A DNA stretch of 64,000 nt. It comes from Dokdonella fugitiva (GTDB lineage: Bacteria > Pseudomonadota > Gammaproteobacteria > Xanthomonadales > Rhodanobacteraceae). The notes under the pieces were generated by a model that searched no databases, was not told the origin of the DNA, and saw only the letters and a list, made by a program, of their open reading frames with translations. Location: contig NZ_JACGXL010000003.1 of assembly GCF_014138265.1 (NCBI RefSeq), positions 1 through 64,000 on the forward strand. The letters are read 5' to 3'. Both the position numbers and the translations under genes were made by a program. Position 1 is the stretch's first letter; the number at the start of each line of letters is the position of its first letter. Below are positions 1 through 64,000 of this stretch, piece by piece.

Positions 1-1
1 C

Positions 2-541
2 AAGTTCGTCACCTCGGGCGGCAGCGGCGACGGCGACCTCTACGTGAAGTTCGGCAGCGCGCCGACCACGTCGAGCTACGACTGCCGCTCGTGGGCGACC
101 GGCAATGCCGAAACGTGCAACATCGCGACGGCGCAGGCCGGCACGTACTACGTGATGATCAATGCCTACGCGACGTTCAGCGGCATGAGCCTGACCGGCA
201 GCTACACGACCGGCGGCGGTGGCGGCACCGCGTTGTCGAACGGCGTGCCGGTCACCGGCCTCGCCGCGACGGCAGGCAACTGGACGTCCGACTACACGCT
301 CGTCGTACCGTCGGGCGCGACCAACCTCAAGTTCGTCATTTCCGGCGGCTCGGGGGATGCGGACCTGTACGTGCAGCTCAACGCCGCACCGACGACGTCG
401 AGCTACCTGTGCCGCCCGTACCTCAGCGGCAACAGCGAGACCTGCACCTTCGCGTCGCCGACGGCCGGCACGTACCACGCGCGCATCAATGCCTACTCGA
501 CGTTCTCGGGCGTCACGCTGACGCCGAGCTATACGCCGTAA
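2..541 (+). CDS. C-terminal part of a secreted protein with two PPC domains (5' end outside window)
   Basis: The open frame enters from the left edge without a start and ends in TAA. What is visible is two copies of a roughly 80-residue module, each with D-x-DLYV, a TTSSY-x-C stretch, ETC and GTY-x-x-x-INAY. These are typical of the bacterial pre-peptidase C-terminal (PPC) domain. A short Gly-rich linker joins the copies. PPC domains usually sit at the C-terminus of exported proteases (subtilisin, M4 or M36 type) and are often removed after secretion. The catalytic domain lies outside the window, so protease identity is only inferred. Confidence 0.8.
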   Translation, partial: KFVTSGGSGDGDLYVKFGSAPTTSSYDCRSWATGNAETCNIATAQAGTYYVMINAYATFSGMSLTGSYTTGGGGGTALSNGVPVTGLAATAGNWTSDYTLVVPSGATNLKFVISGGSGDADLYVQLNAAPTTSSYLCRPYLSGNSETCTFASPTAGTYHARINAYSTFSGVTLTPSYTP

Positions 542-564
542 CGAGCAGTTCGGTGAAAACCAAA

Positions 565-595
565 CGGCGGCCGGTGCGAACCGGCCGCCGTTTTT
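565..595 (+). terminator. Intrinsic terminator, possibly bidirectional
   Basis: A perfect 11-bp GC-rich stem (565-575 with 580-590) closes a GCGA tetraloop and is followed by TTTTT. It lies 24 bp after the PPC-protein stop. It also faces the 3' end of htpG on the other strand, where the downstream sequence is moderately T-rich (TTTGGTTTTC), so it may serve both convergent genes. Confidence 0.8.
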
Positions 596-640
596 CATTC
601 GTACCGACGCGAGGCTCGGGCCGCGACCAGCGTCTCGGGC

Positions 641-2512
641 TCAGGCCGCGAGCAGGCGGTTCATGCGCGCGATGAACGCTGCCGGGTCGGCGAGCTGGTC
701 GCCCGCGGCGAGCTGCGCTTCCTCGAGCAGCAGCCGGCCGAGATCCTCGCTGCGTGCGGCGTCGGCTTCGGCGGCGAACCGCTGCACGAGCGGATGCCGC
801 GGATTGACCTCGAGCACGGGCTTGCCCGCGGGCACTTCGTGCCCGGCTTCGCGCAGCAGCCGCTGCATGTGCAGCGCCATGTCGTATTCGCCGAGCACGA
901 TGCACGACGGCGACCCGGTCAGACGGTGGCTCACGCGCACCTGCTCGACCTCGTCGCCGAGCACCCCGGCGAGCTTGTCGAGCATCGGCTTCGCTTCGTC
1001 CTCGGCCTGCTTGCGCTGCTCGGCATCGGCACCGTCGGCGGCGTCGATCTCGCCCTTCGCGGCGTTGCGCAGTTTCTTGCCTGCGTACTCGCCCAGATAA
1101 CCGATCATCCATTCGTCGATGCGATCGCTGAGGAGCAGCACTTCGACGCCGCGCGCGCGCAGCGATTCGATCTGCGGGCTGCCCTTCGCCGCCGCGTGCG
1201 TGTCGGCCGTGACGTACCAGATGACGTCCTGGCCCGCCTGCATGCGGCCGATGTAGTCGTCGAGCGAGACGCTCTTCTGCGCGTCGTCGCCGTGCGTGGA
1301 CGCGAAGCGCAGCAGCCGGGCGATGCGCTCGCGGTTCGCGCCGTCCTCGGCCACGCCTTCCTTGAGCACGTTGCCGAACGCGTTGGTGAACTGCTGGTAC
1401 TTCGCCGGCTCGTCCTTGGCGACCTTCTCGAGCAGGTCGAGCGTGCGCTTGACGCAGGCGCTGCGGATCTGCGCGACGAGGCGGTTCTCCTGCAGGATCT
1501 CGCGGCTCACGTTGAGCGGCAGGTCGTCCGAGTCCACCACACCGCGCACGAAGCGCAGGTACGCCGGCAGCAGCTGCTCGCTCGCGTCCATGATGAAGAC
1601 CCGGCGGATGTACAGCTTGAGGCCGTGGCGCTCGTCACGGCCGCTGAACACCGCGTCGAACGGCTGCTTCTCCGGAACGTAGAGCAACGAGGTGTAGCTC
1701 TGCGAACCCTCGACGCGGTTGTGCGCCCAGGCGAGCGCGTCGTTGAAATCGTGCGAAAGCGACTTGTAGAACGCCTGGTACTCCTCGTCGGTGATCTCGC
1801 CCTTCGGGCGCGTCCACAACGCCGCGGCGTGGTTGACGGTCTCGAATTCGTCGGACGGCTTGCCGTCCTTCTCGACCGGAAGGCGGATCGGAAACGCGAC
1901 GTGGTCGGAATAGCGCTTGATCAGCTCGCGTAGGCGCCAGCCGTCGAGGAACTCGCCTTCGTCCGCCTTGAGGTGCAAGGTGACGGTCGTGCCGCGACGC
2001 GGCTCGTCGACCGTCTCGATCGTGTAGTCGCCGCTGCCGCCCGACTCCCAGCGCACGCCGTCGCCCGCGGGCACGCCGGCCTTGCGCGTGACCAGCGTGA
2101 CGCGGTCGGCGACGATGAACGCGGAATAGAAGCCGACGCCGAACTGGCCGATCAACTGCGTGTCCTTGCGTGCGTCGCCCGACAACGATTCGAGGAAGCG
2201 GCGCGTGCCCGAGCGCGCGATCGTGCCGATGTTCTCGATCACTTCCTCGCGGCTCATGCCGATGCCGTTGTCGCGGATCGTCAGCGTGCGTGCATCCTTG
2301 TCCCACGACAGCTCGATGCGCAGCTCCGCGTCGTCGGCGGTCAACGACGCATCCGACAGCGCGGCGAAGCGCAGCTTGTCGCACGCGTCCGACGCGTTCG
2401 AGACGAGCTCGCGCAGGAAGATCTCCTTGTGCGAGTACAGCGAGTGCGTGACGAGATGCAGGACTTGCGAGACCTCGGCCTCGAAGGCGCGGGTTTCGGC
2501 GGTCGTGGACAT
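641..2512 (-). CDS. htpG: Molecular chaperone HtpG (Hsp90)
   Basis: This is a 623-residue cytosolic Hsp90 chaperone, matching the usual bacterial length of about 620. The N-terminal GHKL ATPase shows LVSNASDACDKLR, DNGIGM and GQFGVGFYSAF. The middle domain carries the FIMDA and LPLNVSRE stretches, and the dimerisation domain follows. The ATG at 2512 (MSTTAETRAF) was chosen over a longer frame because it has a GGAGGG ribosome site and matches the family's N-terminus. A sigma32-like promoter lies about 35 bp upstream, as expected for a heat-shock gene. The gene converges on the PPC-protein gene across a shared terminator. Confidence 0.97.
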   Translation of the reverse strand: MSTTAETRAFEAEVSQVLHLVTHSLYSHKEIFLRELVSNASDACDKLRFAALSDASLTADDAELRIELSWDKDARTLTIRDNGIGMSREEVIENIGTIARSGTRRFLESLSGDARKDTQLIGQFGVGFYSAFIVADRVTLVTRKAGVPAGDGVRWESGGSGDYTIETVDEPRRGTTVTLHLKADEGEFLDGWRLRELIKRYSDHVAFPIRLPVEKDGKPSDEFETVNHAAALWTRPKGEITDEEYQAFYKSLSHDFNDALAWAHNRVEGSQSYTSLLYVPEKQPFDAVFSGRDERHGLKLYIRRVFIMDASEQLLPAYLRFVRGVVDSDDLPLNVSREILQENRLVAQIRSACVKRTLDLLEKVAKDEPAKYQQFTNAFGNVLKEGVAEDGANRERIARLLRFASTHGDDAQKSVSLDDYIGRMQAGQDVIWYVTADTHAAAKGSPQIESLRARGVEVLLLSDRIDEWMIGYLGEYAGKKLRNAAKGEIDAADGADAEQRKQAEDEAKPMLDKLAGVLGDEVEQVRVSHRLTGSPSCIVLGEYDMALHMQRLLREAGHEVPAGKPVLEVNPRHPLVQRFAAEADAARSEDLGRLLLEEAQLAAGDQLADPAAFIARMNRLLAA

Positions 2513-2546
2513 GGATTTCCCTCCATAGATCTGGCTGCGCCCCAGA

Positions 2547-2573
2547 ATGGAGTCGGGGAGCGCGGGCTTCAAG
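2547..2573 (-). promoter_or_regulatory. Sigma32-like heat-shock promoter of htpG
   Basis: Reading the minus strand, CTTGAA (2573-2568) is followed after 15 bp by CTCCAT (2552-2547). This closely matches the RpoH consensus CTTGAA and CCCCAT with its usual spacing. It lies directly upstream of the htpG ribosome site, which fits the known RpoH control of htpG. It has not been tested. Confidence 0.55.
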
Positions 2574-2840
2574 CGGCGCGCTCGGGTGGCGCGTGTGGCG
2601 GGCGGGCACGCGCCCCGCCGTACCGCCCTACCGAAGGCCGAAGCCGCCGCGCGTGCCATGGCGGATCCGCCGCTACGCGGCTTGATCCCCCATGGCTTGA
2701 TCTGCCCAACCGTGTTCACCCCAACGAAGCTGCTCCTATTGGGGAGTGCGGCCGTGGATGGCCGCTCTGGACGTCATCGCCCGCGACCTGGCCGACCGCC
2801 AGATCGCGTCGTCGGGCCGCGATCAGGGATGATCGCAAAG

Positions 2841-2871
2841 AAAAAAGCGGCCGTCGTTTCCGACGGCCGCT
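2841..2871 (-). terminator. Intrinsic terminator of the rpsP-rplS operon
   Basis: A perfect 11-bp stem (2846-2856 with 2861-2871) has a four-base loop. On the minus strand the stem is followed by six T residues. It lies about 55 bp after the rplS stop. Confidence 0.85.
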
Positions 2872-2926
2872 CTGACGAGGAGCACAGACGCGACTCGTAT
2901 GCTCCAAGACGGATGTGGGTCAGGCG

Positions 2927-3292
2927 TCAGCCTTCGTCTTTCGCGTGCGCGGAAAGATCTTCCTTGATGCGCGCCGCCTTGCCTTCGAGGCCACGCAGGT
3001 AGTACAGCTTCGCGCCACGCACCTTGCCGCGACGCTTCACGACGACCGAGTCGATCGACGGGCTGTGCGACTGGAACACGCGCTCGACGCCGGTGCCGTG
3101 CGAGATCTTGCGCACGGTGAAGGCCGAGTTGAGGCCGGCGTTCTTGCGCGCGATGACGACGCCTTCGTAGGCCTGCACGCGCTCGCGGTTGCCTTCCTTG
3201 ACCTTCACGTTGACGATCACGGTATCGCCCGGGCTGAACTCCGGCAGCGAACGGGTCATCTGGGCGGCTTCGAATTGCTGGATCAGGTTCAT
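2927..3292 (-). CDS. rplS: Large ribosomal subunit protein bL19
   Basis: This is a 121-residue L19 protein at the 30S-50S interface. It has the N-terminal [12 protein letters not shown], the central [14 protein letters not shown] and [11 protein letters not shown], the [20 protein letters not shown] region and a short acidic-basic tail. The start at 3292 is set by the family N-terminus; the frame is open further upstream without meaning. It is the last gene of rpsP-rimM-trmD-rplS, with 56 bp to trmD and a strong terminator downstream. Confidence 0.97.
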
Positions 3293-3348
3293 GACACTCA
3301 CCACTCTGGTCTGATTTTTTCGTCGACGCCGGACTGGCCGGGCCGTCT

Positions 3349-4119
3349 TCATTCGCCGGATTCGCGGTCCGGCGTGTTCTGTTCGTGCTCGCGCTGGAAC
3401 TCGACCAGCAACGCGCGGGATTTCTTGTCCAGCTCGACCCGTTCGAGCAGGTCGGGCCGCCGCAGCCAAGTGCGACCCAGCGACTGCTTCAGGCGCCAGC
3501 GCGCGATCGCCGCGTGGTCACCCGATGTCAGCACCGCCGGCACGTCACCCCAGTCGTGATGCTCGGGACGCGTGTAGTGCGGGCAGTCGAGCAGGCCGTT
3601 CGAGAACGAATCCTGTTCGGCCGACATGGCATCGTTCAGCACACCCTGCTGCAGGCGCCCGACCGCATCGATCACGATCGCCGCAGCGAGTTCGCCGCCG
3701 GAGAGCACGTAGTCGCCGACGGAAATCTCCTCGTCGACCGCACGCTCCAGAAACCGTTCGTCCACGCCTTCGTAGCGACCGCTCAACAGGACCAGGTGTT
3801 CCTGCTGTGCGAGCTCCGCCACCTTGGCCTGGTCGAGCCGCGTTCCCTGCGGACTCAGGTAAATCACTTTCGCCTTCGTCGACCCGGCCGCGGCGCGCAC
3901 GTCGTCGAGCGCCTTCCGCAACGGGTCGATCATCATCACCATGCCGGGGCCGCCGCCGTAGCAGCGATCGTCGGCCGAACGGTAGTTGTCGCTCGCGAAA
4001 TCGCGCGGATTCCAGGTTGCGATCTCCAGCAACCCGCGTTCGCGCGCGCGTCCCACGACACCTATCCGCGCACAGCTTTCGATGAAATCCGGGAACAGCG
4101 TGATGACATCGATCCGCAT
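3349..4119 (-). CDS. trmD: tRNA (guanine-N1)-methyltransferase TrmD
   Basis: The 256-residue SPOUT methyltransferase makes m1G37 in tRNAs that read CNN codons, which prevents +1 frameshifting. The S-adenosylmethionine-binding trefoil-knot motifs are visible as [12 protein letters not shown] and [14 protein letters not shown]. The N-terminus [12 protein letters not shown] is canonical and its ATG at 4119 follows AAGGACAAC. It lies between rimM and rplS in the standard gammaproteobacterial operon order. Confidence 0.97.
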
Positions 4120-4181
4120 GTTGTCCTTGCGCCCGTCCTGGTCGCTAAAGCCAGAGCGGACTCCTGTCCGCACTCTTCAAC

Positions 4182-4697
4182 CTAGAACTCCGGATCCCAA
4201 TCGACGGTGATACGACCACCGTCGAGATCGACCTCGGTCACGAACTGGCCGGTCAGGAACGGCACCAGCCGTTCGCGTTCCGCGTCCCTGACCACGAGCA
4301 CGTCGTTCGCCCCGGTCGCGATCAGATGCGACACCCGGCCGAGCGGCCTGCCTTCGACCGTGACGACCTCGAGTCCTTCGAGATCGGCCCAGTAGTATTC
4401 GCCGGGCTTCGCCTTCGGCAACGCCGAACGCGCGACCCAGATTTCGGCGCCGACCAGCGCCGCAGCGGCGTCGCGGTCCGTCACACCGGGCAGCTCGGCG
4501 ACGATGCCCTTGCCCTGGGCTCGCCCGCGACCGCCTTCCTCGATGACCGTTTCGCCGGCCGTCGACCGCATCCGCCACGGCTTGTAGCGGAAGATCTGCG
4601 TCCGGGGTTCGGTGTACGACTCGAGCTTGAGCTCGCCCCGCACGCCGTGTACGCCGACAACCTTGCCGAGCAGGACGAATTTCTCCGACCCGCTCAC
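4182..4697 (-). CDS. rimM: 16S rRNA processing / 30S maturation factor RimM
   Basis: This 171-residue protein binds S19 and helps mature the 30S head. The N-terminal RimM domain starts with VLLGKVVGVHGVRGELK. A PRC-barrel follows with GEYYWADLEGLEV, LGRVSHLIATGANDVLVV and VPFLTGQFV. It starts 4 bp after the rpsP stop, so the two are probably translationally coupled. Confidence 0.96.
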   Translation of the reverse strand: MSGSEKFVLLGKVVGVHGVRGELKLESYTEPRTQIFRYKPWRMRSTAGETVIEEGGRGRAQGKGIVAELPGVTDRDAAAALVGAEIWVARSALPKAKPGEYYWADLEGLEVVTVEGRPLGRVSHLIATGANDVLVVRDAERERLVPFLTGQFVTEVDLDGGRITVDWDPEF

Positions 4698-4701
4698 GCG
4701 A

Positions 4702-4953
4702 TCAGGCTGCCTTCTTGCTCGCTTCCTTGTAGAGCGACTTGACCTTCTCGGTCATCTGCGCGCCCTTCTCGACCCACGACTTGACCTTCGCGGTGTCCAG
4801 CTCGAGGCGCACGTCCTTGCCGGCCGCGATCGGGTTGAAATAGCCGACGCGCTCGATGTTGCGGCCGTCGCGCGCGTTGCGCTCGTCGGTCACGATGATG
4901 TGGTAGAACGGACGACCCTTGGCACCGCCACGGGAAAGGCGAATCTTGACCAT
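4702..4953 (-). CDS. rpsP: Small ribosomal subunit protein bS16
   Basis: This is an 83-residue S16 protein. It has [26 protein letters not shown] and ERVGYFNP, followed by a Lys-rich tail. The ATG at 4953 is fixed by the universal MVKIRL N-terminus. It is the first gene of the rpsP-rimM-trmD-rplS operon, with a candidate -10 box about 80 bp upstream. Confidence 0.97.
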
Positions 4954-5032
4954 TGTTTTTGCTCGATATTTTGCGAAGTCGTCGACGTCGCACCCGGGCC
5001 GGTGAGTGGCCGTCGCGCGTCGGGAGCCGGGC

Positions 5033-5038
5033 ATTCTA
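5033..5038 (-). promoter_or_regulatory. Candidate -10 box of the rpsP operon
   Basis: The minus strand reads TAGAAT here, about 80 bp upstream of rpsP, with a T-rich tract just before it in the -35 area. No clear TTGACA-like -35 element could be assigned. Confidence 0.4.
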
Positions 5039-5182
5039 GCGGGAATCAGGAAAAAATAAAGCCCTGCAACGACTTGTCCCTGGCTCACGGGCGAAAACCG
5101 CGCCCGGCCGCCATTGGACGGAGGGGCCGCCGATATGCGGCATGCCCCTCCCCCGACCCGGCCCTTCCGGCGGGCGATCGCT

Positions 5183-5701
5183 TCAGGGCACGAAGCCGCG
5201 GATGTCGAAGCCGTCGCGGAATACCGTCGTGCTCGTCCCCGGCAGCGCGCCGTTCGCGATCCAGTCGTAGATCAACGCCTGCTGCTCGGGTAGCAGGCCG
5301 CCGCCGTAGTTGTCGAGCGGCATGCGTGCGCCGACGCCGGGCGTGTCGCAGTTGACCTTGCGGAACAGCAGGCTCTCCTCGGGCCGTCCCGGTACGACGT
5401 AGAGGATGCTGGCGTCCTCCCCGCTTGGCACGCCGACCAGATGGCCCCACGAGGCGCCCGCGCTCAGATCGAGCCCGCCGCTCGGCATCGGCGGCGGCGC
5501 GAAGTGGCAGTCGATGCAGCCGGCGCTGCCGCCGTTCGTCGCGTAGTCGTCGAACAGCCCCTGGATCGCCGCGCCGTAGGTGATCGCATAGTCCGGCGGG
5601 ATGTCGGCGATGCGCGTGCAGCCGAGCGGCGCACCCGCGTACGCGGACGCGCACGCCAGTGCGATGCCGGCCGCGACCGCGATGGCCGGCGTCGTCCGCA
5701 T
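5183..5701 (-). CDS. Secreted c-type cytochrome-like protein with a C-terminal F-x-x-G-F-D motif
   Basis: This 172-residue protein has a clear signal peptide ending near ASAYA. One haem c site, CIDCH, lies at residues 62-66, with a later candidate axial methionine in [11 protein letters not shown]. This is the pattern of a small periplasmic monohaem cytochrome. The C-terminus reads [15 protein letters not shown], close to the terminal motif seen on four other secreted proteins in the window. It lies 4 bp after the DUF1501 gene and is the last gene of a DUF1800-DUF1501-cytochrome operon. Haem attachment is inferred from the motif; the electron partner is unknown. Confidence 0.75.
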
Positions 5702-5705
5702 CGGC

Positions 5706-7184
5706 TCAGACGAAGCCGAGGTTGCCGGTGGCGAAGTTCGCGAGGTTCGGGAAGATCGCCGCGAGGTCGGTCGGCGAGGTCACGCCCAGCCACTGCGCGA
5801 GCGTCGCCGCGTACTGGTCGACGCCGATGCCGGGGATCATCTGGCCGCGCGAGAAGTTGTTCGGCGCGTCGAGGTGCTGGTCCGGGAATCCGCTGATCGG
5901 GCCCCCGCCATTCGTGTACAGCTTGCCGCCGTTGACCGCGCCGCCGAGCGCGAACTGCACGCCGCCCCAGGCATGGTCCGAACCGGAGCCGTTCGACTGC
6001 AGCGTGCGCGCGAACTCCGACGCGGTGAACAGCGTGACCTCGTTCTGCGCGTCGACGTCGCCCGGCGCGAGCGCGAGCCAGAACGACGAGATCGCGTCGT
6101 TGACGAGCTTGAGCAGGTCCCCGTGGTCGTTGTTGCCGGACATCAGGCCCGAGTGCAGGTCGAAGCCGCCGAGGCGCACGTAGTAGATCTGCCGCGCGGC
6201 ATAGTTCTGCGCCTTCGACAGCTTGATCATCTTCGCGACCATCTGCAGCTGCGAGGCGAGCGAATTGTTGGCCGGGAACGGCTGCACGAGCGTGGTCCCG
6301 TCGAGACCGGTCTTGAGCAGGTTGTAGAGGTCGCGGCTGCGCCCGAACACCTTGGTGTATTCGCCCGCGAAATCGTTCGCATAGGTATCGGCGAGCAGCG
6401 TGTTGAGCGCGTTGTCGCGCACGCTGGTGGCACTGACGCCGCTGCACGGCGTCGGATTGCACATGCCGTTCAACGACGACAGGCCGCTCGACGACATGCG
6501 GTACGGCACGGTCGACAGGCCGACTTCGAAGCGGTTCGCGCCGGAGATCGAGATGCAGGTCGACAGATCCTGGTTCGGGTTCGACGCATGCACGACGTCG
6601 CCGCAGCGGCCGCCCCAGCCGACCACGCGGTTGGTCACGCTGGTGCCCTGGTGCCAGAGGTTTTCCTGGTCTGAATGCGAGTACAGCTGAGGCGGGCGGT
6701 TCGCCGGCGTCGAGTAGTCGGCCTTCACGATCGGCTTGACCAGCGTGCCGACGTTGACCGCGAACGCGAGCTTGTTGGCGCGGTACAGCGCGGCGAGATC
6801 GTCCAGTTCCGGGTGGAGGAAGTACTGGTTCGTCGCGCTGCTCGAATCGTTGCCGTCGACGATCTTCTGCAACGCGACGTCGGTGCCGGCCGGGATGCCG
6901 AGGGCAAGGCCGTCGGGGTTCGACTGCGCGTTGTAGACGCCGCCGCGCGCGTCCGCGTAGACGTCGTGTCGCGCGGTGTCGAACGGCACGAGCAGGTTCC
7001 ACGAGTCGTTGCCGCCGGCGAGATAGACGCAGACGAGCGCCTTGTAGCCGGGCAGCGAACGCGTGTTGGCGAGCGCCGTGCCCATCATGCGCAGTTGCGG
7101 GAACATCGCGGCGGTGCCGCCGCTGCAGGCAGCGAGCGCGAGCGTGCGCAGGAAGTCGCGGCGCGAGTTGCGTGAATGGCTCAT
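5706..7184 (-). CDS. DUF1501 family Tat-exported protein
   Basis: The 492-residue protein starts with a twin-arginine signal (SRRDFLRT, residues 7-14, followed by a short hydrophobic stretch). The DUF1501 body has VCVYLAGGNDSWNLLVP near its start and ends with the YAATLAQWLGV region typical of this alkaline-phosphatase-superfamily-like family. The ATG at 7184 follows GAGGAGAC. It starts 10 bp after the upstream DUF1800 gene and is followed after 4 bp by the cytochrome gene. Family members are usually paired with DUF1800, and their biochemical role is not established. Confidence 0.85.
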   Translation of the reverse strand: MSHSRNSRRDFLRTLALAACSGGTAAMFPQLRMMGTALANTRSLPGYKALVCVYLAGGNDSWNLLVPFDTARHDVYADARGGVYNAQSNPDGLALGIPAGTDVALQKIVDGNDSSSATNQYFLHPELDDLAALYRANKLAFAVNVGTLVKPIVKADYSTPANRPPQLYSHSDQENLWHQGTSVTNRVVGWGGRCGDVVHASNPNQDLSTCISISGANRFEVGLSTVPYRMSSSGLSSLNGMCNPTPCSGVSATSVRDNALNTLLADTYANDFAGEYTKVFGRSRDLYNLLKTGLDGTTLVQPFPANNSLASQLQMVAKMIKLSKAQNYAARQIYYVRLGGFDLHSGLMSGNNDHGDLLKLVNDAISSFWLALAPGDVDAQNEVTLFTASEFARTLQSNGSGSDHAWGGVQFALGGAVNGGKLYTNGGGPISGFPDQHLDAPNNFSRGQMIPGIGVDQYAATLAQWLGVTSPTDLAAIFPNLANFATGNLGFV

Positions 7185-7194
7185 CGTCGTCTCC

Positions 7195-8943
7195 TCAGCG
7201 CTGCGTCGCGAATTCGGGGGACAGCATCGTCACGTAGATCGCCGACCACGCCTTCTCCGACGCGGACGCGCCGTTGAGGTTGGCCAGCATGCCGGTCAGC
7301 GTCGCCTTCATGTTCGCCGACATCGTGCCGTACAGCAGGCTCTTGTCGATCGTCGCGACCATCGCGGCCGGACTGGTCGCGTTCGCGGTCAGCGACGACA
7401 GGTCGATCAGCGGCCGGTCGGTCGGCGGATTGGACATGCCCACGTAGGCCTTCGCGCTGAAGTTGTAATAGGAGTTGCCGGTGGAGTACGCGCTCGCCTC
7501 GCTGAGGATCTGCAGCTCCGGCGAATAGCGGTCGTTGTCGGCGAACGGCCCGGGCTGCTGGTAGTCGGGTTCGTAGAAGTTGAACACCGTGGGCGATTCG
7601 AGCGGCCCCTGTCCGAACGAGCTGGTCTGGCCGTTGCCCGCGCTCATCTTCACTTCGCCGTACGCGTCGGGCGCCTGCGCCTGTGCGTTGAACGCACGCC
7701 ACACCGCGGTCAGGCGCAGGATCGGCTCGCGCAGCTTGCCGTAGTGGTCGCCGCTCGCGAGCGCGGGTGGATGGCGCGCCTCGTCGTCCATGAGGATCGC
7801 CTTGATCACGTCGCCGAGGTTCGCGCCCGGCGCGTCGAAAACCTGCGCGACGCGCTCGATGTACTGCGGGGACGGGTTGCTCGTGACGAAGCGCTGGATC
7901 AGCTGGCGCGAGACGAACGGCGGCACGTTCGGATGCGCGGCGAGGATGTCGAGTTCGTCGCCGACGTCCTGCGCGCAGGTCTGGTTCGGCGGGATCGTCA
8001 CGCCGCCGACCACCGTCTTCGGCGTCGCTGTGGTGCCGTCGTCGCCGGTGATGTCGTGGCGCATGTTGTTGCTGCCGCTGCCGCTCGCCGGAAAATGCTC
8101 GGTGCCGAAGCATTCCATCGGCGCGTACTGGGCGGCGAACGTCAAGCCGCCGCCGTAGAAATTGGGCGGGTTGAGCGGTGCATCGCTCCAGGTGAAACCG
8201 GTGAACACCTTCGCCGTGTGCGTGATCGTGGTCTGGTCGTAGGTCGGGATCTCGACGCCGTTGGAGAGGATCGGCGAGAAGTCCATGTCGCGCAGCACCA
8301 GGCCGATCGAGAACAGCTGCATGACTTCGCGCGCGTAATTCTCGTCGGGGCTCGTCGTCGCGCTCGGCTTCTGGTTGCGGAACGACGACAGGTACCGGCC
8401 CATCATCGGATGCCACGTCACGTCGCCGAGCAGCGTGCGATACGACGCGAACGCGTCCTTCGCGAGCATGTCGTAGTAGCCGGCCATCGGCACGATGTAG
8501 TTGCCGATCGCGCTGCTCTGGTCCGAGATCACGAAGATCTGGCTGAGCGCCCACGCCATGCGCTGGCGCAGCTGGTCGGGCGCGTAGGCCGCCTGCCAGT
8601 ACCAGCGCTGGATGCGCTGCGACTGGCTCACGCTCTGCGCCGCCGCGGTACGCGCGTTGACGACCTGTTCGACGGCCGGCGCGCCGAGCGTCGGCGCCCT
8701 GGCGAGTTGCTCCTCGATCCAGGCGTCGTAGCCGAGCGCGGTCAGGCGCGCGACGTCGGCCGTGGTCGGCCCGAACGTCGCCTGGGTCAGGAAGCGCGAC
8801 GCCTCGTTCGCGTCGGCGGGCGCGTCCGGCGCGGGATCGAAGCCGTAGGCGAACAGGCGGTCGTGCGTGGCGGCGTGTGCGCCCGTGCAGACCATCGAAG
8901 CGAATACGGCGAGCGCGCCGCATGCGTTGCTGAAGCGAGTCAT
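7195..8943 (-). CDS. DUF1800 family secreted protein
   Basis: This 582-residue protein has a signal peptide (ending near TGAHA) and then RLFAYGFD, the same aromatic-x-x-G-F-D motif that other secreted proteins here carry at their C-terminus. The DUF1800 domain follows: EASRFLTQATFGPT at its start, the long Trp-rich RMAWALSQIFV segment, and ENYAREVMQLFSIGL. The start at 8943 is set by the signal peptide. It is the first gene of the operon with DUF1501 and a monohaem cytochrome. The DUF1800/DUF1501 pair is widespread, but its function is not assigned. Confidence 0.85.
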   Translation of the reverse strand: MTRFSNACGALAVFASMVCTGAHAATHDRLFAYGFDPAPDAPADANEASRFLTQATFGPTTADVARLTALGYDAWIEEQLARAPTLGAPAVEQVVNARTAAAQSVSQSQRIQRWYWQAAYAPDQLRQRMAWALSQIFVISDQSSAIGNYIVPMAGYYDMLAKDAFASYRTLLGDVTWHPMMGRYLSSFRNQKPSATTSPDENYAREVMQLFSIGLVLRDMDFSPILSNGVEIPTYDQTTITHTAKVFTGFTWSDAPLNPPNFYGGGLTFAAQYAPMECFGTEHFPASGSGSNNMRHDITGDDGTTATPKTVVGGVTIPPNQTCAQDVGDELDILAAHPNVPPFVSRQLIQRFVTSNPSPQYIERVAQVFDAPGANLGDVIKAILMDDEARHPPALASGDHYGKLREPILRLTAVWRAFNAQAQAPDAYGEVKMSAGNGQTSSFGQGPLESPTVFNFYEPDYQQPGPFADNDRYSPELQILSEASAYSTGNSYYNFSAKAYVGMSNPPTDRPLIDLSSLTANATSPAAMVATIDKSLLYGTMSANMKATLTGMLANLNGASASEKAWSAIYVTMLSPEFATQR

Positions 8944-9118
8944 CGCGCATCCCCACGAGTGGCCGGTGGTCCGGTGACCGGAGCGGCGCACTTTAGCCGT
9001 TGCGATCGTCGGCGGTTGTGACGATCGCCCCACTCGGTGATGGCAGATCGACGTCCGGTGCGAACGCGCGGACGCGCGGTCGGTTGACACCCGACCGCGC
9101 GAAGGCCATCGCCGGCGA

Positions 9119-10507
9119 TCAGCGCCCGGGCAGGCCGCCCGGAGGAAAGCCGCCGCCGCCCATGCCCTTCATCGCCGAACCCATCTGGCGCATGAGGCCC
9201 TTGAGGCCGCCGCTGCCGAGCTTGGACATCATCTTTTCCATCTGCTGGTACTGCTTGAGCAGCTTGTTGACGTCGGCGGGCTGCATGCCGGAACCGCGCG
9301 CGATGCGCGCGCGGCGCGAACCGTTGAGCAGGTCGGGATGGCGCCGCTCCTTCTTGGTCATCGAGCCGATGATCGCCATCATGCGATGCACTTCGCGGTC
9401 GTTGACCTTCGACTTGACGTGGTCGGGCAGCGAGCCGACACCGGGCAGCTTGTCGATCAGCGACGCCATGCCGCCCATGTTGACCATCTGCTCGAGCTGG
9501 TCGCGCATGTCGTTGAGGTCGAAGCGCTTGCCCTTGATGACCTTCTCGGCGAGCTTGCGCTGCTTCTCCTGGTCGACGCCCTGCTCGACCTGCTCGACCA
9601 GCGACAGCACGTCGCCCATGCCGAGGATGCGCGTCGCGACGCGATCGGGATGGAACGGCTCGAGCGCGTCGACCTTTTCGCCCGCGCCGATGAACTTGAT
9701 CGGGCGCCCGGTCACGTAGCGCACCGACAGCGCCGCACCGCCGCGCGCGTCGCCGTCGGTCTTGGTCAGCACGACGCCGGTCAGCGGCAGCGCGTCGGCG
9801 AACGCCTTGGCGGTGTTGGCCGCGTCCTGGCCGGTCATCGAGTCGACCACGAACAGCGTTTCGATCGGATCGAGCGCCGCGTGCAGCGCCTTGATCTCGT
9901 TCATCATGTCCTGGTCGACGTGCAGGCGGCCCGCGGTGTCGACGATGAGCACGTCGGCGAACGCGCGCGCCGCCGCGTCGCGCGCGGCCTTCGCGATCGC
10001 GACCGGGTCCTGCTCGCCGCTGGAGGGATGGAACAACACCTCGACCTGGCCGGCGAGCGTGCGCAGTTGCTCGATCGCCGCGGGGCGGTAGACGTCGCAG
10101 CTGACCACCATGACCTTCTTCTTGCGTCGCTCCTTGAGGAAGCGCGCGAGCTTGGCGACCGTGGTCGTCTTGCCCGCACCCTGCAGGCCGGCCATGAGCA
10201 CGACCGCGGGTGGTGCCGCGGCGAGGTTGAGATCGCTGTTCGCGGTACCCATGACCGCGGTCAGCTCGTCGCGCACGACCTTGACCAGGGTCTGGCCCGG
10301 CGTGAGGCTGCGCAGCACGTCCTGGCCGAGCGCCTTGACCTGCACGCGCTGGATCAGCGCCTGCACCACCGGCAGCGCGACGTCGGCCTCGAGCAGCGCG
10401 ATGCGCACCTCGCGCAGCGCCTCGCGGATGTTCGACTCGGTCAGCCGCCCCTTGCCGCGCAGGCGCTGGACGGTGGCGGACAGGCGTTGGCTGAGCGACT
10501 CGAACAT
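9119..10507 (-). CDS. ffh: Signal recognition particle protein Ffh
   Basis: The 462-residue SRP54 GTPase targets inner-membrane proteins to the translocon together with 4.5S RNA and FtsY. The N domain is followed by the G domain, with the P-loop GLQGAGKT at residues 107-114, DTAGRLHVD and TKTDGDARGG. The Met-rich M domain ends in MKGMGGGGFPPGG. It is divergent from a CcsA-like gene, an arrangement also known from other gammaproteobacteria (ffh next to ypjD). A TATAAT box precedes the start. Confidence 0.97.
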   Translation of the reverse strand: MFESLSQRLSATVQRLRGKGRLTESNIREALREVRIALLEADVALPVVQALIQRVQVKALGQDVLRSLTPGQTLVKVVRDELTAVMGTANSDLNLAAAPPAVVLMAGLQGAGKTTTVAKLARFLKERRKKKVMVVSCDVYRPAAIEQLRTLAGQVEVLFHPSSGEQDPVAIAKAARDAAARAFADVLIVDTAGRLHVDQDMMNEIKALHAALDPIETLFVVDSMTGQDAANTAKAFADALPLTGVVLTKTDGDARGGAALSVRYVTGRPIKFIGAGEKVDALEPFHPDRVATRILGMGDVLSLVEQVEQGVDQEKQRKLAEKVIKGKRFDLNDMRDQLEQMVNMGGMASLIDKLPGVGSLPDHVKSKVNDREVHRMMAIIGSMTKKERRHPDLLNGSRRARIARGSGMQPADVNKLLKQYQQMEKMMSKLGSGGLKGLMRQMGSAMKGMGGGGFPPGGLPGR

Positions 10508-10536
10508 GGGCGGACCGGCAAGCGGAAAAGGCGGCG

Positions 10537-10542
10537 ATTATA
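10537..10542 (-). promoter_or_regulatory. -10 box of ffh
   Basis: The minus strand carries a perfect TATAAT about 30 bp upstream of the ffh start. The -35 region is poor (GGATGC at 17 bp), as is common in high-GC genomes. Confidence 0.5.
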
Positions 10543-10567
10543 GCGCCCTCGCGCCGGCTGCATCCCG

Positions 10568-10593
10568 ATGCCGATCCAGGATGCCGATCCAGG
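10568..10593. repeat. Tandem duplication of a 13-mer between ffh and the CcsA-like gene
   Basis: ATGCCGATCCAGG occurs twice head to tail in the ffh / CcsA-like divergent intergenic region. No function is evident. Confidence 0.7.
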
Positions 10594-10620
10594 CAGGCGC
10601 GCTGTGCCACACTTGTGGGC

Positions 10621-11418
10621 ATGCTCAGCCCGATCCTCGCCGCGCTCGCGATCCTCGCCTACCTCCTCGCCAGCGCCCTGCTGGCGCGACCGTTGCTCGG
10701 CCGCGGCGACGCGCCGGCGAAACTGCCGCTCGCGATCGCCACCCTCGCCGTGCTCGCGCACGCGGGCGTGCTGCTCGGTGCACATCGCGGCGCGCTCGAT
10801 CTGCATTTCTTCTCGGCGCTGTCGCTCGTCGCCGGCGTCGTCTCGGCGCTGACCCTCATCGTCAACCTCACGCGCCCGGTCGCCGTGCTCGGCGTCATCG
10901 TGTTCCCGCTCACCGCGCTGCTGCTCGCGATCGACGCCTACGCGGCGCCGGCGACCGCGCCGCAACCGATCGACTGGCAGATCAAGCTGCACGTGAGCGT
11001 CGCCCTGCTCGCCTTCGGCGTGCTGTCGATCGCCGCCGCACTCGCGATCCTGCTCGCGCTGCAGGAACGCGCGCTGCGCCATCGCCAGTTCGGCGCGCTG
11101 CTGCGTTCGCTGCCGCCGCTGACCCTGACCGAAACCCTGCTGTTCCGCCTCATCGCGGCCGGCTTCGTGCTGCTCAGCCTGACCTTGCTGACCGGCATCC
11201 TGTTCGTCGACAACCTGTTCGCCCAGCACCTCGCGCACAAGACCGTACTGTCCATCCTCGCCTGGATCGTGTTCGGCGCACTGCTGTACGGCCGCCGCGC
11301 CTGGGGCTGGCGCGGGCGTCGCGCGGTCAACCTCACGCTGGCGGGCATGGCGATCCTGCTGCTCGCATTCTTCGGCTCGAAGTTCGTGCTCGAACTGGTG
11401 CTGCACAGGACCACATGA
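10621..11418 (+). CDS. CcsA/YpjD-like cytochrome c assembly family membrane protein
   Basis: This 265-residue integral membrane protein has about eight hydrophobic segments and few soluble loops. It resembles the HemX/CcsA-like group in the LHVSVALLAFGVLSIAAALAI and LTGILFVDN regions, known from YpjD beside ffh in enterobacteria. The ATG at 10621 is preferred over an in-frame GTG two codons upstream. The 3' end overlaps the next start by ATGA, so the genes are coupled. A role in haem handling or cytochrome c biogenesis is inferred from the family only. Confidence 0.8.
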   Translation: MLSPILAALAILAYLLASALLARPLLGRGDAPAKLPLAIATLAVLAHAGVLLGAHRGALDLHFFSALSLVAGVVSALTLIVNLTRPVAVLGVIVFPLTALLLAIDAYAAPATAPQPIDWQIKLHVSVALLAFGVLSIAAALAILLALQERALRHRQFGALLRSLPPLTLTETLLFRLIAAGFVLLSLTLLTGILFVDNLFAQHLAHKTVLSILAWIVFGALLYGRRAWGWRGRRAVNLTLAGMAILLLAFFGSKFVLELVLHRTT

Positions 11419-11690
11419 AGGGATCGTCCACGGCAATTCCCTTGCGGGTCCTCGCGCACGCGCTCGGCATCGCGGCGATCGTCGGCATTCCGTTCCTGTT
11501 CGTCGCGGTCAACCAGGTTCGGCGTGCGTGCGGCGAGCATCTGTTCGGCTCGCGGCAAGATTTCTGCTCGGCATCCGAACTCGCACGCTGGCTGCTCGCC
11601 CTGCCGGCTCTGGCGCAACTGGGCATCGTCGCCACGATCGTCGCGATCGCCGTGCTGGTTCGCGGACTGCTGCGCCGGCTCGCGGCGTGA
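11415..11690 (+). CDS. Small two-TM membrane protein of unknown function
   Basis: This 91-residue protein is not recognised. It has two hydrophobic helices (about residues 10-31 and 62-85) flanking a short periplasmic or cytoplasmic loop with two cysteines (RRACGEHL and DFCSASE). It overlaps the CcsA-like gene upstream by 4 bp (ATGA) and the DUF488 gene downstream by 4 bp (GTGA). This coupled arrangement supports it as a real gene. The two loop cysteines could form a disulfide if the loop is periplasmic. Confidence 0.6.
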   Translation: MKGSSTAIPLRVLAHALGIAAIVGIPFLFVAVNQVRRACGEHLFGSRQDFCSASELARWLLALPALAQLGIVATIVAIAVLVRGLLRRLAA

Positions 11691-12073
11691 AGGCACCCGC
11701 CCTCGTCCAGATGAAGCGCGCCTACGAACCGGCTTCCGACACCGACGGCCTGCGCATCCTCGTCGACCGGCTGTGGCCGCGGGGCCTGGGCAAGGAGGCC
11801 GCGAAGGTCGACGTCTGGCTCAAGGACGTCGCACCGAGTGCGGCGCTGCGCACCTGGTTCGGTCACGATCCTGCGAAGTGGGACGAGTTCCGCGCGCGCT
11901 ACGAGGCGGAACTGCGCGAGCGACCGGATGCCGTCGCCGAACTGCGCCGACTCTCGTCCGAAGGCGTGGCCACGCTCGTCTACGCCGCCAAGGACAGCGC
12001 GCACACGCATGCGCTGGTCCTGCTGCGCGTACTCCAACTCGAGCGCCTATCGCGCCGACCGCGCGGCCGGTGA
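11687..12073 (+). CDS. DUF488 (YeaO-like) protein
   Basis: The gene encodes about 128 residues from a GTG that overlaps the upstream stop. A second possible start is the ATG at 11711. The DUF488 signature is clear: KRAYEPASDTDGLRILVDRLWPRGL near the N-terminus (shown here in part as RILVDRLWPRG), WFGHDPAKWDEFRARY in the middle and LVYAAKDSAHTHALVL at the end, matching E. coli YeaO. The family's biochemical role is unsettled. It is the last of three coupled genes and converges on radA. Confidence 0.8.
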   Translation: MKAPALVQMKRAYEPASDTDGLRILVDRLWPRGLGKEAAKVDVWLKDVAPSAALRTWFGHDPAKWDEFRARYEAELRERPDAVAELRRLSSEGVATLVYAAKDSAHTHALVLLRVLQLERLSRRPRGR

Positions 12074-12119
12074 ATCCCGCGCGCAAAACGCGGACGGCAG
12101 CGGGACCGCGCTGAACGCC

Positions 12120-13499
12120 CTACGCCTCCCACGCGGTGGACAATGCATCCGCGAGGCGATCGACCGCGAGGATCTCCATCTCGCCGATGCGCGACTTCTT
12201 CGGCGCGTTCGCCTTCGGCACGATCGCTCGGCGGAAGCCGTGCGTGGCGGCTTCCTTGAGCCGCTCCTCGCCGTTCGGCACCGGGCGGATCTCGCCCGAC
12301 AGGCCGACTTCGCCGAACGCGACGGTCTTGTCCGGCAACGGCCGGTCGCGAAAGCTCGACAGCACCGCGAGCAGTACCGGCAGGTCGGCCGCGGTTTCCT
12401 GCACGCGGATGCCGCCGACGACGTTGACGAACACGTCCTGGTCGTACACTGCCGCGCCGCCGTGGCGGTGCAGCACGGCGAGCAGCATCGCGAGGCGGTT
12501 CTGCTCCAGGCCGAGCGCGACGCGGCGCGGGTTGCCGAGCGAGCTCTGGTCGACCAGCGCCTGCACCTCGACGAGCAGCGGCCGCGTGCCCTCGCGCGTG
12601 ACCATCACCGCGCTGCCCGCGGTCGGTCGCGCGTGCGCGGAGAGGAAGATCGCGGACGGATTCGGCACTTCGCGCAGGCCCTTGTCGCCCATCGCGAATA
12701 CGCCGAGCTCGTTGACCGCGCCAAAGCGGTTCTTGAATGCGCGCAGCACGCGGAAGCGCGAACCCGACTCGCCTTCGAAGTAGAGCACCGCATCGACCAT
12801 GTGCTCGAGTACGCGCGGCCCGGCGATGCCGCCCTCCTTGGTCACGTGGCCGACGAGGAACACGCTCGTGCCCGATTCCTTGGCGAAGCGCACGAGTCGC
12901 GCGGCCGATTCGCGCACCTGCGACACCGAGCCCGGCGCCGCGGTGAGCTGCTCGGTCCAGATCGTCTGGATCGAATCGACGATGAGCACGTCGGGCTTCG
13001 CATTCGCGGCTTCGGCGAGGATGCGCTCGATCGACGTTTCGGCGAGCGCGTCGAGGCCGTCGAGGGCGATGCCGAGGCGCTGGCCGCGTCCGGCGACTTG
13101 GGCGAGCGATTCCTCGCCGGTCACGTACAGTCCGCGCACGCGCTGGCCGAGCGTGCCGAGCATCTGCAGCAGCAGGGTCGACTTGCCGATGCCGGGATCG
13201 CCGCCGATGAGCACGACCGAGCCGGCGACGAGGCCGCCGCCGAGCACGCGGTCGAGTTCGCCGATGCCGGTGTCGCTGCGCCGCTCCGCTTCCGCGGCGA
13301 CGCTCGCAAGGCGCGTGATCTTCGCCGGCCCCGCCGCGCCGGCATAGCCCGTGCGCGACGCCGCGACCGATTTCGCGGCCGGCTGCACGACGATTTCCGC
13401 GAGCGTGTTCCATGCGCCGCATTCGATGCACTGCCCTTGCCACTTCGAATGCTCGGCACCGCACTCGGCGCAGACGTAGGCGGTCTTGGCCTTGGCCAT
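12120..13499 (-). CDS. radA: DNA repair protein RadA/Sms
   Basis: This 459-residue RecA-like protein acts in branch migration and recombination-intermediate processing. The N-terminal four-cysteine zinc finger uses C10, C13, C24 and C27. The Walker A motif GDPGIGKST is at residues 100-108. The RadA-specific KNRFG motif is at 256-260. A C-terminal Lon-protease-like domain follows. The length is normal for the family (about 455-460). It is transcribed away from the DUF488 gene's 3' end, so the two converge. Confidence 0.97.
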   Translation of the reverse strand: MAKAKTAYVCAECGAEHSKWQGQCIECGAWNTLAEIVVQPAAKSVAASRTGYAGAAGPAKITRLASVAAEAERRSDTGIGELDRVLGGGLVAGSVVLIGGDPGIGKSTLLLQMLGTLGQRVRGLYVTGEESLAQVAGRGQRLGIALDGLDALAETSIERILAEAANAKPDVLIVDSIQTIWTEQLTAAPGSVSQVRESAARLVRFAKESGTSVFLVGHVTKEGGIAGPRVLEHMVDAVLYFEGESGSRFRVLRAFKNRFGAVNELGVFAMGDKGLREVPNPSAIFLSAHARPTAGSAVMVTREGTRPLLVEVQALVDQSSLGNPRRVALGLEQNRLAMLLAVLHRHGGAAVYDQDVFVNVVGGIRVQETAADLPVLLAVLSSFRDRPLPDKTVAFGEVGLSGEIRPVPNGEERLKEAATHGFRRAIVPKANAPKKSRIGEMEILAVDRLADALSTAWEA

Positions 13500-13569
13500 G
13501 GGGTCTCCCGTGGGTCGATCACCGCATCATGCCGTGATCGCGTCGCACGGGCCAAGACGGCGCCACCGG

Positions 13570-14661
13570 TCAGAACAGCACGGACTCGTCGAAGGCGTCG
13601 ATGAACACGGTGTCCTCGTACGCGCCGAAGTCCTGGTGGCCGTGCAGCGGATAGGCCGCGCCGAGGAGATCCGTGCCGCCGGTCAGCCAGTGGCTGCGAC
13701 CGAGCAGCGGCGAATCGGCGCCGAGGCGGTAGTCGCCGCCGCCGGCGTCGACGAAGCCGGGATCGACCGCGATGTTGCCCGCCTGTACCGCGCCGCTGTC
13801 GTTGAGGATGTGGCCGATGTCGTTGAAGTACAGCGTCGCGGTCGGGCAGGACATCCAGAAGCCGCCGTTGACGTTGTGCTGGACGATGTTGTTGGCGACG
13901 TCGCAGCTCGCGCCGTCGATGTAGACCGAGCGCTGCGAATCGTCGCTGCCGGGCACGCTGTTGTCCGCGACGGTGTTGTCGTAGAACGCCACGCCGTCGC
14001 CGCCGCCGACGAGTTCGACCGCGGATTCGCCTTGCTCGGCGACGTTGCCGACGATCAGGGTGTTGTGGACGACCGTGCGGTTGCCGGCGCCGTCCGAGGC
14101 CGCGTACAGGCCGCCGCCGGCCGAGGTCGTATGGTTGTCGCGGATGATCGTGTCGAACACGGTCGCCGCGCTGTCGTCGGTTCCTTCGATGTTGATGCTC
14201 AGGCCGCCACCGTCGGCGGACGTCTCGCCGTTCTCGATCGTGACGCCGCTGACCTGGATCGCGGCCTTCCGGCTGCGCAGGTCCATGACCTGGTACTGGC
14301 CGTTGCCGTCGAGCAGGGTCGCCAGCGGATTGCCGGAGCGCGCGCTGCAATCCGCGTTGTAGCCGCCTTCGATCGACAGCGTGCCGGTGGCCGCCGTGTT
14401 CGAGTAGTAGAACGCTCCCGGCGAAGGGTTGGTGACGAGGCGCGTCTGGTAGAGCCCCTGGACGATCTTGATGCGATTGTCCATGCCGTTGTACTGCCCT
14501 CCGGTCGAGGCGGAGGTCAGCGCGTTCTGCAATTGCTGGGCGGTCGACACGCAATGACCGATGACGGTACCCGCGCGCGCGTCGGCGATGAATGCCGTCG
14601 CGACGAACAGGATCGGCAGGAGCACGCCGCGACGGGCGGGTTCGGTGCTGCGATGGCGCAT
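13570..14661 (-). CDS. Secreted right-handed beta-helix protein with a terminal F-x-x-A-F-D motif
   Basis: This 363-residue exported protein has a signal peptide ending near ADARA, starting at the ATG at 14661. The body is Gly/Asn/Thr-rich with repeated NTxI-x-x-N and GGGLY turns, as in parallel beta-helix (polymorphic outer-membrane / pectate-lyase-like) proteins. It has the LGADSPLLGRS and FGAYE C-terminal region common in such proteins. It ends DTVFIDAFDESVLF, a variant of the motif shared by other secreted proteins in this window. No catalytic residues were recognised. It is the likely paralogue in style of the protein at 49754-51217. Confidence 0.7.
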   Translation of the reverse strand: MRHRSTEPARRGVLLPILFVATAFIADARAGTVIGHCVSTAQQLQNALTSASTGGQYNGMDNRIKIVQGLYQTRLVTNPSPGAFYYSNTAATGTLSIEGGYNADCSARSGNPLATLLDGNGQYQVMDLRSRKAAIQVSGVTIENGETSADGGGLSINIEGTDDSAATVFDTIIRDNHTTSAGGGLYAASDGAGNRTVVHNTLIVGNVAEQGESAVELVGGGDGVAFYDNTVADNSVPGSDDSQRSVYIDGASCDVANNIVQHNVNGGFWMSCPTATLYFNDIGHILNDSGAVQAGNIAVDPGFVDAGGGDYRLGADSPLLGRSHWLTGGTDLLGAAYPLHGHQDFGAYEDTVFIDAFDESVLF

Positions 14662-14785
14662 GGCGGGGAGCCTCGTGAGGATGGCATCGAGTGCCACACG
14701 CAAGGCGGCGCGCAATCCGGGCAGGCGCCGGACGGCGAATCGCGTCGTCGCGACAGGAACCCGCACGCAACGGCGACCCGCTGCG

Positions 14786-15865
14786 TCAGCCGTCGTCCTC
14801 GACGAAGCGCACGCGGCGCGTCACGCCGCAGGTCAGCTCGTAGCCGATCGTGTCGGCGTGCGCGGCGATTTCCTCGACCGGCAGGCCGCGTCCCCACAAC
14901 ACGACCGGGTCGCCGACCTTGGCGTCCGCATGCTGGCGCAGGTCGATCGTGACTAGATCCATCGACACGCGCCCGACCACGAGCGCGCGCGTGCCGTTGA
15001 CGAGCACGGGCGTCGCGCCGTCGGAGTGGCGCGGATAGCCGTCGCCGTAGCCGATCGCGGCGACGCCGACCGGCATGTCCTCGGGCGCCTGCCAGGTCGC
15101 CGCGTAGCCGACGTACTCGCCCTTGCGCACGCGATTGACCGCGACGAGCCGCGTCGCCAGCGTCATCGCCGGACGGAAGCCGAAGTCGGCGCCGATGCGG
15201 CCGGCGACGACCGAGATGCCGTACAGCGCGCCACCGACGCGAATCCACTGCCCCTGCGCCTCCGGCCAGCCGAGCACGCCGGCCGAGTTCGACAGCGAAC
15301 GCTCGCCGTCGAGGCCCGACACGCCGCGCTCGAAGCGTTCGATCTGCTGCGTGGTCATCGCGTCGTCGAACACGTCGGAGTTCGCGAAGTGCGTCATCAA
15401 CGCGATGTCGCGATCCACGCAGGCGAGCGCGCGCAGGCGAGCGTGCACCTCGCGCGCGCGTTCGGGCGGGATGCCGAGGCGGTGCATGCCGGTGTCGAGC
15501 TTGAGCCAGACACGGAGCGGGCGCGGGTCGGCATCGGCGGCGAGCAGGTCGACCTGCGCATCGCTGTGCACGACGGTGTCGAGTCGCAGGCGGCGCATCT
15601 CGGCGAGATCGGCCGCCTCGTCGTGGCCGGACAGCACGACGATGCGCTGCGATACGCCGGCCGCGCGCAGGCGCTGGCCGTCGGCGATGCCGGCGACGCC
15701 GAACGCGTCGGCGCCCTCGAGCGCGCGCGCGACGCGCTCGAGGCCGTGACCGTAGCCGTCGGCCTTGACCACCGCCATCACGCGCGCACCGGGTGCGAGT
15801 TCGCGCACGCGGCGCAGGTTCTCGCGCAGCGCGCCGAGGTGGATCGTCGCGCTGGTCGCGCGCAT
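14786..15865 (-). CDS. alr: Alanine racemase
   Basis: This 359-residue fold-type III PLP enzyme converts L- to D-alanine for peptidoglycan. The PLP lysine is K34 in VVKADGYGHG. The second catalytic base is Y254 in VGYAATW. LKLDTGMHRLG and GYGDGYPR are also present. The ATG at 15865 has an AAAGGAG ribosome site and the correct family N-terminus (TIHLGALRENL); the frame is open further upstream but without a plausible start. It lies downstream of dnaB, as in other gammaproteobacteria (dnaB-alr). Confidence 0.96.
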   Translation of the reverse strand: MRATSATIHLGALRENLRRVRELAPGARVMAVVKADGYGHGLERVARALEGADAFGVAGIADGQRLRAAGVSQRIVVLSGHDEAADLAEMRRLRLDTVVHSDAQVDLLAADADPRPLRVWLKLDTGMHRLGIPPERAREVHARLRALACVDRDIALMTHFANSDVFDDAMTTQQIERFERGVSGLDGERSLSNSAGVLGWPEAQGQWIRVGGALYGISVVAGRIGADFGFRPAMTLATRLVAVNRVRKGEYVGYAATWQAPEDMPVGVAAIGYGDGYPRHSDGATPVLVNGTRALVVGRVSMDLVTIDLRQHADAKVGDPVVLWGRGLPVEEIAAHADTIGYELTCGVTRRVRFVEDDG

Positions 15866-15933
15866 GCAGGCTCCTTTGTCGAAGGTCCGGGACGAAGCGT
15901 CTGCTTCGCCCGGTACGGATTGCACAACGCCGC

Positions 15934-16014
15934 GCAGGAGCGGCCCGCACACGGCGCCGCAGCCTCGTCGTGGCGCTGGCAGCACCCTGCGACACCGGCC
16001 GGTGCCGCTCCTGC
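15934..16014. repeat. REP-like palindrome with GCAGGAGCGGC arms
   Basis: In the dnaB-alr gap, GCAGGAGCGGC (15934-15944) and its perfect reverse complement (16004-16014) bound about 60 bp of GC-rich sequence. The same arm sequence recurs in the elements at 31299 and 44375, which suggests a dispersed REP family. Confidence 0.55.
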
Positions 16015-16060
16015 TGGCTGACCAGGCGCTGCCGCCGTTCGCATCCCGCGGCGGCCGCGC

Positions 16061-16080
16061 CGACCGTCCTTCGACGGTCG
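16061..16080. other. 8-bp hairpin just after dnaB
   Basis: CGACCGTC and GACGGTCG enclose a CTTC loop immediately after the dnaB stop. There is no T-run on either strand, so it is an RNA hairpin candidate and not a proven terminator. Confidence 0.35.
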
Positions 16081-16083
16081 TCG

Positions 16084-17469
16084 TTACTCGAACGTCCCTG
16101 CGTAACTGTTGCTCGCGAGGTTCTCGAACTTCGTGTAGTGACCGAGGAAGGCGAGCTTCACGTGCCCGGTCGGGCCGTTACGCTGCTTGCCGATGATGAT
16201 TTCGGCGACGCCCTTCTCGCCCGATTCCGGGTTGTAGTACTCGTCGCGGTAGATGAACATGATCACGTCCGCGTCCTGCTCGATCGCGCCCGATTCGCGC
16301 AGATCCGCCATCACCGGGCGCTTGTCGGTACGCTGTTCGAGCGAACGGTTGAGCTGCGACAACGCGATCACCGGCACGTTCAGTTCCTTCGCGAGCGCCT
16401 TCAGGCTGCGCGAGATTTCTGAAATTTCGGTGGCGCGATTCTCCTTCGTACCGGGCACCTGCATGAGCTGCAGGTAGTCGATCACGATGAGGCCGAGGTC
16501 GTGCTCGCGCTTGAGGCGGCGCGAGCGCGCGCGCAGTTCGCTCGGGCTCAGCGCGGGCGTGTCGTCGATGAAGATCTTCGCCTCGCTGAGCAGGGTGATC
16601 GCGTTGGTCACGCGCGGCCATTCCTCCTCGGCGAGGTCGCCCGTGCGCAGGTGCTGCTGGTTGATGCGGCCGAGCGAGGAGATCAGGCGGAACGCGAGCT
16701 GCGAGGCCGACATTTCCATCGAGAAGATCGCGACCGCCTTCTTCGTCTTCAGCGCGGCGTATTCGGCCATGTTGACCGAGAACGCGGTCTTGCCCATCGA
16801 CGGGCGCGCGGCGACGATGATCAGGTCGGACGGCTGCAGGCCCGCGGTCATCTCGTCGAGGTCGATGAAGCCGGTCGGCAGGCCGGTGACCGAGCCGCGG
16901 TTCTCGTAGCGCTGGTGCAGGATCTGGAACGCTTCCTTGACCGCGGTGCGCATCGGCACGAAACCCTTGCGCCCGCGCGCGCCGGCCTCGGCGATGTGGA
17001 ATACCTTCTGCTCGGCGACCTCGAGCAGCTCCTGGCTGCTGCGCCCTTCCGGCTGGAACGCGTCGCCGGCGATCTCGGTGCCGGCGTCGATGAGCTGCCG
17101 CAGCACCGACTTCTCGCGCACGATGTCCGCGTAGGCGGTGATGTTCGCGGCGCTCGGCGTGGAATTCGCTAGCTCGATCACGTAGCTCGCGCCACCGACC
17201 ATCTCGCTCAGGTTCTGCGCATGGAACCAGTCGCCGAGCGTGACCGCGTCGTACGGCATGCTCTTCGCCGACAGCTCGCCGATCGCCCGGTAGATCAGGC
17301 GATGGTCCTTGCGGTAGAAGTCGTCCTCGACGAGGCGGTCGGCGACGCGGTCCCACGAGTCGGGCGCGAGCATGAGGCCGCCGAGCACGGCCTGCTCGGC
17401 CTCGACCGAATGCGGCGGCACGCGCAGCGCTTCGATGCTGGAGACGTTCTTGCGTTCGGTCAGGGCCAT
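16084..17469 (-). CDS. dnaB: Replicative DNA helicase DnaB
   Basis: This 461-residue hexameric 5'-3' helicase drives the replication fork. The N-terminal DnaG-interaction domain starts with RVPPHSVEAEQAVLGG. The RecA-like motor has ARPSMGKT (residues 221-228), SMEMSASQLAFR, VIDYLQLM and SQLNRSLEQRTDKRP. No intein or insertion is present and the length is normal. A perfect DnaA box lies in its upstream region. alr follows downstream. Confidence 0.97.
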   Translation of the reverse strand: MALTERKNVSSIEALRVPPHSVEAEQAVLGGLMLAPDSWDRVADRLVEDDFYRKDHRLIYRAIGELSAKSMPYDAVTLGDWFHAQNLSEMVGGASYVIELANSTPSAANITAYADIVREKSVLRQLIDAGTEIAGDAFQPEGRSSQELLEVAEQKVFHIAEAGARGRKGFVPMRTAVKEAFQILHQRYENRGSVTGLPTGFIDLDEMTAGLQPSDLIIVAARPSMGKTAFSVNMAEYAALKTKKAVAIFSMEMSASQLAFRLISSLGRINQQHLRTGDLAEEEWPRVTNAITLLSEAKIFIDDTPALSPSELRARSRRLKREHDLGLIVIDYLQLMQVPGTKENRATEISEISRSLKALAKELNVPVIALSQLNRSLEQRTDKRPVMADLRESGAIEQDADVIMFIYRDEYYNPESGEKGVAEIIIGKQRNGPTGHVKLAFLGHYTKFENLASNSYAGTFE

Positions 17470-17536
17470 GGTGACGGCGCGTTCGTTCGGCGGTGAATCA
17501 TCCGCGGCGCCGTCTCAGCTGTCGAGACAACAACTC

Positions 17537-17545
17537 TGTGGATAA
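17537..17545 (-). promoter_or_regulatory. Perfect DnaA box upstream of dnaB
   Basis: The minus strand reads TTATCCACA, the exact high-affinity DnaA-box consensus, 68-76 bp upstream of the dnaB start. A single 9-mer could occur by chance in 64 kb, but its position before a replication gene is suggestive. Confidence 0.5.
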
Positions 17546-17585
17546 CCTGTGTGTGATGTTCTCTTTGCAGAGCACGGACGCGCAA

Positions 17586-17724
17586 AGACCGAAACACGAA
17601 GGAAGACATGATCAGGCAGCGGCTGCCGCCCGCTCGAACGCACCATCGTGATGCGATGCAATCCGAGCCTTCTCCATGATCGCTCCACTTCGTGTTCCTT
17701 GGCGTCCTTCGTGTTTCAATCTTC
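17586..17724. repeat. Degenerate copy of the TTCGTGTCC inverted-repeat element
   Basis: The right arm (17688-17724) is rich in CTTCGTG and ends CCTTCGTGTTTCAATCTTC. The left arm holds GAAACACGAAGGA. The interior carries CTCCATGATC near the right arm, matching CTCCATGGTC at the same place in the better copy at 22638-22787. It is a non-coding dispersed element. Confidence 0.6.
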
Positions 17725-17736
17725 GCTCCTCGCTCC

Positions 17737-17770
17737 AAAAAAAAAAACGGGCACCCGAAGGCGCCCGTTT
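17737..17770 (-). terminator. Intrinsic terminator of the rpsF-rpsR-rplI operon
   Basis: On the minus strand a GC-rich stem (ACGGGCGCC with one mismatch, loop TTCG) is followed by eleven T residues. It lies just downstream of rplI. Confidence 0.9.
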
Positions 17771-17793
17771 CGTCGAAGCGATGAACAGCCCGA

Positions 17794-18243
17794 TCAGTCT
17801 TCGCCGGTGATCACGACCTTGACCGTCGTGTCGACGTCGGCGTGCAGGTGCACGTGCACGTCGAATTCGCCGATGTGGCGCAGCGGGCCTTCGCCCATCA
17901 CGACTTCGCTCTTGTCGAGCGCGATGCCGGCCTCGGTGAACGCCTCGGCGATGTCGCGCGGGCCGACCGAGCCGAACAGCTTGCCTTCCGGGCTCGCGTT
18001 CGCCTTGATCGTGACCGACGCGCCGTCGAGCTGCGCCTTGCGCGCTTCGGCGCCGGACAGCAGCTGGTTCGCCTTCGCCTCGTACTCGGCGCGGCGCTTC
18101 TCGAACTCGGCGATGTTCTCGGCCGTGGCGGCCGTCGCCTTGCCCTGCGGGACGAGGTAGTTGCGGCCGTAGCCCGGCTTGACCTTGACCTTGTCGCCGA
18201 GGGCGCCGAGGTTCTTCACTTTCTGGAGGAGGATGAGTTCCAT
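17794..18243 (-). CDS. rplI: Large ribosomal subunit protein bL9
   Basis: The protein has 149 residues, the standard L9 length. The N-terminal domain [32 protein letters not shown] (canonical, quoted here by MELILLQKV and [10 protein letters not shown]) binds 23S rRNA. A long central helix rich in Ala/Glu/Lys and the C-terminal domain with the GLFGSVG-like [11 protein letters not shown] follow. It is the last gene of rpsF-rpsR-rplI; about 160 bp separate it from rpsR, and a strong terminator follows. Confidence 0.97.
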
Positions 18244-18401
18244 GGGATTACCTATTCGTTAGCGTCGGAGATTCCGGCGCAGCTTTCGCTGTCCGAATTT
18301 GAGCGAGGCCGGCGGCTTCGCCGCCTCGCCCGTCGAGCCGCTGCGCGGCTTGGAGAGATCGTTCGCCGCGCGAACCGAAGCGGCCGACCTCTCGGCTTTC
18401 G

Positions 18402-18626
18402 TCAATGCGCGTCGCTGTACGGCAGCAGGGCGAGGAAGCGCGCGTGCTCGATCGCGGTGCCGAGCATGCGCTGGTAGCGCGCCTTGGTACCGGTGATGCG
18501 GCTCGGCACGATCTTGCCGGTCTCGCTGATGTACTGGCGCAGCATGTTGAGATCCTTGTAGTCGATCTCGGTCACGCCCTCGGCGGTGAAACGGCAGAAC
18601 TTCTTGCGGCGGAAGAACTTGGACAT
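18402..18626 (-). CDS. rpsR: Small ribosomal subunit protein bS18
   Basis: This is a 74-residue S18 protein with [27 protein letters not shown], the [17 protein letters not shown] core and [13 protein letters not shown]. It starts 30 bp after rpsF. No priB gene lies between rpsF and rpsR, unlike in enterobacteria. S18 forms a complex with S6 on 16S rRNA. Confidence 0.97.
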
Positions 18627-18656
18627 GGGAATATTCCTTCGGACCTGGGCGGTGGC

Positions 18657-19103
18657 TTATTCGGCGGCTTCGGCGGGAGCCGAGGCTTCCTCGCGCGGCG
18701 CGCGCTCGCGGCGCGGACGCGGCTCGTCGTCGTCGCTGCCGAAGCCGAAGCCTTCGTCGTCGCGGCGGCGGCCGCCCTTGTCGTCCTTGTTCTTCATGAT
18801 CGGCGACATCTCGGTCACCGCGTTCTCGCGCGTGACGATGAGGTGGCGCAGGACCGCGTCGTTGAAGCGGAAGCCCGACTGCAGCTCGGCCAGCACGGCG
18901 GCGCTGCACTCGACGTTCATGAGCACGTAGTGCGCCTTGGCGAGATGCTGGATCGGATACGCGAGCTGGCGGCGGCCCCAGTCCTCGAGGCGGTGGATCT
19001 TGCCGGTGTCGCCCTCGATCAGCGCCTTGTAGCGCTCGATCATCGCCGGGACCTGCTCGCTCTGGTCCGGATGGACCAGGAACACGATTTCATAGTGACG
19101 CAT
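18657..19103 (-). CDS. rpsF: Small ribosomal subunit protein bS6
   Basis: This 148-residue S6 begins [19 protein letters not shown] and has [18 protein letters not shown], followed by [15 protein letters not shown]. The ferredoxin-like core ends near residue 105. A tail of about 40 residues follows, rich in Asp, Glu and Arg; S6 tails are generally variable and in E. coli receive added glutamates. The ATG at 19103 follows AAGGAG. The long in-frame extension upstream of it is not used. A good promoter lies at 19202-19230. Confidence 0.96.
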
Positions 19104-19201
19104 GGTGGCTCCTTGTGGGTACCGCCGGGACGGATTTCCGGGCGGCAGCCTCCCGCAACGCGGTGAGGCAAGGCCTTCGCCATGCAGGCGAAGGGGCGCG
19201 G

Positions 19202-19230
19202 ATACTAATGGAATCAGGGGATTGGCGCAA
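19202..19230 (-). promoter_or_regulatory. Promoter of the rpsF operon
   Basis: On the minus strand TTGCGC and TAGTAT are separated by 17 bp, a good sigma70 match. The implied leader before rpsF is about 90 nt and contains a perfect 8-bp hairpin (19174-19181 with 19187-19194). That leaves room for S6:S18-type autoregulation, which is inferred only from known rpsF leaders. Confidence 0.55.
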
Positions 19231-19918
19231 CCGCCGCGGGGGAGCCCGCGGGCGCGGGCGCGGCGCCCCTGGCGCCGTCCCGCGGGGCCGGCCAAGGCTG
19301 CAGCCGCGCGATCGCGTTGACCGGCAGGATCATCGCGCGCTGCGCGCTGCGGTCGTAGACGAACACGTAGTTCGCGACCGCGCCAAGGTAGGTCCAGCTG
19401 GCTCCCGCGCCGGCCGCCAGCGGGTGCTCCTCGCCGTTCATCCAGACCTCGACGCGCGGCCCCTCGCCGCGACGGATCGCGTCGGACCGATAGCCCGCGT
19501 AGAGGCCGACGAAGGCCCAGCCGTAGACGACGACCACCATGAGGTAGCCGAGCTGGGTGTACCACATCTCGGCGACGCGCCATTCGAGGAAGCGCAGCCG
19601 CAGGCGCTGCCATGCGCTGAGCCTGGCCACCGAACGCAGGAATTGGAGGTTGCGCATGTCCTTGCGCCGGCTGCGCGCGTTGAACAGGTCCATGAGCCAG
19701 CACGCCGGGAACGTCGACAGCACGAGCACGAGGGCCATCGGCTGCTGCAGCCCGGCGACGAGAAAGTCGCTGATCTGCGACAGCGTCAGCACCGGGATGC
19801 CGAACGCACGGTAGAACCAGTAGTTGTAGAAGATGCCCGCCATCGCGACGAGCAGGTAGGCGAGCGTGATCGCGACGGCCGGCTCGCGCCGCAGCGTGTC
19901 GAACACGTGCGGCAGCAC
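19214..19918 (-). CDS. Membrane protein of unknown function
   Basis: This protein of about 234 residues is not recognised. It has three hydrophobic segments: around residues 15-40 ([19 protein letters not shown]), 50-75 ([17 protein letters not shown]) and 115-140 ([19 protein letters not shown]). A basic loop lies between the second and third. The tail is soluble and ends in an Ala/Pro-rich stretch. No ATG is available between the iscA-type stop and the first helix, so a GTG at 19918 is proposed; the start is uncertain. It lies 68 bp after the iscA-type gene. Confidence 0.6.
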
Positions 19919-19986
19919 GTTCCGCAGCGGTGAAACGACGGTCGGCAGCTCGGACGGAAGGCGCGGCCGCGATTCCGCCGCGCCGC

Positions 19987-20322
19987 TCAAGCGGGCGTCT
20001 CGACCGTGAAGCTCTCGCCGCAGCCGCATTCGCCGGTCGCGTTCGGATTGCGGAACACGAACGTCGCGTTGAGGCCCTGGCGCTGGAAGTCGATCTCGGT
20101 GCCGTCGACGAACGGCAACGCCTTGCGGTCGACGATCACCCGCACGCCGTCCTGCTCGAACACGGTGTCGTCGCCGGCGACCGCGGTGGCGAGGTCGACC
20201 GTGTAGCCGAAGCCGGAGCAGCCGGTGCGCTTGATGCCGAAGCGCACGCCGCACGCCTGCGGGTCCTTCGCGAGGAAGTCCTGCATGCGTTCGCGCGCGG
20301 CGGTGGTGAGCTGGATCGTCAT
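19987..20322 (-). CDS. IscA/SufA/ErpA-type iron-sulfur cluster carrier
   Basis: This 111-residue A-type carrier has the three conserved cluster-ligand cysteines: C35 in TGCSGFGY, and C99 and C101 in GECGCGESF. It passes Fe-S clusters to apo-proteins. Which member it is (IscA, SufA or ErpA) cannot be decided from sequence alone; no isc or suf genes lie nearby. The ATG at 20322 gives the standard [10 protein letters not shown]-terminus. It is divergent from asnS. Confidence 0.9.
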
Positions 20323-20496
20323 GGGTCTCGTATCGCACATGCGGCCCTGGCGCGGCCGCGTCGTCCGTCGCGATCCGCAGGGATCGCATCCACCGCGGAT
20401 CATAGCGCGGCGCACTGCCCTGCGACCGATTCCGCTATCATCGCCGATCGTTCTCGGCCCCGCCGAGCTGGGTATTCCGATCGGGAGTTTCAAGGT

Positions 20497-21918
20497 ATGT
20501 CCGACGTCGACGGCGACGTGAGAGTGGTGGACGTTAAGCATGCGCTGTCGGGCGCGATCGCGCCGGGAACCAAGGTGCGCATCAACGGCTGGGTACGCAC
20601 GCGCCGCGACTCGAAGGCCGGGCTGTCGTTCGTCAGCCTCAGCGACGGCTCCTGCTTCGATCCGATCCAGGTCGTCGCGCCGAACACGCTCGCCAACTAC
20701 GAAGGCGAGGTGCTGCACCTCACCGCGGGTTGCGCGATCACCGCCGAGGGCGAGCTCGTCGCTTCGCAGGGCAAGGGCCAGTCGTTCGAAGTGCAGGCGA
20801 GCTCGCTGGCCGTGCTCGGCTGGATCGACGACCCGGAAACCTATCCGATCCAGCCCAAGCCGCATTCGCCGGAATTCCTGCGCGAAGTCGCCCACCTGCG
20901 TCCGCGCACGAACCTGTTCGGCGCGGTCAGCCGCGTGCGCCACACGATCGCGCAGGCGATCCACCGCTATTTCGACGAGCATGGCTACTTCTGGGTCAAC
21001 ACGCCGATCATCACGACTTCGGACACCGAAGGCGCGGGCGAGATGTTCCGCGTCTCGACGCTCGACCTCATGAACCTGCCGAAGACCGACAAAGGCGCGG
21101 TCGATTTCCGCAAGGACTTCTTCGGCAAGGAAGCGTTCCTCACCGTGTCCGGCCAGCTGAACGTCGAGGCGTACTGCCTCGCGCTGAGCAAGGTGTACAC
21201 GTTCGGCCCGACGTTCCGCGCGGAGAACTCGCACACGACGCGCCACCTCGCCGAATTCTGGATGGTCGAGCCCGAGATCGCGTTCGCCGACCTCGCCGAG
21301 GACGCGCGCGTCGCCGAGGAGTTCCTCAAGTTCATCTTCCGCATGGTGCTCGCCGAACGTCCCGACGACATGGCGTTCTTCGCCGAGCGCGTCGAGAAGA
21401 CGGCGATCTCGCGCCTCGAGGCGATCATCGCCGCGCCGTTCGCGCAGATCGACTACACCGACGCGGTCGAGATCCTGAAGAAGTCCGGCCGCAAGTTCGA
21501 CTATGCGGTCGAATGGGGCGCGGACCTGCAGACCGAGCACGAGCGCTTCCTCACCGAGGAATACGTCGGCGGGCCGGTGGTCGTGAAGAACTACCCGGAG
21601 AAGATCAAGGCGTTCTACATGCGCCTCAACGACGACGGCCGCACCGTCGCGGCGATGGACCTGCTCGCGCCCGGCATCGGCGAGATCATCGGCGGCTCGC
21701 AGCGCGAGGAACGCCTCGACATCCTCGACAAGCGCATCGCCCAGTTCGGCCTCGATCCGAAGATGTATTCGTGGTACCGCGACTTCCGCCGCTACGGCAC
21801 CGTGCCGCACGCGGGCTTCGGCCTCGGCTTCGAACGGCTCGTCGTCTACGTCTGCGGCCTCGCCAACATCCGCGACGCGATCCCGTACCCGCGCGCGCCG
21901 GGTTCGGCGGAGTTCTAG
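20497..21918 (+). CDS. asnS: Asparaginyl-tRNA synthetase
   Basis: This 473-residue class IIb synthetase starts with an OB-fold anticodon domain ([17 protein letters not shown]). The catalytic core has class II motif 2 with [20 protein letters not shown], and motif 3 with [13 protein letters not shown]. The FRAENS / TTRHLAEF wording is typical of AsnRS and distinguishes it from AspRS. The ATG at 20497 follows GGGAG. The frame is open upstream of the ATG, but that region overlaps the divergent iscA-type gene and is not coding. Confidence 0.97.
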
Positions 21919-21979
21919 CGCCGATGACCGCATTCACCCAACCGGACGCACGCGGCGGAAAGCCCGGGGGACCCGTCTA

Positions 21980-22303
21980 GTGCCCGCCTCCGCCTGGCAT
22001 CAGTTCTTATTCATCTTGGGCCTCGGCGCCGCCGTCGCAGGGCTCACGACCTACTTGATCACCTGGATGCTCGTCGCCGTGCACCTGCGCGACCGCCACC
22101 CGACCGAACACGCGCGCCTCGGCGGCTTCCTGTTCGCGCCGCACGCGTTCGGCTGGTACCTCGCCTGCCGCTACCGCGCGCTGCGCGACCACGGCCTCAA
22201 TGCGCTCGGCACACCGGGCAGCCTCGGCGCCTGGGCGATCGTGCTTGGCGCTGCGGCCGCGGTCATCGCCAAGCTGCTGTCGCTGACCGGAGCCTCGCCA
22301 TGA
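21980..22303 (+). CDS. Small membrane protein with two TM helices
   Basis: This 107-residue protein starts at a GTG. It has a hydrophobic helix at each end (about residues 9-33 and 83-103) and an amphipathic middle with HPTEHARLGGF and WYLACRYRALRDHG. It is not recognised. The outline resembles UspB (two helices with a WY-x-x-x-RYR loop), but the match is too weak to call. It overlaps the next gene by ATGA and follows asnS by 61 bp. Confidence 0.6.
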   Translation: MPASAWHQFLFILGLGAAVAGLTTYLITWMLVAVHLRDRHPTEHARLGGFLFAPHAFGWYLACRYRALRDHGLNALGTPGSLGAWAIVLGAAAAVIAKLLSLTGASP

Positions 22304-22605
22304 GTTCCGACGCTTCGCAGTGGTGGCTCGCCGCGCTCGGCGACACACTGATCTGGGCCCGCCTCGACGTGCTCGACTCGGGCATCGCCGAAGTGTTCGA
22401 CAACGACGGGCGCGTGCTGCGCTACGACGACGAAACCGCCGCGCGCATGGCCCTGCTCGACGCCGAGTTCCGCGCGTTCGACGGCATCGACGCCGACGAT
22501 GCCGCGGCGATGGGCTTCGACCTCGACGAGATCGAACCGCCGCGCGGCGACAGCGACGAGGAACTGCTCACCCGGATGATCCAGAAACTCCCGCCGCGGC
22601 ATTGA
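22300..22605 (+). CDS. Small acidic protein of unknown function
   Basis: This is a 101-residue soluble, very acidic protein. It starts with SQWWLAALGDTLIWARLDVLDSG and ends in a Glu/Asp-rich region with DEELLTRMIQKLPP. It is not recognised. The 4-bp ATGA overlap with the membrane protein upstream indicates co-translation, so the two probably act together. Confidence 0.6.
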   Translation: MSSDASQWWLAALGDTLIWARLDVLDSGIAEVFDNDGRVLRYDDETAARMALLDAEFRAFDGIDADDAAAMGFDLDEIEPPRGDSDEELLTRMIQKLPPRH

Positions 22606-22637
22606 TCCTTTCGCGAGGCAAGCCGAGGACGAAAGCG

Positions 22638-22787
22638 GAAGATTGAAACACGAAGGACACGAAGGACACGAAGAAGAGCCATCGACGAACGGCCTGCAAG
22701 GATTCGCGCGCAGCTACGCCTTCGGGCGCTCCATGGTCTGATCTGATTTTTCTTCGTGTCCTTCGTGTCCTTCGTGTTTCAGGCTTC
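22638..22787. repeat. 150-bp inverted-repeat element with CTTCGTGTC arms
   Basis: The 36-bp terminal arms (22638-22673 and 22752-22787) are reverse complements with two mismatches. Each arm contains the direct repeat CGAAGGACA or its complement. The interior (about 78 bp) holds GCTCCATGGTCTGATCTGA. The element lies between genes and encodes nothing. Translating it gives repetitive Val-Leu-Arg or Phe-Val-Ser runs, a known source of false genes. A second, more decayed copy is at 17586-17724. Confidence 0.75.
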
Positions 22788-22819
22788 TGCTCCCCACGTA
22801 GAAACCGGAGCACGACGAC

Positions 22820-23608
22820 ATGAACCTCGACCTCACCGGCAAGCACGCGCTCGTCTGCGGCGGCTCGCAGGGCATCGGCAAGGCCGCCGCGATCGAACTC
22901 GCGCTGCTCGGCGCCGACGTGACCCTGCTCGCGCGCACGCAGGAATCACTCGATGCGGCCGTCGCCGCGCTGCCGAAGACGCACGCGGCGCAGGCGCACG
23001 CGACGATCGCGGCCGACATGCGCGACCACGCGACGCTGCGCGCGAACGTCGAAGCCGCGGCCGGCGCGCGCGCGGTGCACGTCTTCGTCAACAACACCGG
23101 CGGGCCGCCGGGCGGCACCGCGCATGCGGCCGGCATCGACGACTACCTTGCCGCGTTCAACCAGCACCTCGTCGCCGCGCAGACCCTGCTGCAGGCGCTG
23201 CTGCCCGGCATGAAGGCGGCCGCCTACGGGCGCGTCGTCAACGTGATCTCGACCTCGGTCAAGGAACCGATCAGGAACCTCGGCGTGTCGAACACGATCC
23301 GCGGCGCGACCGCGAGCTGGGCGAAGACGCTCGCCGGCGAACTCGGTGCGCACGGCATCACGGTCAACAACGTGCTGCCCGGCTACACGCAGACTCAGCG
23401 CCTCGAACAGATCCTCGCCGAGCGCACGCGCGCGACCGGCAAGAGCGCCGCGGAGATCGAGCACGCGATGCTCGCGAGCGTGCCCGCGGGCCGCTTCGCC
23501 AAGCCGGCCGAGATCGCCGCGGTGATCGCGTTCCTCGCTTCGCCCGCGGCCGCCTACGTCAACGGCGTCAACGTCCCCGTCGACGGCGGCCGCACGCTGT
23601 CGCTGTGA
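22820..23608 (+). CDS. SDR family oxidoreductase with altered catalytic site
   Basis: This 262-residue short-chain dehydrogenase/reductase has the Rossmann motif GGSQGIGKA (residues 14-22) and NNTGG (91-95). The strand ends VISTS with S144 or S146 as the catalytic Ser candidate. The usual Y-x-x-x-K is missing: the aligned segment reads S157-N-T-I-R161. The C-terminus has NNVLPGYT and VNVPVDGGRTLSL, as in FabG-like proteins. It may therefore have different chemistry or be a non-catalytic member. It stands alone, downstream of the inverted-repeat element, and converges on the TonB receptor. Confidence 0.8.
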   Translation: MNLDLTGKHALVCGGSQGIGKAAAIELALLGADVTLLARTQESLDAAVAALPKTHAAQAHATIAADMRDHATLRANVEAAAGARAVHVFVNNTGGPPGGTAHAAGIDDYLAAFNQHLVAAQTLLQALLPGMKAAAYGRVVNVISTSVKEPIRNLGVSNTIRGATASWAKTLAGELGAHGITVNNVLPGYTQTQRLEQILAERTRATGKSAAEIEHAMLASVPAGRFAKPAEIAAVIAFLASPAAAYVNGVNVPVDGGRTLSL

Positions 23609-23620
23609 TGGTGTTTCGTT

Positions 23621-23661
23621 TCACGCCTTCCACCCGCGGCAAGCGCGGGTGGAAGGCGTGA
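23621..23661. other. 18-bp perfect hairpin between convergent genes
   Basis: Perfect 18-bp arms (23621-23638 and 23644-23661) enclose a 5-base loop between the SDR and TonB-receptor 3' ends. No T-run follows on either strand. It probably acts as an RNA 3' end or protection structure. Confidence 0.55.
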
Positions 23662-23668
23662 GGCGCGC

Positions 23669-26191
23669 TCAGAAGTCGTAGTCGAGGCGCACGTAGTACG
23701 AACCGCCGTTGATGCCGAACGGGCAGGTCTCCCAGCAGTAGGTGAAGCCGAGTTGCGGGAACGGAAAGCCGTTCGTGCGATCCCACTTGTCGGGGTAGGT
23801 GTCGAAGATGTTGCTGCCACCGACCGACAGACGCGCGTTCTGGTTGAAGTTGTAGGCGACGTTGAGGTCGAACAGCCACTTGCCGCCCCACTCCTGGATG
23901 ATGCCCGGCGTGAAACCCTGCCCTTCCACCGATCCGAAGTAGTTCGCGCGGCCGGTCACGTCCCACGCGCCGCGCTTGTAGTCGGCGCTGAGCACGTAGT
24001 GCTCGCGCGGCTGGCCTTTCTCGACGAGCGTGACCTGGGTGTCGTCGAACAGCACGTTCGGTGGCAGGATCGACGACTGCGACTTGCGCCGCGTCACCTT
24101 CGTGTGGCTGAAGTTGGCGTCGGCCGACAGGGTCAGCTCGTCGCCGTTGTCGAACGGGATGTCGTGTTCGACGACGAGGTCGAGGCCGGTCGTGCGCGTG
24201 TCGATCGCGTTGGTGAAGAACAGCACCTGGCCGACGTGCAGCGGATCGAGGATGCGGCGGATCGGGCAGTTCGACAGGTCGGCGTTGCAGGTCGCCGCAT
24301 CCTCGGGCGCGATGTTGCTCGAGAAGATGATGCGGTTGTCGATGTTGATGCGGTAGACGTCGGCGGTGAAGCGCGTGTGGTCGGCCGGCTGGGCGACGAT
24401 GCCGAGGCTGCCGTTGACCGACGTTTCCTCGCGCAGCGGCTGGATGCCGAACGCGTGCGTGACCGCGCTGTCCTGGCGCGCGGTCAGCGTGTCGGTGAGC
24501 ACGCCCGCGGCGTTGAGGTTGGTCGATACCTGGCTGTACAGCGCCTGCTGCACACCCGGTGCGCGGAAGCCGTTGGCGATCGTGCCGCGCACGGCGAACT
24601 GCGGCGTGAAGTCGAAGCGACCGGTGAGCTTGCCGGTCAGCGTGCTGCCGAAGTCGGAGTAGTGCTCCCAGCGCGCGGCGGCGCTCGCGAGGAAGCGATC
24701 GGTGAGCTGGTTCTCGGCGTCGATGTACAGCGCGACGTTGTCGCGTCCGTCGTCGACCGCGGTCTCCGGCGTGAAGCCGGGGAAGCCCTGAGCGCCCGGC
24801 GCGGCGATGCCGCCGGTCTGGTCGAGGATCTGGATCGCGCGGTTGTTGGTGCGGCCGTAGGCCCACGACGCGGGTTCGCCGGGCGTGATCTCGTAGTTCT
24901 CGTCGCGATATTCGAAACCGGTGCCGATGTAGACCGGCCCGGTGCCGATGCCCCAGTCCGCGGAACCCTTGAAGTCGACGTCGAAGGTGGTCTGGTCGTA
25001 GGCAAGCCCGCCGGTGAACATCGTCGTCGGTGACTGCGCGTAGATGCCGCCGGCCGGGTTCGGTTCGTACCACCAGCTCACGTTGACCGAGTTGCCTTCG
25101 TGGAAGTCGAACTTGTTGCGTCCCCAGTTGAGCGAGACGTCGTAGGTCCAGGCGTCGTTGACCGGGCCGCGGAAGCCGGCGGCGAGCGAGCCGTCGGTGG
25201 TCTTGGTGAGCAGGTTCGGCAGGAACCCGTTCGGGTACAGGTCGGGAACCGTGCGGCCGTCGCCGGCGGTGCGGAAGAAGCCGGAGGAGTCACCCTTGCG
25301 TCGCGACGCGCCGCCGAACCAGTACAGCTCGCCCGGGCCGAGCGGCAGGCCGCCGTTGAGCCAGAAGTAGAGGTCCTTGGCGATCGGGTCACCGATGCGC
25401 TGCGTCACGCGCGGCGGATCGACGCGCAGTTCGTCCTTGCCGGCGCGATTGGTTTCGTCGCGGTGGCGGTATTCGAGCGACAGGTTGTTGTAGCCGCCGT
25501 CGCCGAACTTGAAGCCGGTGTTGACGCTGCCGCTGTAGGTCTCGCCGTCGCCCTCGTAGGTCTGGCCCCACTGCCACGAGGTCTGCGTCTCGTCGGTCTG
25601 CTTCTTGAGGATGATGTTGACCACGCCGCCGATCGCGTCGGAGCCGTACTGCGCGGCGGCACCGTCGCGCAGCACCTCGATGTGGTCGATCATCGACTCG
25701 GGGATCGCGTTGATGTCGGTGCCGGCGGAACCGCGGCCGACCGTCTGCTGCACGTTGACGAGCGCCTGCTGATGGCGGCGCTTGCCGTTGATGAGCACGA
25801 GTACCTGGTCCGGCCCGAGCCCGCGCAGCGTGACCGGGCGGATGATGTCGGTGCCGTCGCTGATGAAGGTCGTCGAGAAGTTCACCGACGGCTCGAGCGT
25901 CTGCAGCAGCTTGCCGACCTCGAGCGAGCCGCTCGAACGCAGCGCCTCGCGGCCGATCTGATCGATCGGCGTCGGCGAGTCCTGCACCGTGTGCCCTTTC
26001 GCGCGCGATCCGGTCACGGTGATCGTGCCGAGCTGCTGCGCGCTGCGTGCCTCGTCCTGCGACGGGTCCTGCGCGGCGGCATCGGCGGTGGTGGTTTCGT
26101 CGGCGTGGGCGGTCAGTGCGACGAGCAGGGCGATCGCGAGTGCATTGCGCGTGAGCGCGGCTGCGCGCCGCGCAGGGTGTGCGTAGTTCAA
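23669..26191 (-). CDS. TonB-dependent outer-membrane receptor
   Basis: This 840-residue outer-membrane receptor has a signal peptide ending near ALTAHA. A TonB-box-like TITVTGSRAKG follows at about residues 56-66. The plug domain has RPVTLRGLGPDQVLVLINGK, IEVLRDGAAAQYGSDAIGGVVNI (visible as DGAAAQYGSDAIGG) and IILKK. The long beta-barrel ends with the aromatic YYVRLDYDF. It belongs to the iron-complex/OMR-like group. The ligand cannot be deduced, as no uptake genes adjoin it. A strikingly AT-rich patch (26291-26318) lies about 100 bp upstream and may hold its promoter. Confidence 0.92.
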   Translation of the reverse strand: MNYAHPARRAAALTRNALAIALLVALTAHADETTTADAAAQDPSQDEARSAQQLGTITVTGSRAKGHTVQDSPTPIDQIGREALRSSGSLEVGKLLQTLEPSVNFSTTFISDGTDIIRPVTLRGLGPDQVLVLINGKRRHQQALVNVQQTVGRGSAGTDINAIPESMIDHIEVLRDGAAAQYGSDAIGGVVNIILKKQTDETQTSWQWGQTYEGDGETYSGSVNTGFKFGDGGYNNLSLEYRHRDETNRAGKDELRVDPPRVTQRIGDPIAKDLYFWLNGGLPLGPGELYWFGGASRRKGDSSGFFRTAGDGRTVPDLYPNGFLPNLLTKTTDGSLAAGFRGPVNDAWTYDVSLNWGRNKFDFHEGNSVNVSWWYEPNPAGGIYAQSPTTMFTGGLAYDQTTFDVDFKGSADWGIGTGPVYIGTGFEYRDENYEITPGEPASWAYGRTNNRAIQILDQTGGIAAPGAQGFPGFTPETAVDDGRDNVALYIDAENQLTDRFLASAAARWEHYSDFGSTLTGKLTGRFDFTPQFAVRGTIANGFRAPGVQQALYSQVSTNLNAAGVLTDTLTARQDSAVTHAFGIQPLREETSVNGSLGIVAQPADHTRFTADVYRINIDNRIIFSSNIAPEDAATCNADLSNCPIRRILDPLHVGQVLFFTNAIDTRTTGLDLVVEHDIPFDNGDELTLSADANFSHTKVTRRKSQSSILPPNVLFDDTQVTLVEKGQPREHYVLSADYKRGAWDVTGRANYFGSVEGQGFTPGIIQEWGGKWLFDLNVAYNFNQNARLSVGGSNIFDTYPDKWDRTNGFPFPQLGFTYCWETCPFGINGGSYYVRLDYDF

Positions 26192-26290
26192 GGCAGTCTC
26201 TCCCCATGCGAAGCCGGCTGGGCCGGCGTTGGTCCGAGAAGCTCTCGGAACAGCGGCAGCCTGCCGCTCTCCCGGCGGCGGCTGCTAAGG

Positions 26291-26318
26291 AATTATTAAC
26301 ATATCTTTACAAGTCGAC
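26291..26318 (-). promoter_or_regulatory. AT-rich patch upstream of the TonB-dependent receptor
   Basis: About 28 bp of strongly AT-rich sequence (GAATTATTAACATATC and flanks) stands out in GC-rich surroundings, between the receptor and the divergent trhO. It is a likely promoter or activator site, although no well-spaced -35/-10 pair could be fixed. Confidence 0.35.
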
Positions 26319-26405
26319 GCGGACCCGCACCGCCAAAACCGTGATCGACCTCACGCTTCGGCCGCATCCGAGGCCGGCAGCGCCGGTCCCGGTAGAATCC
26401 GCGCC

Positions 26406-27152
26406 GTGATCCTCAATATCGCCGCCTACCTGTTCACCCCGATCGACGACCCCGACGCACTCGCGGCGCAGCTGCGCGAACGCGCCGAAGCCGGCGCCCT
26501 GCGCGGCACCGTGCTGGTCGCGCCGGAGGGCATCAACCTGTTCCTCGCCGGCACCCCGGGTGCAGTCGACGCGTTCGTCGAGGCGTTGCGCACCGACCCA
26601 CGCTTCGCCGCGATCGAGGTCAAGCGCAGTCGCAGCGCGGCACCGCCGTTCGCGCGCCTCAAGGTCAAGCGCAAGCACGAGATCATCGCGTTCCGCCGCG
26701 AGGCCGGGCCCGCGCGCGGACGCGCGCCGTCGCTCGCACCGGAACGCCTCGCGCGCTGGCTCGAGGCCGGCCGCGACGACGACGGCCGGCGCGTGGTCCT
26801 GCTCGACACGCGCAACCGCGAGGAAGTCGCGCACGGCACGTTCGCCGGTGCGCTCACCTTGCCGATCGACAACTTCGTCGACCTGCCCGCGGCGATGGAA
26901 GCGCAGCGTGCGTCGCTCGCCGACGCGACCGTCGTGAGCTTCTGCACCGGCGGCATCCGCTGCGAGAAGGCCGCGCTGTGGATGCAGGCGAACGGCTTCG
27001 AACGCGTCTGGCAGCTCGATGGCGGCATCCTCGGCTATTTCGAGCGGGTCGGCGGCCACGGCTACGACGGCGCCTGCTTAGTGTTCGACGAGCGCGTCGC
27101 GCTCGATCCCACGCTGCGCCCCGTCCACGACGATGCGCGCTCGGGCGACTGA
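26406..27152 (+). CDS. trhO: tRNA uridine(34) hydroxylase TrhO (rhodanese-domain, YceA family)
   Basis: This 248-residue protein makes 5-hydroxyuridine at the wobble position of tRNA in an oxygen-dependent reaction. The N-terminal acylphosphatase-like domain includes GTVLVAPEGINLFLAGT. The rhodanese domain has LLDTRNREEVAHGTF and the active-site loop FCTGGIRCEKA, the family signature. The start is a GTG at 26406. It is divergent from the TonB receptor. It is shorter than E. coli TrhO at the C-terminus, as in the short subgroup. Confidence 0.9.
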   Translation: MILNIAAYLFTPIDDPDALAAQLRERAEAGALRGTVLVAPEGINLFLAGTPGAVDAFVEALRTDPRFAAIEVKRSRSAAPPFARLKVKRKHEIIAFRREAGPARGRAPSLAPERLARWLEAGRDDDGRRVVLLDTRNREEVAHGTFAGALTLPIDNFVDLPAAMEAQRASLADATVVSFCTGGIRCEKAALWMQANGFERVWQLDGGILGYFERVGGHGYDGACLVFDERVALDPTLRPVHDDARSGD

Positions 27153-27229
27153 AGGGACCACGCCGCATACGCGTGCGCATGCGCTGACCGGCGATTCATT
27201 TCGCGACGCGAACCGCTAAGCTCTCGCCG

Positions 27230-28678
27230 ATGGACGATCTCGCCAACCTCATCGACGGCCGCCTGCAGCCTGCCGCGAGCGGCCGCTGGCTCGACGTGTT
27301 CGAGCCTGCCACCGGTGCCGTGTTCGCGCGCTGCCCTGATTCGGACGCCAGCGACGTCGACGCCGCGGTCGCCGCGGCGACGCGCGCGGCGCCGGGCTGG
27401 GCGGCGACCCCCGCGGAACAGCGCGCGCGCCTGCTCGAACGCCTCGCCGCGCTGGTCGAACGCGAGCTCGATGAGCTGGCGCGGCTCGAATCGCGGGACA
27501 GCGGCAAGCCGGTCAAGCTCGCGCGCAGCCTCGACGTCCCGCGCGCGGTCGCCAACCTGCGCTTCTTCGCCGCGGCGATCACTCAATGGGCGAGCGAAGC
27601 CCATGCGACCGACACGCTCGCGCTGAACTACACGCTGCGCCAGCCGCTCGGCGCCGTCGCGTGCATCTCGCCGTGGAACCTGCCGCTGTACCTGTTCACC
27701 TGGAAGATCGCGCCGGCGCTCGCCGCGGGCAACACGGTCGTCGCCAAGCCGTCCGAGGTGACGCCGTGCACGGCCGCGCGGCTCGGCGAACTCGCGATCG
27801 AAGCGGGCTTCCCGTCCGGCGTGCTCAACATCGTGCTCGGCGACGGCCCGCGCGTCGGCCAGCCGCTGGTCGAGCACGCGGGCATCAAGGCGGTGTCGTT
27901 CACCGGCAGCACGCGCACCGGTGCGGCGATCGCGGCGGCGACCGCGACGCGCTTCCGCAAGGTGTCGCTCGAGATGGGCGGCAAGAACCCGGCGATCGTG
28001 TTCGCCGACGCCGACCTCTCCGACGCGAACCTCGACACGATCGTGCGCTCGGGCTTCGCCAACCAGGGCGAGATCTGCCTGTGCGGCTCGCGCCTGCTCG
28101 TGCAGCGTTCGATCTGGGACGCGTTCGTGCCGCGCTACCTCGAGCGCGTGCGCGCGCTGCGCGTCGGCGATCCGCAGGACGACGCCAGCGACCTCGGTGC
28201 GGTCGTCTCGCAGGCGCACTTCGCCAAGGTGACCAGCTGCATCGAGCGCGCGCGCGCCGAAGGCGGCCGCGTGCTGCTCGGCGGCCACGCGCTGCACGTC
28301 GACGGTCGCTGCGCCGACGGCTGGTTCGTCGCGCCGACCGTGATCGAAGGGCTCGGCAACGACGCCGCGACCAACCAGGAAGAGATCTTCGGCCCGGTCG
28401 TCACCTTGCTACCCTTCGGGGACGAGGATGAAGCGCTCGCGCTCGCCAACGGTACCGGCTACGGCCTCGCCGCATCGCTGTGGACGCGCGACCTCGGCCG
28501 CGCGCACCGCGTCGGCGCGAAGCTCGAGTTCGGCATCGTCTGGATCAACTGCTGGCTGCTGCGCGACCTGCGCACGCCGTTCGGCGGCGTGAAGAATTCG
28601 GGCGTCGGCCGCGAAGGCGGCTTCGACGCGCTGCGCTTCTTCACCGAACCTAAGAACATCTGCATCCGCCTGGGCTGA
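27230..28678 (+). CDS. 2-aminomuconic (2-hydroxymuconic) semialdehyde dehydrogenase
   Basis: This 482-residue NAD-dependent aldehyde dehydrogenase has the catalytic Cys C283 in FANQGEICLCGSR and the cofactor motif FTGSTRTG. SLEMGGKNPAIVF and ISPWNLPLYLFTWKIAPA are also present. The wording is that of ALDH8A1 / NbaE / DmpC, which oxidise 2-aminomuconic or 2-hydroxymuconic semialdehyde. The presence within 14 kb of HAAO, ACMS decarboxylase, kynureninase and an aminomuconate-deaminase-like gene supports the kynurenine-pathway role. The next gene starts 2 bp after the stop. Confidence 0.88.
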   Translation: MDDLANLIDGRLQPAASGRWLDVFEPATGAVFARCPDSDASDVDAAVAAATRAAPGWAATPAEQRARLLERLAALVERELDELARLESRDSGKPVKLARSLDVPRAVANLRFFAAAITQWASEAHATDTLALNYTLRQPLGAVACISPWNLPLYLFTWKIAPALAAGNTVVAKPSEVTPCTAARLGELAIEAGFPSGVLNIVLGDGPRVGQPLVEHAGIKAVSFTGSTRTGAAIAAATATRFRKVSLEMGGKNPAIVFADADLSDANLDTIVRSGFANQGEICLCGSRLLVQRSIWDAFVPRYLERVRALRVGDPQDDASDLGAVVSQAHFAKVTSCIERARAEGGRVLLGGHALHVDGRCADGWFVAPTVIEGLGNDAATNQEEIFGPVVTLLPFGDEDEALALANGTGYGLAASLWTRDLGRAHRVGAKLEFGIVWINCWLLRDLRTPFGGVKNSGVGREGGFDALRFFTEPKNICIRLG

Positions 28679-28680
28679 CC

Positions 28681-29334
28681 ATGCACGACCTCAAGGATCT
28701 ACTCGAACGCAACCGCGCCTGGTCCGATTCGCTCGTCGCGAACGACCCGCAGTTCTTCCGCCGCCTGTCCGAGCAGCAGGCGCCGAAGTACCTGTGGATC
28801 GGCTGCTCCGACTCGCGCGTGCCGGCGAACCAGATCATCGACATGGCGCCGGGCGAGGTGTTCGTGCACCGCAACGTCGCCAACGTCGTCGTACACACCG
28901 ACCTCAACTGCCTCAGCGCGATCCAGTTCGCTGTCGACGTGCTCAAGGTCGAGCACATCATCGTGGTCGGCCACTATGGTTGCGGCGGCGTGCTCGCGGT
29001 GCTCGAGGAGCGCCGCCTCGGCCTCGTCGACAACTGGTTGCGACACGTCGACGACGTGAAGCACAAGCACGCCGAAGCGTTGGCGCGCTTGAACGACCCG
29101 CAGCAGCGCCATGCGAGACTGTGCGAGCTGAACGTGCTCGAACAGGTCATCAACGTGTGCCAGACGACCGTCGTGCGCGACGCCTGGGACCGCGGCCAGG
29201 ACCTCACCGTGCACGGCTGGATCTACAGCCTTCGCAACGGCCGCGTACGCGACCTCGCGATGCACGTCGCGAGCAACAACGATCTCGCCCGCGCCGCCGC
29301 GGCGGCCCTCGCCCTCGTCAACGAGCAGGTTTAG
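28681..29334 (+). CDS. can: Beta-class carbonic anhydrase
   Basis: This 217-residue protein interconverts CO2 and bicarbonate. The zinc ligands are C42, H98 and C101 (GCSDSRVPAN and VVGHYGCGGV), with the D44-R46 dyad. The length matches E. coli Can. The start lies 2 bp after the aldehyde dehydrogenase stop, so the two are probably co-translated. The ACMS decarboxylase of the same pathway releases CO2, which could explain the pairing; that link is speculative. Confidence 0.93.
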   Translation: MHDLKDLLERNRAWSDSLVANDPQFFRRLSEQQAPKYLWIGCSDSRVPANQIIDMAPGEVFVHRNVANVVVHTDLNCLSAIQFAVDVLKVEHIIVVGHYGCGGVLAVLEERRLGLVDNWLRHVDDVKHKHAEALARLNDPQQRHARLCELNVLEQVINVCQTTVVRDAWDRGQDLTVHGWIYSLRNGRVRDLAMHVASNNDLARAAAAALALVNEQV

Positions 29335-29398
29335 GGCTGGCGCAAGGGCGACCCGGGTGGTATCACGATTCCACGAACCGAACGGACGATCCCCGACG

Positions 29399-30838
29399 AT
29401 GCGCACCCTCACGATCTTCGCCCTCGCCGCTCTCCTGCCCTGCCTCGCGCAGGGCGCGGAACAGGAAGCACTGTCGCCCTACCAGTGGGCGCAGGCGCAG
29501 AAGGCCGCGTTCGAGAAATCCGAGAAGGTGTACACCGAGGCGCTCAAGCGCACCGGCCTGCTCGCCCAGTACCGCGCGATGCGCGACGCCTACCGCAGCG
29601 ACAACAACCGCGCGTTCCGCATCGTGTTCGGCCAGTACCTCAGCTGGTACCAGAGCTTCGTCGGCGACTACGTCGGCGCGCACGATTCGTACTCGATCCG
29701 CCAGCTGCCCGGCTCCGACGACGCGCCCTCGCCGCTCAAGGGCGGCTACACGCCGCAACCCGCGATCGAGGCGATCGCCGCGCTCGCGAAGGGACGCAAG
29801 GCGGTGTTCTTCAACGAGGCGCACAACGTGCCTCTCACGCGCACCCTCACGGTGGAGCTGCTGCAGAAGCTGCGCGAGGACGGCTACGACACCTTCGCCG
29901 CGGAGACGATCTACGCGAGCGATCCGGACCTGCAGAAGCGCGGCTACCCGACCGACAAGAGCGGCTTCTACACGATGGAACCGATCTGCGCTGAGATGGT
30001 GCGCACCGCGATCAAGCTCGGCTTCAGGATCGTCGCCTACGAAAGCGAGAAGGAAGGCAATGGCGACGTGCGCGAATACGACCAGGCGAAGAACCTGTAC
30101 GAGCGCGTGTTCAAGGCGGACCCGAACGCGCGCCTCGTCGTCAACGCCGGTTACGCGCACATCCAGGAGAACGGCAAGTACCTCGGCGGCAAGAGCATGG
30201 CGCAGCACTTCCGCAAGCTCAGCGGCATCGATCCGCTCACGGTCGAGCAGACGATGCTGATCGAGCATCCGCCCGGCACCGAGAACCATCCGTACTACCA
30301 CGCGGTCGTCGACAGCCTGCACCCGAAGACGCCGATCGTGTTCGAGGACGCCAAGGGCACGCCGTGGACGCTCAAGCCGAAGGCGTACGACGTCAGCGTG
30401 TTCTTCCCGGTCGACGAGATCCGCGACGAACGCCCGACCTGGGCCGACCTCGACGGCCTGCGCTTCCCGTATTTCGTCAACGGCAGCGTCTGCCAGAACC
30501 AGTTCCCGTGCCTGGTCGAAGCGCGTTACGCCGACGAGGGCGAAGGCGCGATCCCGGCCGACCGCCTCGTGCTCGATCCGGTCAAGAGCGCCGAACGCCT
30601 GCAGGACCGCCTGTCGATGGGACAGGCGGTCGTGCACGGGATCCTCTACCTGCGCCCGGGCCGCTACCGCGTGACGGCGAGCGACGACAGCAATCGGCAG
30701 ATCTCGAAGAGCGACCTCACGATCGGCGCCGACGGCAAGGTCGCCCGGCGCAACAACGAAGCGCGTCCGAGCTGCTACACCGGCATGACCCAACCGCACG
30801 GCGAAGACGCCGCAGCACCCTGCGAGCAGGGCGCCTGA
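29399..30838 (+). CDS. Exported ChaN/erythromycin-esterase-like protein
   Basis: This 479-residue protein has a signal peptide ending near CLAQGA. A central region FFNEAHNVPLTRTLTVELL, FAAETIYA and VNAGYAHIQENG recalls the ChaN / EreA-like / TraB-clan fold, where Glu and His residues of the first and last motif form the active site. No haem or macrolide link is evident. The C-terminal third is unassigned and holds four cysteines. It lies between the carbonic anhydrase and RidA-type genes; a pathway role is not proposed. Confidence 0.6.
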   Translation: MRTLTIFALAALLPCLAQGAEQEALSPYQWAQAQKAAFEKSEKVYTEALKRTGLLAQYRAMRDAYRSDNNRAFRIVFGQYLSWYQSFVGDYVGAHDSYSIRQLPGSDDAPSPLKGGYTPQPAIEAIAALAKGRKAVFFNEAHNVPLTRTLTVELLQKLREDGYDTFAAETIYASDPDLQKRGYPTDKSGFYTMEPICAEMVRTAIKLGFRIVAYESEKEGNGDVREYDQAKNLYERVFKADPNARLVVNAGYAHIQENGKYLGGKSMAQHFRKLSGIDPLTVEQTMLIEHPPGTENHPYYHAVVDSLHPKTPIVFEDAKGTPWTLKPKAYDVSVFFPVDEIRDERPTWADLDGLRFPYFVNGSVCQNQFPCLVEARYADEGEGAIPADRLVLDPVKSAERLQDRLSMGQAVVHGILYLRPGRYRVTASDDSNRQISKSDLTIGADGKVARRNNEARPSCYTGMTQPHGEDAAAPCEQGA

Positions 30839-30842
30839 CGCG

Positions 30843-31280
30843 ATGGAAGGAACCATCCGCACCGACAGCGCGCCCGCTCCGGTCGGCGCGTACCCGCACG
30901 CGCGCCGCGTCGGCGACCTGCTGTTCCTCTCCGGCGTCGGCCCGCGCACGCCGGGCAGCAACGCGATCCCCGGCAACGTGCACGACGCCGGCGGCAAACT
31001 CCTCGCGTACGACATCGAGGCGCAGTGCCGGCAGGTGTTCGCGAACGTGCGCGCGGTGCTCGAGGCGAGTGGCGCGCGCTGGGAGGATCTCGTCGACGTG
31101 ACCGTGTTCCTCACCGACATGGCGCGCGACTTCGCCGCGTACAACCGCGTCTACGCCGAGCACTTCCCCGACCCTGCCACTGCGCCGTGCCGCACGACAC
31201 TCGGCATCACTGCGCTGCCGACACCGATCGCGATCGAGCTCAAGTGCATCGCGCAGTCGAAAGCCACGCGCGGCGCCTGA
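30843..31280 (+). CDS. RidA-family protein, probable 2-aminomuconate deaminase
   Basis: This 145-residue RidA (YjgF/YER057c/UK114) protein has PVGAYPHARRVGDLLFLSG near the start and the family's EDLVDVTVFLTDM. APCRTTLGITALP includes the usual Arg. The GAYPH beginning is close to AmnD/NbaF 2-aminomuconate deaminases and unlike general RidA. Such enzymes release ammonia from 2-aminomuconate to give 4-oxalocrotonate. The gene lies 148 bp before haaO and in the same operon direction as the other kynurenine genes. Confidence 0.8.
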   Translation: MEGTIRTDSAPAPVGAYPHARRVGDLLFLSGVGPRTPGSNAIPGNVHDAGGKLLAYDIEAQCRQVFANVRAVLEASGARWEDLVDVTVFLTDMARDFAAYNRVYAEHFPDPATAPCRTTLGITALPTPIAIELKCIAQSKATRGA

Positions 31281-31298
31281 GGGCGCCGGAGCCGCGAA

Positions 31299-31343
31299 AG
31301 CCGCGATGCTGCTGCAGGTCGAAACGAAGAGGCATCGCGGCTT
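31299..31343. repeat. REP-like palindrome upstream of haaO
   Basis: AAGCCGCGATGC (31299-31310) and its exact complement (31332-31343) form a 12-bp stem with a 21-bp loop, followed by CCGCCGCTCCCACA. The arms and flank resemble the GCCGCTCC-type elements at 15934 and 44375. Confidence 0.5.
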
Positions 31344-31428
31344 CCGCCGCTCCCACAGGGGAGATTGCGGCATCGCGCCGGCACGCCGGCGGCGATAGAC
31401 TTGCAGCTTGAGCCTAGGAACGCCGCCG

Positions 31429-31956
31429 ATGCTGCCCGCTCCGTTCAACCTGCAAGCCTGGATCGACGAACACCGCCACCTGCTCAAGCCGCCGGTCGGC
31501 AACAAGTGCATGGTTGCCGGCGATTTCATCGTGATGATCGTCGGCGGGCCGAACCTGCGTACCGACTACCACTGGGAGGAAGGCCCGGAGTTCTTCCACC
31601 AGCTCGAAGGCGAGATGGTGCTGAGGATCCAGGAAGACGGCCGCGTGCGCGACATCCCGATCCGCGCCGGCGAGGTGTTCCACCTTCCGCCGCACGTCCC
31701 GCATTCGCCGCAGCGCATGCCCGGTTCGATCGGCCTCGTGATCGAGCGCAAGCGCCTCGCGCACGAGCAGGACGGCCTCATGTGGTTCTGCGAGCGCTGC
31801 AACCACAAGCTGTACGAGGAGTTCTTCCATCTGCTCGACATCGAGAACGACTTCCCGCGCGTGTTCGAACACTTCTACCGTTCGGTCGAGGCGCGCACCT
31901 GCGACGCCTGCGGGCACCTGAATCCCGCGCCGGAGAAGTACGCGTTCGAAGGATGA
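31429..31956 (+). CDS. haaO: 3-hydroxyanthranilate 3,4-dioxygenase
   Basis: This 175-residue cupin opens the 3-hydroxyanthranilate ring to give 2-amino-3-carboxymuconate semialdehyde (ACMS). The Fe(II) ligands match H48, E54 and H92 (RTDYH, GPEFFH, HVPHSP). The bacterial-type rubredoxin-like metal site is complete with C121, C124, C158 and C161. The ATG at 31429 is chosen over a TTG 21 bp earlier. It stands between the RidA-type and FUSC genes. Confidence 0.94.
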
Positions 31957-32032
31957 TGCGCCGGCCCGCACGACGACGGCGGGCTACGCCGACGCCCTGT
32001 GCAGCGCGCCGCGCCTGCCGCATCATGCGCGC

Positions 32033-34123
32033 ATGCTACGCAGCCTGATCGAGATCAAGCCGCGCGACGTGCCGGTACGCGTCGCACTGCGCAACGCGGC
32101 AGCGGTCGTGCTGCCGCTCGCGGCCGGCATCGCGAGCGGCCACGTCGAGGCCGGCCTCGGCATCGCCGCCGGCGCGCTCAACACGATGTTCACCGACCAG
32201 CCCGGGCCGTACCGGTTGCGCATGCAGCGCATGCTGCTGACCGCGTTCGCCGCGGGCCTGTCGGCGTTCCTCGGCAGCCTGATCGGCCCGCACACGTTCC
32301 TGCTCGTGCTCGCGAGCCTCGTCTGGGGCGTCGGTGGCGGCCTGCTAGTCGCCCTCGGACCCGATGCCGCTCGCGCGGGACTCACGAGCATGATCCTGCT
32401 CGTCATCACCGCGGCGCAGCCGCGTTCGCTCGCCGGTGCGCTCGCCGCAGGCGGGCTGATCGTCGCCGGCGGCATGCTGCAGACGCTGTTCGCGATCGCC
32501 GCGTGGCCGCTGCAGCGCTACCGGCCGGAACGCCACGCGCTTGCCGAGATCTGTCGCCAGCTCGCTGCGAGCGCGCGCCGCCTGCCCGACCGCGCGCAGG
32601 CGCCACCGGTCACGCAGGCGCTGATCGACGTCGAACACATGCTGCACGGCGAGCATCGCGCGCGCGGCCAGATCATGGAGACGTTCCGCGTGCTGGCCGA
32701 ACTGGTCGAACGCATCCGCCTCGAACTGCTCGCGCTGGTCGACCTGCGCGTCGACCTCGCCGACCATGACGCGAGCGCGACCCTCGGCCGCACGCTCGAA
32801 TACGCCGCGCGCACGCTCGAAGCGCTCGCCGCCGCGCTCGACCGCGGCACCAGCCCGCTCGCCGGCGCCGCGGCGATGGAAGGCCTCGAGGCGACGCTCG
32901 ACGCACTCGCGCAGTTGCGCGACCGCGCGGCGCACCCCCCGCGCGAACTCGTGATCGCGCTCGCGCGCGCGCAAGGCCTCGCCGGCCAGCTGCGCGCGAT
33001 GCTGCGCAACGCGAACTTCGCCGGCAGCCGCGGCGAACTGCGCGCGCAGATCGCCGAGGCGCAGCTGCCGCGCGCGCTGCGCCCGCGCAGCTGGCTCGCG
33101 ACGTTGCGCGCGAACGTCGCGTTGTCGTCGGTCGCGTTCCGCCACGCGCTGCGCTGCGGCACGTGCCTCGCGCTCGCGGTCGCGGCCGAACGCATCGGCG
33201 GCCTCGAACACGGCTACTGGATCCCGATGACGATCGCGATCGTGCTCAAGCCGGACTTCGCCGGCACCTTCCAGTTCGGCCTGCTGCGCGTCGCCGGCAC
33301 GTTGCTCGGCCTCGTGCTGACGACGGCGCTCGTGCACTACGCGTTCGTCGGGCCGTGGCAGGAACTCGTCCTGCTCGGTGCGCTCTGCGTCGGCTTCCGC
33401 ATGCTCGTCACCGTGCACTACGGGCTCGGCGTGATGATGCTGACCGGCGTCGTCGTGATCCTGCTCGCGTTCGGCGGCATCGCGCCGGGGGAGACGATGG
33501 TCGCGCGCGGCATCGCGACCGCGATCGGCAGTGCGGTCGCCCTGCTCGCCTACGCGGCGTGGCCGACCTGGGAGCGGCGCCGCGTACGACCCGCGCTGGC
33601 GACGATGCTCGACGCCTACCGCGGCTACTTCGCGACCTTGCTGCAGGACGACGTCGCCGCGCACGTCGCCACCCGCACGCTCGCGCGCAGCGCGCGCACC
33701 AACGCGGAGGCGTCGATCGCGCGCCTGCGCGGCGAACCGCGGCCCGACCGCCGCCTGCTCGCGTTCGCCGACGGCCTGTTCGCCAACGCGAACCGCTTCG
33801 TGCGCGCGTGCATGTCGTTCGAGGCGGTGCTGCAGGACGCACGCGAGCTGCCCGAACGCGACGCACTCGCCGCATTCGCGGGCCGCATTGCCGCGAGCCT
33901 GCAGGCGCTCGCCGGCGCGCTGCGCGACGATGCCGTCGTCGCACCCGCGGACCTGCGCACGGAAGAGCGCGCGTTCGCCGCGCGACTCGACGCGGCGGTG
34001 GGCGAACGCGATGCCGGCGTCGCCGCCGAAGTCGTCGAAGCGTTCGATCGCATGACCGACAGCATCGATACGCTCGCGCATCTCATCCTGCAGGCGGATC
34101 GAAACCTGCGCCGCACGGCATAG
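32033..34123 (+). CDS. FUSC family inner-membrane transporter
   Basis: This 696-residue protein has two membrane blocks: an N-terminal one (about residues 20-170, ending in the LQTLFAIAAWPLQRYRPE junction) and a C-terminal one (about 370-520, with HGYWIPMTIAIVLKPDFAGT and GTLLGLVLTTALVHY). A cytoplasmic helical region lies between them. This is the FUSC/YccS/AaeB layout. AaeB-like members export aromatic carboxylic acids. Its place within the kynurenine genes is consistent with aromatic-acid efflux, but the substrate is unknown. A hairpin lies 20 bp after the stop. Confidence 0.85.
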   Translation: MLRSLIEIKPRDVPVRVALRNAAAVVLPLAAGIASGHVEAGLGIAAGALNTMFTDQPGPYRLRMQRMLLTAFAAGLSAFLGSLIGPHTFLLVLASLVWGVGGGLLVALGPDAARAGLTSMILLVITAAQPRSLAGALAAGGLIVAGGMLQTLFAIAAWPLQRYRPERHALAEICRQLAASARRLPDRAQAPPVTQALIDVEHMLHGEHRARGQIMETFRVLAELVERIRLELLALVDLRVDLADHDASATLGRTLEYAARTLEALAAALDRGTSPLAGAAAMEGLEATLDALAQLRDRAAHPPRELVIALARAQGLAGQLRAMLRNANFAGSRGELRAQIAEAQLPRALRPRSWLATLRANVALSSVAFRHALRCGTCLALAVAAERIGGLEHGYWIPMTIAIVLKPDFAGTFQFGLLRVAGTLLGLVLTTALVHYAFVGPWQELVLLGALCVGFRMLVTVHYGLGVMMLTGVVVILLAFGGIAPGETMVARGIATAIGSAVALLAYAAWPTWERRRVRPALATMLDAYRGYFATLLQDDVAAHVATRTLARSARTNAEASIARLRGEPRPDRRLLAFADGLFANANRFVRACMSFEAVLQDARELPERDALAAFAGRIAASLQALAGALRDDAVVAPADLRTEERAFAARLDAAVGERDAGVAAEVVEAFDRMTDSIDTLAHLILQADRNLRRTA

Positions 34124-34143
34124 CGACGAAACGATTCGCGCGG

Positions 34144-34170
34144 GCGCGCGCAAAACGCGATTGCGCGCGC
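34144..34170. other. 10-bp hairpin after the FUSC gene
   Basis: GCGCGCGCAA and TTGCGCGCGC enclose a 7-base loop. No T-run follows, so it is only a possible transcript end. Confidence 0.4.
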
Positions 34171-34332
34171 TCGTTCGCGTGCTACCGTTGCCGGCGGCGC
34201 TCGCGCGCCCAGGGGAAAAACCATTCTTTCGTAGACCGACTCGGACGCCGGTTCATCGCCGCAGCGATCGCACGCGACCGCTGTACGGCGAGTCGATCGA
34301 CGTCCGATCCCACAGCTGGGGAGATCATTCCG

Positions 34333-37300
34333 ATGATACCGATACACCGCCGCGGCACGACGCAGGCGCGCACGACCGGCTTCGTGCGCGCGTTGCTGGC
34401 GCTGTGCCTGACGACGCTCGCCACCTTCGCCTTCGCGATCCAGCCGGTGACGCCGGAACAGCGCGCCGGGCACCCGAAGCTGCAGCGTGCGTTCATCGCA
34501 CCTGAACTGGACGTGCAGCCCGAGCTCGAGGCCGCCGAATCGCTCGTCGCCGGCGCCGGCACGCGCGCCGCGGCCGCGTCCTTCGCGCAGCGCTACGGCG
34601 GCACGTGGGAAGCACGCTGGGACCGTCGCAACGATCGCCCGAACCTGATCCAGGGCAGCGGCGTTCCGCTCGTGCCGGGTCGCGGCAACTCGCTCACGCT
34701 GGCGCAGCTCGGCCTCGCCGCCAACGACCACGTCGATCTTGCCGTGGTCGAGACGCGACTGCAGGACTTCATCGCCGCGAACGCCGACCTGCTCGGGACC
34801 AAGGGCCTCGACTTCGCGCTCGACCCGAACAGCAGCATCGCCTACGGCAAGAATGATTCGCACTGGTTCGTCGAATTCGTGCAGCTCAAGGACGGCGTGC
34901 GCGTCGAAGGCGCCGGCCTGTTCTTCCGTGTCGCGGCAGGCAACATCGTGCAGTTCGGCGCCAATGCGGTCGCGCCGGTCGCGATCGACGTGCAGCCGGT
35001 GTCGACGCGCGAGAACGCGTTCGACCTCGCCCTGCGCGAACTCGATTTCCCGGCGGGCACGCGCGTCGCCGAGATCGTCGAAGCGGGCGAACTGCTCGTC
35101 GTGCCGGTCGCGCCGGCGGGTGAAGCGGCCAAGGCGAACTATGCCGGCGAGACCGGCCAGGGTTACCGCCACCGGCTCGCATGGCGCTTCGTGTTCCGCC
35201 TCGATGGCGACGTGACGACCTACCAGGTGCTGTTCGACGCGCACACCAACCGCGTCATCGAAGTGCGCGACCTCAACGACTGGGTCAACGCGACCGTCAC
35301 CGGCGGCATCTACCCGACCACGAACTCCGACACCGAAGTCGTGCGCCCGATGCCGTTCGCGAACGTCAGCAACGGCGGCGTCAAGGTGACCGACGTGCTC
35401 GGCATCTACGACTACAGCGGCGGCACGGCGACGATCACGCTGAACGGCAAGTTCTTCAACATGTCGGACAACTGCGGCGCGATCTCGCTGTCCAACTCGA
35501 CCGACGGCAACCTGAATTTCGGCACCAGCGCCGGCACCGACTGCGTCACGCCGGGCGTCGGCGGCGCGGGCAACACGCACGCGTCGCGCACGGGCTTCTA
35601 CCACCTGACCAACATCAACCGGAAGGCGATCACGTTCTTCCCGTCCAACTCGTGGCTGCAGGGCACGGTGACGGCGAACATGAACATCAACGACCTGTGC
35701 AACGCCGGCTGGAACGGCAGCACGCTGAACTTCTTCAAGTCCGGCGGCGGCTGCTCCAACACGGGCGAGATCGCCGCGGTGTTCCTGCACGAATGGGGCC
35801 ACGGCATGGACACCAACAGCGGCGGCGCGGCCAGCGAGAACGGCAGCGGCGAAGCGGTCGGCGACACGTTCGCGTTCCTCGAGACGAAGGACGCCTGCAT
35901 CGGCAAGAACTTCACCCCGGGCCAGGCGTGCGCGAACTGCGCGGCGAGCTGCACCGGCGTGCGCGACGTCAATGCGTTCAGCACGCACGGCGCGGCCACG
36001 GTCGCGCGACCGAACCTCGTCGCCGACAACGCCGGCATCAACTGCGACCGCTACACCTGCCCGTACCTGTCGCAGGGCGTCTTCCCGTACCAGGGCCCGA
36101 TGGGCTACGAGGGCCACTGCGAGAGCTACATCGCCAGCTCGGCCAACTGGGATCTCGCGCAGTCGCTGCTCACGCACTTCGGCACGAACCAGGGCTGGAG
36201 CGAAATGGACCGCATCTGGTACGGCAGCCTCACGCCGAGCAAGAGCGCCTATCGCGTCGTCAGCGGCGGCACCTGCAATCCCGCGGCGACCGTCGACGGC
36301 TGCGGCGCGAACAACTGGTACACGGTGTTCCTCGCCTCCGACGACGACGACGGCAACCTCGCCAACGGCACGCCGAACGGCTGCCGCATCTGGGACGCGT
36401 TCAACGCCCACGGCATCGCCTGCGGCACGCGCCCGGTGTGCAGCGCCGATGCGCCCGACTTCACGCTCGCGATCGCCGAGGCGAGCCAGAGCATCTGCGC
36501 GCCCGGCAACACGACCTACACGATCAACGTCGGCAGCCAGCTCGGCTTCACCAACGCGGTCACGCTGAGCGCGACCGGCCTTCCGGCCGGTGTCAGCGCG
36601 GCGTTCTCGGTCAATCCGGTCGTGCCGGGTGGCAGCTCGGTGATGACGATCACCGCGAACGGCTCGGCCGTCGCCGGCACGTCGACGATCACGGTCAACG
36701 GCACCGCTGCATCCAGCGCCGGCCACTCGGCGACGAGCCAGCTCGTGCTCACCACGGGCGCACCCGCGGCGCCGGTCCTGAGCGGTCCCGCCAATGGCGC
36801 GACCGGCGTCAGCACCGCACCGACGCTGAGCTGGGCCGCGAGCGCGAACGCCACCTCGTACACGCTCGAGATCGCCACCGACGCCGGCTTCACGAACATC
36901 GTGCAGACGACGCCGGGCATCACGGCGACGAGCTACGCCGTCAGCGGCCTGCTGCCGACGACGACGTACTACTGGCGCGTGAAGGCGCTCAACGCGTGCG
37001 GCTCGACGACCTCGACGGTGTTCAGCTTCACCACCGCGAACATGATCTGTCGCGCGCCGAATGTGGCGATCCCCGACAACAACACGACCGGCGTGACCGA
37101 CAACCTCGTCGTCAGCGACAGCTCGACTCTCACCAACCTCAAGCTGTCGATCAAGGCCACCCACACCTACGTCGGTGATCTCGCCTTCACGCTCACCAAG
37201 GGCAGCAGCGTGATCGTCATCAACCATCCGACCAACGGCAGCGGCGGTTGCAGCGGCGACAACATCGACGTCACGCTCGACGACGCGTCCTCGACGCTCG

Positions 37301-38283
37301 TGCAGGGCCAGTGCAACGCGACGCCGCCGGCGCTGTCGGGCAACGTCAAGCCGAACGCACCGCTCGGCACCGCGTTCAACGGCCAGTCGCTCGCCGGCAC
37401 CTGGAGCCTCAAGGTCGTCGACAACGCGGGCCAGGATACCGGCACGTTGACCGAGTGGTGCCTGATTCCGACCACCAGCGGCGGCCCGACGACGTACACC
37501 GTCGGCGGCACCGTCGGCGGCCTGACCGGCAGCGGCCTCGTGCTCTCGCTCAACGCGGGCGCGCAGACCCTGCCCGTCGCGGCGAACGGCGCGTTCACGT
37601 TCCCGACCGGCCTCGCCAACGGCGCGGCGTACGCGGTCACGATCGGCACGCAGCCGAGCGGCCAGACCTGCTCGGTCGCCAACGGCAGCGGCACGATCAG
37701 CGGCGCGAACGTCACCAACGTCGCGGTCACCTGCGCGGCGACGCCGACCTACACGATCGGCGGCACCGTCAGCGGCCTGTCCGGCGCGGGCCTCGTGCTC
37801 TCGCTCAATGCAGGTTCGCAGACCCTGCCGGTGTCCACCAACGGTGCGTTCACGTTCCCGACCGCGGTCGCCGACGGCACGGCCTACACGGTCACCGTCG
37901 GCACGCAGCCGGCCGGCCAGACCTGCACGGTCGCCAACGGCAGCGGCACGGTCGCGGGTGCGAACGTGACGAACGTGGCGGTGACGTGCGCGAACAACAC
38001 GTACTCGGTCGGCGGCACGGTGAGCGGCCTGGTCGGCAACAGCGTCACGCTGTCGTTGAACGGCACCGAGAGCCTGCCGGTCGCGAGCAACGGTTCGTTC
38101 ACCTTCTCGACGATGCTCGCCGGCGGAGCCGCCTACGCGGTCACCGTGCAGACGCAGCCGAGCGCGCCGTCCCTGGTGTGTTCGGTCGCGAACGGCTCCG
38201 GCACGATCGCCGCAGCCAACGTCGGCAACGTCGCCGTGACCTGCTCCGACGCGATCTTCGCGAACGGGTTCGACGCGCCGTGA
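34333..38283 (+). CDS. Large secreted metalloprotease with P-domain and three tandem repeats
   Basis: This protein has 1316 residues. A signal peptide ends near FAFA, followed by an FTP-like propeptide of about 300 residues. A gluzincin zinc site HEWGH is at 486-490 with E507 (in GEAVGD) as a third-ligand candidate, resembling M36/M4 families. Next come Ig/FN3-like modules (about 720-900), a proprotein-convertase P-domain (about 906-1045) and three repeats of about 84 residues (1055, 1139, 1223), each with GGTV-GL, LSLN and VANGSGT. The C-terminus is DAIFANGFDAP. The start follows the signal peptide. The family (M36 or relative) is inferred. Confidence 0.85.
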   Translation: MIPIHRRGTTQARTTGFVRALLALCLTTLATFAFAIQPVTPEQRAGHPKLQRAFIAPELDVQPELEAAESLVAGAGTRAAAASFAQRYGGTWEARWDRRNDRPNLIQGSGVPLVPGRGNSLTLAQLGLAANDHVDLAVVETRLQDFIAANADLLGTKGLDFALDPNSSIAYGKNDSHWFVEFVQLKDGVRVEGAGLFFRVAAGNIVQFGANAVAPVAIDVQPVSTRENAFDLALRELDFPAGTRVAEIVEAGELLVVPVAPAGEAAKANYAGETGQGYRHRLAWRFVFRLDGDVTTYQVLFDAHTNRVIEVRDLNDWVNATVTGGIYPTTNSDTEVVRPMPFANVSNGGVKVTDVLGIYDYSGGTATITLNGKFFNMSDNCGAISLSNSTDGNLNFGTSAGTDCVTPGVGGAGNTHASRTGFYHLTNINRKAITFFPSNSWLQGTVTANMNINDLCNAGWNGSTLNFFKSGGGCSNTGEIAAVFLHEWGHGMDTNSGGAASENGSGEAVGDTFAFLETKDACIGKNFTPGQACANCAASCTGVRDVNAFSTHGAATVARPNLVADNAGINCDRYTCPYLSQGVFPYQGPMGYEGHCESYIASSANWDLAQSLLTHFGTNQGWSEMDRIWYGSLTPSKSAYRVVSGGTCNPAATVDGCGANNWYTVFLASDDDDGNLANGTPNGCRIWDAFNAHGIACGTRPVCSADAPDFTLAIAEASQSICAPGNTTYTINVGSQLGFTNAVTLSATGLPAGVSAAFSVNPVVPGGSSVMTITANGSAVAGTSTITVNGTAASSAGHSATSQLVLTTGAPAAPVLSGPANGATGVSTAPTLSWAASANATSYTLEIATDAGFTNIVQTTPGITATSYAVSGLLPTTTYYWRVKALNACGSTTSTVFSFTTANMICRAPNVAIPDNNTTGVTDNLVVSDSSTLTNLKLSIKATHTYVGDLAFTLTKGSSVIVINHPTNGSGGCSGDNIDVTLDDASSTLVQGQCNATPPALSGNVKPNAPLGTAFNGQSLAGTWSLKVVDNAGQDTGTLTEWCLIPTTSGGPTTYTVGGTVGGLTGSGLVLSLNAGAQTLPVAANGAFTFPTGLANGAAYAVTIGTQPSGQTCSVANGSGTISGANVTNVAVTCAATPTYTIGGTVSGLSGAGLVLSLNAGSQTLPVSTNGAFTFPTAVADGTAYTVTVGTQPAGQTCTVANGSGTVAGANVTNVAVTCANNTYSVGGTVSGLVGNSVTLSLNGTESLPVASNGSFTFSTMLAGGAAYAVTVQTQPSAPSLVCSVANGSGTIAAANVGNVAVTCSDAIFANGFDAP
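37495..38240 (+). repeat. Three tandem coding repeats of about 250 bp
   Basis: Units begin near 37495, 37747 and 37999. The first two are very similar at protein level (both contain LVLSLNAG-QTLPV and TNVAVTC), while the third is more diverged. They form the stalk-like C-terminal region of the secreted metalloprotease. Confidence 0.75.
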
Positions 38284-38325
38284 ACGCCCACCGCTTCCGC
38301 CCCGCGCGGAAGCGGTGACGCCTCG

Positions 38326-38358
38326 AAGCCGCGGCCGGTCACGGCCGCGGCTTTTTTT
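38326..38358 (+). terminator. Intrinsic terminator of the metalloprotease gene
   Basis: A 12-bp stem of AAGCCGCGGCCG and its complement has a GTCA loop followed by seven T residues. A second 11-bp hairpin (38290-38316) lies directly upstream, just after the stop codon, so two stems stand in series. Confidence 0.9.
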
Positions 38359-38408
38359 GTCGCTCCGATCCGGTTCACGGACGCGCATGCGGTTAAACTC
38401 CCGCCCGC

Positions 38409-39428
38409 ATGCTCAAGATCGATACCCACGCGCACATCCTGCCGCCCGACTGGCCGAACCTCGCCGAGAAGTACGGCGACGACCGCTTCCCGGTCATGGT
38501 CCGCACCGAAGGCCGCCACCGCATCTACAAGGACGGCAAGTTCTTCCGCGAAGTCTGGGCGAACGCATTCGACCCCGAAGTGCGCATCGCCGACTACGCC
38601 AAGTTCGGCGTCGACGTGCAGGTCGTGTCGACCGTGCCGGTGCTGTTCTCCTACTGGGCCAAGCCGAACCAGGCGCTCGAACTGCACCGCCATCTCAACG
38701 ACCACACGGCCGAGCTGTGCCGCCGCTATCCGCGCCACTACGCGGGCATCGGCACGGTCCCGCTGCAATCGCCGACACTCGCGATCCAGGAGATGGAGCG
38801 CTGCATCGAGCAGCTGGGCCTCTCCGGCGTGCAGATCGGCTCGCACTGCGAGAACTGGAATCTCGATGCGCCGGAGCTGTTCCCGTTCTTCGAGGCTGCC
38901 GCCGAGATCGGCGCGGCGATCCTCGTGCACCCGTGGGACATGATGGGTGCGGCGTCGATGCCGAAGTACTGGCTGCCGTGGCTGGTCGGCATGCCCGCGG
39001 AACAGTCGCGCGCGGTGTGCTGCCTCATCTTCGGCGGCGTGCTCGAACGCCTGCCGCGGCTGAAGGTCTGCTTCGCGCACGGCGGCGGCTCGTTCCCTTA
39101 CACGATCGGCCGCATCGAGCACGGCTTCCGCATGCGGCCCGACCTCGTCGCGACCGACAACGCGCGCGGCCCGCGCGAATACCTCGGCCGCATCTACTTC
39201 GATTCGTGCGTGCACGATCGCGCCGCGCTGCGCTACCTGCTCGACGTCGCCGGCGTCGACAACGTCATGCTCGGCACCGACTATCCTTTCCCGCTCGGCG
39301 AGCAGGAACCGGGCAGCGGCATCGCCGCGCTCGGCCTGCCCCCCGCCGAACAGGCCCGGCTGTTCCACGGCACCGCCCTGGAATGGCTCGGCCTTCCCCT
39401 TTCGCGTTTTGCCGACGATACGGAGTGA
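38409..39428 (+). CDS. 2-amino-3-carboxymuconate-6-semialdehyde decarboxylase (ACMSD)
   Basis: This 339-residue amidohydrolase-fold decarboxylase converts ACMS to 2-aminomuconic semialdehyde, steering 3-hydroxyanthranilate away from quinolinate/NAD. The metal site matches Pseudomonas ACMSD: H7 and H9 (DTHAHI), H174 (LVHPWDMMG), H224 (FAHGGGSFPY) and D291 (LGTDYPFPLG). It follows a strong terminator, so it must have its own promoter; the two genes after it follow within a few bp. Confidence 0.94.
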   Translation: MLKIDTHAHILPPDWPNLAEKYGDDRFPVMVRTEGRHRIYKDGKFFREVWANAFDPEVRIADYAKFGVDVQVVSTVPVLFSYWAKPNQALELHRHLNDHTAELCRRYPRHYAGIGTVPLQSPTLAIQEMERCIEQLGLSGVQIGSHCENWNLDAPELFPFFEAAAEIGAAILVHPWDMMGAASMPKYWLPWLVGMPAEQSRAVCCLIFGGVLERLPRLKVCFAHGGGSFPYTIGRIEHGFRMRPDLVATDNARGPREYLGRIYFDSCVHDRAALRYLLDVAGVDNVMLGTDYPFPLGEQEPGSGIAALGLPPAEQARLFHGTALEWLGLPLSRFADDTE

Positions 39429-39431
39429 CCC

Positions 39432-39953
39432 GTGAAGCCGACCACCCTGCTCATCCTGCTTGCCTCGCTGGCCACCTCCACCGCGCACGCGCAGGCGAAG
39501 ACCGACTACTCGCTCAACGGCGACCAGATCCGCTTCCACGTTCCGGCGAGCTGGACCGCGATCATGGAGAAGGCCGACGGCAATCCGCAGGCGGTCGCGT
39601 TCCAGGTACCCGACGCGACCGCGCAAGGCAGCGAGGATTCGGCCAACGTGACCGTGAAGACGCGCCAGCTCAAGGACGCCGGCGAGTTCGCCGCGACCGT
39701 GCAGGACGAATTCGAGCGCTCCAAGGCGCAGGGCGGCTACGAAACCGATCCCGCGAACAAGGACAGTTCCGTGCACCAGTACTTCGTCGTGCGCGGCAAG
39801 ACCAAATACCTCGTGCGCGACAGCTTCCAGCTCAGCGGCACGATCGCGGTCGAAGTGCGTTGCCAGCGGCCGCTGCTCGCGGCGACGCCGGCTGCGTGGA
39901 ATGGCGAGTTCGACGCCGCGTGCGCTGCGGTCGTCGCTTCGCTGAAGCACTGA
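39432..39953 (+). CDS. Small secreted protein of unknown function
   Basis: This 173-residue protein starts at a GTG 3 bp after the ACMSD stop. A signal peptide ends near TAHAQA. The mature part has DQIRFHVPASWTAIMEK and VEVRCQRPL and is mostly beta. It is not recognised. It sits between ACMSD and kynureninase with very short gaps, so it is co-transcribed with them. No catalytic motif was seen. Confidence 0.7.
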   Translation: MKPTTLLILLASLATSTAHAQAKTDYSLNGDQIRFHVPASWTAIMEKADGNPQAVAFQVPDATAQGSEDSANVTVKTRQLKDAGEFAATVQDEFERSKAQGGYETDPANKDSSVHQYFVVRGKTKYLVRDSFQLSGTIAVEVRCQRPLLAATPAAWNGEFDAACAAVVASLKH

Positions 39954-39955
39954 CG

Positions 39956-41248
39956 ATGGCGGACCACGCGACGAGCCTGCTCGAGGCGCAGGCGCTGGAG
40001 CTCGACGCGCGCGATCCGCTCGCGGCGTTCCGCGACGAGTTCCTCGTCCCGCGCAACGACGACGGTTCGGAGCAGACCTACCTGTGCGGCAATTCGCTCG
40101 GCCTGCAGCCGCGCGCGACGCGCGCGGCGCTGCTCGATGAGCTCGACGACTGGCACCGCCTCGCGGTCGAGGCGCATTTCCGCGGCCGCCATCCATGGAT
40201 GCCGTACCACGGCTTCGTGCGCGACGATCTCGCCGCGTTGGTCGGCGCGCAGCCGCACGAAGTCGTCGCGATGAATTCGCTGACCGTCAACCTGCACCTG
40301 ATGATGGTCAGCTTCTACCGGCCGGACGCGACGCGCAACGCGATCCTCATCGAGCGCAACGCGTTCCCGTCCGACCACCATGCGGTCGAGTCGCAGATCC
40401 GCTTCCACGGCCACGACCCCGCCAGCGCGCTGATCGAACTCGACGCCGACGAACCCGCCGGCACGCTGTCCGATGCGGCGATCCTGCAGGCGATCGAGCA
40501 GCACGGTTCACGCATCGCACTGGTCATGCTGTCGGGCGTGCAGTACCTCACCGGGCAGGCGTTCGACCTCGCCGCGATCGTGCGCGCGGCGCACGCGAAG
40601 GGTTGCATGGTCGGCTTCGACCTCGCCCACGCGGCGGGCAACCTCGAGCTGCGCTTGCACGACGCGGGCTGCGACTTCGCGGTCTGGTGCAGCTACAAGT
40701 ACCTCAACTCGGGCCCGGGCGCGGTCGCCGGCTGCTTCGTGCACGAGCGCCATGCGCGCGCTTCGCTGCCGCGCTTCGCCGGCTGGTGGGGCCACGACCA
40801 GGCGACGCGCTTCCGCATGGCACCCGAGTTCGACGCCACGCCGGGCGCCGACGGCTGGCAGTTGTCCAATCCACCGATCCTCGCGCTCGCGCCGCTGCGC
40901 GTGTCGCTGTCGATCTTCCGCCGTGCGGGCATGGCGGCGCTGCGTGCGAAGTCGGAAGCGCTCACCGCGTACTTCGACACGCTCGTGCGCGAGCAGGTCG
41001 GCGACGTGCTCGCGATCACCACGCCGCGCGAGACGGCGCGGCGCGGCTGCCAGCTGTCGTTGCGCGTGAAGGGCCCGCGCGAGGCGGGACGCTCGTTGTT
41101 CGACCACCTGCACGGGCTCGGCATCGTCGTCGACTGGCGCGAGCCGGACGTGATCCGCGCCGCACCGACGCCGCTGTACAACCGTCGTATCGACTGCTTG
41201 CGCTTCGTGCTCGCGGTACGTGAATGGGCGGCAACACGACACGGTTGA
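39956..41248 (+). CDS. kynU: Kynureninase
   Basis: This 430-residue PLP enzyme (aminotransferase fold type I) hydrolyses kynurenine or 3-hydroxykynurenine to (3-hydroxy)anthranilate and alanine. The PLP lysine is K248 in WCSYKYLNSGPG. TYLCGNSLGLQP, MNSLTVNLHLMM and GFDLAHAAGN are typical. The ATG starts 2 bp after the small secreted protein. Upstream pathway genes (tryptophan dioxygenase, formamidase, kynurenine monooxygenase) are not in the window. Confidence 0.95.
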   Translation: MADHATSLLEAQALELDARDPLAAFRDEFLVPRNDDGSEQTYLCGNSLGLQPRATRAALLDELDDWHRLAVEAHFRGRHPWMPYHGFVRDDLAALVGAQPHEVVAMNSLTVNLHLMMVSFYRPDATRNAILIERNAFPSDHHAVESQIRFHGHDPASALIELDADEPAGTLSDAAILQAIEQHGSRIALVMLSGVQYLTGQAFDLAAIVRAAHAKGCMVGFDLAHAAGNLELRLHDAGCDFAVWCSYKYLNSGPGAVAGCFVHERHARASLPRFAGWWGHDQATRFRMAPEFDATPGADGWQLSNPPILALAPLRVSLSIFRRAGMAALRAKSEALTAYFDTLVREQVGDVLAITTPRETARRGCQLSLRVKGPREAGRSLFDHLHGLGIVVDWREPDVIRAAPTPLYNRRIDCLRFVLAVREWAATRHG

Positions 41249-41339
41249 CGCGCGACGGACTCGGCGCACATTCAGCTCGCGATCGCTAGCGTGGAGGCCG
41301 GTTCGATGCGCCCGCCGGGCGCAACCTGGAGGTCAAACC

Positions 41340-41660
41340 ATGCACGTCCACAAGCAACTGCTGCTGGCCGCCGCGCTCGCCCTCGGCGGCACCTGCGCGA
41401 TGGTCGCGACGCCGGCGCAGGCGCGCGTCCACGTCGACATCTATGCGAACGTGGCCCCGCCGCCGCTGCGTGACGAGGTCGTGCCGGCGCCCCGCCACGG
41501 CTACGTCTGGGTGCCGGGTTATTGGGGCTGGAGCCACCATCGCCATCACTGGAATCGCGGTCACTGGGCGCGCGAACGCCGCGGCTACCACTACGTGCCG
41601 TCGCGCTGGGATCGCGACGGTGATCGCTGGCGCTACTACGGCGGCCGCTGGGAACGTTGA
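41340..41660 (+). CDS. Small secreted YXWQ/WXXGXW-repeat-like protein
   Basis: This 106-residue protein has a signal peptide ending near PAQA. The mature part has VPAPRHGYVWVPGYW and is very rich in His, Arg, Trp and Tyr (WSHHRHHWNRGHW, RRGYHYVPSRWD). This matches the small periplasmic WXXGXW repeat group. A GGAGG ribosome site precedes the ATG. The function of the family is not known. The His-rich part could bind metals, as an inference. Confidence 0.75.
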   Translation: MHVHKQLLLAAALALGGTCAMVATPAQARVHVDIYANVAPPPLRDEVVPAPRHGYVWVPGYWGWSHHRHHWNRGHWARERRGYHYVPSRWDRDGDRWRYYGGRWER

Positions 41661-41723
41661 GCCACCTTCCGCGTGACTGAACGTCGGACGGGCGGTTCGC
41701 GCGAGCGGGCCGCCCGTTTCGCT

Positions 41724-42758
41724 TCACGGCGATGACGACGCGAGCGGCGCGTCACCGTCGTCGGGTGCCTCGATCGCGTAGCCGCGGCGGCGCAGCTCGG
41801 CGAGGTAGCCGTCGGCGTCGACGACGAGATGCATCGGCAACACCGCGAAGCTGGTCGCGTCATGCGCGAGAGCGCTCGTCGCCGCCTCGAGCCACGCATC
41901 GCGCAATCTCGCCTCGATGTCGTCGAGGCCGCGTTCGCGCATGATCGAGAGCTTCGTGATCGCGGCGCGGCAAGGCCCCATCTCGTCGACGTGCGGCAGC
42001 GCGCGCAACGCGGCGAGGTCGCCGGTCGACCATGCGTTCGCGCGCTCGGCCATGTGCGCGAGGTCGGTGTCGACGCGCTCGAGCGTACGGCGGAAACATT
42101 CCTGGTCGTCGAGTTCGGCCTTCTTGAAATCCTTGAGCGCGGCCTTCGGCGAATCGATGCCGATCTCGAGCAGCACCGGCGTGAGCGGCACGCCGGCCTT
42201 CTTCGCCGCCTTGCGCACGGCATCGGTGACGATCGGCTTCTCGGCGAGGCCCGCGCCGCCGATCGCCGACTCGTACAGTTCGCGCGCGGCGAAGATCGGT
42301 CGCCATTGCTCGACCTTGCCGCTGCGACCGATGTAGCGCTGCTTGAGCACGCGCCAGCGCTCGTAGAGTTCCGCGGGCAGCACGTCCGCGAGTTTCGCGC
42401 CGCCCGGGTTGTCGCGGATGCCGATCAACGACGGCAGTAGCACGAGCTGCCCGAAGAAGCCGACGTTCGCTTCCATCTTCACCTGCGGCGCGAGCAGCAC
42501 CTGCTGCGATTCGCCGATGCGACGCTCGACCTCTGCGGTGCGCCATTCGAGGCGCCGGGGCAACGGCGACAGCGTGCCGAGCACCCACATCACGTGCTCG
42601 TCCTTCGACACCCTCCACAGGCCGGGGCCGGGCTGCTCGCCGGTGACGACGATCGTTTCGAGCGACGAACCGTTCGTCGACGACGGTTCCACGGCGGCTG
42701 CATGGGCCATTCCCGCGAGCAGCATGCCGGCGAAGACGCGGAGCGCAAGACGACGCAT
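41724..42758 (-). CDS. TraB/GumN family secreted protein
   Basis: This 344-residue protein has a signal peptide ending near GMAHA, starting at 42758. The TraB/GumN domain shows LWRVSKDEHVMWVLGTLSPLP at its start, a typical first strand, and further helical stretches. The usual active-site GxH of the family is replaced here: the segment reads GTLSPLP, so it may be an inactive variant. GumN-like proteins are common in xanthomonads. It converges on the YXWQ-like gene. Confidence 0.75.
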   Translation of the reverse strand: MRRLALRVFAGMLLAGMAHAAAVEPSSTNGSSLETIVVTGEQPGPGLWRVSKDEHVMWVLGTLSPLPRRLEWRTAEVERRIGESQQVLLAPQVKMEANVGFFGQLVLLPSLIGIRDNPGGAKLADVLPAELYERWRVLKQRYIGRSGKVEQWRPIFAARELYESAIGGAGLAEKPIVTDAVRKAAKKAGVPLTPVLLEIGIDSPKAALKDFKKAELDDQECFRRTLERVDTDLAHMAERANAWSTGDLAALRALPHVDEMGPCRAAITKLSIMRERGLDDIEARLRDAWLEAATSALAHDATSFAVLPMHLVVDADGYLAELRRRGYAIEAPDDGDAPLASSSP

Positions 42759-42934
42759 CGAGTCGAATCCATCCGAGGGGACGCGGAGTGTTCCCGAAAC
42801 GGCGGCGCGACGCGTCAAGTTTCGGTTAGGACGCGCCGCAGCCGTCGGCTGGGCCGGACGACTGCAGGTCGGCCGGCCCCGTTACCCAATCGTGACGCAT
42901 CCACCGGCCGCGCTGCGCGCGTCCGGCCTGCGCG

Positions 42935-44302
42935 TCACAGCGTGCGCGCGAGTTCCGCCGCGACCTGCTTCGCCGCGTCGAGCGTCGCGGCCACGTCCGC
43001 GCGCGTGTGCGCGGTCGAGACGAACAGGTTCTCGTACGCACCCGGGTGGAACAGCACGCCCCTGCCGAGCATCCCCTGCCACCAGCGACGGAAGATCTCC
43101 TGGTCGGCGTGGCGTTCGGCATCGCGGTAGTTGTGGATGTCTTCCTTCGCGAACCACACCTGCATGAGCGGGCCGAGGCCGACCACGTAAGCCGGCAGGC
43201 CGGCGTCGCCCAATACCTTGCCGAGCCCCGCGCGCAGTTCGTCGGAGACGGCGTCGAGCTGCGCATACAGGCCCGGCGTGTTCAGTTCGTCGAGCGCCGC
43301 ATTCGCCGCCGCGATCGCGATGCCGTTGGCGCTGTAGGTGCCGGCCATCGACACCGTGCCGTCGGCGACCAGCGCCATGATGTCGGCGCGGCCGCCCATT
43401 GCCGCGACCGGGAAGCCGCCGCCGATGCCTTTCGCGAACACCGACAGGTCGGGACGGATGCCGAGGCGCCCCTGCGCACCGGCGAGGCCGAGGCGGAAGC
43501 CGGTGATGACCTCGTCGAAGATCAGCACGATGCCGCGCTCGAGCGTGAGCTCGCGCATCGCCTCGAGGTAACCGGGCTTGGGCAGGATGCAGCCGGTGTT
43601 GCACATCACCGGCTCGGTCAGCACGGCAGCGATGCTGTCGCCCTCGCGCGCGATCGCGTCGGCGAGTGCCTGCGGATCGTTCCACGGCAGGATGATGAGG
43701 TTCTCTTCCACGCCCTTGGGCATGCCGGGGCCTTGCGGCACCGGGATCGGGCGCGCGTCCGGACCCGCCTTCTCGATCGACGGGTGCTTGCTCCAGTACA
43801 CGCCGTCGGAGAAGCCGTGGTACATGCCCTCGAAGCGGATGATCTTGTTGCGCCGGGTGAACGCGCGCGCGAGGCGCGTCGCGTACAGCACCGCTTCGGT
43901 GCCGGTGTTGCACAGGCGCACGCGCTCGACGCTCGGCACCGCATCGACGATCTTCTGCGCGAGGCGCGCCTCGTCGGCGGTCGGCAGCGCGAACACGGTG
44001 CCGCGCTGCTGGATGAAATCGACCACCGCCTGCGTCACGCGCGGCGGGCGATGGCCGAAGATCATCGGCCCGAGGCCGAGCAGGTAGTCGATGTACTCGT
44101 TGCCGTCGACGTCGCGCAGGCGCGAACCCTGCCCGCCTTCGACGAACAGCGGATACGGGTTCCAGCCCGACCAGGTCGCGCGCGCGGTGCTGTTGACGCC
44201 GCCCGGGATGAGCCGGCAGGCGGCATCGAACAGCTCGGCGCTGCGCGCGGTGTCGAGACCGCCGACGAGGCGCGCGACGGAAGGATGGTTCGAGGTATCC
44301 AT
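42935..44302 (-). CDS. Class III aminotransferase, glutamate-1-semialdehyde aminomutase-like
   Basis: This 455-residue PLP enzyme resembles HemL in RLCNTGTEAVLYATRLARAFT, DEVITGFR and the PLP lysine K291 in VFAKGIGGGFPVAAMGG. HemL itself is usually about 427 residues with FGKVIGGG, so this is more likely a HemL-like paralogue of other specificity. It is followed downstream by nothing in its operon and preceded by an MtnX-like phosphatase, with a REP-like element between them. True HemL function is possible but not favoured. Confidence 0.75.
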   Translation of the reverse strand: MDTSNHPSVARLVGGLDTARSAELFDAACRLIPGGVNSTARATWSGWNPYPLFVEGGQGSRLRDVDGNEYIDYLLGLGPMIFGHRPPRVTQAVVDFIQQRGTVFALPTADEARLAQKIVDAVPSVERVRLCNTGTEAVLYATRLARAFTRRNKIIRFEGMYHGFSDGVYWSKHPSIEKAGPDARPIPVPQGPGMPKGVEENLIILPWNDPQALADAIAREGDSIAAVLTEPVMCNTGCILPKPGYLEAMRELTLERGIVLIFDEVITGFRLGLAGAQGRLGIRPDLSVFAKGIGGGFPVAAMGGRADIMALVADGTVSMAGTYSANGIAIAAANAALDELNTPGLYAQLDAVSDELRAGLGKVLGDAGLPAYVVGLGPLMQVWFAKEDIHNYRDAERHADQEIFRRWWQGMLGRGVLFHPGAYENLFVSTAHTRADVAATLDAAKQVAAELARTL

Positions 44303-44368
44303 GTTCAAGGAGATGGCTCCGGGCGATTCGGCCGCGCGTGCGCGGCGGCGTTGGTCGGGATGTCTGGA

Positions 44369-44436
44369 CAACATCGCGGCTGAAGCCGCTCCTGCGACAT
44401 GCGGATCCCGCAGGAACGGCTTCAGCCGCGACCGGT
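44369..44436. repeat. REP-like palindrome with CGCGGCTGAAGCCG arms
   Basis: Arms of 22 bp (44375-44396 and 44409-44430) are complementary with one mismatch around a 12-bp loop. They contain GAAGCCGCTCCTGCG, the same theme as the elements at 15934 and 31299. Additional ACA/TGT pairs flank them. It lies between the aminotransferase and phosphatase genes. Confidence 0.75.
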
Positions 44437-44454
44437 GTTGTCCGCGCGCTGGCG

Positions 44455-45156
44455 TCAGGCGACCTGCTGCGACGATGCGGGCGCCGCGTCGCGGCCGTGC
44501 GTGGCCAGTTCGCCCGCGAGCAGGGTCGGCAGCAGTTCGAGCGCGTCGGCGAAACCGGTGATCGGCACGTACGGGATGCCGGCCGAGCGGCAGTGCTCGA
44601 TCAGGCGATGCTTGGCGAACACGAGGTCGGCTTCGCCGGCGACGCAGAAATCCGAGGTGCCGTCGCCGATGAGCAGCACGCGCTTGCGCTCGGCGTGCGC
44701 GTCGCCCGCGCTCGCGCACTTGCAGTTGCCGCTGCGGCAGTTCGGCCGGCCGTGCGGGAAATCGAGGCGCCAGCCGCTCTCGCCGACCGCCTCGAGGCTG
44801 TTGGCGATGATCGGCAGGTCGTCGAGGCCGTGCTGGCCGAGCACGCGGCGGATCGCGTAGTCGAGCCCGTCGCTGAGCACGGTCAATGGCACGCCGGCTT
44901 CGCGCGTCGCCGCGACGAAGGCGGGAAACGCGCGATCGATCATCATGTTGTCGAGGTGCGCGTCGAGTTCGGCGTCGCTGGCGTCGAGCAGGCCGACCTG
45001 CTGCGCCATGCAATCGCGCGAACCGATCTCGCCGCGCTTCCACGCCTGCTCCAGCGCCTGCCAGCCGGGCCGGCCGAAACGTTCGAGCAGGGAGTCGGTG
45101 ATGTCCTCGACCGAAATCGTGCCGTCGAAATCGCAGAGGATGGTCCAGTGGGACAC
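44455..45156 (-). CDS. MtnX-like HAD-IB phosphatase
   Basis: This 233-residue HAD hydrolase has motif I DFDGTIS with the nucleophile Asp and general acid Asp at residues near 8-10. VLSDGLDY (motif II) and IGDGTSDFCVAGEADLVFAK (motif III/IV) follow. It resembles MtnX (2-hydroxy-3-keto-5-methylthiopentenyl-1-phosphate phosphatase) and the SerB-like HAD-IB group. The start is a GTG at 45156 (SHWTILCDFDG). No other methionine-salvage genes are nearby, so the substrate is open. Confidence 0.8.
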   Translation of the reverse strand: MSHWTILCDFDGTISVEDITDSLLERFGRPGWQALEQAWKRGEIGSRDCMAQQVGLLDASDAELDAHLDNMMIDRAFPAFVAATREAGVPLTVLSDGLDYAIRRVLGQHGLDDLPIIANSLEAVGESGWRLDFPHGRPNCRSGNCKCASAGDAHAERKRVLLIGDGTSDFCVAGEADLVFAKHRLIEHCRSAGIPYVPITGFADALELLPTLLAGELATHGRDAAPASSQQVA

Positions 45157-45259
45157 GGAACGCTTTCCAGCGGCCCGAAGGGGCCGATCCGGTCCGCAGC
45201 CTAGCGGCGGGCGCCTTTCGGGCGGGTTTCGCGCTCGATCGGGCCGGCGCAGCCAGGCC

Positions 45260-46168
45260 TCATCCCGGCTTGACGAAGCGCACGAGCACGCGCTGGCCGA
45301 TGCGGAACGCATCGCCGTCGAGACGCAGCACGCATTCGACGTCGTGCGCGCCGGCACGTTCGACCGGGTCGTCGGTGAGGCGGCTCGGACCGAACACGTC
45401 GCCGACGCGCAGCACTTCGGCGGCGACCGCCGTGCCCTGGTCCGAATCGCGCACGACCTCGGCGCGCATGCCGGGCTTGATCAGGTCGACGTAGGCTTCG
45501 TTGAGTTCGGCGCGCACGATGCGCGGGCGATCGGGCAGCAACTGGAACAATTCGGTCGCCGCCTGCGCCGACACCGCGTCTCCCGCGTGCACGGCGCGGC
45601 GCACGATACGCCCCGCCGACGGCGCAGTGATCGTTCGGGCGTCGAGTTCGGCGCGTGCCTCCTCCAGGTGCGCGTGCGCGGCCTTCGCGGCCGCTTCCGC
45701 GACGGCGACTTCGGCCTTCAGCACGGCGAGCGCGGTGCCCGCGTCGTCGGCGGACTGGCCGCTCGCCGCACCTGCGCTCGCGGCCGCAGCGGCACGGTCG
45801 GCCGCCTGTGCCGCGGGTGCGAGCTTCGCCTTGAGCACGCCGAGCTGCGCACTCGCCTGGGCGACACCGGCGTCGGCGATGCCGACCGCGATGCGCGCCT
45901 GGCGCTGGTCGAGCCGTGCGAGCACGTCACCCTGCCTGACGACGTCGCCGTCCTCGACGCGTACGTCCTCGATGCGTCCGTCACGCGGCGCGACGACGCG
46001 AATGAGCCCGCCTTCGACGTCGACCTGGCCGCGCGCCATCGCAATCCAGGCGCCGTTCGCGGGTGCCGCCGACGCCTTGCGGTCGAACGCGTCATCCGAG
46101 CACGCGGCGAGCAGCAGCACCGGCGCCAACAGCAGCGGCATCCAGCCTGCACGCATCCTCATGATCAT
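45260..46168 (-). CDS. HlyD/MacA-type periplasmic adaptor lipoprotein
   Basis: This 302-residue protein has a lipoprotein signal with lipobox LLAAC. A biotinyl-lipoyl-like half (RVVAPRDGRIEDVRVEDGDVV) is followed by a long Ala/Glu-rich coiled hairpin (about 100-180). The second half (RTITAPSAGRIVRRAVHAGD) then leads to a beta-barrel. It links the ABC transporter in the inner membrane with the TolC-like channel. It is preceded by an unusually strong GGAGGTGAGGTGG ribosome site. A gap of 181 bp, without a gene, separates it from the ATPase gene. Confidence 0.9.
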   Translation of the reverse strand: MIMRMRAGWMPLLLAPVLLLAACSDDAFDRKASAAPANGAWIAMARGQVDVEGGLIRVVAPRDGRIEDVRVEDGDVVRQGDVLARLDQRQARIAVGIADAGVAQASAQLGVLKAKLAPAAQAADRAAAAASAGAASGQSADDAGTALAVLKAEVAVAEAAAKAAHAHLEEARAELDARTITAPSAGRIVRRAVHAGDAVSAQAATELFQLLPDRPRIVRAELNEAYVDLIKPGMRAEVVRDSDQGTAVAAEVLRVGDVFGPSRLTDDPVERAGAHDVECVLRLDGDAFRIGQRVLVRFVKPG

Positions 46169-46349
46169 TCCACCTCACCTCCGGCCGGCGCGGATGCGCC
46201 TGCCGAGCAAATACAAGCGTTCACGAAGCGAGCACCGCACGCTCGCGCCGCCGGCGGCACGAGCGCGCCCCTTGCGACGAGCGCATCCGCGACACCCGCG
46301 CAGGGCAGATCGTACAACGCCGACGCGAACCGGCCGACCGCGGCGGCGT

Positions 46350-47054
46350 TCATGCCGGCATCGGCGCACCGGTGCGCCGATCGGCGAGGATGCGACCGTC
46401 CTCCATCGCGAGCACGCGGTCGGCGTGGCCGACCAGTCGCGGGTCGTGGCTCACGCAGAGCACGGTCGCCCCATGCGTGCGCGCGATGCGATGCAGGGTG
46501 TCGATGACGATCTGGCCATTGGCCGCGTCGAGCGCACTGGTCGGTTCGTCGGCGAACAGCAGCTGCGGCTCCTTCGCGAGCGCGCGCGCGATCGCCACGC
46601 GCTGCTTCTCGCCGCCCGACAGCTCCGCCGGCTTGAGCTGCAGGCGGCTGCCGAGGCCGACTTCGGCGAGCGCATCGGCCGCGCGCCGGCGCGCGATCGC
46701 GTCGTCGAGGCCGAGATAGCCGAGCGGCAGCATCACCTGCTCGAGCGCGCTCAATGCCGGAAACAAGTTGAAGCCCTGGAACACGAAACCGGTGTGGTGC
46801 AGGCGGAAGCGTTCGAGTTCCGCCGGCCTGAGGCGCGCGAGGTCCTGGCCGAGCGCGAACGCGCGCCCGCCGTCCGGGCGCAACAGCCCGCTGAGGATCG
46901 CCAGCAAGGTGCTCTTGCCGCAACCGGACGGACCCGACACGAGCGTGAGTTCGCCCGCGGCGATCTCGATCGAGAGGTCGCGCAGCACGTCGGTGCGCAC
47001 GGCGCCCGTGGTGAACGATTTCGACAGAGCGTCGGCGACGAGGGCGGCGTTCAT
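46350..47054 (-). CDS. ABC transporter ATPase (MacB/LolD-type)
   Basis: This 234-residue nucleotide-binding subunit has Walker A SGPSGCGKST, the signature LSGGEKQRVAIARAL, Walker B LLFADEPTSALD and a switch His in VSHDPR. VFQGFNLFPALSALEQVMLP is the Q-loop region of the MacB/LolD/DevA group. The ATG at 47054 lies just after the permease stop. It powers the exporter encoded in the same operon. Confidence 0.93.
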   Translation of the reverse strand: MNAALVADALSKSFTTGAVRTDVLRDLSIEIAAGELTLVSGPSGCGKSTLLAILSGLLRPDGGRAFALGQDLARLRPAELERFRLHHTGFVFQGFNLFPALSALEQVMLPLGYLGLDDAIARRRAADALAEVGLGSRLQLKPAELSGGEKQRVAIARALAKEPQLLFADEPTSALDAANGQIVIDTLHRIARTHGATVLCVSHDPRLVGHADRVLAMEDGRILADRRTGAPMPA

Positions 47055-47055
47055 G

Positions 47056-48186
47056 TCAGCGCAGCAGCAGGGCCGGGTCGGCATGGCGCAGCGCGCGCAC
47101 CGCGGCGAGGCCGGACAGCAGCGCGATGCCCATCACGAGCGTGGCGCAGACGGCGATGGTGACGAGGTCGAGCTGCACCGGCACGTCGCGGCGGTGCGCG
47201 AGCAGGACGACGAGCGCGGTCGCGACACCGCCGACGACGAGGCCGAACGCGCCGACCCACGCCGCCTGCTTGAGCACGACGTGACGCAACTGCGCGAAAC
47301 CGACGCCGAGCGCGTGCAGCGTCGCGTACTCGCGGATCGAACCGGCGACCGCACCCATCAACGTCTGGCTCGTGATCAGCGCACCGACCACGAACACGAC
47401 GATCGCGAGCAGCACCACGCCGAGGCCCGCGCCCGTCTCGAACATCCAGTAGGTGACCGCACGCCGCGCGAAGGCGTCGCGCGTCCACACTTCGAACGTG
47501 CGCGCCTGCCCCTGCGGCTGCAGGCGCTTGCGTGCCGCCGCCGCGTCGGCGCCGTCGTGCAGCTTCACCACGTAGTAGGCGACGCGCCCGCCGCTGTCGC
47601 CGTTGTCGAGGCGGCGCGAGGTCGCGAGCGAAGTCACGATGTTGACGCCACCGAGCGCGCGCAGGCCGCTGCCGACGCCGACGATGCGCACGCGATGACC
47701 GTTGATGACGGCTTGCCCGCCCACGCTGAGGCCGAGCTTGGCGAGGTCGGCGCGATCGACGATCACGCCGTCGGGCTCGTCGAGCAGCGCGCGCTGCGCG
47801 GGCGTGAGCGCATCGGCGAACATCAGCGCGTCGGCGCGCGTGTCGATGCCGGACACGAACACCGACACGCCACCCTTGTCGGCGGGGCCGCGCCAGTCGC
47901 CGTCGATCCAGTTGAACGGCTCGACGCGCCCGACCGCGGGGTCCATCAGCGCAGCGATCTCCGCCTGCTGCGGGATCGGCCGGCCGAGTTCGATGCTCTG
48001 CGTGCCCGGATAGCCGAGCCAGAGTTCGCCACCGGATTTGCGGATGTACACCGCGGAACTGTTGAAGATGCCGAACACGAGCGCCGCCTGCACGAGCAGC
48101 AGCAGGCCGGAGAACGCGACCGCGAGCGCGGACGGCAGGAAGCGCCGCCATTCGTGCACGAGGGTCTTGCGCGCGAGCGGCACCAT
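47056..48186 (-). CDS. ABC transporter permease (MacB/FtsX/DevC-type)
   Basis: This 376-residue membrane subunit has an N-terminal helix (ALAVAFSGLLLLVQAALVFG), a large periplasmic domain (about 45-255) and three C-terminal helices. They include LLAIVVFVVGALITSQTLMG, IREYATLHALGVGFAQLRHVV and a last helix near 340-360. This is the FtsX/MacB layout with four helices. It overlaps the TolC-like gene by one base (TGATG) and is followed by the ATPase after 1 bp. Confidence 0.92.
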   Translation of the reverse strand: MVPLARKTLVHEWRRFLPSALAVAFSGLLLLVQAALVFGIFNSSAVYIRKSGGELWLGYPGTQSIELGRPIPQQAEIAALMDPAVGRVEPFNWIDGDWRGPADKGGVSVFVSGIDTRADALMFADALTPAQRALLDEPDGVIVDRADLAKLGLSVGGQAVINGHRVRIVGVGSGLRALGGVNIVTSLATSRRLDNGDSGGRVAYYVVKLHDGADAAAARKRLQPQGQARTFEVWTRDAFARRAVTYWMFETGAGLGVVLLAIVVFVVGALITSQTLMGAVAGSIREYATLHALGVGFAQLRHVVLKQAAWVGAFGLVVGGVATALVVLLAHRRDVPVQLDLVTIAVCATLVMGIALLSGLAAVRALRHADPALLLR

Positions 48187-49598
48187 CAGCCGGCACCGTC
48201 GTCGGCGGGCGGCAACGGCGCTCCGCCGAGCGCCTTGTACAGCGCGACGAACGCGAGGCTGCGCTCCTGCTCGGCCTGCAGCAGGTCCAGTCGCGCCTGC
48301 AGCACGGCCGCGTCGGACGCGGCGAGGTCGAGGCCGTCCGCGAGGCCGAGCTGCTGCAGGGTCGCGGTCGATCGGGCCTCGTCATCGAGCGCCACGACGC
48401 CGTCCTGCAGTGCGCGCGAGGCGCGCGTGCGCTCGTGCAGCGCGGCCATCGCGGTTTCGACTTCGGTGACGCCGTCGAGCACGGCCTGCCGATAGGCGAG
48501 CACGCTCGCCTGCAGCGAGTTCGCGCGCGCATCCTTCGCGGCGCGGCGCGCACCCCAGTCGAACAGCGGGATTTCGATCGCCGGACCGAACGTGACGATG
48601 CCGTCCGCGTCCGACAGGCGCGTGTGGCCGATCACGCGCGCGGCATAGGTCAACGCGCCGCCGAGGCCGACGTGCGGATACAGGTCGGACTCGGCGATGC
48701 CGAGTTCGCCCGCGGCCTTCTCGACCTCGTACTCCGCGCGGCGGATCTCCGGGCGCGTGCGCAGCAGGTCCGCCGGCAGCACGTCGGCCGTCGCAGCCGT
48801 CGCGCCGAGCACGAGCGGCGCACCGCTGCCGACGACGTCCTCGTCGTCGCGCGCGAGCAACGCGGCGAGCTGCCGGCGCGCGCGCACGATCGCCGCGCGC
48901 GGCTCCGCCAGCGCGGCCTGCGCGACCGCCTCTTCGGCGCGCGCGCGCGCGACCTCGCGCGCGGCGGCGAGGCGCAGGCTTTCGCGCGTCGCGAGCAATT
49001 CACGCTTGTGCCGTGCACGCGCGGCGACCTGCTCGAGCAACGCGGCGCGACGTTCGGCGCCGCGCAGCTCGACGTACGCGCGCACGACTTCGGCGACGAC
49101 GCTGACGCGCGCCGCGAGCCCTTCGCTCTCGGCGATGCCGAGCTCGCCCGCGCTCACGCGCGCACGGCTCTGCGCGCGACCGAACAGGCCGAATTCCCAT
49201 TTCGCGTCGAAGCCGGCCTGGAAATAGCTCGCGCTGCTGTCCGGCGTCGGTTCGGCGTAGGTGCGGAAACCGAACTGCGGCAGCGAGGCATCATTCGCGT
49301 GCGCATCGAGCATGCGCGCGGCCTCGATGCGCAGGCGCGCCTGCGCGATGCCGAGGTTGTCGGCGAGCGCCGCGTCGACGAGCCGGTCGAGCCCGGCGTC
49401 GCCGAATGCCTTCCACCAGCCGTGCAGGTCCGGCGCCGGCGCATCGTCGCGTTCCGCATGCTGCCACGCCGCCGGCGTGTCGCGCTGCAGGGTCGGCAAC
49501 GGCGCCACCGCGCATCCGCCGAGCGAGAGCACGGCAACGAGCCACGCACGGCGACGGAACGAGGTGCGCGGCGGGTTCGGCGTACGGGGATCTGGCAT
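48186..49598 (-). CDS. TolC-like outer-membrane efflux lipoprotein (RND/NodT type)
   Basis: This 470-residue protein has a lipoprotein signal with the cysteine in LSLGGCAVAP. Two outer-membrane-efflux repeats follow: GLDRLVDAALADNLGIAQARLRIEAAR and ADVLPADLLRTRPEIRRAEYEVEKA (quoted by ADNLGIAQARL and RTRPEIRRAEYEVE). Long helices and IPLFDWGARR complete the NodT/OprM pattern. It is the first gene of the efflux operon (channel, permease, ATPase, adaptor). Confidence 0.92.
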   Translation of the reverse strand: MPDPRTPNPPRTSFRRRAWLVAVLSLGGCAVAPLPTLQRDTPAAWQHAERDDAPAPDLHGWWKAFGDAGLDRLVDAALADNLGIAQARLRIEAARMLDAHANDASLPQFGFRTYAEPTPDSSASYFQAGFDAKWEFGLFGRAQSRARVSAGELGIAESEGLAARVSVVAEVVRAYVELRGAERRAALLEQVAARARHKRELLATRESLRLAAAREVARARAEEAVAQAALAEPRAAIVRARRQLAALLARDDEDVVGSGAPLVLGATAATADVLPADLLRTRPEIRRAEYEVEKAAGELGIAESDLYPHVGLGGALTYAARVIGHTRLSDADGIVTFGPAIEIPLFDWGARRAAKDARANSLQASVLAYRQAVLDGVTEVETAMAALHERTRASRALQDGVVALDDEARSTATLQQLGLADGLDLAASDAAVLQARLDLLQAEQERSLAFVALYKALGGAPLPPADDGAG

Positions 49599-49682
49599 GC
49601 GGAGCGGTCGACTTGCGGGCAGCGGCCGCCGTCGACGGCCGCCTCCAGTCTAACCGAACCGCGCTGCCGCACGGCGATGCGC

Positions 49683-49716
49683 GGCAGGCGCGGCGCCCGA
49701 TCGCGCCGCGCCTGCC
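49683..49716. other. Strong hairpin between the efflux operon and the beta-helix gene
   Basis: Perfect arms of 13 bp (49683-49695 and 49704-49716), GGCAGGCGCGGCG and its complement, lie upstream of the TolC-like gene and downstream of the beta-helix gene. No T-run follows. Confidence 0.45.
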
Positions 49717-49753
49717 GACGCCCCCGCGGGCGCAGGGTCGAACGAAACAGGGC

Positions 49754-51217
49754 TCAGTTGAAGCCGTTCGCGTAGATGACGTCGGAATTGATCTGCAGTG
49801 CACCGATCTCGGGCCAGTCGGGCGGCGACTGGCGTGGGAATCCGACGCCGCGCTGCTCCCACGACCAGCCGAGGACGTTGCTGCCCCCGAAGGTGTCCCA
49901 TTGCCCCGGCGTCGGCACGTGGGTGCGCGTCTGGCCGCCGTTGTCCTGCAGCGGATGCAGGCCGGGATCCTCGTGCGTGGTGTCGTTCGGGCACGGCGCG
50001 CCGCACAGCATCACGTTGTTGTGGCCGCCGTTGAAGCCGGACCCGGGCTTGCCGGTCAGGTCGACGGTCGGGTACTGCGCGGGCGCACCGGTGTTGACGT
50101 TGTTGGCGATGATCGTGCTGTCCATCTCGCCGGAGACGCTCAGGTGCACGCCGGCGCCGAGATAGTAGCCGGCGCCGACGTCCCATTCGTGCGACGTGTT
50201 GAACGCGATGGTGCTGTTGTAGAGGTTGAGCTTGCCGACCGAGAAGATCCCGCCGAACCGGTTCGCGACGTTGCCGGACACCGTGCTGTTGATCATCGTC
50301 AGCGTGTAGGTCGAGGCGCCCTTCGTCGCGATGCCGCCCATGCGTGTCGCCTGGTTGCCGGAGATCGTCGAGCCGAGGACGAGCCCGCCGTTCCAGACGA
50401 ACAGCCCGCCGCCGAACGACGGCGTCGCGCTCTCGCCGATCGCGACGTTGTTCGACACCGTGCTGTACATGCTGACGAGGCCGTCGCGCGCGTAGACGCC
50501 GCCGCCGCTCGCGTAGCCGTAGCCGGTCGCCTTCGCCATGCAGCCGCTGATCACGCTGTTCTGCAGCAGGACCTCTCCCTGCGCCCATACGGCACCGCCG
50601 AGCGCGCCGTGATTGACCACACTCAGCGCGTTGCAGTTGCGCATCACCACGCCGTCGAGGATGGCGCTGCCTTGCGCGTGCACGCAGCCGCCGAGCGCGT
50701 CGTCGGTCGAGCGGTACTTGAAGCCGTTTTCGAGCGACACGTCTTCGATCTTGAGCGTGCCGGTGCCGAGATCGACGAACACGCCGTCGTGGAGGTTGCC
50801 GTCGATCGCGAGGCGATGCGCACCGGGGCCTTTGATCGCGAGGTTGGTCTGGCCGAATAGGATCGCGCCGCTGGTGAGCGTGATGCGGCTGCAGGCGAGC
50901 TGGGTCAAGTCGATCGTGTCGTCGCTGCTCGCCGCGCCTATCGTGTCGCGCAGGCTGCCGGCGCCGGCGTCGTCGCAGTTGGTGACGACGAGCGTGGTCG
51001 CCGCCGGGGCGGGCACCGCTGGCGCGGTCGCGTCGAGCACGCGCTGCAGCAGTGCGGGCGAAAGGGGAAGCGTGCCGTCGGCGATGCGCGCGCGCAGCGC
51101 GTCGAAGCGCGACTCCGCGTGCGGCGCCGGCGCGGCCACGCACAGGCAGGCGGCGAGGCAAGCCGCGAGCGGATGCAGGCGCGATCGGCACGGAGCGGGA
51201 TGAAGGTTCCTGTTCAT
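49754..51217 (-). CDS. Secreted beta-helix (choice-of-anchor Q-like) protein ending in Y-A-N-G-F-N
   Basis: This 487-residue protein has a signal peptide ending near APHA. TLVVTNCDDAGAGSLRDTI opens the repetitive domain. Many short beta-helix turns (SGGGVYARDG, NSTVSGNVA, NSTIAFN) follow. DPGLHPLQDNGGQTRTHVP is the hallmark of the choice-of-anchor Q type end. The last residues are SDVIYANGFN, the motif shared with other secreted proteins here. No enzymatic residues were recognised; an adhesin-like or surface role is inferred. Confidence 0.75.
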   Translation of the reverse strand: MNRNLHPAPCRSRLHPLAACLAACLCVAAPAPHAESRFDALRARIADGTLPLSPALLQRVLDATAPAVPAPAATTLVVTNCDDAGAGSLRDTIGAASSDDTIDLTQLACSRITLTSGAILFGQTNLAIKGPGAHRLAIDGNLHDGVFVDLGTGTLKIEDVSLENGFKYRSTDDALGGCVHAQGSAILDGVVMRNCNALSVVNHGALGGAVWAQGEVLLQNSVISGCMAKATGYGYASGGGVYARDGLVSMYSTVSNNVAIGESATPSFGGGLFVWNGGLVLGSTISGNQATRMGGIATKGASTYTLTMINSTVSGNVANRFGGIFSVGKLNLYNSTIAFNTSHEWDVGAGYYLGAGVHLSVSGEMDSTIIANNVNTGAPAQYPTVDLTGKPGSGFNGGHNNVMLCGAPCPNDTTHEDPGLHPLQDNGGQTRTHVPTPGQWDTFGGSNVLGWSWEQRGVGFPRQSPPDWPEIGALQINSDVIYANGFN

Positions 51218-51305
51218 GGACGCTGTTCCCAGGGGTGGACGAACCCGGGAAACGCCGCAGGAACGGAGGTTCGGACATCGCCGAGCGCGCGACGCGGCGC
51301 GCGGA

Positions 51306-53126
51306 TCAGGCCGCGCGCGCGTTCAGCGCATCGAGGAACGCTTCGCCGTAGCGCTCGAGCTTGCGCTCGCCGACGCCGCTGATCGCACCGAGCGCGCCGA
51401 GCGTCTGCGGCCGCTCGCGCAGCATCGCGAGCAGGGTCGCATCGTGGAAGATCACGTACGCCGGCACGCCCTGCTCCTTGGCGAGGCGCGCGCGCAAGCC
51501 GCGCAACGCGTCCCACATCGGCGTCTCGTGCGTCGCGATGTCGAGGCTCGCGCGCGAACGTTCGCCGCGTGCCTGCTGGCGCCGCGCACGGCGTTCGCCG
51601 CGATCGGCCTGGCGGCGCAGGTGCACCGCCTGTTCACCGCGCAGCACGGCGCGGCTCGCCGCGGTCAGGCGCAGGGTGCCGTAACCCTCGTCGTCGGGCG
51701 TGAGCAGGCCGACAGCGACGAGCTGGCGGAACACGCCGCGCCACTGCTGCTTGTCGAGGTCGGCGCCGACGCCGTAGGTGCTCAGCTGGTCGTGTCGCAG
51801 CGCGCGCACGCGTTCGTCGGCTTCGCCGCGCAGCACCGCGGTGAGGTGACCGACGCCGAAACGCTGGCCGGTGCGGTACACGCACGACAGCGCCTTCTGC
51901 GCGACGATGCTCGCGTCCCAGGTCTCGGGCGGATCGAGGCAGTTGTCGCAGTTGCCGCAGGCTTCGGCGAGCGTTTCGCCGAAATACGCGAGCAGGCGCT
52001 GGCGCCGGCACGCGGTCGTCTCGGCGTAGCCGAGCAACTCGTCGAGCTTGCGCCGCTCGACGCGCTTGCGCTCCTCGCCCGACTCCGATTGCGCGATGAA
52101 CTGCGCGAGCGTGACGACGTCGGCGAGCCCGTAGCAGAGCCACGCCTCGGCCGGCAGGCCGTCGCGGCCGGCGCGGCCGGTTTCCTGGTAGTAGCCTTCC
52201 ATGCTCTTGGGCAGGTCGACGTGCGCGACGAAGCGCACGTCGGGCTTGTCGATGCCCATGCCGAACGCGATCGTCGCGACCATCACGACGCCGTCCTCGC
52301 GCAGGAAGCGCTGCTGGTTGCGCGCGCGCAGGCTCGCCTCCATGCCGGCGTGGTACGGCAGCGCCGTGACGCCCTCGCCGGCGAGCCATTCGGCGATCTC
52401 GTCGACCTTGCGCCGCGACAGGCAATAGACGATGCCGGACGCGTCTTCGTGCGCCCCGAGGAAATCCTTGAGCTGGCGTCGCGCGTCGTCCTTCTCGACG
52501 ACGCGGTAGCGGATGTTCGGCCGATCGAAGCTCGCGACGAACTCGTGCGCGGATTCGAGCGCGAGGCGCTCGACGATCTCGCGCCGCGTCGGCGCATCGG
52601 CGGTCGCGGTCAGCGCGATGCGCGGGATCGACGGGAACCGCTCGTGCAGGAGCGTGAGCTGGCGGTATTCGGGACGGAAGTCGTGCCCCCACTGCGATAC
52701 GCAGTGCACCTCGTCGATCGCGAACAGCGCGACCGGCGTGCGCGCGACGAGGTCGAGGCAGCGCTCGGTGAGCAGGCGCTCGGGCGCCACGTACAGCAGC
52801 TTCAGCGCGCCGGCGGCGAACCGCCGCTCGACCTCGCGCTGCGCGGCCGCGTCGAGGCTCGAATTGAGGAACGCGGCCTCGACGCCGAGCTGGCGCAGCG
52901 CGTCGACCTGGTCCTGCATGAGCGCGATCAGCGGCGATACGACGATCGCGCAACCGTCGCGCAGCAGCGCGGGAATCTGGTAGCAGAGCGACTTGCCGCC
53001 GCCGGTCGGCATCAGCACGAGCGCATCACCACCGCCCGCGACATGTTCGATGATCGCCTGCTGCTCGCCGCGGAACGCGGGATAACCGAAGACGGACTGG
53101 AGGACCTGCTCTGCGCGTGATGCCAT
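51306..53126 (-). CDS. recQ: ATP-dependent DNA helicase RecQ
   Basis: This 606-residue 3'-5' helicase acts in recombination repair. The motor has MPTGGGKS (residues 39-46), [24 protein letters not shown] and [10 protein letters not shown]. The RecQ-Ct zinc site is visible as [10 protein letters not shown] with CGNCDNC. An HRDC domain occupies about residues 525-600. The length matches E. coli RecQ (609). It is followed by the beta-helix protein gene and shows no operon partner. Confidence 0.97.
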
Positions 53127-53274
53127 CGCGCAATGCTAGTGCCATGCCCCCCAAGTTGCATCAAGTAATTGCGCCGCAACGCGCAGGAATCCACCGGCGC
53201 GGCTCGCGCGACGGCGCGATGCAGCGTGCGACGACGTCGCCGTGTGCCCGGCGACGCCGCCGATGCGCGCGACC

Positions 53275-54030
53275 TCAGTCGACCTGCACGAGGTCGAGGC
53301 GGCGTCCGAGCGGGCGCACTTCGAGTTCGGCTTCGAGGCGCGCGAGATTGCGGAAGCGCGTGCACATGCCGCCCGCGCGCGCTTCGAGGTCCTTGCTGCG
53401 CTTGGCGACGAGGCGCTCGACCTTCGCGTCGATGCCTTTCGCGCGCGCCTCGAGTTCGGCGGCCGCGCGCTCGTCGCCGCTGAGCGCGACGCTGACCGCC
53501 TGGCCGGCCACGTTGCCGACGACTTCGGCGACGAGCGTGCCGACCGCCTGCTCGATGATGCGGTCCATCTTGTCCTTGTTCCAGTCGACCAGGCTGTCGT
53601 TCGCGTCGATCTGCCGGTTGATGTCGCCAGCCATGCGCGCGAGGCGTTCGGCGCTCGCGCGCGCGGCATCGGTGTCCCGCGCGAACGCCGCCGACACTTC
53701 GGCGACCGCGTCGAACGCGATCGTGACCGCGTCGTGGACGATCGCGCGGATTTCCGGCAGCGCGTCGCGCACGCCGTGCTCGATGCCGAGCACGCGCTGG
53801 CGATCGGCCGCCCCGAGGTCGACGGTGCGTCCGTCGACGCGCAGCGCGCCGTTGGCGATGACGACTTCGCCCGGCGTGCCGTCCTTGCGCGTGAACACGA
53901 GCGCGTCCGGCTTGATCGTCATCGAGTAGTCGCTGTGCAGGCCGCAGTCGGCGCCGTGCAGGTCGACCTCGGCGTGGGCGGCGGAAAGCCCGGCGAGCGC
54001 GAGCGCCGCGGTGCAGGCGAAACGGAACAT
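53275..54030 (-). CDS. DUF2884 (YggN-like) exported protein
   Basis: This 251-residue protein has a signal peptide ending near SAAHA. The start at 54030 is set by a GGAGG site 8 bp upstream; a TTG two codons earlier is less likely. The mature protein has LHSDYSMTIKPDALVFTRKDG and GEVVIANGALRVDG, matching the DUF2884/YggN family. A long charged helical region (about 120-230) follows. The function is unknown. It lies upstream of recQ on the same strand. Confidence 0.75.
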   Translation of the reverse strand: MFRFACTAALALAGLSAAHAEVDLHGADCGLHSDYSMTIKPDALVFTRKDGTPGEVVIANGALRVDGRTVDLGAADRQRVLGIEHGVRDALPEIRAIVHDAVTIAFDAVAEVSAAFARDTDAARASAERLARMAGDINRQIDANDSLVDWNKDKMDRIIEQAVGTLVAEVVGNVAGQAVSVALSGDERAAAELEARAKGIDAKVERLVAKRSKDLEARAGGMCTRFRNLARLEAELEVRPLGRRLDLVQVD

Positions 54031-54206
54031 GCGCAATCCTCCAGTCGGGTGTCGGCCCTTCGATGCGCAGGATCACGCGAAGGTTTAACCCGTGCGCGTG
54101 CCGTCGGTCGGGGTGACCGGCGACACCCTGCCGGAAGTCATGCCCTGGATCGGATTCGTGCAATTGCTCCAGCCATCGATGGCATACAACACGGGTGAAA
54201 TCACGC

Positions 54207-55406
54207 ATGACCCTGCTGCAAGGCACGACCCGACTCGCCGGCGACGGCGTGCTCGGCGCGATCGCAACCGTCGAACGGATGCACCTGGCGATCGCCGGCG
54301 ACATCGCGCGCCTGCTGCCGGGAGGTGCGCTGCTGATGCGCGGTACGCGTTTCGCCTACGCGCGCGTGCGCGACATTGCCGAAGTGGCGCGTCGCGGCAG
54401 CGACGGCGTGCTCGGCCTGCTCGCCGGCCACCTGCCCGCCGCGACGGATGCGCGGGCCGACGCGAGCGGCCTCGCGTGGCTCGCCGCGCTCAACGGGGCG
54501 ATCGGCGACCACCTGGAAGCGAGCGCGAACCCGCTGGCGATCGACATGAGCCTGTGCCGCGACGGCGATGCGCTGGAGGCGCGATCGACGTCCCTGCAGC
54601 GCGCGATCGACGGCGCGGGCGGTACCCTCGCGCTGTTCGTGCATGGCCTCGGCATGAGCGACCTGCAATGGCGCGACGCGGACGGCGCGAGTTTCGGCGA
54701 ACGCCTCGAACGCGACGGCGCCGCATGCGCGCTGCAGTTGCGCTACAACAGCGGCCGACGTATTTCCGCCAACGGCCGCGACCTCTCGCTGCTGCTGCAG
54801 GCGTTGCACGAATCGCGTGCGGGCACGCCGCGACGACTCGTACTGGTCGGCCACAGCATGGGCGGCCTGGTCTGTCGCAGCGCCTGCGAGCACGCGCAAC
54901 GCCACGGACTCGCCTGGGCCGACGACCTCGACAGCGTGATCTGCCTCGGCACGCCGCACCTCGGCGCGCCGCTCGAACGCCTCGGTGGATCGCTGGCCGA
55001 GCTGCTCGCGGCGAACCCGTACACGCGCGCGATCGCCGCGGTCGCGGACGCGCGCAGCGCGGGCGTGAAGGACCTGCGCCACGGCTGGGCGAGCGACCTC
55101 GACCGTCGTGGAACGCACGACGCCACGAGTCCGGCGCAGCTGCCGTTCGGCACGCGCGTACGCTGGCGGCTGGTTGCCGCAACCCTGTCGAGCCGCGCGC
55201 ACGGCCTGCGCGCCGGCTGGATCGGCGACGGCCTCGTGCCGGTGCCGAGCGCACTCGCGCGAGGCGACGATGCGCCACGCGACGTGCTGCCCGAAGGGCA
55301 GCGAAGCGTGTTCACGCGCATGGGCCACATGGACCTGTTGACGAGCCCGCTGGTATACGCGCAGCTTCGGCCGTGGATCGCGCCTCGCCAGCGTCGATCC
55401 CCGTGA
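54207..55406 (+). CDS. Alpha/beta-hydrolase, lipase-like
   Basis: This protein of about 399 residues has the nucleophile elbow GHSMGG near residue 214. FVHGLGMSDLQWR forms the oxyanion-hole region, and CLGTPHLGAPLERLGG is typical of triacylglycerol lipase/PGAP1-like hydrolases. A late GHMDLLTS holds the candidate catalytic His. No signal peptide is evident, so it is probably cytoplasmic. A GTG four codons upstream of the chosen ATG is a second possible start. It is divergent from the DUF2884 gene. Confidence 0.75.
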   Translation: MTLLQGTTRLAGDGVLGAIATVERMHLAIAGDIARLLPGGALLMRGTRFAYARVRDIAEVARRGSDGVLGLLAGHLPAATDARADASGLAWLAALNGAIGDHLEASANPLAIDMSLCRDGDALEARSTSLQRAIDGAGGTLALFVHGLGMSDLQWRDADGASFGERLERDGAACALQLRYNSGRRISANGRDLSLLLQALHESRAGTPRRLVLVGHSMGGLVCRSACEHAQRHGLAWADDLDSVICLGTPHLGAPLERLGGSLAELLAANPYTRAIAAVADARSAGVKDLRHGWASDLDRRGTHDATSPAQLPFGTRVRWRLVAATLSSRAHGLRAGWIGDGLVPVPSALARGDDAPRDVLPEGQRSVFTRMGHMDLLTSPLVYAQLRPWIAPRQRRSP

Positions 55407-55455
55407 CGCATCGATAACCCGCGCTCCTCGCCGCGGCGATCGGCGCGTGCCGGGC

Positions 55456-56649
55456 TCAGAAGTAGATCTGTGCGCGCAGCTCGAAGATCTTTGGATCGAG
55501 CGATAGGTTGCCCTTGTCGCTCGTCGCCTGGATGTAGTTCGCCTGGAACTTGAAGTGCTGAGTCAGGTACCAGTTCGCGCCGATCGTCCAGTCGTGTTCC
55601 TTGCCGCCCCGCACAGGCCCGTCGTCGAGATCGAGCTCGCTGTAGCGCAGCAGCAGTTCCCACGCGCCCCACGTGCCCTTCGGCTTGATGTTGCCGACAT
55701 TGCCGCCGCTGTACGGGCGCGACTCGCCGGTGAGCACCCAGCTGCCGAACACGTAGCCGCCACGCGCGCTGAAATCGGGATTGCCGCCGAAGCGCGAGAC
55801 GTCCGCGCGCAGCAGTTCGCCCTGCACCGACCATGGCCCACCGATCCACAGCGCCTCGAGCCCGCTGCGTTCGACGCGATCGGCCTTGGACAATGGACCC
55901 GTGTCGACCAGGCGCACCGGCGTGAGCCCGGTTTCCGGCGGCGTCGACAGGCGCGCGCTCGGATCGTGGTAGACGCCACGGCCGTCGGTGGTGCCGTCGC
56001 GATCTTCGCGCGACGCCGAAACGCCGAGATGGATCACGTCGCCTTCGGCCTTGTGCGGCGTCCAGGCGACGCGGCCCGCGACGGTCGTGCCGTCGTTGTC
56101 GCCGAGCAGGTCCTGGCCCCAGTAGTAACCGAGGTTGACGATGTACGCGGCGCGTTCGAACTGCCAATCGACGCCGGTGCGGCGACCTTCGAAGATCGCC
56201 TGCGCGGGCAATGCGAGCTCGAGGAACGAGGTCGCCTTGGTCCCGGTCACGCCTTCGAACGCGACCGGCGTCTTCGAGTAGCCGAAGCGGAACGCGCCGA
56301 TGTCGGTACCCACGAACGGCTTGGACTGCACGCGCACGTTGGTGTCGAGCCAGGTCTTGCCCTGGTACTCGTAATCGACGATCGCCTCGTACACGCCCTT
56401 CTTCCTCAGCGTGATGCCGAGCTCCTTGCGCCGGTTCGTGTGCGCATCCTCGAACGCATCGCTGCCGTCCGGCTTGCGTTCGTCGTTGAACGCGTTGACG
56501 TCGTAACGGTAGACGCCGGTCAGGCCGACGTCGGTGCCGTCGCTGAAGGTGTAGTGGACGGGCCAGTCCTCGAGGTCGTACGCGCTCGCCGGTCCCGCCG
56601 CGGCGGCAAGCAGCAACGCGGTCGCCACGTGCAGGCTTCGCTGGTTCAT
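55456..56649 (-). CDS. OprO/OprP-type anion-selective porin
   Basis: This 397-residue outer-membrane porin has a signal peptide ending near AGPASA, starting at 56649. The barrel has DGTDVGLTGVYRYD, FRFGYSKTPVAFEGVTGTK and a C-terminal ANYIQATSDKGNLSLDPK followed by a terminal Phe. The family usually takes phosphate or polyphosphate. Here it sits beside modE and modABC and carries a ModE-type palindrome 99 bp upstream. Molybdate or a similar oxyanion is therefore the proposed substrate (inference). Confidence 0.85.
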   Translation of the reverse strand: MNQRSLHVATALLLAAAAGPASAYDLEDWPVHYTFSDGTDVGLTGVYRYDVNAFNDERKPDGSDAFEDAHTNRRKELGITLRKKGVYEAIVDYEYQGKTWLDTNVRVQSKPFVGTDIGAFRFGYSKTPVAFEGVTGTKATSFLELALPAQAIFEGRRTGVDWQFERAAYIVNLGYYWGQDLLGDNDGTTVAGRVAWTPHKAEGDVIHLGVSASREDRDGTTDGRGVYHDPSARLSTPPETGLTPVRLVDTGPLSKADRVERSGLEALWIGGPWSVQGELLRADVSRFGGNPDFSARGGYVFGSWVLTGESRPYSGGNVGNIKPKGTWGAWELLLRYSELDLDDGPVRGGKEHDWTIGANWYLTQHFKFQANYIQATSDKGNLSLDPKIFELRAQIYF

Positions 56650-56747
56650 GGCTTGGTGTCCCCGTGATGGTGAAGAAGATGCTGGGGCGCGGTGCGGCAC
56701 GGCGGAACTGACCGCTGGTTCTAACGACATGCCGGCCGATCGCCTCG

Positions 56748-56773
56748 TCGATATGTTCGCATGGATATATCGA
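56748..56773. promoter_or_regulatory. ModE-type operator upstream of the porin gene
   Basis: A 26-bp palindrome with arms TCGATAT and ATATCGA, reading CGATATGTTC then GGA and ATATCG. It matches 20 of 26 positions with the operator at 57804-57829. ModE boxes elsewhere also have a two-part AT-rich palindrome. Confidence 0.7.
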
Positions 56774-56837
56774 AGCGCACGCCGAAGCGGGCCGGTGCGG
56801 GCCGCGGCCGGATGTCGCATGGGTGGATGGGGTGTGG

Positions 56838-57200
56838 TCAGTCGTCGCGTGCGACGAGTCGCCGCAGGGCGGCGACGTCGGCCGCGACCGCAGCGGCCGC
56901 GGCCGTGCGCATGCGCGCATAGCGGTCGAGTACGGTTTCGCCGAGCGCCGTCAGGCGCGCGCCGCCGCCGCCGCTGCCGCCCTTGCTTGCCTCGACGAGC
57001 GGGCCACGGAAACTGCGGTTGAGTTCCTCGACGAGCTGCCACGCACGCCGGTAGCTCATGTGCATGCGCCGCCCCGCGGCCGCGATCGAGCCCGTCTCGC
57101 GGATGCCCGCGAGCAGGTCGCACTTGCCCGGACCGAGCGCGACGCCCGGCGCGGGCATCACGCGCAGGTGGATCGAAGGCGGTTGTCTGCTGCGGTTCAT
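56838..57200 (-). CDS. modE: ModE-family molybdate regulator, HTH domain only
   Basis: This 120-residue protein has a LysR-like winged helix (LLAGIRETGSIAAAGRRMHMSYRRAWQL, quoted by ETGSIAAAGRRMHMSYR). It continues with EELNRSFRGPLVE and the GGSGGGGARLT wing typical of ModE N-terminal domains. The C-terminal molybdate-binding Mop domains of full ModE (about 260 residues) are absent. It probably binds the palindromes at 56748 and 57804. It lies 61 bp downstream of the oxidoreductase gene and 188 bp upstream of the porin. Confidence 0.85.
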   Translation of the reverse strand: MNRSRQPPSIHLRVMPAPGVALGPGKCDLLAGIRETGSIAAAGRRMHMSYRRAWQLVEELNRSFRGPLVEASKGGSGGGGARLTALGETVLDRYARMRTAAAAAVAADVAALRRLVARDD

Positions 57201-57261
57201 CACGGCGCTCGTTGCGGTCGCGGCAACGATCATGCGCGCGTGCTGCGTGCGCGTCCACGCG

Positions 57262-57761
57262 TCAGGGCGCGGCGAGCACGTCGATCGCGACGACCTGGCG
57301 TACCCAGCGCGCAGGGCGCCTGTCGCCGGCGGCGACGAGGCGGAACGGCCCCTGCTTCGCGTCGAGCGCGGCGCCGTCGCGGCGATCGGCGAGCAGCACC
57401 GTGCCGTCGTGCATCGCCGGATCGAGTTCGGCGAGCGAGAACACCGCGACATAGCCGTCCGCGGCCGTCACGCGCACGTACGTGGCGAGGTGCCGGCCGC
57501 GCAGCGCGTCGCCGAGCGGCACACCGGCCTCGCGCAGCAGGTCCGCGAGCGCGACGCCCTCCCAGTGCGCGAGCGTGCCGTGGTCGGCGGCGTCGAGCGC
57601 GCGACGCGGCGACACGGCGAGTTTCGCCGCATCGACGCGCAACGCGCGGCGACGCGGCCGCCGATCGCGACCGCGGCCATCGCGTCCGCCGCGGCGAGCG
57701 GCCACTGCAGCGCGAAACACAACGCGAGCACGCCCTTCGCGATCGACATCCGCCCGATCAT
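57262..57761 (-). pseudogene. Molybdopterin-dependent oxidoreductase-domain protein, apparently frameshifted
   Basis: The start at 57761 (MIGRMSIAKGVLALCFALQ) has an AGGAGCAGG site and a signal peptide. After AVAIGGRVA the reading continues in another frame as LRVDAAKLAVSPRRALDA, then HWEGVALADLLREAGVPLG, YVRVTAADGYVAVFSLAELDP and PARWVRQVVAIDVL (small sulfite-oxidase/YedY-like domain). The shift falls around 57645-57655 in a GC-alternating stretch. This could be a one-base error or a true inactivation. The rest is well preserved, which favours an error or a recent mutation. Confidence 0.75.
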
Positions 57762-57803
57762 GCCTGCTCCTCGTTCGCCGCCACTCGCGTGCAGGCGCGG
57801 GAA

Positions 57804-57829
57804 GCGATATGTTCATACGGAAATATCGC
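57804..57829. promoter_or_regulatory. ModE-type operator between the oxidoreductase gene and modA
   Basis: A 26-bp palindrome with arms GCGATAT and ATATCGC and the inner TTC/GAA pair. It ends 15 bp before the modA start, next to its GAGGAG ribosome site, and 43 bp from the divergent oxidoreductase start. It is well placed to block both promoters. Confidence 0.75.
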
Positions 57830-57844
57830 CGAGGAGTATGCCGG

Positions 57845-58639
57845 ATGAGCGTTCGCCCGTACACGGCGCGCCTGCGCCACCTGGCCCTGCACGGCGTTCT
57901 CGCGATCGCGCTGCTCACGCCATTCGCGGCGCGCGCCGACGGCCTGCTCGTGTTCGCCGCAGCCAGCCTCAAGCCTTCGCTCGACGAGATCCTCGCGACG
58001 CCCGAGGCGGCCGCGCTCGGCGGCGTCAAGGCGAGCTACGCGGCGAGTTCGCAGCTCGCCAAGCAGATCGAGGCGGGCGCGCCGGCCGCGCTGTTCATCT
58101 CGGCCGACCGGGACTGGATGGACTACGTCGAACAGCGCAAGCTCGTCGTCGACGGCACGCGCGCGAACCTGCTCGGCAACGCGCTCGTGCTGGTCGCGCC
58201 GAAGGACAGCACGGTGAAACTCGACATCGCAGCGGGTTTCGCGCTCGCGACCGCACTCGGCAAGGACGGCCGCCTCGCGCTGGCCGAGCCGAACAGCGTG
58301 CCCGCGGGCAAGTATGCGAAGACCGCGCTGACCCGCCTCGGCGTGTGGGACGCGGTCGCCGCGCGCGTCGTTTCCACCGACAACGTGCGCGCCGCACTCA
58401 ACTTCGTCGCTCGCGCCGAGGCGGCCCTCGGTGTCGTCTACCGTTCCGACGCGGTGTCGGAGCCGGCCGTGCGCGTCGTCGCGACGTTCCCGGACGCGAC
58501 CCACGCGCCGATCGTGTACCCGGTGGCGATCCTCGCCGGGCACGACACGCCGGCCGCACGCAGACTGCTCGAGTTGTTGCGCGCCCCGGCCGAACAGGCG
58601 ATCTTCCGCGACCATGGATTCGACGCGCCGCCACGCTGA
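57845..58639 (+). CDS. modA: Molybdate-binding periplasmic protein ModA
   Basis: This 264-residue periplasmic protein has a signal peptide ending near AARA. LLVFAAASLKPSLDEI, SYAASSQLAKQIEAGAPAALFISAD (quoted by SYAASSQLAKQIEAGAPA), GRLALAEPNSVPAGKYAK and VVYRSDAV are the standard ModA oxyanion-binding stretches. The ATG at 57845 has a GAGGAG site; an ATG at 57838 is in another frame. It is followed by modB after 81 bp. Confidence 0.96.
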   Translation: MSVRPYTARLRHLALHGVLAIALLTPFAARADGLLVFAAASLKPSLDEILATPEAAALGGVKASYAASSQLAKQIEAGAPAALFISADRDWMDYVEQRKLVVDGTRANLLGNALVLVAPKDSTVKLDIAAGFALATALGKDGRLALAEPNSVPAGKYAKTALTRLGVWDAVAARVVSTDNVRAALNFVARAEAALGVVYRSDAVSEPAVRVVATFPDATHAPIVYPVAILAGHDTPAARRLLELLRAPAEQAIFRDHGFDAPPR

Positions 58640-58720
58640 CCTTGAACCGGTGACGCACCACCGCGCGATACGAGTCGCTGCGGACGCGCTGCGCGAGGAT
58701 CGCCGCACCGAGCCGGTGCC

Positions 58721-59413
58721 GTGACCGCGCTCGCGCCCGACGAATGGCAGGCGCTCGCGCTGAGCCTGCGCGTCGGCGTGCTCAGCGTGATCGCCTCGCT
58801 GCCGCTCGCGCTCGGGCTCGCCTGGCTCATGTCGCGGCGACGCTTTCCAGGCCGGCTGCTGCTCGAATCGCTGCTGTTCCTGCCGCTGATCCTGCCGCCG
58901 GTCGTCACCGGCTACGCGTTGCTCGCGTTGTTCGGGCGCCACGGACCGCTCGGCATCCTGCTCGAGCAGGTCGGCATCGTCGTCGCGTTCCGCTGGACCG
59001 GAGCAGTGATCGCCGCCGCAGTGATGGGCTTTCCGTTGCTCGTGCTGACCGTGCGCGTCGCCTTCGACAATGTCGACCGCCGCCTCGAAGCGGCCGCGGA
59101 AACGCTCGGCGCCGGCGCCTGGCGACGCTTCGCGACGATCACTCTGCCGCTGTCGCTGCGCGGCATCGCGGCCGGCTGCGTGCTCGCCTTCGCGCGCGCG
59201 TTCGGCGAGTTCGGCGCGACGATCAGCTTCGTGTCGAACATCCCGGGCGAGACGCGCACGCTGCCGATCGCGATCTACGAACTGCTCAACACGCCCGGCG
59301 GCATGCCCGGCGTGCATCGCCTCGCGCTCGTCTCGCTCGTCGTCGCTCTCGGCGCGAGCGCGGCCGCGACCCTCATCGCGGGCGGCGGGCCGTGGCGGAA
59401 GGCGCCGTCATGA
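58721..59413 (+). CDS. modB: Molybdate ABC transporter permease ModB
   Basis: This 230-residue permease starts at a GTG. It has five to six helices and the EAA loop EAAAETLGAGAWRRFATITLP facing the ATPase. LPLILPPVVTGYALLALFG and FARAFGEFGATISFVSNIPGETRTLP (quoted by FARAFGEFGATISFVSN) are characteristic of ModB/CysW-like permeases. Its stop overlaps the modC start by ATGA. Confidence 0.95.
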   Translation: MTALAPDEWQALALSLRVGVLSVIASLPLALGLAWLMSRRRFPGRLLLESLLFLPLILPPVVTGYALLALFGRHGPLGILLEQVGIVVAFRWTGAVIAAAVMGFPLLVLTVRVAFDNVDRRLEAAAETLGAGAWRRFATITLPLSLRGIAAGCVLAFARAFGEFGATISFVSNIPGETRTLPIAIYELLNTPGGMPGVHRLALVSLVVALGASAAATLIAGGGPWRKAPS

Positions 59414-60087
59414 TCGAACTCGCGCTGCATCACGCCTACGCCGACCTCGAGCTCGACCTCGCGTTCCGCTCGGACGCACGCACCCTCGCGCTGTACGGCG
59501 ACTCGGGTGCCGGCAAGACGAGCGTGCTCAACGCGATCGCCGGCCTGCTCGCGCCGCAGTCGGGACGCATCGCGATCGACGGCGACGTGCTGCTCGACAC
59601 GGCGCGCGGCGTCGCGGTGCCGGTGTCGCGGCGACGCATCGGCTACGTGTTCCAGGACGGTCGACTGTTCCCGCACCTCAGCGTGCGGCGGAACCTGCTC
59701 TACGGCGTCGAGGGACCGCATGCGCAATTCGCCATGATGGTCGAACTGCTCGGCCTCGGCGCGTTGCTGGAACGGCGGCCGGACAGCCTTTCCGGCGGCG
59801 AACGCCAGCGCGTCGCGATCGGCCGCGCCCTGCTCGCCGATCCGCGCGCGCTGCTGCTCGACGAACCGCTGACCGGCCTGCACGCGCAGGCGCGCACGCA
59901 AGTGCTCGACCACCTGCGCCGGCTCAAGCGTGAACTGCGCGTGTTCACCGTACTGGTGAGCCATCACGCGGACGAGGTCGCCGCGCTCGCCGACGAAGTC
60001 GTGCGCATCGACGCCGGCCGCGTCGTGCGCCAGCAGCCGATCGCCGAGTTCGACGTGCGCCGCGCGCACGCGGCCGAAGCGGGCTGA
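59410..60087 (+). CDS. modC: Molybdate ABC transporter ATPase ModC, without the Mop domain
   Basis: This 225-residue ATPase has Walker A GDSGAGKT (residues 30-37), RRRIGYVFQDGRLFPHLSVRRNL (quoted by IGYVFQDGRLFPHLSV), the signature LSGGERQRVAIGRALL and Walker B LLLDEPLTGL. E. coli ModC has about 350 residues with a C-terminal Mop/TOBE domain; that part is missing here. It overlaps modB by 4 bp. Confidence 0.94.
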   Translation: MIELALHHAYADLELDLAFRSDARTLALYGDSGAGKTSVLNAIAGLLAPQSGRIAIDGDVLLDTARGVAVPVSRRRIGYVFQDGRLFPHLSVRRNLLYGVEGPHAQFAMMVELLGLGALLERRPDSLSGGERQRVAIGRALLADPRALLLDEPLTGLHAQARTQVLDHLRRLKRELRVFTVLVSHHADEVAALADEVVRIDAGRVVRQQPIAEFDVRRAHAAEAG

Positions 60088-60165
60088 GCCATCGCCGCGG
60101 CGCTAGGCGCCGCCGGGCGGATTCGCTAGGCTAGGCGTCCGATCGAACGAGCGCCTGAGGTCGCC

Positions 60166-60609
60166 ATGCTGCTGCGCCACGCCTGCCTCGTGATGCTTCT
60201 CGGCGGCCTGCTCGCCGCCTGCGGCAGCGGCGGTCCGCCGCGCAAGGTGCATCCGTCGACCGCGTCGATCCAGCAGCTCGCGGTGCAGGCCGACGGCAGC
60301 TGGAAACTCACGCTGCGCATCCAGAACTACAGCACGTTCTCGATGCACTTCAGCCGCATCGACGCAGGCCTCTCGATCGACGGCAAGGACCTCGGCCGGC
60401 TCGAGGCGACGCCCGACATCGACATCGTCGGCAACAACGGCGATGTCGTCGAGGCGACGTTCCGCCCGAACGCGAAGACGACGTTCGGTACCGACGTCGC
60501 TTACGCCCTGAAGGGCACGATCGAGACGAGCGAGCCGAAGGAAAGCTTCAAGTTCGAGACCGCGAGCCGGCTCACGCCGGTACCTGGCATTCCGAACACC
60601 TACCGCTGA
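60166..60609 (+). CDS. Small lipoprotein with LEA14/WHy-like domain
   Basis: This 147-residue protein has a lipoprotein signal with lipobox LLAAC (residues near 15-19). The mature part, with VQADGSWKLTLRIQNYSTFSM and IDAGLSIDGKDLG, looks like an LEA14/WHy beta-sandwich, a common desiccation-type or periplasmic lipoprotein fold. It follows modC by 78 bp but shows no functional tie to molybdate. The fold call is tentative. Confidence 0.65.
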   Translation: MLLRHACLVMLLGGLLAACGSGGPPRKVHPSTASIQQLAVQADGSWKLTLRIQNYSTFSMHFSRIDAGLSIDGKDLGRLEATPDIDIVGNNGDVVEATFRPNAKTTFGTDVAYALKGTIETSEPKESFKFETASRLTPVPGIPNTYR

Positions 60610-60779
60610 ACCAACGCACTGCCCGATCGCGCTCGTTGCCGACCGCTTGGCGTTCCTGCAGCGCGGCAACCCGTCGATCGACGCGACCACGTCGAACCGG
60701 GACGGCGATCGCTTGGCACCCACCGAAGATCGATGGACCACCTAGGCGCGCCCCGCGCATTTGGTTAGGCTATCGGCAT

Positions 60780-60799
60780 ATTCAAACGATCGTTCGAAT
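60780..60799. promoter_or_regulatory. PsrA/TetR-type operator upstream of the acyl-CoA dehydrogenase
   Basis: The near-perfect palindrome ATTCAAACGATCGTTCGAAT (18 of 20 symmetrical) lies 57 bp before the ATG. It contains CAAAC-N4-GTT, like the Pseudomonas PsrA box and related TetR regulators of fatty-acid degradation. Confidence 0.55.
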
Positions 60800-60856
60800 C
60801 CTCCGTCGCCCCGCTTCGGCCCGCGTTGCGCGAAGCACCATCAAGGAACGCCGCCC

Positions 60857-62647
60857 ATGAGCCGCTACACCGCCCCGCTCGCCGACCTGCGCTTCGCGCT
60901 GCACGACGTGCTCGACGTCACGACCACCTACGCGCGCCTGCCCGGCTGCGAGGATGCGACGCGCGACGTCGTCGATGCCGTGCTCGAGGAAGCGGCGAAG
61001 TTCGCCGAACAGGTGCTCGCGCCACTCAACCAGAGCGGCGACGCCGAAGGTTGCAGCTACGACAAGGCGACGCAGAGCGTGCGCACGCCGAAGGGTTTCA
61101 AGGACGCGTTCGCGAAGTACGTCGATGGCGGCTGGATCGGCCTCACCGCCGCGACCGAATTCGGCGGCCAGGGCTTGCCCGAGACGCTCGGCGCGGCGCT
61201 CAAGGAGATGGTCGATTCGGCGAACCTGTCGTGGGGCAACTACCCGATGCTCTCGCACGGCGCGTCGTCCGCGCTCGAACACCACGGCGAGGACTGGCAG
61301 CGCGAGGTGTTCCTCAAGCCGCTCGTCGCCGGCACCTGGACCGGCACGATGTGCCTGACCGAACCGCATTGCGGCACCGACCTCGGCCTGCTCAAGACGC
61401 GCGCGGAACCCGCCGGCGACGGCAGCTACCGCGTCAGCGGCACGAAGATCTTCATCACCGCGGGCGAGCACGACTTCGTCGACAACATCCTGCACCTCGT
61501 GCTCGCGCGTCTGCCGGACGCGCCCGCGGGCGTGAAGGGCATTTCGCTGTTCCTCGTGCCGAAGTTCAAGGTCGGCAAGGACGGCCGCGTCGGCGAGCGC
61601 AACGCGCTAGCCTGCGGGTCGATCGAGCACAAGATGGGCATCCACGGCTCGGTCACCTGCGTCATGAATTTCGACGGCGCCGAAGGCTGGCTCGTCGGCC
61701 AGCCGCACAAGGGCCTCGCCGCGATGTTCACGATGATGAACACCGCGCGCCTCGCGGTCGGCCTGCAGGGGCTCGGCCTGACCGAACGCGCGTACCAGAA
61801 CGCGCTCGCCTACGCGCGCGATCGCCTGCAGATGCGCTCGCTGTCGGGCGCGAAATTCCCCAACAAACCGGCCGATCCGCTGATCGTGCATCCCGACGTG
61901 CGCCGCATGCTGCTCACGCAGAAGGCATTCGCCGAAGGCGAACGTGCACTCGCGCTGTACGCGTACCTGCAGGAGGACATCGCCAAGCATTCGACCGACC
62001 CGGCCGAACGCGAACGGGCCGAAGCCCTGGTCTCGTTCCTCACGCCGATCGTCAAGGGCCTGCTCACCGAAACCGGCATCGAATGCACGTACCACGCGCT
62101 GCAGGTGTTCGGCGGGCACGGCTTCATCGTCGAGCACGGCATGGAGCAGTTCGCGCGCGACGCGCGCATCACGACCCTGTACGAAGGCACGACGCAGATC
62201 CAGGCGATCGACCTGCTCGGCCGCAAGGTCATGCAGCTGCAGGGCGTCGGGCTCAAGCACTTCCTCGCCGAGATCGGCACGTTCTGCGCGAAGCACGCCG
62301 CCGACGCCGCGCTCGCCGAGTTCGTCGCGCCGCTCGGCGCGGCGGCGAAGGAATGGGGCGAGATCACGCTCGAACTCGGCAAGCGCGCGGCCGCGAATCC
62401 GGAGGAAATGGGCGCGGCCGCCTACGACTACCTGTTCTATTCGGGCTATGTCGCACTCGCCTACCTGTGGGCGCGCAGCGTCGCCGCCGCCGACACATCC
62501 GCGCACGCCGCCGACTTCAAGGCGGCCAAGCGCACGACCGCGCGCTTCTACTACGCGCGCATCCTGCCGCGCACGCAGGCGCACGCGGCCGCGATGCGCA
62601 GCGGTGCGGCGAACCTGCTCGAACTCGCCGACGCGCAGTTCGGCTGA
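60857..62647 (+). CDS. Acyl-CoA dehydrogenase (large, DmdC/AidB-like C-terminal extension)
   Basis: This 596-residue FAD enzyme has CLTEPHCGTDLGLLKTRAEP, KIFITAGEHDFVDN and the catalytic-region YEGTTQIQAIDLLGRKV. The roughly 120-residue C-terminal extension (ending ARFYYARILPRTQAHAAAM) marks the large group that includes DmdC and similar dehydrogenases. It catalyses alpha-beta oxidation of an acyl-CoA; the chain length cannot be read from the sequence. An operator palindrome precedes it. It is followed after 15 bp by the YedE pair. Confidence 0.9.
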   Translation: MSRYTAPLADLRFALHDVLDVTTTYARLPGCEDATRDVVDAVLEEAAKFAEQVLAPLNQSGDAEGCSYDKATQSVRTPKGFKDAFAKYVDGGWIGLTAATEFGGQGLPETLGAALKEMVDSANLSWGNYPMLSHGASSALEHHGEDWQREVFLKPLVAGTWTGTMCLTEPHCGTDLGLLKTRAEPAGDGSYRVSGTKIFITAGEHDFVDNILHLVLARLPDAPAGVKGISLFLVPKFKVGKDGRVGERNALACGSIEHKMGIHGSVTCVMNFDGAEGWLVGQPHKGLAAMFTMMNTARLAVGLQGLGLTERAYQNALAYARDRLQMRSLSGAKFPNKPADPLIVHPDVRRMLLTQKAFAEGERALALYAYLQEDIAKHSTDPAERERAEALVSFLTPIVKGLLTETGIECTYHALQVFGGHGFIVEHGMEQFARDARITTLYEGTTQIQAIDLLGRKVMQLQGVGLKHFLAEIGTFCAKHAADAALAEFVAPLGAAAKEWGEITLELGKRAAANPEEMGAAAYDYLFYSGYVALAYLWARSVAAADTSAHAADFKAAKRTTARFYYARILPRTQAHAAAMRSGAANLLELADAQFG

Positions 62648-62662
62648 GGCGCGGAGCAGGCG

Positions 62663-63082
62663 ATGATCGCGAACTGGCCCGCCGCGCTCGGCGGCGGCAT
62701 CCTCATCGGCCTCGCGGCGACGCTGCTGCTGTGGACCAACGGGCGCATCGCCGGCATCAGCGGCATCGTCGACGGCGTGCTGCGCCCGCGGCTGGGCGAT
62801 GCGCTTTGGCGCATCGCGTTCCTCGCCGGGCTCGTCGTCGCGGCCGGCCTGTGCATCCTGTTCGTTCCCGGCGCGCCGCAACCGCGCACGGACTTCCCGC
62901 GCGCCATGCTCGTCGTCGCCGGCCTGCTGGTCGGCTTCGGTACGCGCCTCGGCAACGGTTGCACGAGCGGCCACGGCGTGTGCGGCCTCGGCCGCCTGTC
63001 GCCGCGCTCGCTCGCGGCGGTGCTGACCTTCGTCGCGACCGCGATGGCGACGACGTACGTCGTGCGGCATCTCCTGCCATGA
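62663..63082 (+). CDS. YedE/YeeE-family sulfur transporter subunit, first half
   Basis: This 139-residue membrane protein has four hydrophobic segments. The conserved cysteine motif [12 protein letters not shown] has C100, H104 and C107. The family (YeeE/YedE, PmpA/PmpB pairs) moves thiosulfate or other reduced sulfur through conserved cysteines. The stop overlaps the next start by ATGA. In other bacteria the two halves are either split, as here, or fused. Confidence 0.88.
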
Positions 63083-63534
63083 ATCGTGCCGTCCTTTCCG
63101 CGCTCGCGTCCGGCGCGCTGTTCGGCGTCGGCCTGGCGATTTCCGGCATGACCGACGCGCGGCGCGTGCTCGGCTTCCTCGACGTAGCCGGCGAATTCGA
63201 CCCGACCCTGCTGTTCGTGCTCGGTGGCGCCGTCGTGACCACCCTCGTCGCGTTCCGCCTCGTGCTCGCGCGCGCGCATCCGCTGTTCGCCGACGCGTTC
63301 CGCTTGCCCGCGTCGCGCCGCATCGACGCACCGCTCGTCGCGGGTGCCGCCGTGTTCGGTATCGGCTGGGGCCTCGCGGGCTATTGCCCGGGTCCGGCGC
63401 TGGCCGGCCTCGGCGCCGGGTCGGTCGAAGCGCTGTGGTTCGTGCCGGCGATGCTAACCGGCCTGCTGATCCAGCGCGCGCTCGCCGGTCGCCCCGGCAC
63501 GGCCCCCGGCGACGAAAAGCCGCCGGCGGCGTAA
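63079..63534 (+). CDS. YedE/YeeE-family sulfur transporter subunit, second half
   Basis: This 151-residue membrane protein has four hydrophobic segments. [18 protein letters not shown] near the N-terminus and the cysteine motif GYCPGPAL (C103) mark the partner half of the YedE/YeeE pair. It overlaps the previous gene by 4 bp. Together they form a small sulfur-compound transporter. A soluble tail with Pro-Gly-Thr-Ala follows. Confidence 0.88.
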
Positions 63535-63569
63535 CATCCGCTGCAGCCGATCGTTCGCCGAACCGCTGC

Positions 63570-64000
63570 ATGATTTCGCCGCCCGACGTCCGCACCGACC
63601 TGTCGATCCGCCTCGCCGCCGCCGATGACGACGATTTCATCCTCGGCCTGGTCGGCCGTTTCGTCGAATTCGAGCTGCCGCCCTGGCGCCGGCGCGGTGA
63701 ATGCGCGCAAGGCATCCGCAGCGACATCGAACGCCACCTCGCCGAACAGCCGCCCGGCTCGCACGTATTCGTCGCCGAGAACAAGGACGGCGAGCGCGTC
63801 GCGTTCCTGCACCTGCAAGTGCTGACCGACTACTTCACCTCCGCGCAGAACTGCCACATTTCCGATCTCGCCGTCGCGCCCGGCTTCGACGGCCAGGGCA
63901 TCGGAGGCGCCCTGCTCGCGTACGCCGACGCTTGGGCGCGCGCGCATCATTGCCGCCACCTGACCCTCGCCGTGTTCCCCGGCAACACGCGCGCCCGCGC
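63570..64000 (+). CDS. GNAT family N-acetyltransferase (3' end outside window)
   Basis: The reading frame starts at ATG 63570 and runs off the right edge, showing about 143 residues. ISDLAVAPGFDGQGIGGALLA is the acetyl-CoA-binding motif A (V-x-P-x-x-x-G-x-G-I-G), and LTLAVFPGNTRAR is the motif B start. The N-terminal part (IRLAAADDDDFILGL) is also typical. The acceptor substrate is unknown. It begins 35 bp after the YedE pair. Confidence 0.85.
   Translation, partial: MISPPDVRTDLSIRLAAADDDDFILGLVGRFVEFELPPWRRRGECAQGIRSDIERHLAEQPPGSHVFVAENKDGERVAFLHLQVLTDYFTSAQNCHISDLAVAPGFDGQGIGGALLAYADAWARAHHCRHLTLAVFPGNTRAR

Follow-up and report, generated by a model that had tools for sequence, protein, structure and literature searches.

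The window analyzed here is a stretch of 64,000 nucleotides of the Dokdonella fugitiva genome (contig NZ_JACGXL010000003.1). Five proteins encoded within it carry a short recurrent motif, hereafter the tag, and translation placed all five motifs where the original prediction had put them:

5204..5230, minus strand: tag TTVFRDGFD in an exported cytochrome-like protein (5183-5701), six residues short of its C-terminus.
8836..8862, minus strand: tag DRLFAYGFD in a DUF1800 protein (7195-8943), three residues past its predicted signal peptide.
13588..13614, minus strand: degenerate tag DTVFIDAFD in a beta-helix-like exported protein (13570-14766), five residues short of its C-terminus.
38248..38274, plus strand: tag DAIFANGFD in an exported protein of 1316 residues (34333-38283), two residues short of its C-terminus.
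49757..49783, minus strand: tag DVIYANGFN, which ends a beta-helix protein (49754-51217) as its final nine residues.

The cytochrome-like protein was found to match PSCyt1 weakly (17.7 bits, cut-off 22). The DUF1800 protein, encoded on the minus strand in a frame whose first start codon lies at 9090, matched DUF1800 with 284 bits. In its predicted structure the tag falls in a low-confidence stretch ahead of the confident domain, and a Foldseek search with this model returned six PDB rows, none at an E-value under 0.001. The tag of protein 13570-14766 is trailed by ESVLF, and that of protein 34333-38283, which has fn3 and P-proprotein matches, by AP. Homologues of the former end in DVIFADDFET (same genome), DVLFRNGLEQAT and DTLFRNGFE, and four of six proteins sharing part of the latter sequence end in a tag; in both comparisons the L-numbered homologues came from loci fetched because they were tag-bearing. 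Protein 49754-51217 gave a weak choice-of-anchor Q match (NF041518, 22.5 bits, cut-off 25) adjoining the tag. AlphaFold modeled it as a beta-helix, with residues 404-487 scoring below 50 from only six sequences, which makes the model uninformative on the tag. Scanning the five proteins against NCBIfam and Pfam, where HMMER filters could miss a model so short, gave no tag model, and neither did PADLOC on one of them.

The strict tag pattern was defined as the nine residues D-x-[I/V/L/M/F]-F-x-[D/N/S/G]-G-F-[D/E]. Only DAIFANGFD fits it among the five; the others deviate at one or more positions. The genome of the window was found to contain 144 strict matches and none to the reversed pattern, while the looser pattern F-x-x-G-F-[DE], searched as DNA over the genome, gave 250 matches and its reversal 13. 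Since a reversed pattern is a crude control, an additional gene-based test was done on 864 kb, comprising two 400-kb stretches and the window, with 757 genes from a home-made gene caller. This sample contained 32 in-frame matches to F..GF[DE]. In 200 rounds of per-protein shuffling the average was 2.96 and the highest count 8, and the 11 other orders of the same residues gave 0-9 matches each. A further six matches fell in other frames, with none in intergenic DNA. Glycine codons inside the tag were GGC in 16 of 20 cases, and genome-wide GGC accounts for 78%. As codon choice follows that of the genome, the tag is a peptide and not a DNA repeat; reading frame and ordinary codon use rule out a DNA uptake sequence or other repeat DNA. 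All counts from the strict DNA pattern are low estimates, because it misses worn tags such as DVIFADDFET, IYANGFD and IFADGYD. The observation is confirmed as real, and is far larger in extent than first reported.

The tag was mostly located at the end of the protein, sometimes after the signal peptide and rarely between domains. In a sample of 29 C-terminal tags it was followed by 0-14 residues, at most six in 26 of them, and in eight it formed the very last residues. N-terminal tags were found on DUF1800 orthologues and at loci L089 and L108, and internal tags were also seen. For signal peptides, a home-made rule and visual inspection were used rather than SignalP, and on this basis 23 of 265 signal-peptide proteins carried the tag compared to 3 of 491 others, two of these three being mis-scored. 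Among C-terminally tagged proteins, 23 of 26 had a signal peptide by the rule and two more by eye. This agrees with the initial claim of a tag recurring on otherwise unrelated exported proteins and lacking a hydrophobic helix and basic tail; it was rare outside signal-peptide proteins, and not equally frequent in cytoplasmic ones.

Within the genomes sampled, the tag was confined to Lysobacterales, where it was present in tens of copies, exceeding 100 in some genomes, or nearly absent. We termed genomes with at least three strict tags tag-rich (84 genomes) and those with fewer tag-poor (166 genomes). Low-copy genomes were represented by 23 loci of 3 kb each from 18 genomes, of which only the tag-bearing frames were read. 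Conservation between orthologues was apparent for the DUF1800 proteins of tag-rich genomes: judged by eye, 17 of 17 had the tag in some form, eight with G-F-[D/E] in register, two with G-Y-E or G-M-E and seven more worn. The sole tag-poor genome with DUF1800 proteins near enough for comparison, G417, has three secreted orthologues, all without the tag, and most of 29 more distant DUF1800 proteins from tag-rich and tag-poor genomes had none. The commonest untagged families neighboring 117 tag loci were a kinase (10 loci) and a sigma factor (7 loci), and an aldehyde-dehydrogenase-like protein, identified by eye, was near the tag in six. No obvious receptor was found among these recurrent families.

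Two kinds of partner, exosortase and type II secretion, were compared across Lysobacterales, and only type II secretion was found to follow the tag. T2SSK (PF03934, 63 positions) was useless as a marker for type II secretion systems (T2SS), as its matches extended to 7 of 14 control genomes, Bacillus subtilis among them. It was replaced by TIGR02517, which exposed two secretin classes, and in the secretin tree GspD forms two well-separated clades, class A, which marks a second T2SS, and class B. Class B corresponds to an Xps-like system found in most Lysobacterales genomes, tag-rich and tag-poor alike, which indicates that the association is not with T2SS in general. Class-A GspD was present in 76 of 84 tag-rich genomes, and 130 of 166 tag-poor genomes were without it. 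In eight genomes the assignment to class A relied on short fragments at contig ends, compared by their bits per aligned position; class A was partial in G416 and G556 and divergent in G520 and G540. In the family of D. fugitiva (f1) it was found in all six tag-rich and none of 46 tag-poor genomes, and in family f2 in both tag-rich and none of 51 tag-poor genomes. G417 has neither the strict tag nor class A and clusters with tag-rich genera in the secretin tree. The link between class A and the tag was an unplanned result. The original prediction of a sorting, secretion or attachment tag, to be checked by looking for a co-occurring transpeptidase or secretion gene, is thus partly supported: class A is a candidate for the secretion gene, exosortase did not follow the tag, and surface attachment remains a lesser possibility.

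A GspC homologue with a PDZ-type C-terminus adjoins gspD in all 27 loci of the class-A clade, three of which (G594, G613, and G425) were later counted as intermediate. Near class-B gspD, such a GspC was found in none of 52 loci in a first pass and as two weak matches in a second. Pfam identified a PDZ domain in all three GspC proteins scanned, those of G000 (PDZ_2, 27.4 bits, cut-off 27), G370, and G375. The class-A GspD, GspE, and GspF of G375 scored above the NCBIfam cut-offs (504, 653, and 449 bits). Its GspC scored 84 bits, below the cut-off of 101.6 that the GspC of G370 exceeded with 112, and had T2SSC and PDZ matches above the Pfam cut-offs. The tag pattern itself occurred within the fetched stretch in only 2 of the 27 class-A loci.

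Related genomes are not independent, so few events lie behind the association. The class-B tree of 50 genomes contained five independent tag contrasts, with which class A agreed in three, was neutral in two and disagreed in none (sign test on three for and none against, p 0.25). Counted from class A there were four contrasts, of which three or four agreed and none or one disagreed (p 0.125-0.625). Tag-rich genomes without class A were G427 and G461 (97-98% complete), G487 (96%) and five more at 77-90%, and three genomes of family f188 (G511, G580, and G535) had few, genuine-looking C-terminal tags without class A. Genus g297 of family f190 has class A and a PDZ-type GspC yet 0-2 strict tags, and f190 by itself showed no association between tag and class A. 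G594 lacks the tag and has a related system whose GspC is of the PDZ type. In 17 genomes, many of genus g4, the class-A profile gave secretin scores of 438-631 bits, intermediate between the two classes. The g4 secretins presumably belong to Xcs, known from Xanthomonas as its second type II system, and all 17 genomes were without the strict tag. Another gene lost in parallel could be the partner of the tag instead.

The explanation that we favor, with roughly even confidence, is that the tag is a linear, position-independent export tag used with the class A T2SS, with GspC as candidate receptor. On this view, folded proteins exported by Sec would be labeled for secretion by the short linear sequence D-x-[I/V/L]-F-x-[D/N]-G-F-[D/E], which would remain flexible close to one of their ends. 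A class-A component would recognize this sequence in the periplasm, and class A would carry the folded tagged protein across the outer membrane. The likeliest reader would be GspC via its PDZ domain, which was found in class A and not beside class B. We infer that the tagged proteins are substrates of class A and that its GspC binds the tag through the PDZ domain; at a guess, the tag could form a hairpin turning at [D/N]-G, a shape suited to beta-strand addition. The usual ligands of PDZ domains are C-termini, which leaves the N-terminal tags unexplained. A paper on Vibrio cholerae describes a disordered loop of PelI that binds the PDZ domain of OutC and an EpsC PDZ domain required for one substrate (PMC12369372), and another gives XpsC a helical 2P domain in place of PDZ (PMC11981180). 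Recognition of the tag would resemble OutC-PelI and EpsC-VesB in having a flexible substrate element, a PDZ-bearing GspC and folded substrates of several families. Known T2SS signals are structural and substrate-specific, whereas the present tag would be common and linear. More tentatively, it is possible that the tag is a common linear, position-independent T2SS signal, nine residues at either end sufficing for unrelated folded proteins and being read by the GspC PDZ domain in much of the order.

Surface retention, by which the proteins would be exported by some route and the tag would dock non-covalently on an outer-membrane or matrix receptor, is somewhat doubtful. Several tagged proteins are surface-like (beta-helix, fn3), one tag adjoins the choice-of-anchor Q match, a family whose members by name bear varied anchors, and docking would work from either end. 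However, no receptor was found, and the sole associated gene set is a secretion machine. The two may also be combined, with docking after secretion by class A. It is unlikely that the tag serves quality control or folding through recognition by a periplasmic chaperone or protease of Lysobacterales. A flexible end with spaced aromatic residues could plausibly be bound by a chaperone, and the occurrence at both ends counts in favor of this reading, but the tag is found on very different folds and G417 has untagged orthologues. Self-association of tags into a surface layer or a biofilm matrix, independent of any receptor, appears improbable: the hydrophobic core and charged ends of the tag and a pair of tags on one strand, 36 bases apart, in Marinicella litoralis are in favor, whereas near-absence from whole genera with untagged orthologues kept (one case) is more easily explained by loss of a partner.

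Highly improbable, finally, is the transpeptidase raised in the original prediction, a sortase- or exosortase-like enzyme that would cut in the tag and join the protein to the envelope. The number per genome, the mainly C-terminal place and the clade-wide presence or absence do resemble PEP-CTERM, and exosortase was found in 42 of 84 tag-rich genomes compared to 48 of 166 tag-poor ones, a modest excess (p 0.0013, kinship ignored). However, exosortase (PF09721) had no match in the tag-rich genomes G000, G474, G367, and G514, was not found in the genome of D. fugitiva and did not track the tag on the tree, and was not supported as partner. Where the tag closes the protein, as it often does, no stretch is left for cleavage, and its position together with the missing membrane helix argues against a transpeptidase substrate. 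N-terminal and internal tags rule out a cleaved sorting signal restricted to the C-terminus. The 29 C-terminal tags were found to lack both the membrane helix with basic residues of PEP-CTERM and the Gly/Ser-rich motif, helix and basic tail of GlyGly-CTERM, and motif make-up and tails showed no LPXTG-like motif, helix and tail of sortase substrates.

The export tag that we favor shares with PEP-CTERM/exosortase and GlyGly-CTERM/rhombosortase the occurrence of one short motif on dozens of unrelated exported proteins, in many copies or almost none depending on lineage. Those signals are C-terminal with a membrane helix and basic tail, whereas the tag has neither and is found at both ends. Type IX secretion likewise uses a shared C-terminal element on many secreted proteins, but its C-terminal domains are folded and tens of residues long, compared to nine residues here. 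Encapsulation peptides of microcompartments and encapsulins are short, lie at the N-terminus, the C-terminus or in linkers, and bring cargo to a receptor. The tag is similarly short and placed, but their cargo is cytoplasmic, whereas tag carriers are nearly all exported.

Among the matches listed, which covered open-licence papers, no prior description of the tag was found. We consider it new on the basis of its anatomy, which lacks the tested features of known sorting tags, and not of the putative link to secretion. The V. cholerae paper (2025) argues from the lack of a linear universal T2SS signal (PMC12369372). A tag of nine residues, matched 144 times in its strict form within one genome, would make substrate selection by T2SS, an unsettled matter, directly testable. 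Even if the tag serves anchoring, it would aid prediction of the surface and secreted proteins of the order from sequence alone.

All five motifs of the original prediction were found by translation, exactly as written there. The window is positions 1-64000 of contig C3 in a genome of 4.77 Mb (G000), in which the pattern F-x-x-G-F-[DE] occurred in 250 places compared to 13 for the reversed pattern. The strict nine-residue tag, D-x-[LIVMF]-F-x-[D/N/S/G]-G-F-[D/E], had 144 matches compared to 0 for its reverse. In an 864-kb sample of G000, holding 757 genes called with a home-made script, F..GF[DE] was found in frame 32 times, compared to an average of 2.96 and at most 8 over 200 shuffles, and 11 other orders of the same residues occurred 0-9 times. 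There is hardly any doubt that the tag is real.

C-terminal tags were defined broadly as lying at most 15 residues from the protein end, which admits occasional chance hits, ILDHAFD being one. The sample contained 29 of these; eight were the last residues of the protein and 26 were followed by at most six residues. The first residue was D in 19/29, the next but one I, V or L in 28/29, followed by F in 21/29; further on came D or N (24/29), G (24/29), F (24/29) and D or E (28/29). Other tags were located shortly after the signal peptide (C1:131931, C1:381042, C2:62900, C2:159711 and the window DUF1800 protein, 7195) or deeper inside the protein (C1:306551, C1:309614 and C2:64421). In the fetched loci L089 and L108 the signal peptide was followed directly by the tag. 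The protein encoded at 57845-58639 of the window ends in AEQAIFRDHGFDAPPR, a near miss with one residue extra that is probably due to chance. Marinicella litoralis (G618) carried two strict tags on the same strand (C1:871659 and C1:871695), 36 bases and thus a multiple of three apart, perhaps a tandem tag.

The anticipated enrichment on signal-peptide proteins was borne out in the sample: by our own rule for signal-peptide status, a C-terminal tag was present in 23 of 265 signal-peptide-like proteins and in 3 of 491 others (p = 1.5e-8). Two of these three, the beta-helix protein 49754 and C2:116998, have a signal peptide that escaped the rule or the called gene start, and the third is a chance-like match.

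Conservation was analyzed mainly for the DUF1800 protein. A search of 26 genomes gave matches in 21; 30 loci were read and 20 further stretches fetched, which with one protein from our own sample made 51 loci. The window protein was matched by 49 of the 51, 20 of them closely (E < 1e-60). As judged by eye, all 17 close orthologues from tag-rich genomes (at least three strict matches) kept some version of the tag in the stretch that joins the signal peptide to the domain, in line with the conservation that had been predicted. Eight had G-F-[D/E] in register (e.g., IFRNGFE, IFASGFE, and FFKSGFE), two had G-Y-E or G-M-E, and seven were more worn (e.g., IFATGHD and LIMSGDFD). The three close orthologues of the tag-free genome G417 had other spacers in place of the tag. 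The 29 more distant proteins, from tag-rich and tag-poor genomes, were mostly without it. AlphaFold predicted the domain of the close set (alignment A1) confidently, and tag residues 28-36 fell in blocks with mean pLDDT of 46 and 61.

A tag or worn form also ended 3/3 homologues of the beta-helix protein 13570, 4/6 homologues of 34333 (which share only part of that protein) and 4/5 homologues of 49754; those from fetched loci were preselected for holding the tag, but four from G000 were not. Two of the latter had a good tag at or close to the end (C2:321869 and C2:292241), one had an internal tag (C1:309614), and a homologue of 13570 (C1:296668-297705) had the worn end DVIFADDFET, missed by the strict pattern. 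The window cytochrome (5183) had no homologues in this comparison. We consider it very likely that the tag functions as a recognition element on exported proteins.

The DUF1501-like, twin-arginine-type protein adjoining the DUF1800 gene (5706-7184) had no tag; a look-alike, as judged by eye, in G428 (L110) had a C-terminal DAIFASGFD. Two gene families recurred near tagged genes (e.g., at L149:3-1271 and L168:4627-5196), a Ser/Thr protein kinase (PF00069; 10/117 loci) and an ECF sigma factor (PF07638; 7/117 loci), each identified by Pfam from one member. They may control exported proteins.

In a class-wide draw of 369 genomes, the 364 from outside the order Lysobacterales had 0-2 strict matches, with any match in 45. 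Within the order, 107 of 250 genomes had a match and 84 at least three, the maximum being 144. Counts for named genomes, with 24 of 25 loci searchable, were Dokdonella fugitiva 106, Tahibacter harae 34, Chiayiivirga flava 11, Marinicella marina 52, M. pacifica 47, M. litoralis 31, and M. meishanensis 27. The named collection contained at least 117 tagged stretches. Among the matches listed (80) were Lysobacterales, Rhodanobacteraceae, Marinicella, Dokdonella, Tahibacter, and Chiayiivirga; the remaining titles listed were proteobacterial bins without classification, and a small number of bins that carry the label Alcanivoracaceae, Rudaea or Xanthomonas.

A TRANSPEPTIDASE is a very unlikely explanation of the tag, which has no helix or tail, can be the last residues and is also found N-terminally. 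Exosortase (PF09721) was the enzyme searched for; it was found in 90 of the 250 genomes (42/84 tag-rich and 48/166 tag-poor) and not in G000, G474 (of the same genus as G000), G367 or G514. On the class-B tree of 50 genomes described below it did not follow the tag, pairs averaging 1.7 with and 1.7 against. Exosortase-like genes are common in the order, yet were present in 4/52 genomes of the window's own family (f1); matches in the order mostly covered only the second half of the model.

A link to type II secretion emerged unplanned from the question of whether any tag-rich genome lacks such a system. The GspD model TIGR02517 scored above cut-off in 74/76 genomes, and tag-rich genomes mostly had two GspD. 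A tree of 79 fetched secretins had two clades, class A (27 rows) and the Xps-like class B (52 rows). Class B occurs in tag-rich and tag-poor genomes; its locus in G000 encodes GspG, GspH, GspK and a PilN-type (GspL-like) protein, then gspD. From 16 secretins of class A a profile (A2) was built and run over the same 250 genomes as the tag count. Class A mostly scored 640-1030 bits, with fragments lower, and class B below 200 bits among the matches listed. Between the two, at 438-631 bits, came 17 genomes that had no strict tags; many of them belong to genus g4, whose secretins are probably those of the Xcs system of Xanthomonas.

Class A was present in 76 and absent from 8 tag-rich genomes, compared to 36 and 130 tag-poor ones (Fisher 8.5e-27, kinship ignored). 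It was found in 6/6 tag-rich and 0/46 tag-poor genomes of f1, and in 2/2 and 0/51 of family f2. The class-B tree of 50 genomes gave five independent tag contrasts, class A going with the tag in three, against it in none and not differing in two (p = 0.25); counted from class A, three or four of four contrasts agreed and none or one disagreed (p = 0.125-0.625). The tag-rich genomes without class A were G427, G461, and G487 (97, 98, and 96% complete) and the less complete (77-90%) G412, G486, G542, G546, and G423. Family f190 had no association (11/12 tag-rich and 28/31 tag-poor with class A) because its genus g297 has class A but 0-2 strict tags. Five of the seven match-bearing g297 genomes read had a genuine-looking C-terminal tag, so it is not wholly lost there. 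In f188 the association was weak (3/6 vs. 4/33, p = 0.06), and single genuine-looking tags occurred without class A (L113, L114, and L115). Within the fetched stretches the tag pattern was present in 2/27 class-A and 0/52 class-B loci. A connection of the tag with class-A secretion is our favoured reading, which we rate about as likely as not. A complete f189 genome (G384) had no GspD match, DUF1800 or strict tag; the relatives examined differ.

A GspC match with a PDZ-type end adjoined gspD in 27/27 loci of the class-A clade, which include G594, G613, and G425, intermediate by score. The class-B loci had 0/52 at first pass and two weak matches at a second. Pfam gave the G000 class-A GspC 79.7 bits for T2SSC and 27.4 bits for PDZ_2 (cut-off 27), and likewise confirmed PDZ in G370 and G375, three being scanned in all. 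The class-A cluster of G375 (L325, 4169-12533) has the order gspC, alpha/beta hydrolase, gspD, gspE, gspF, followed by genes for an ABC ATPase and a permease of FtsX type; a scan of seven genes there found no pseudopilin.

PMC11981180 describes XpsC as having a single-helix 2P domain where PDZ would be. PMC12369372 reports that VesB secretion requires the EpsC PDZ domain and that the OutC PDZ domain is bound by PelI through a disordered loop of its Fn3 domain, and points out that a linear universal signal for type II secretion is lacking; Pel3 requires several flexible loops, according to PMC7949064. In light of the findings on the EpsC and OutC PDZ domains and the PelI and Pel3 loops, a flexible tag read by GspC fits known biology. 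Tentatively, the PDZ domain of GspC might be what binds and reads the tag.
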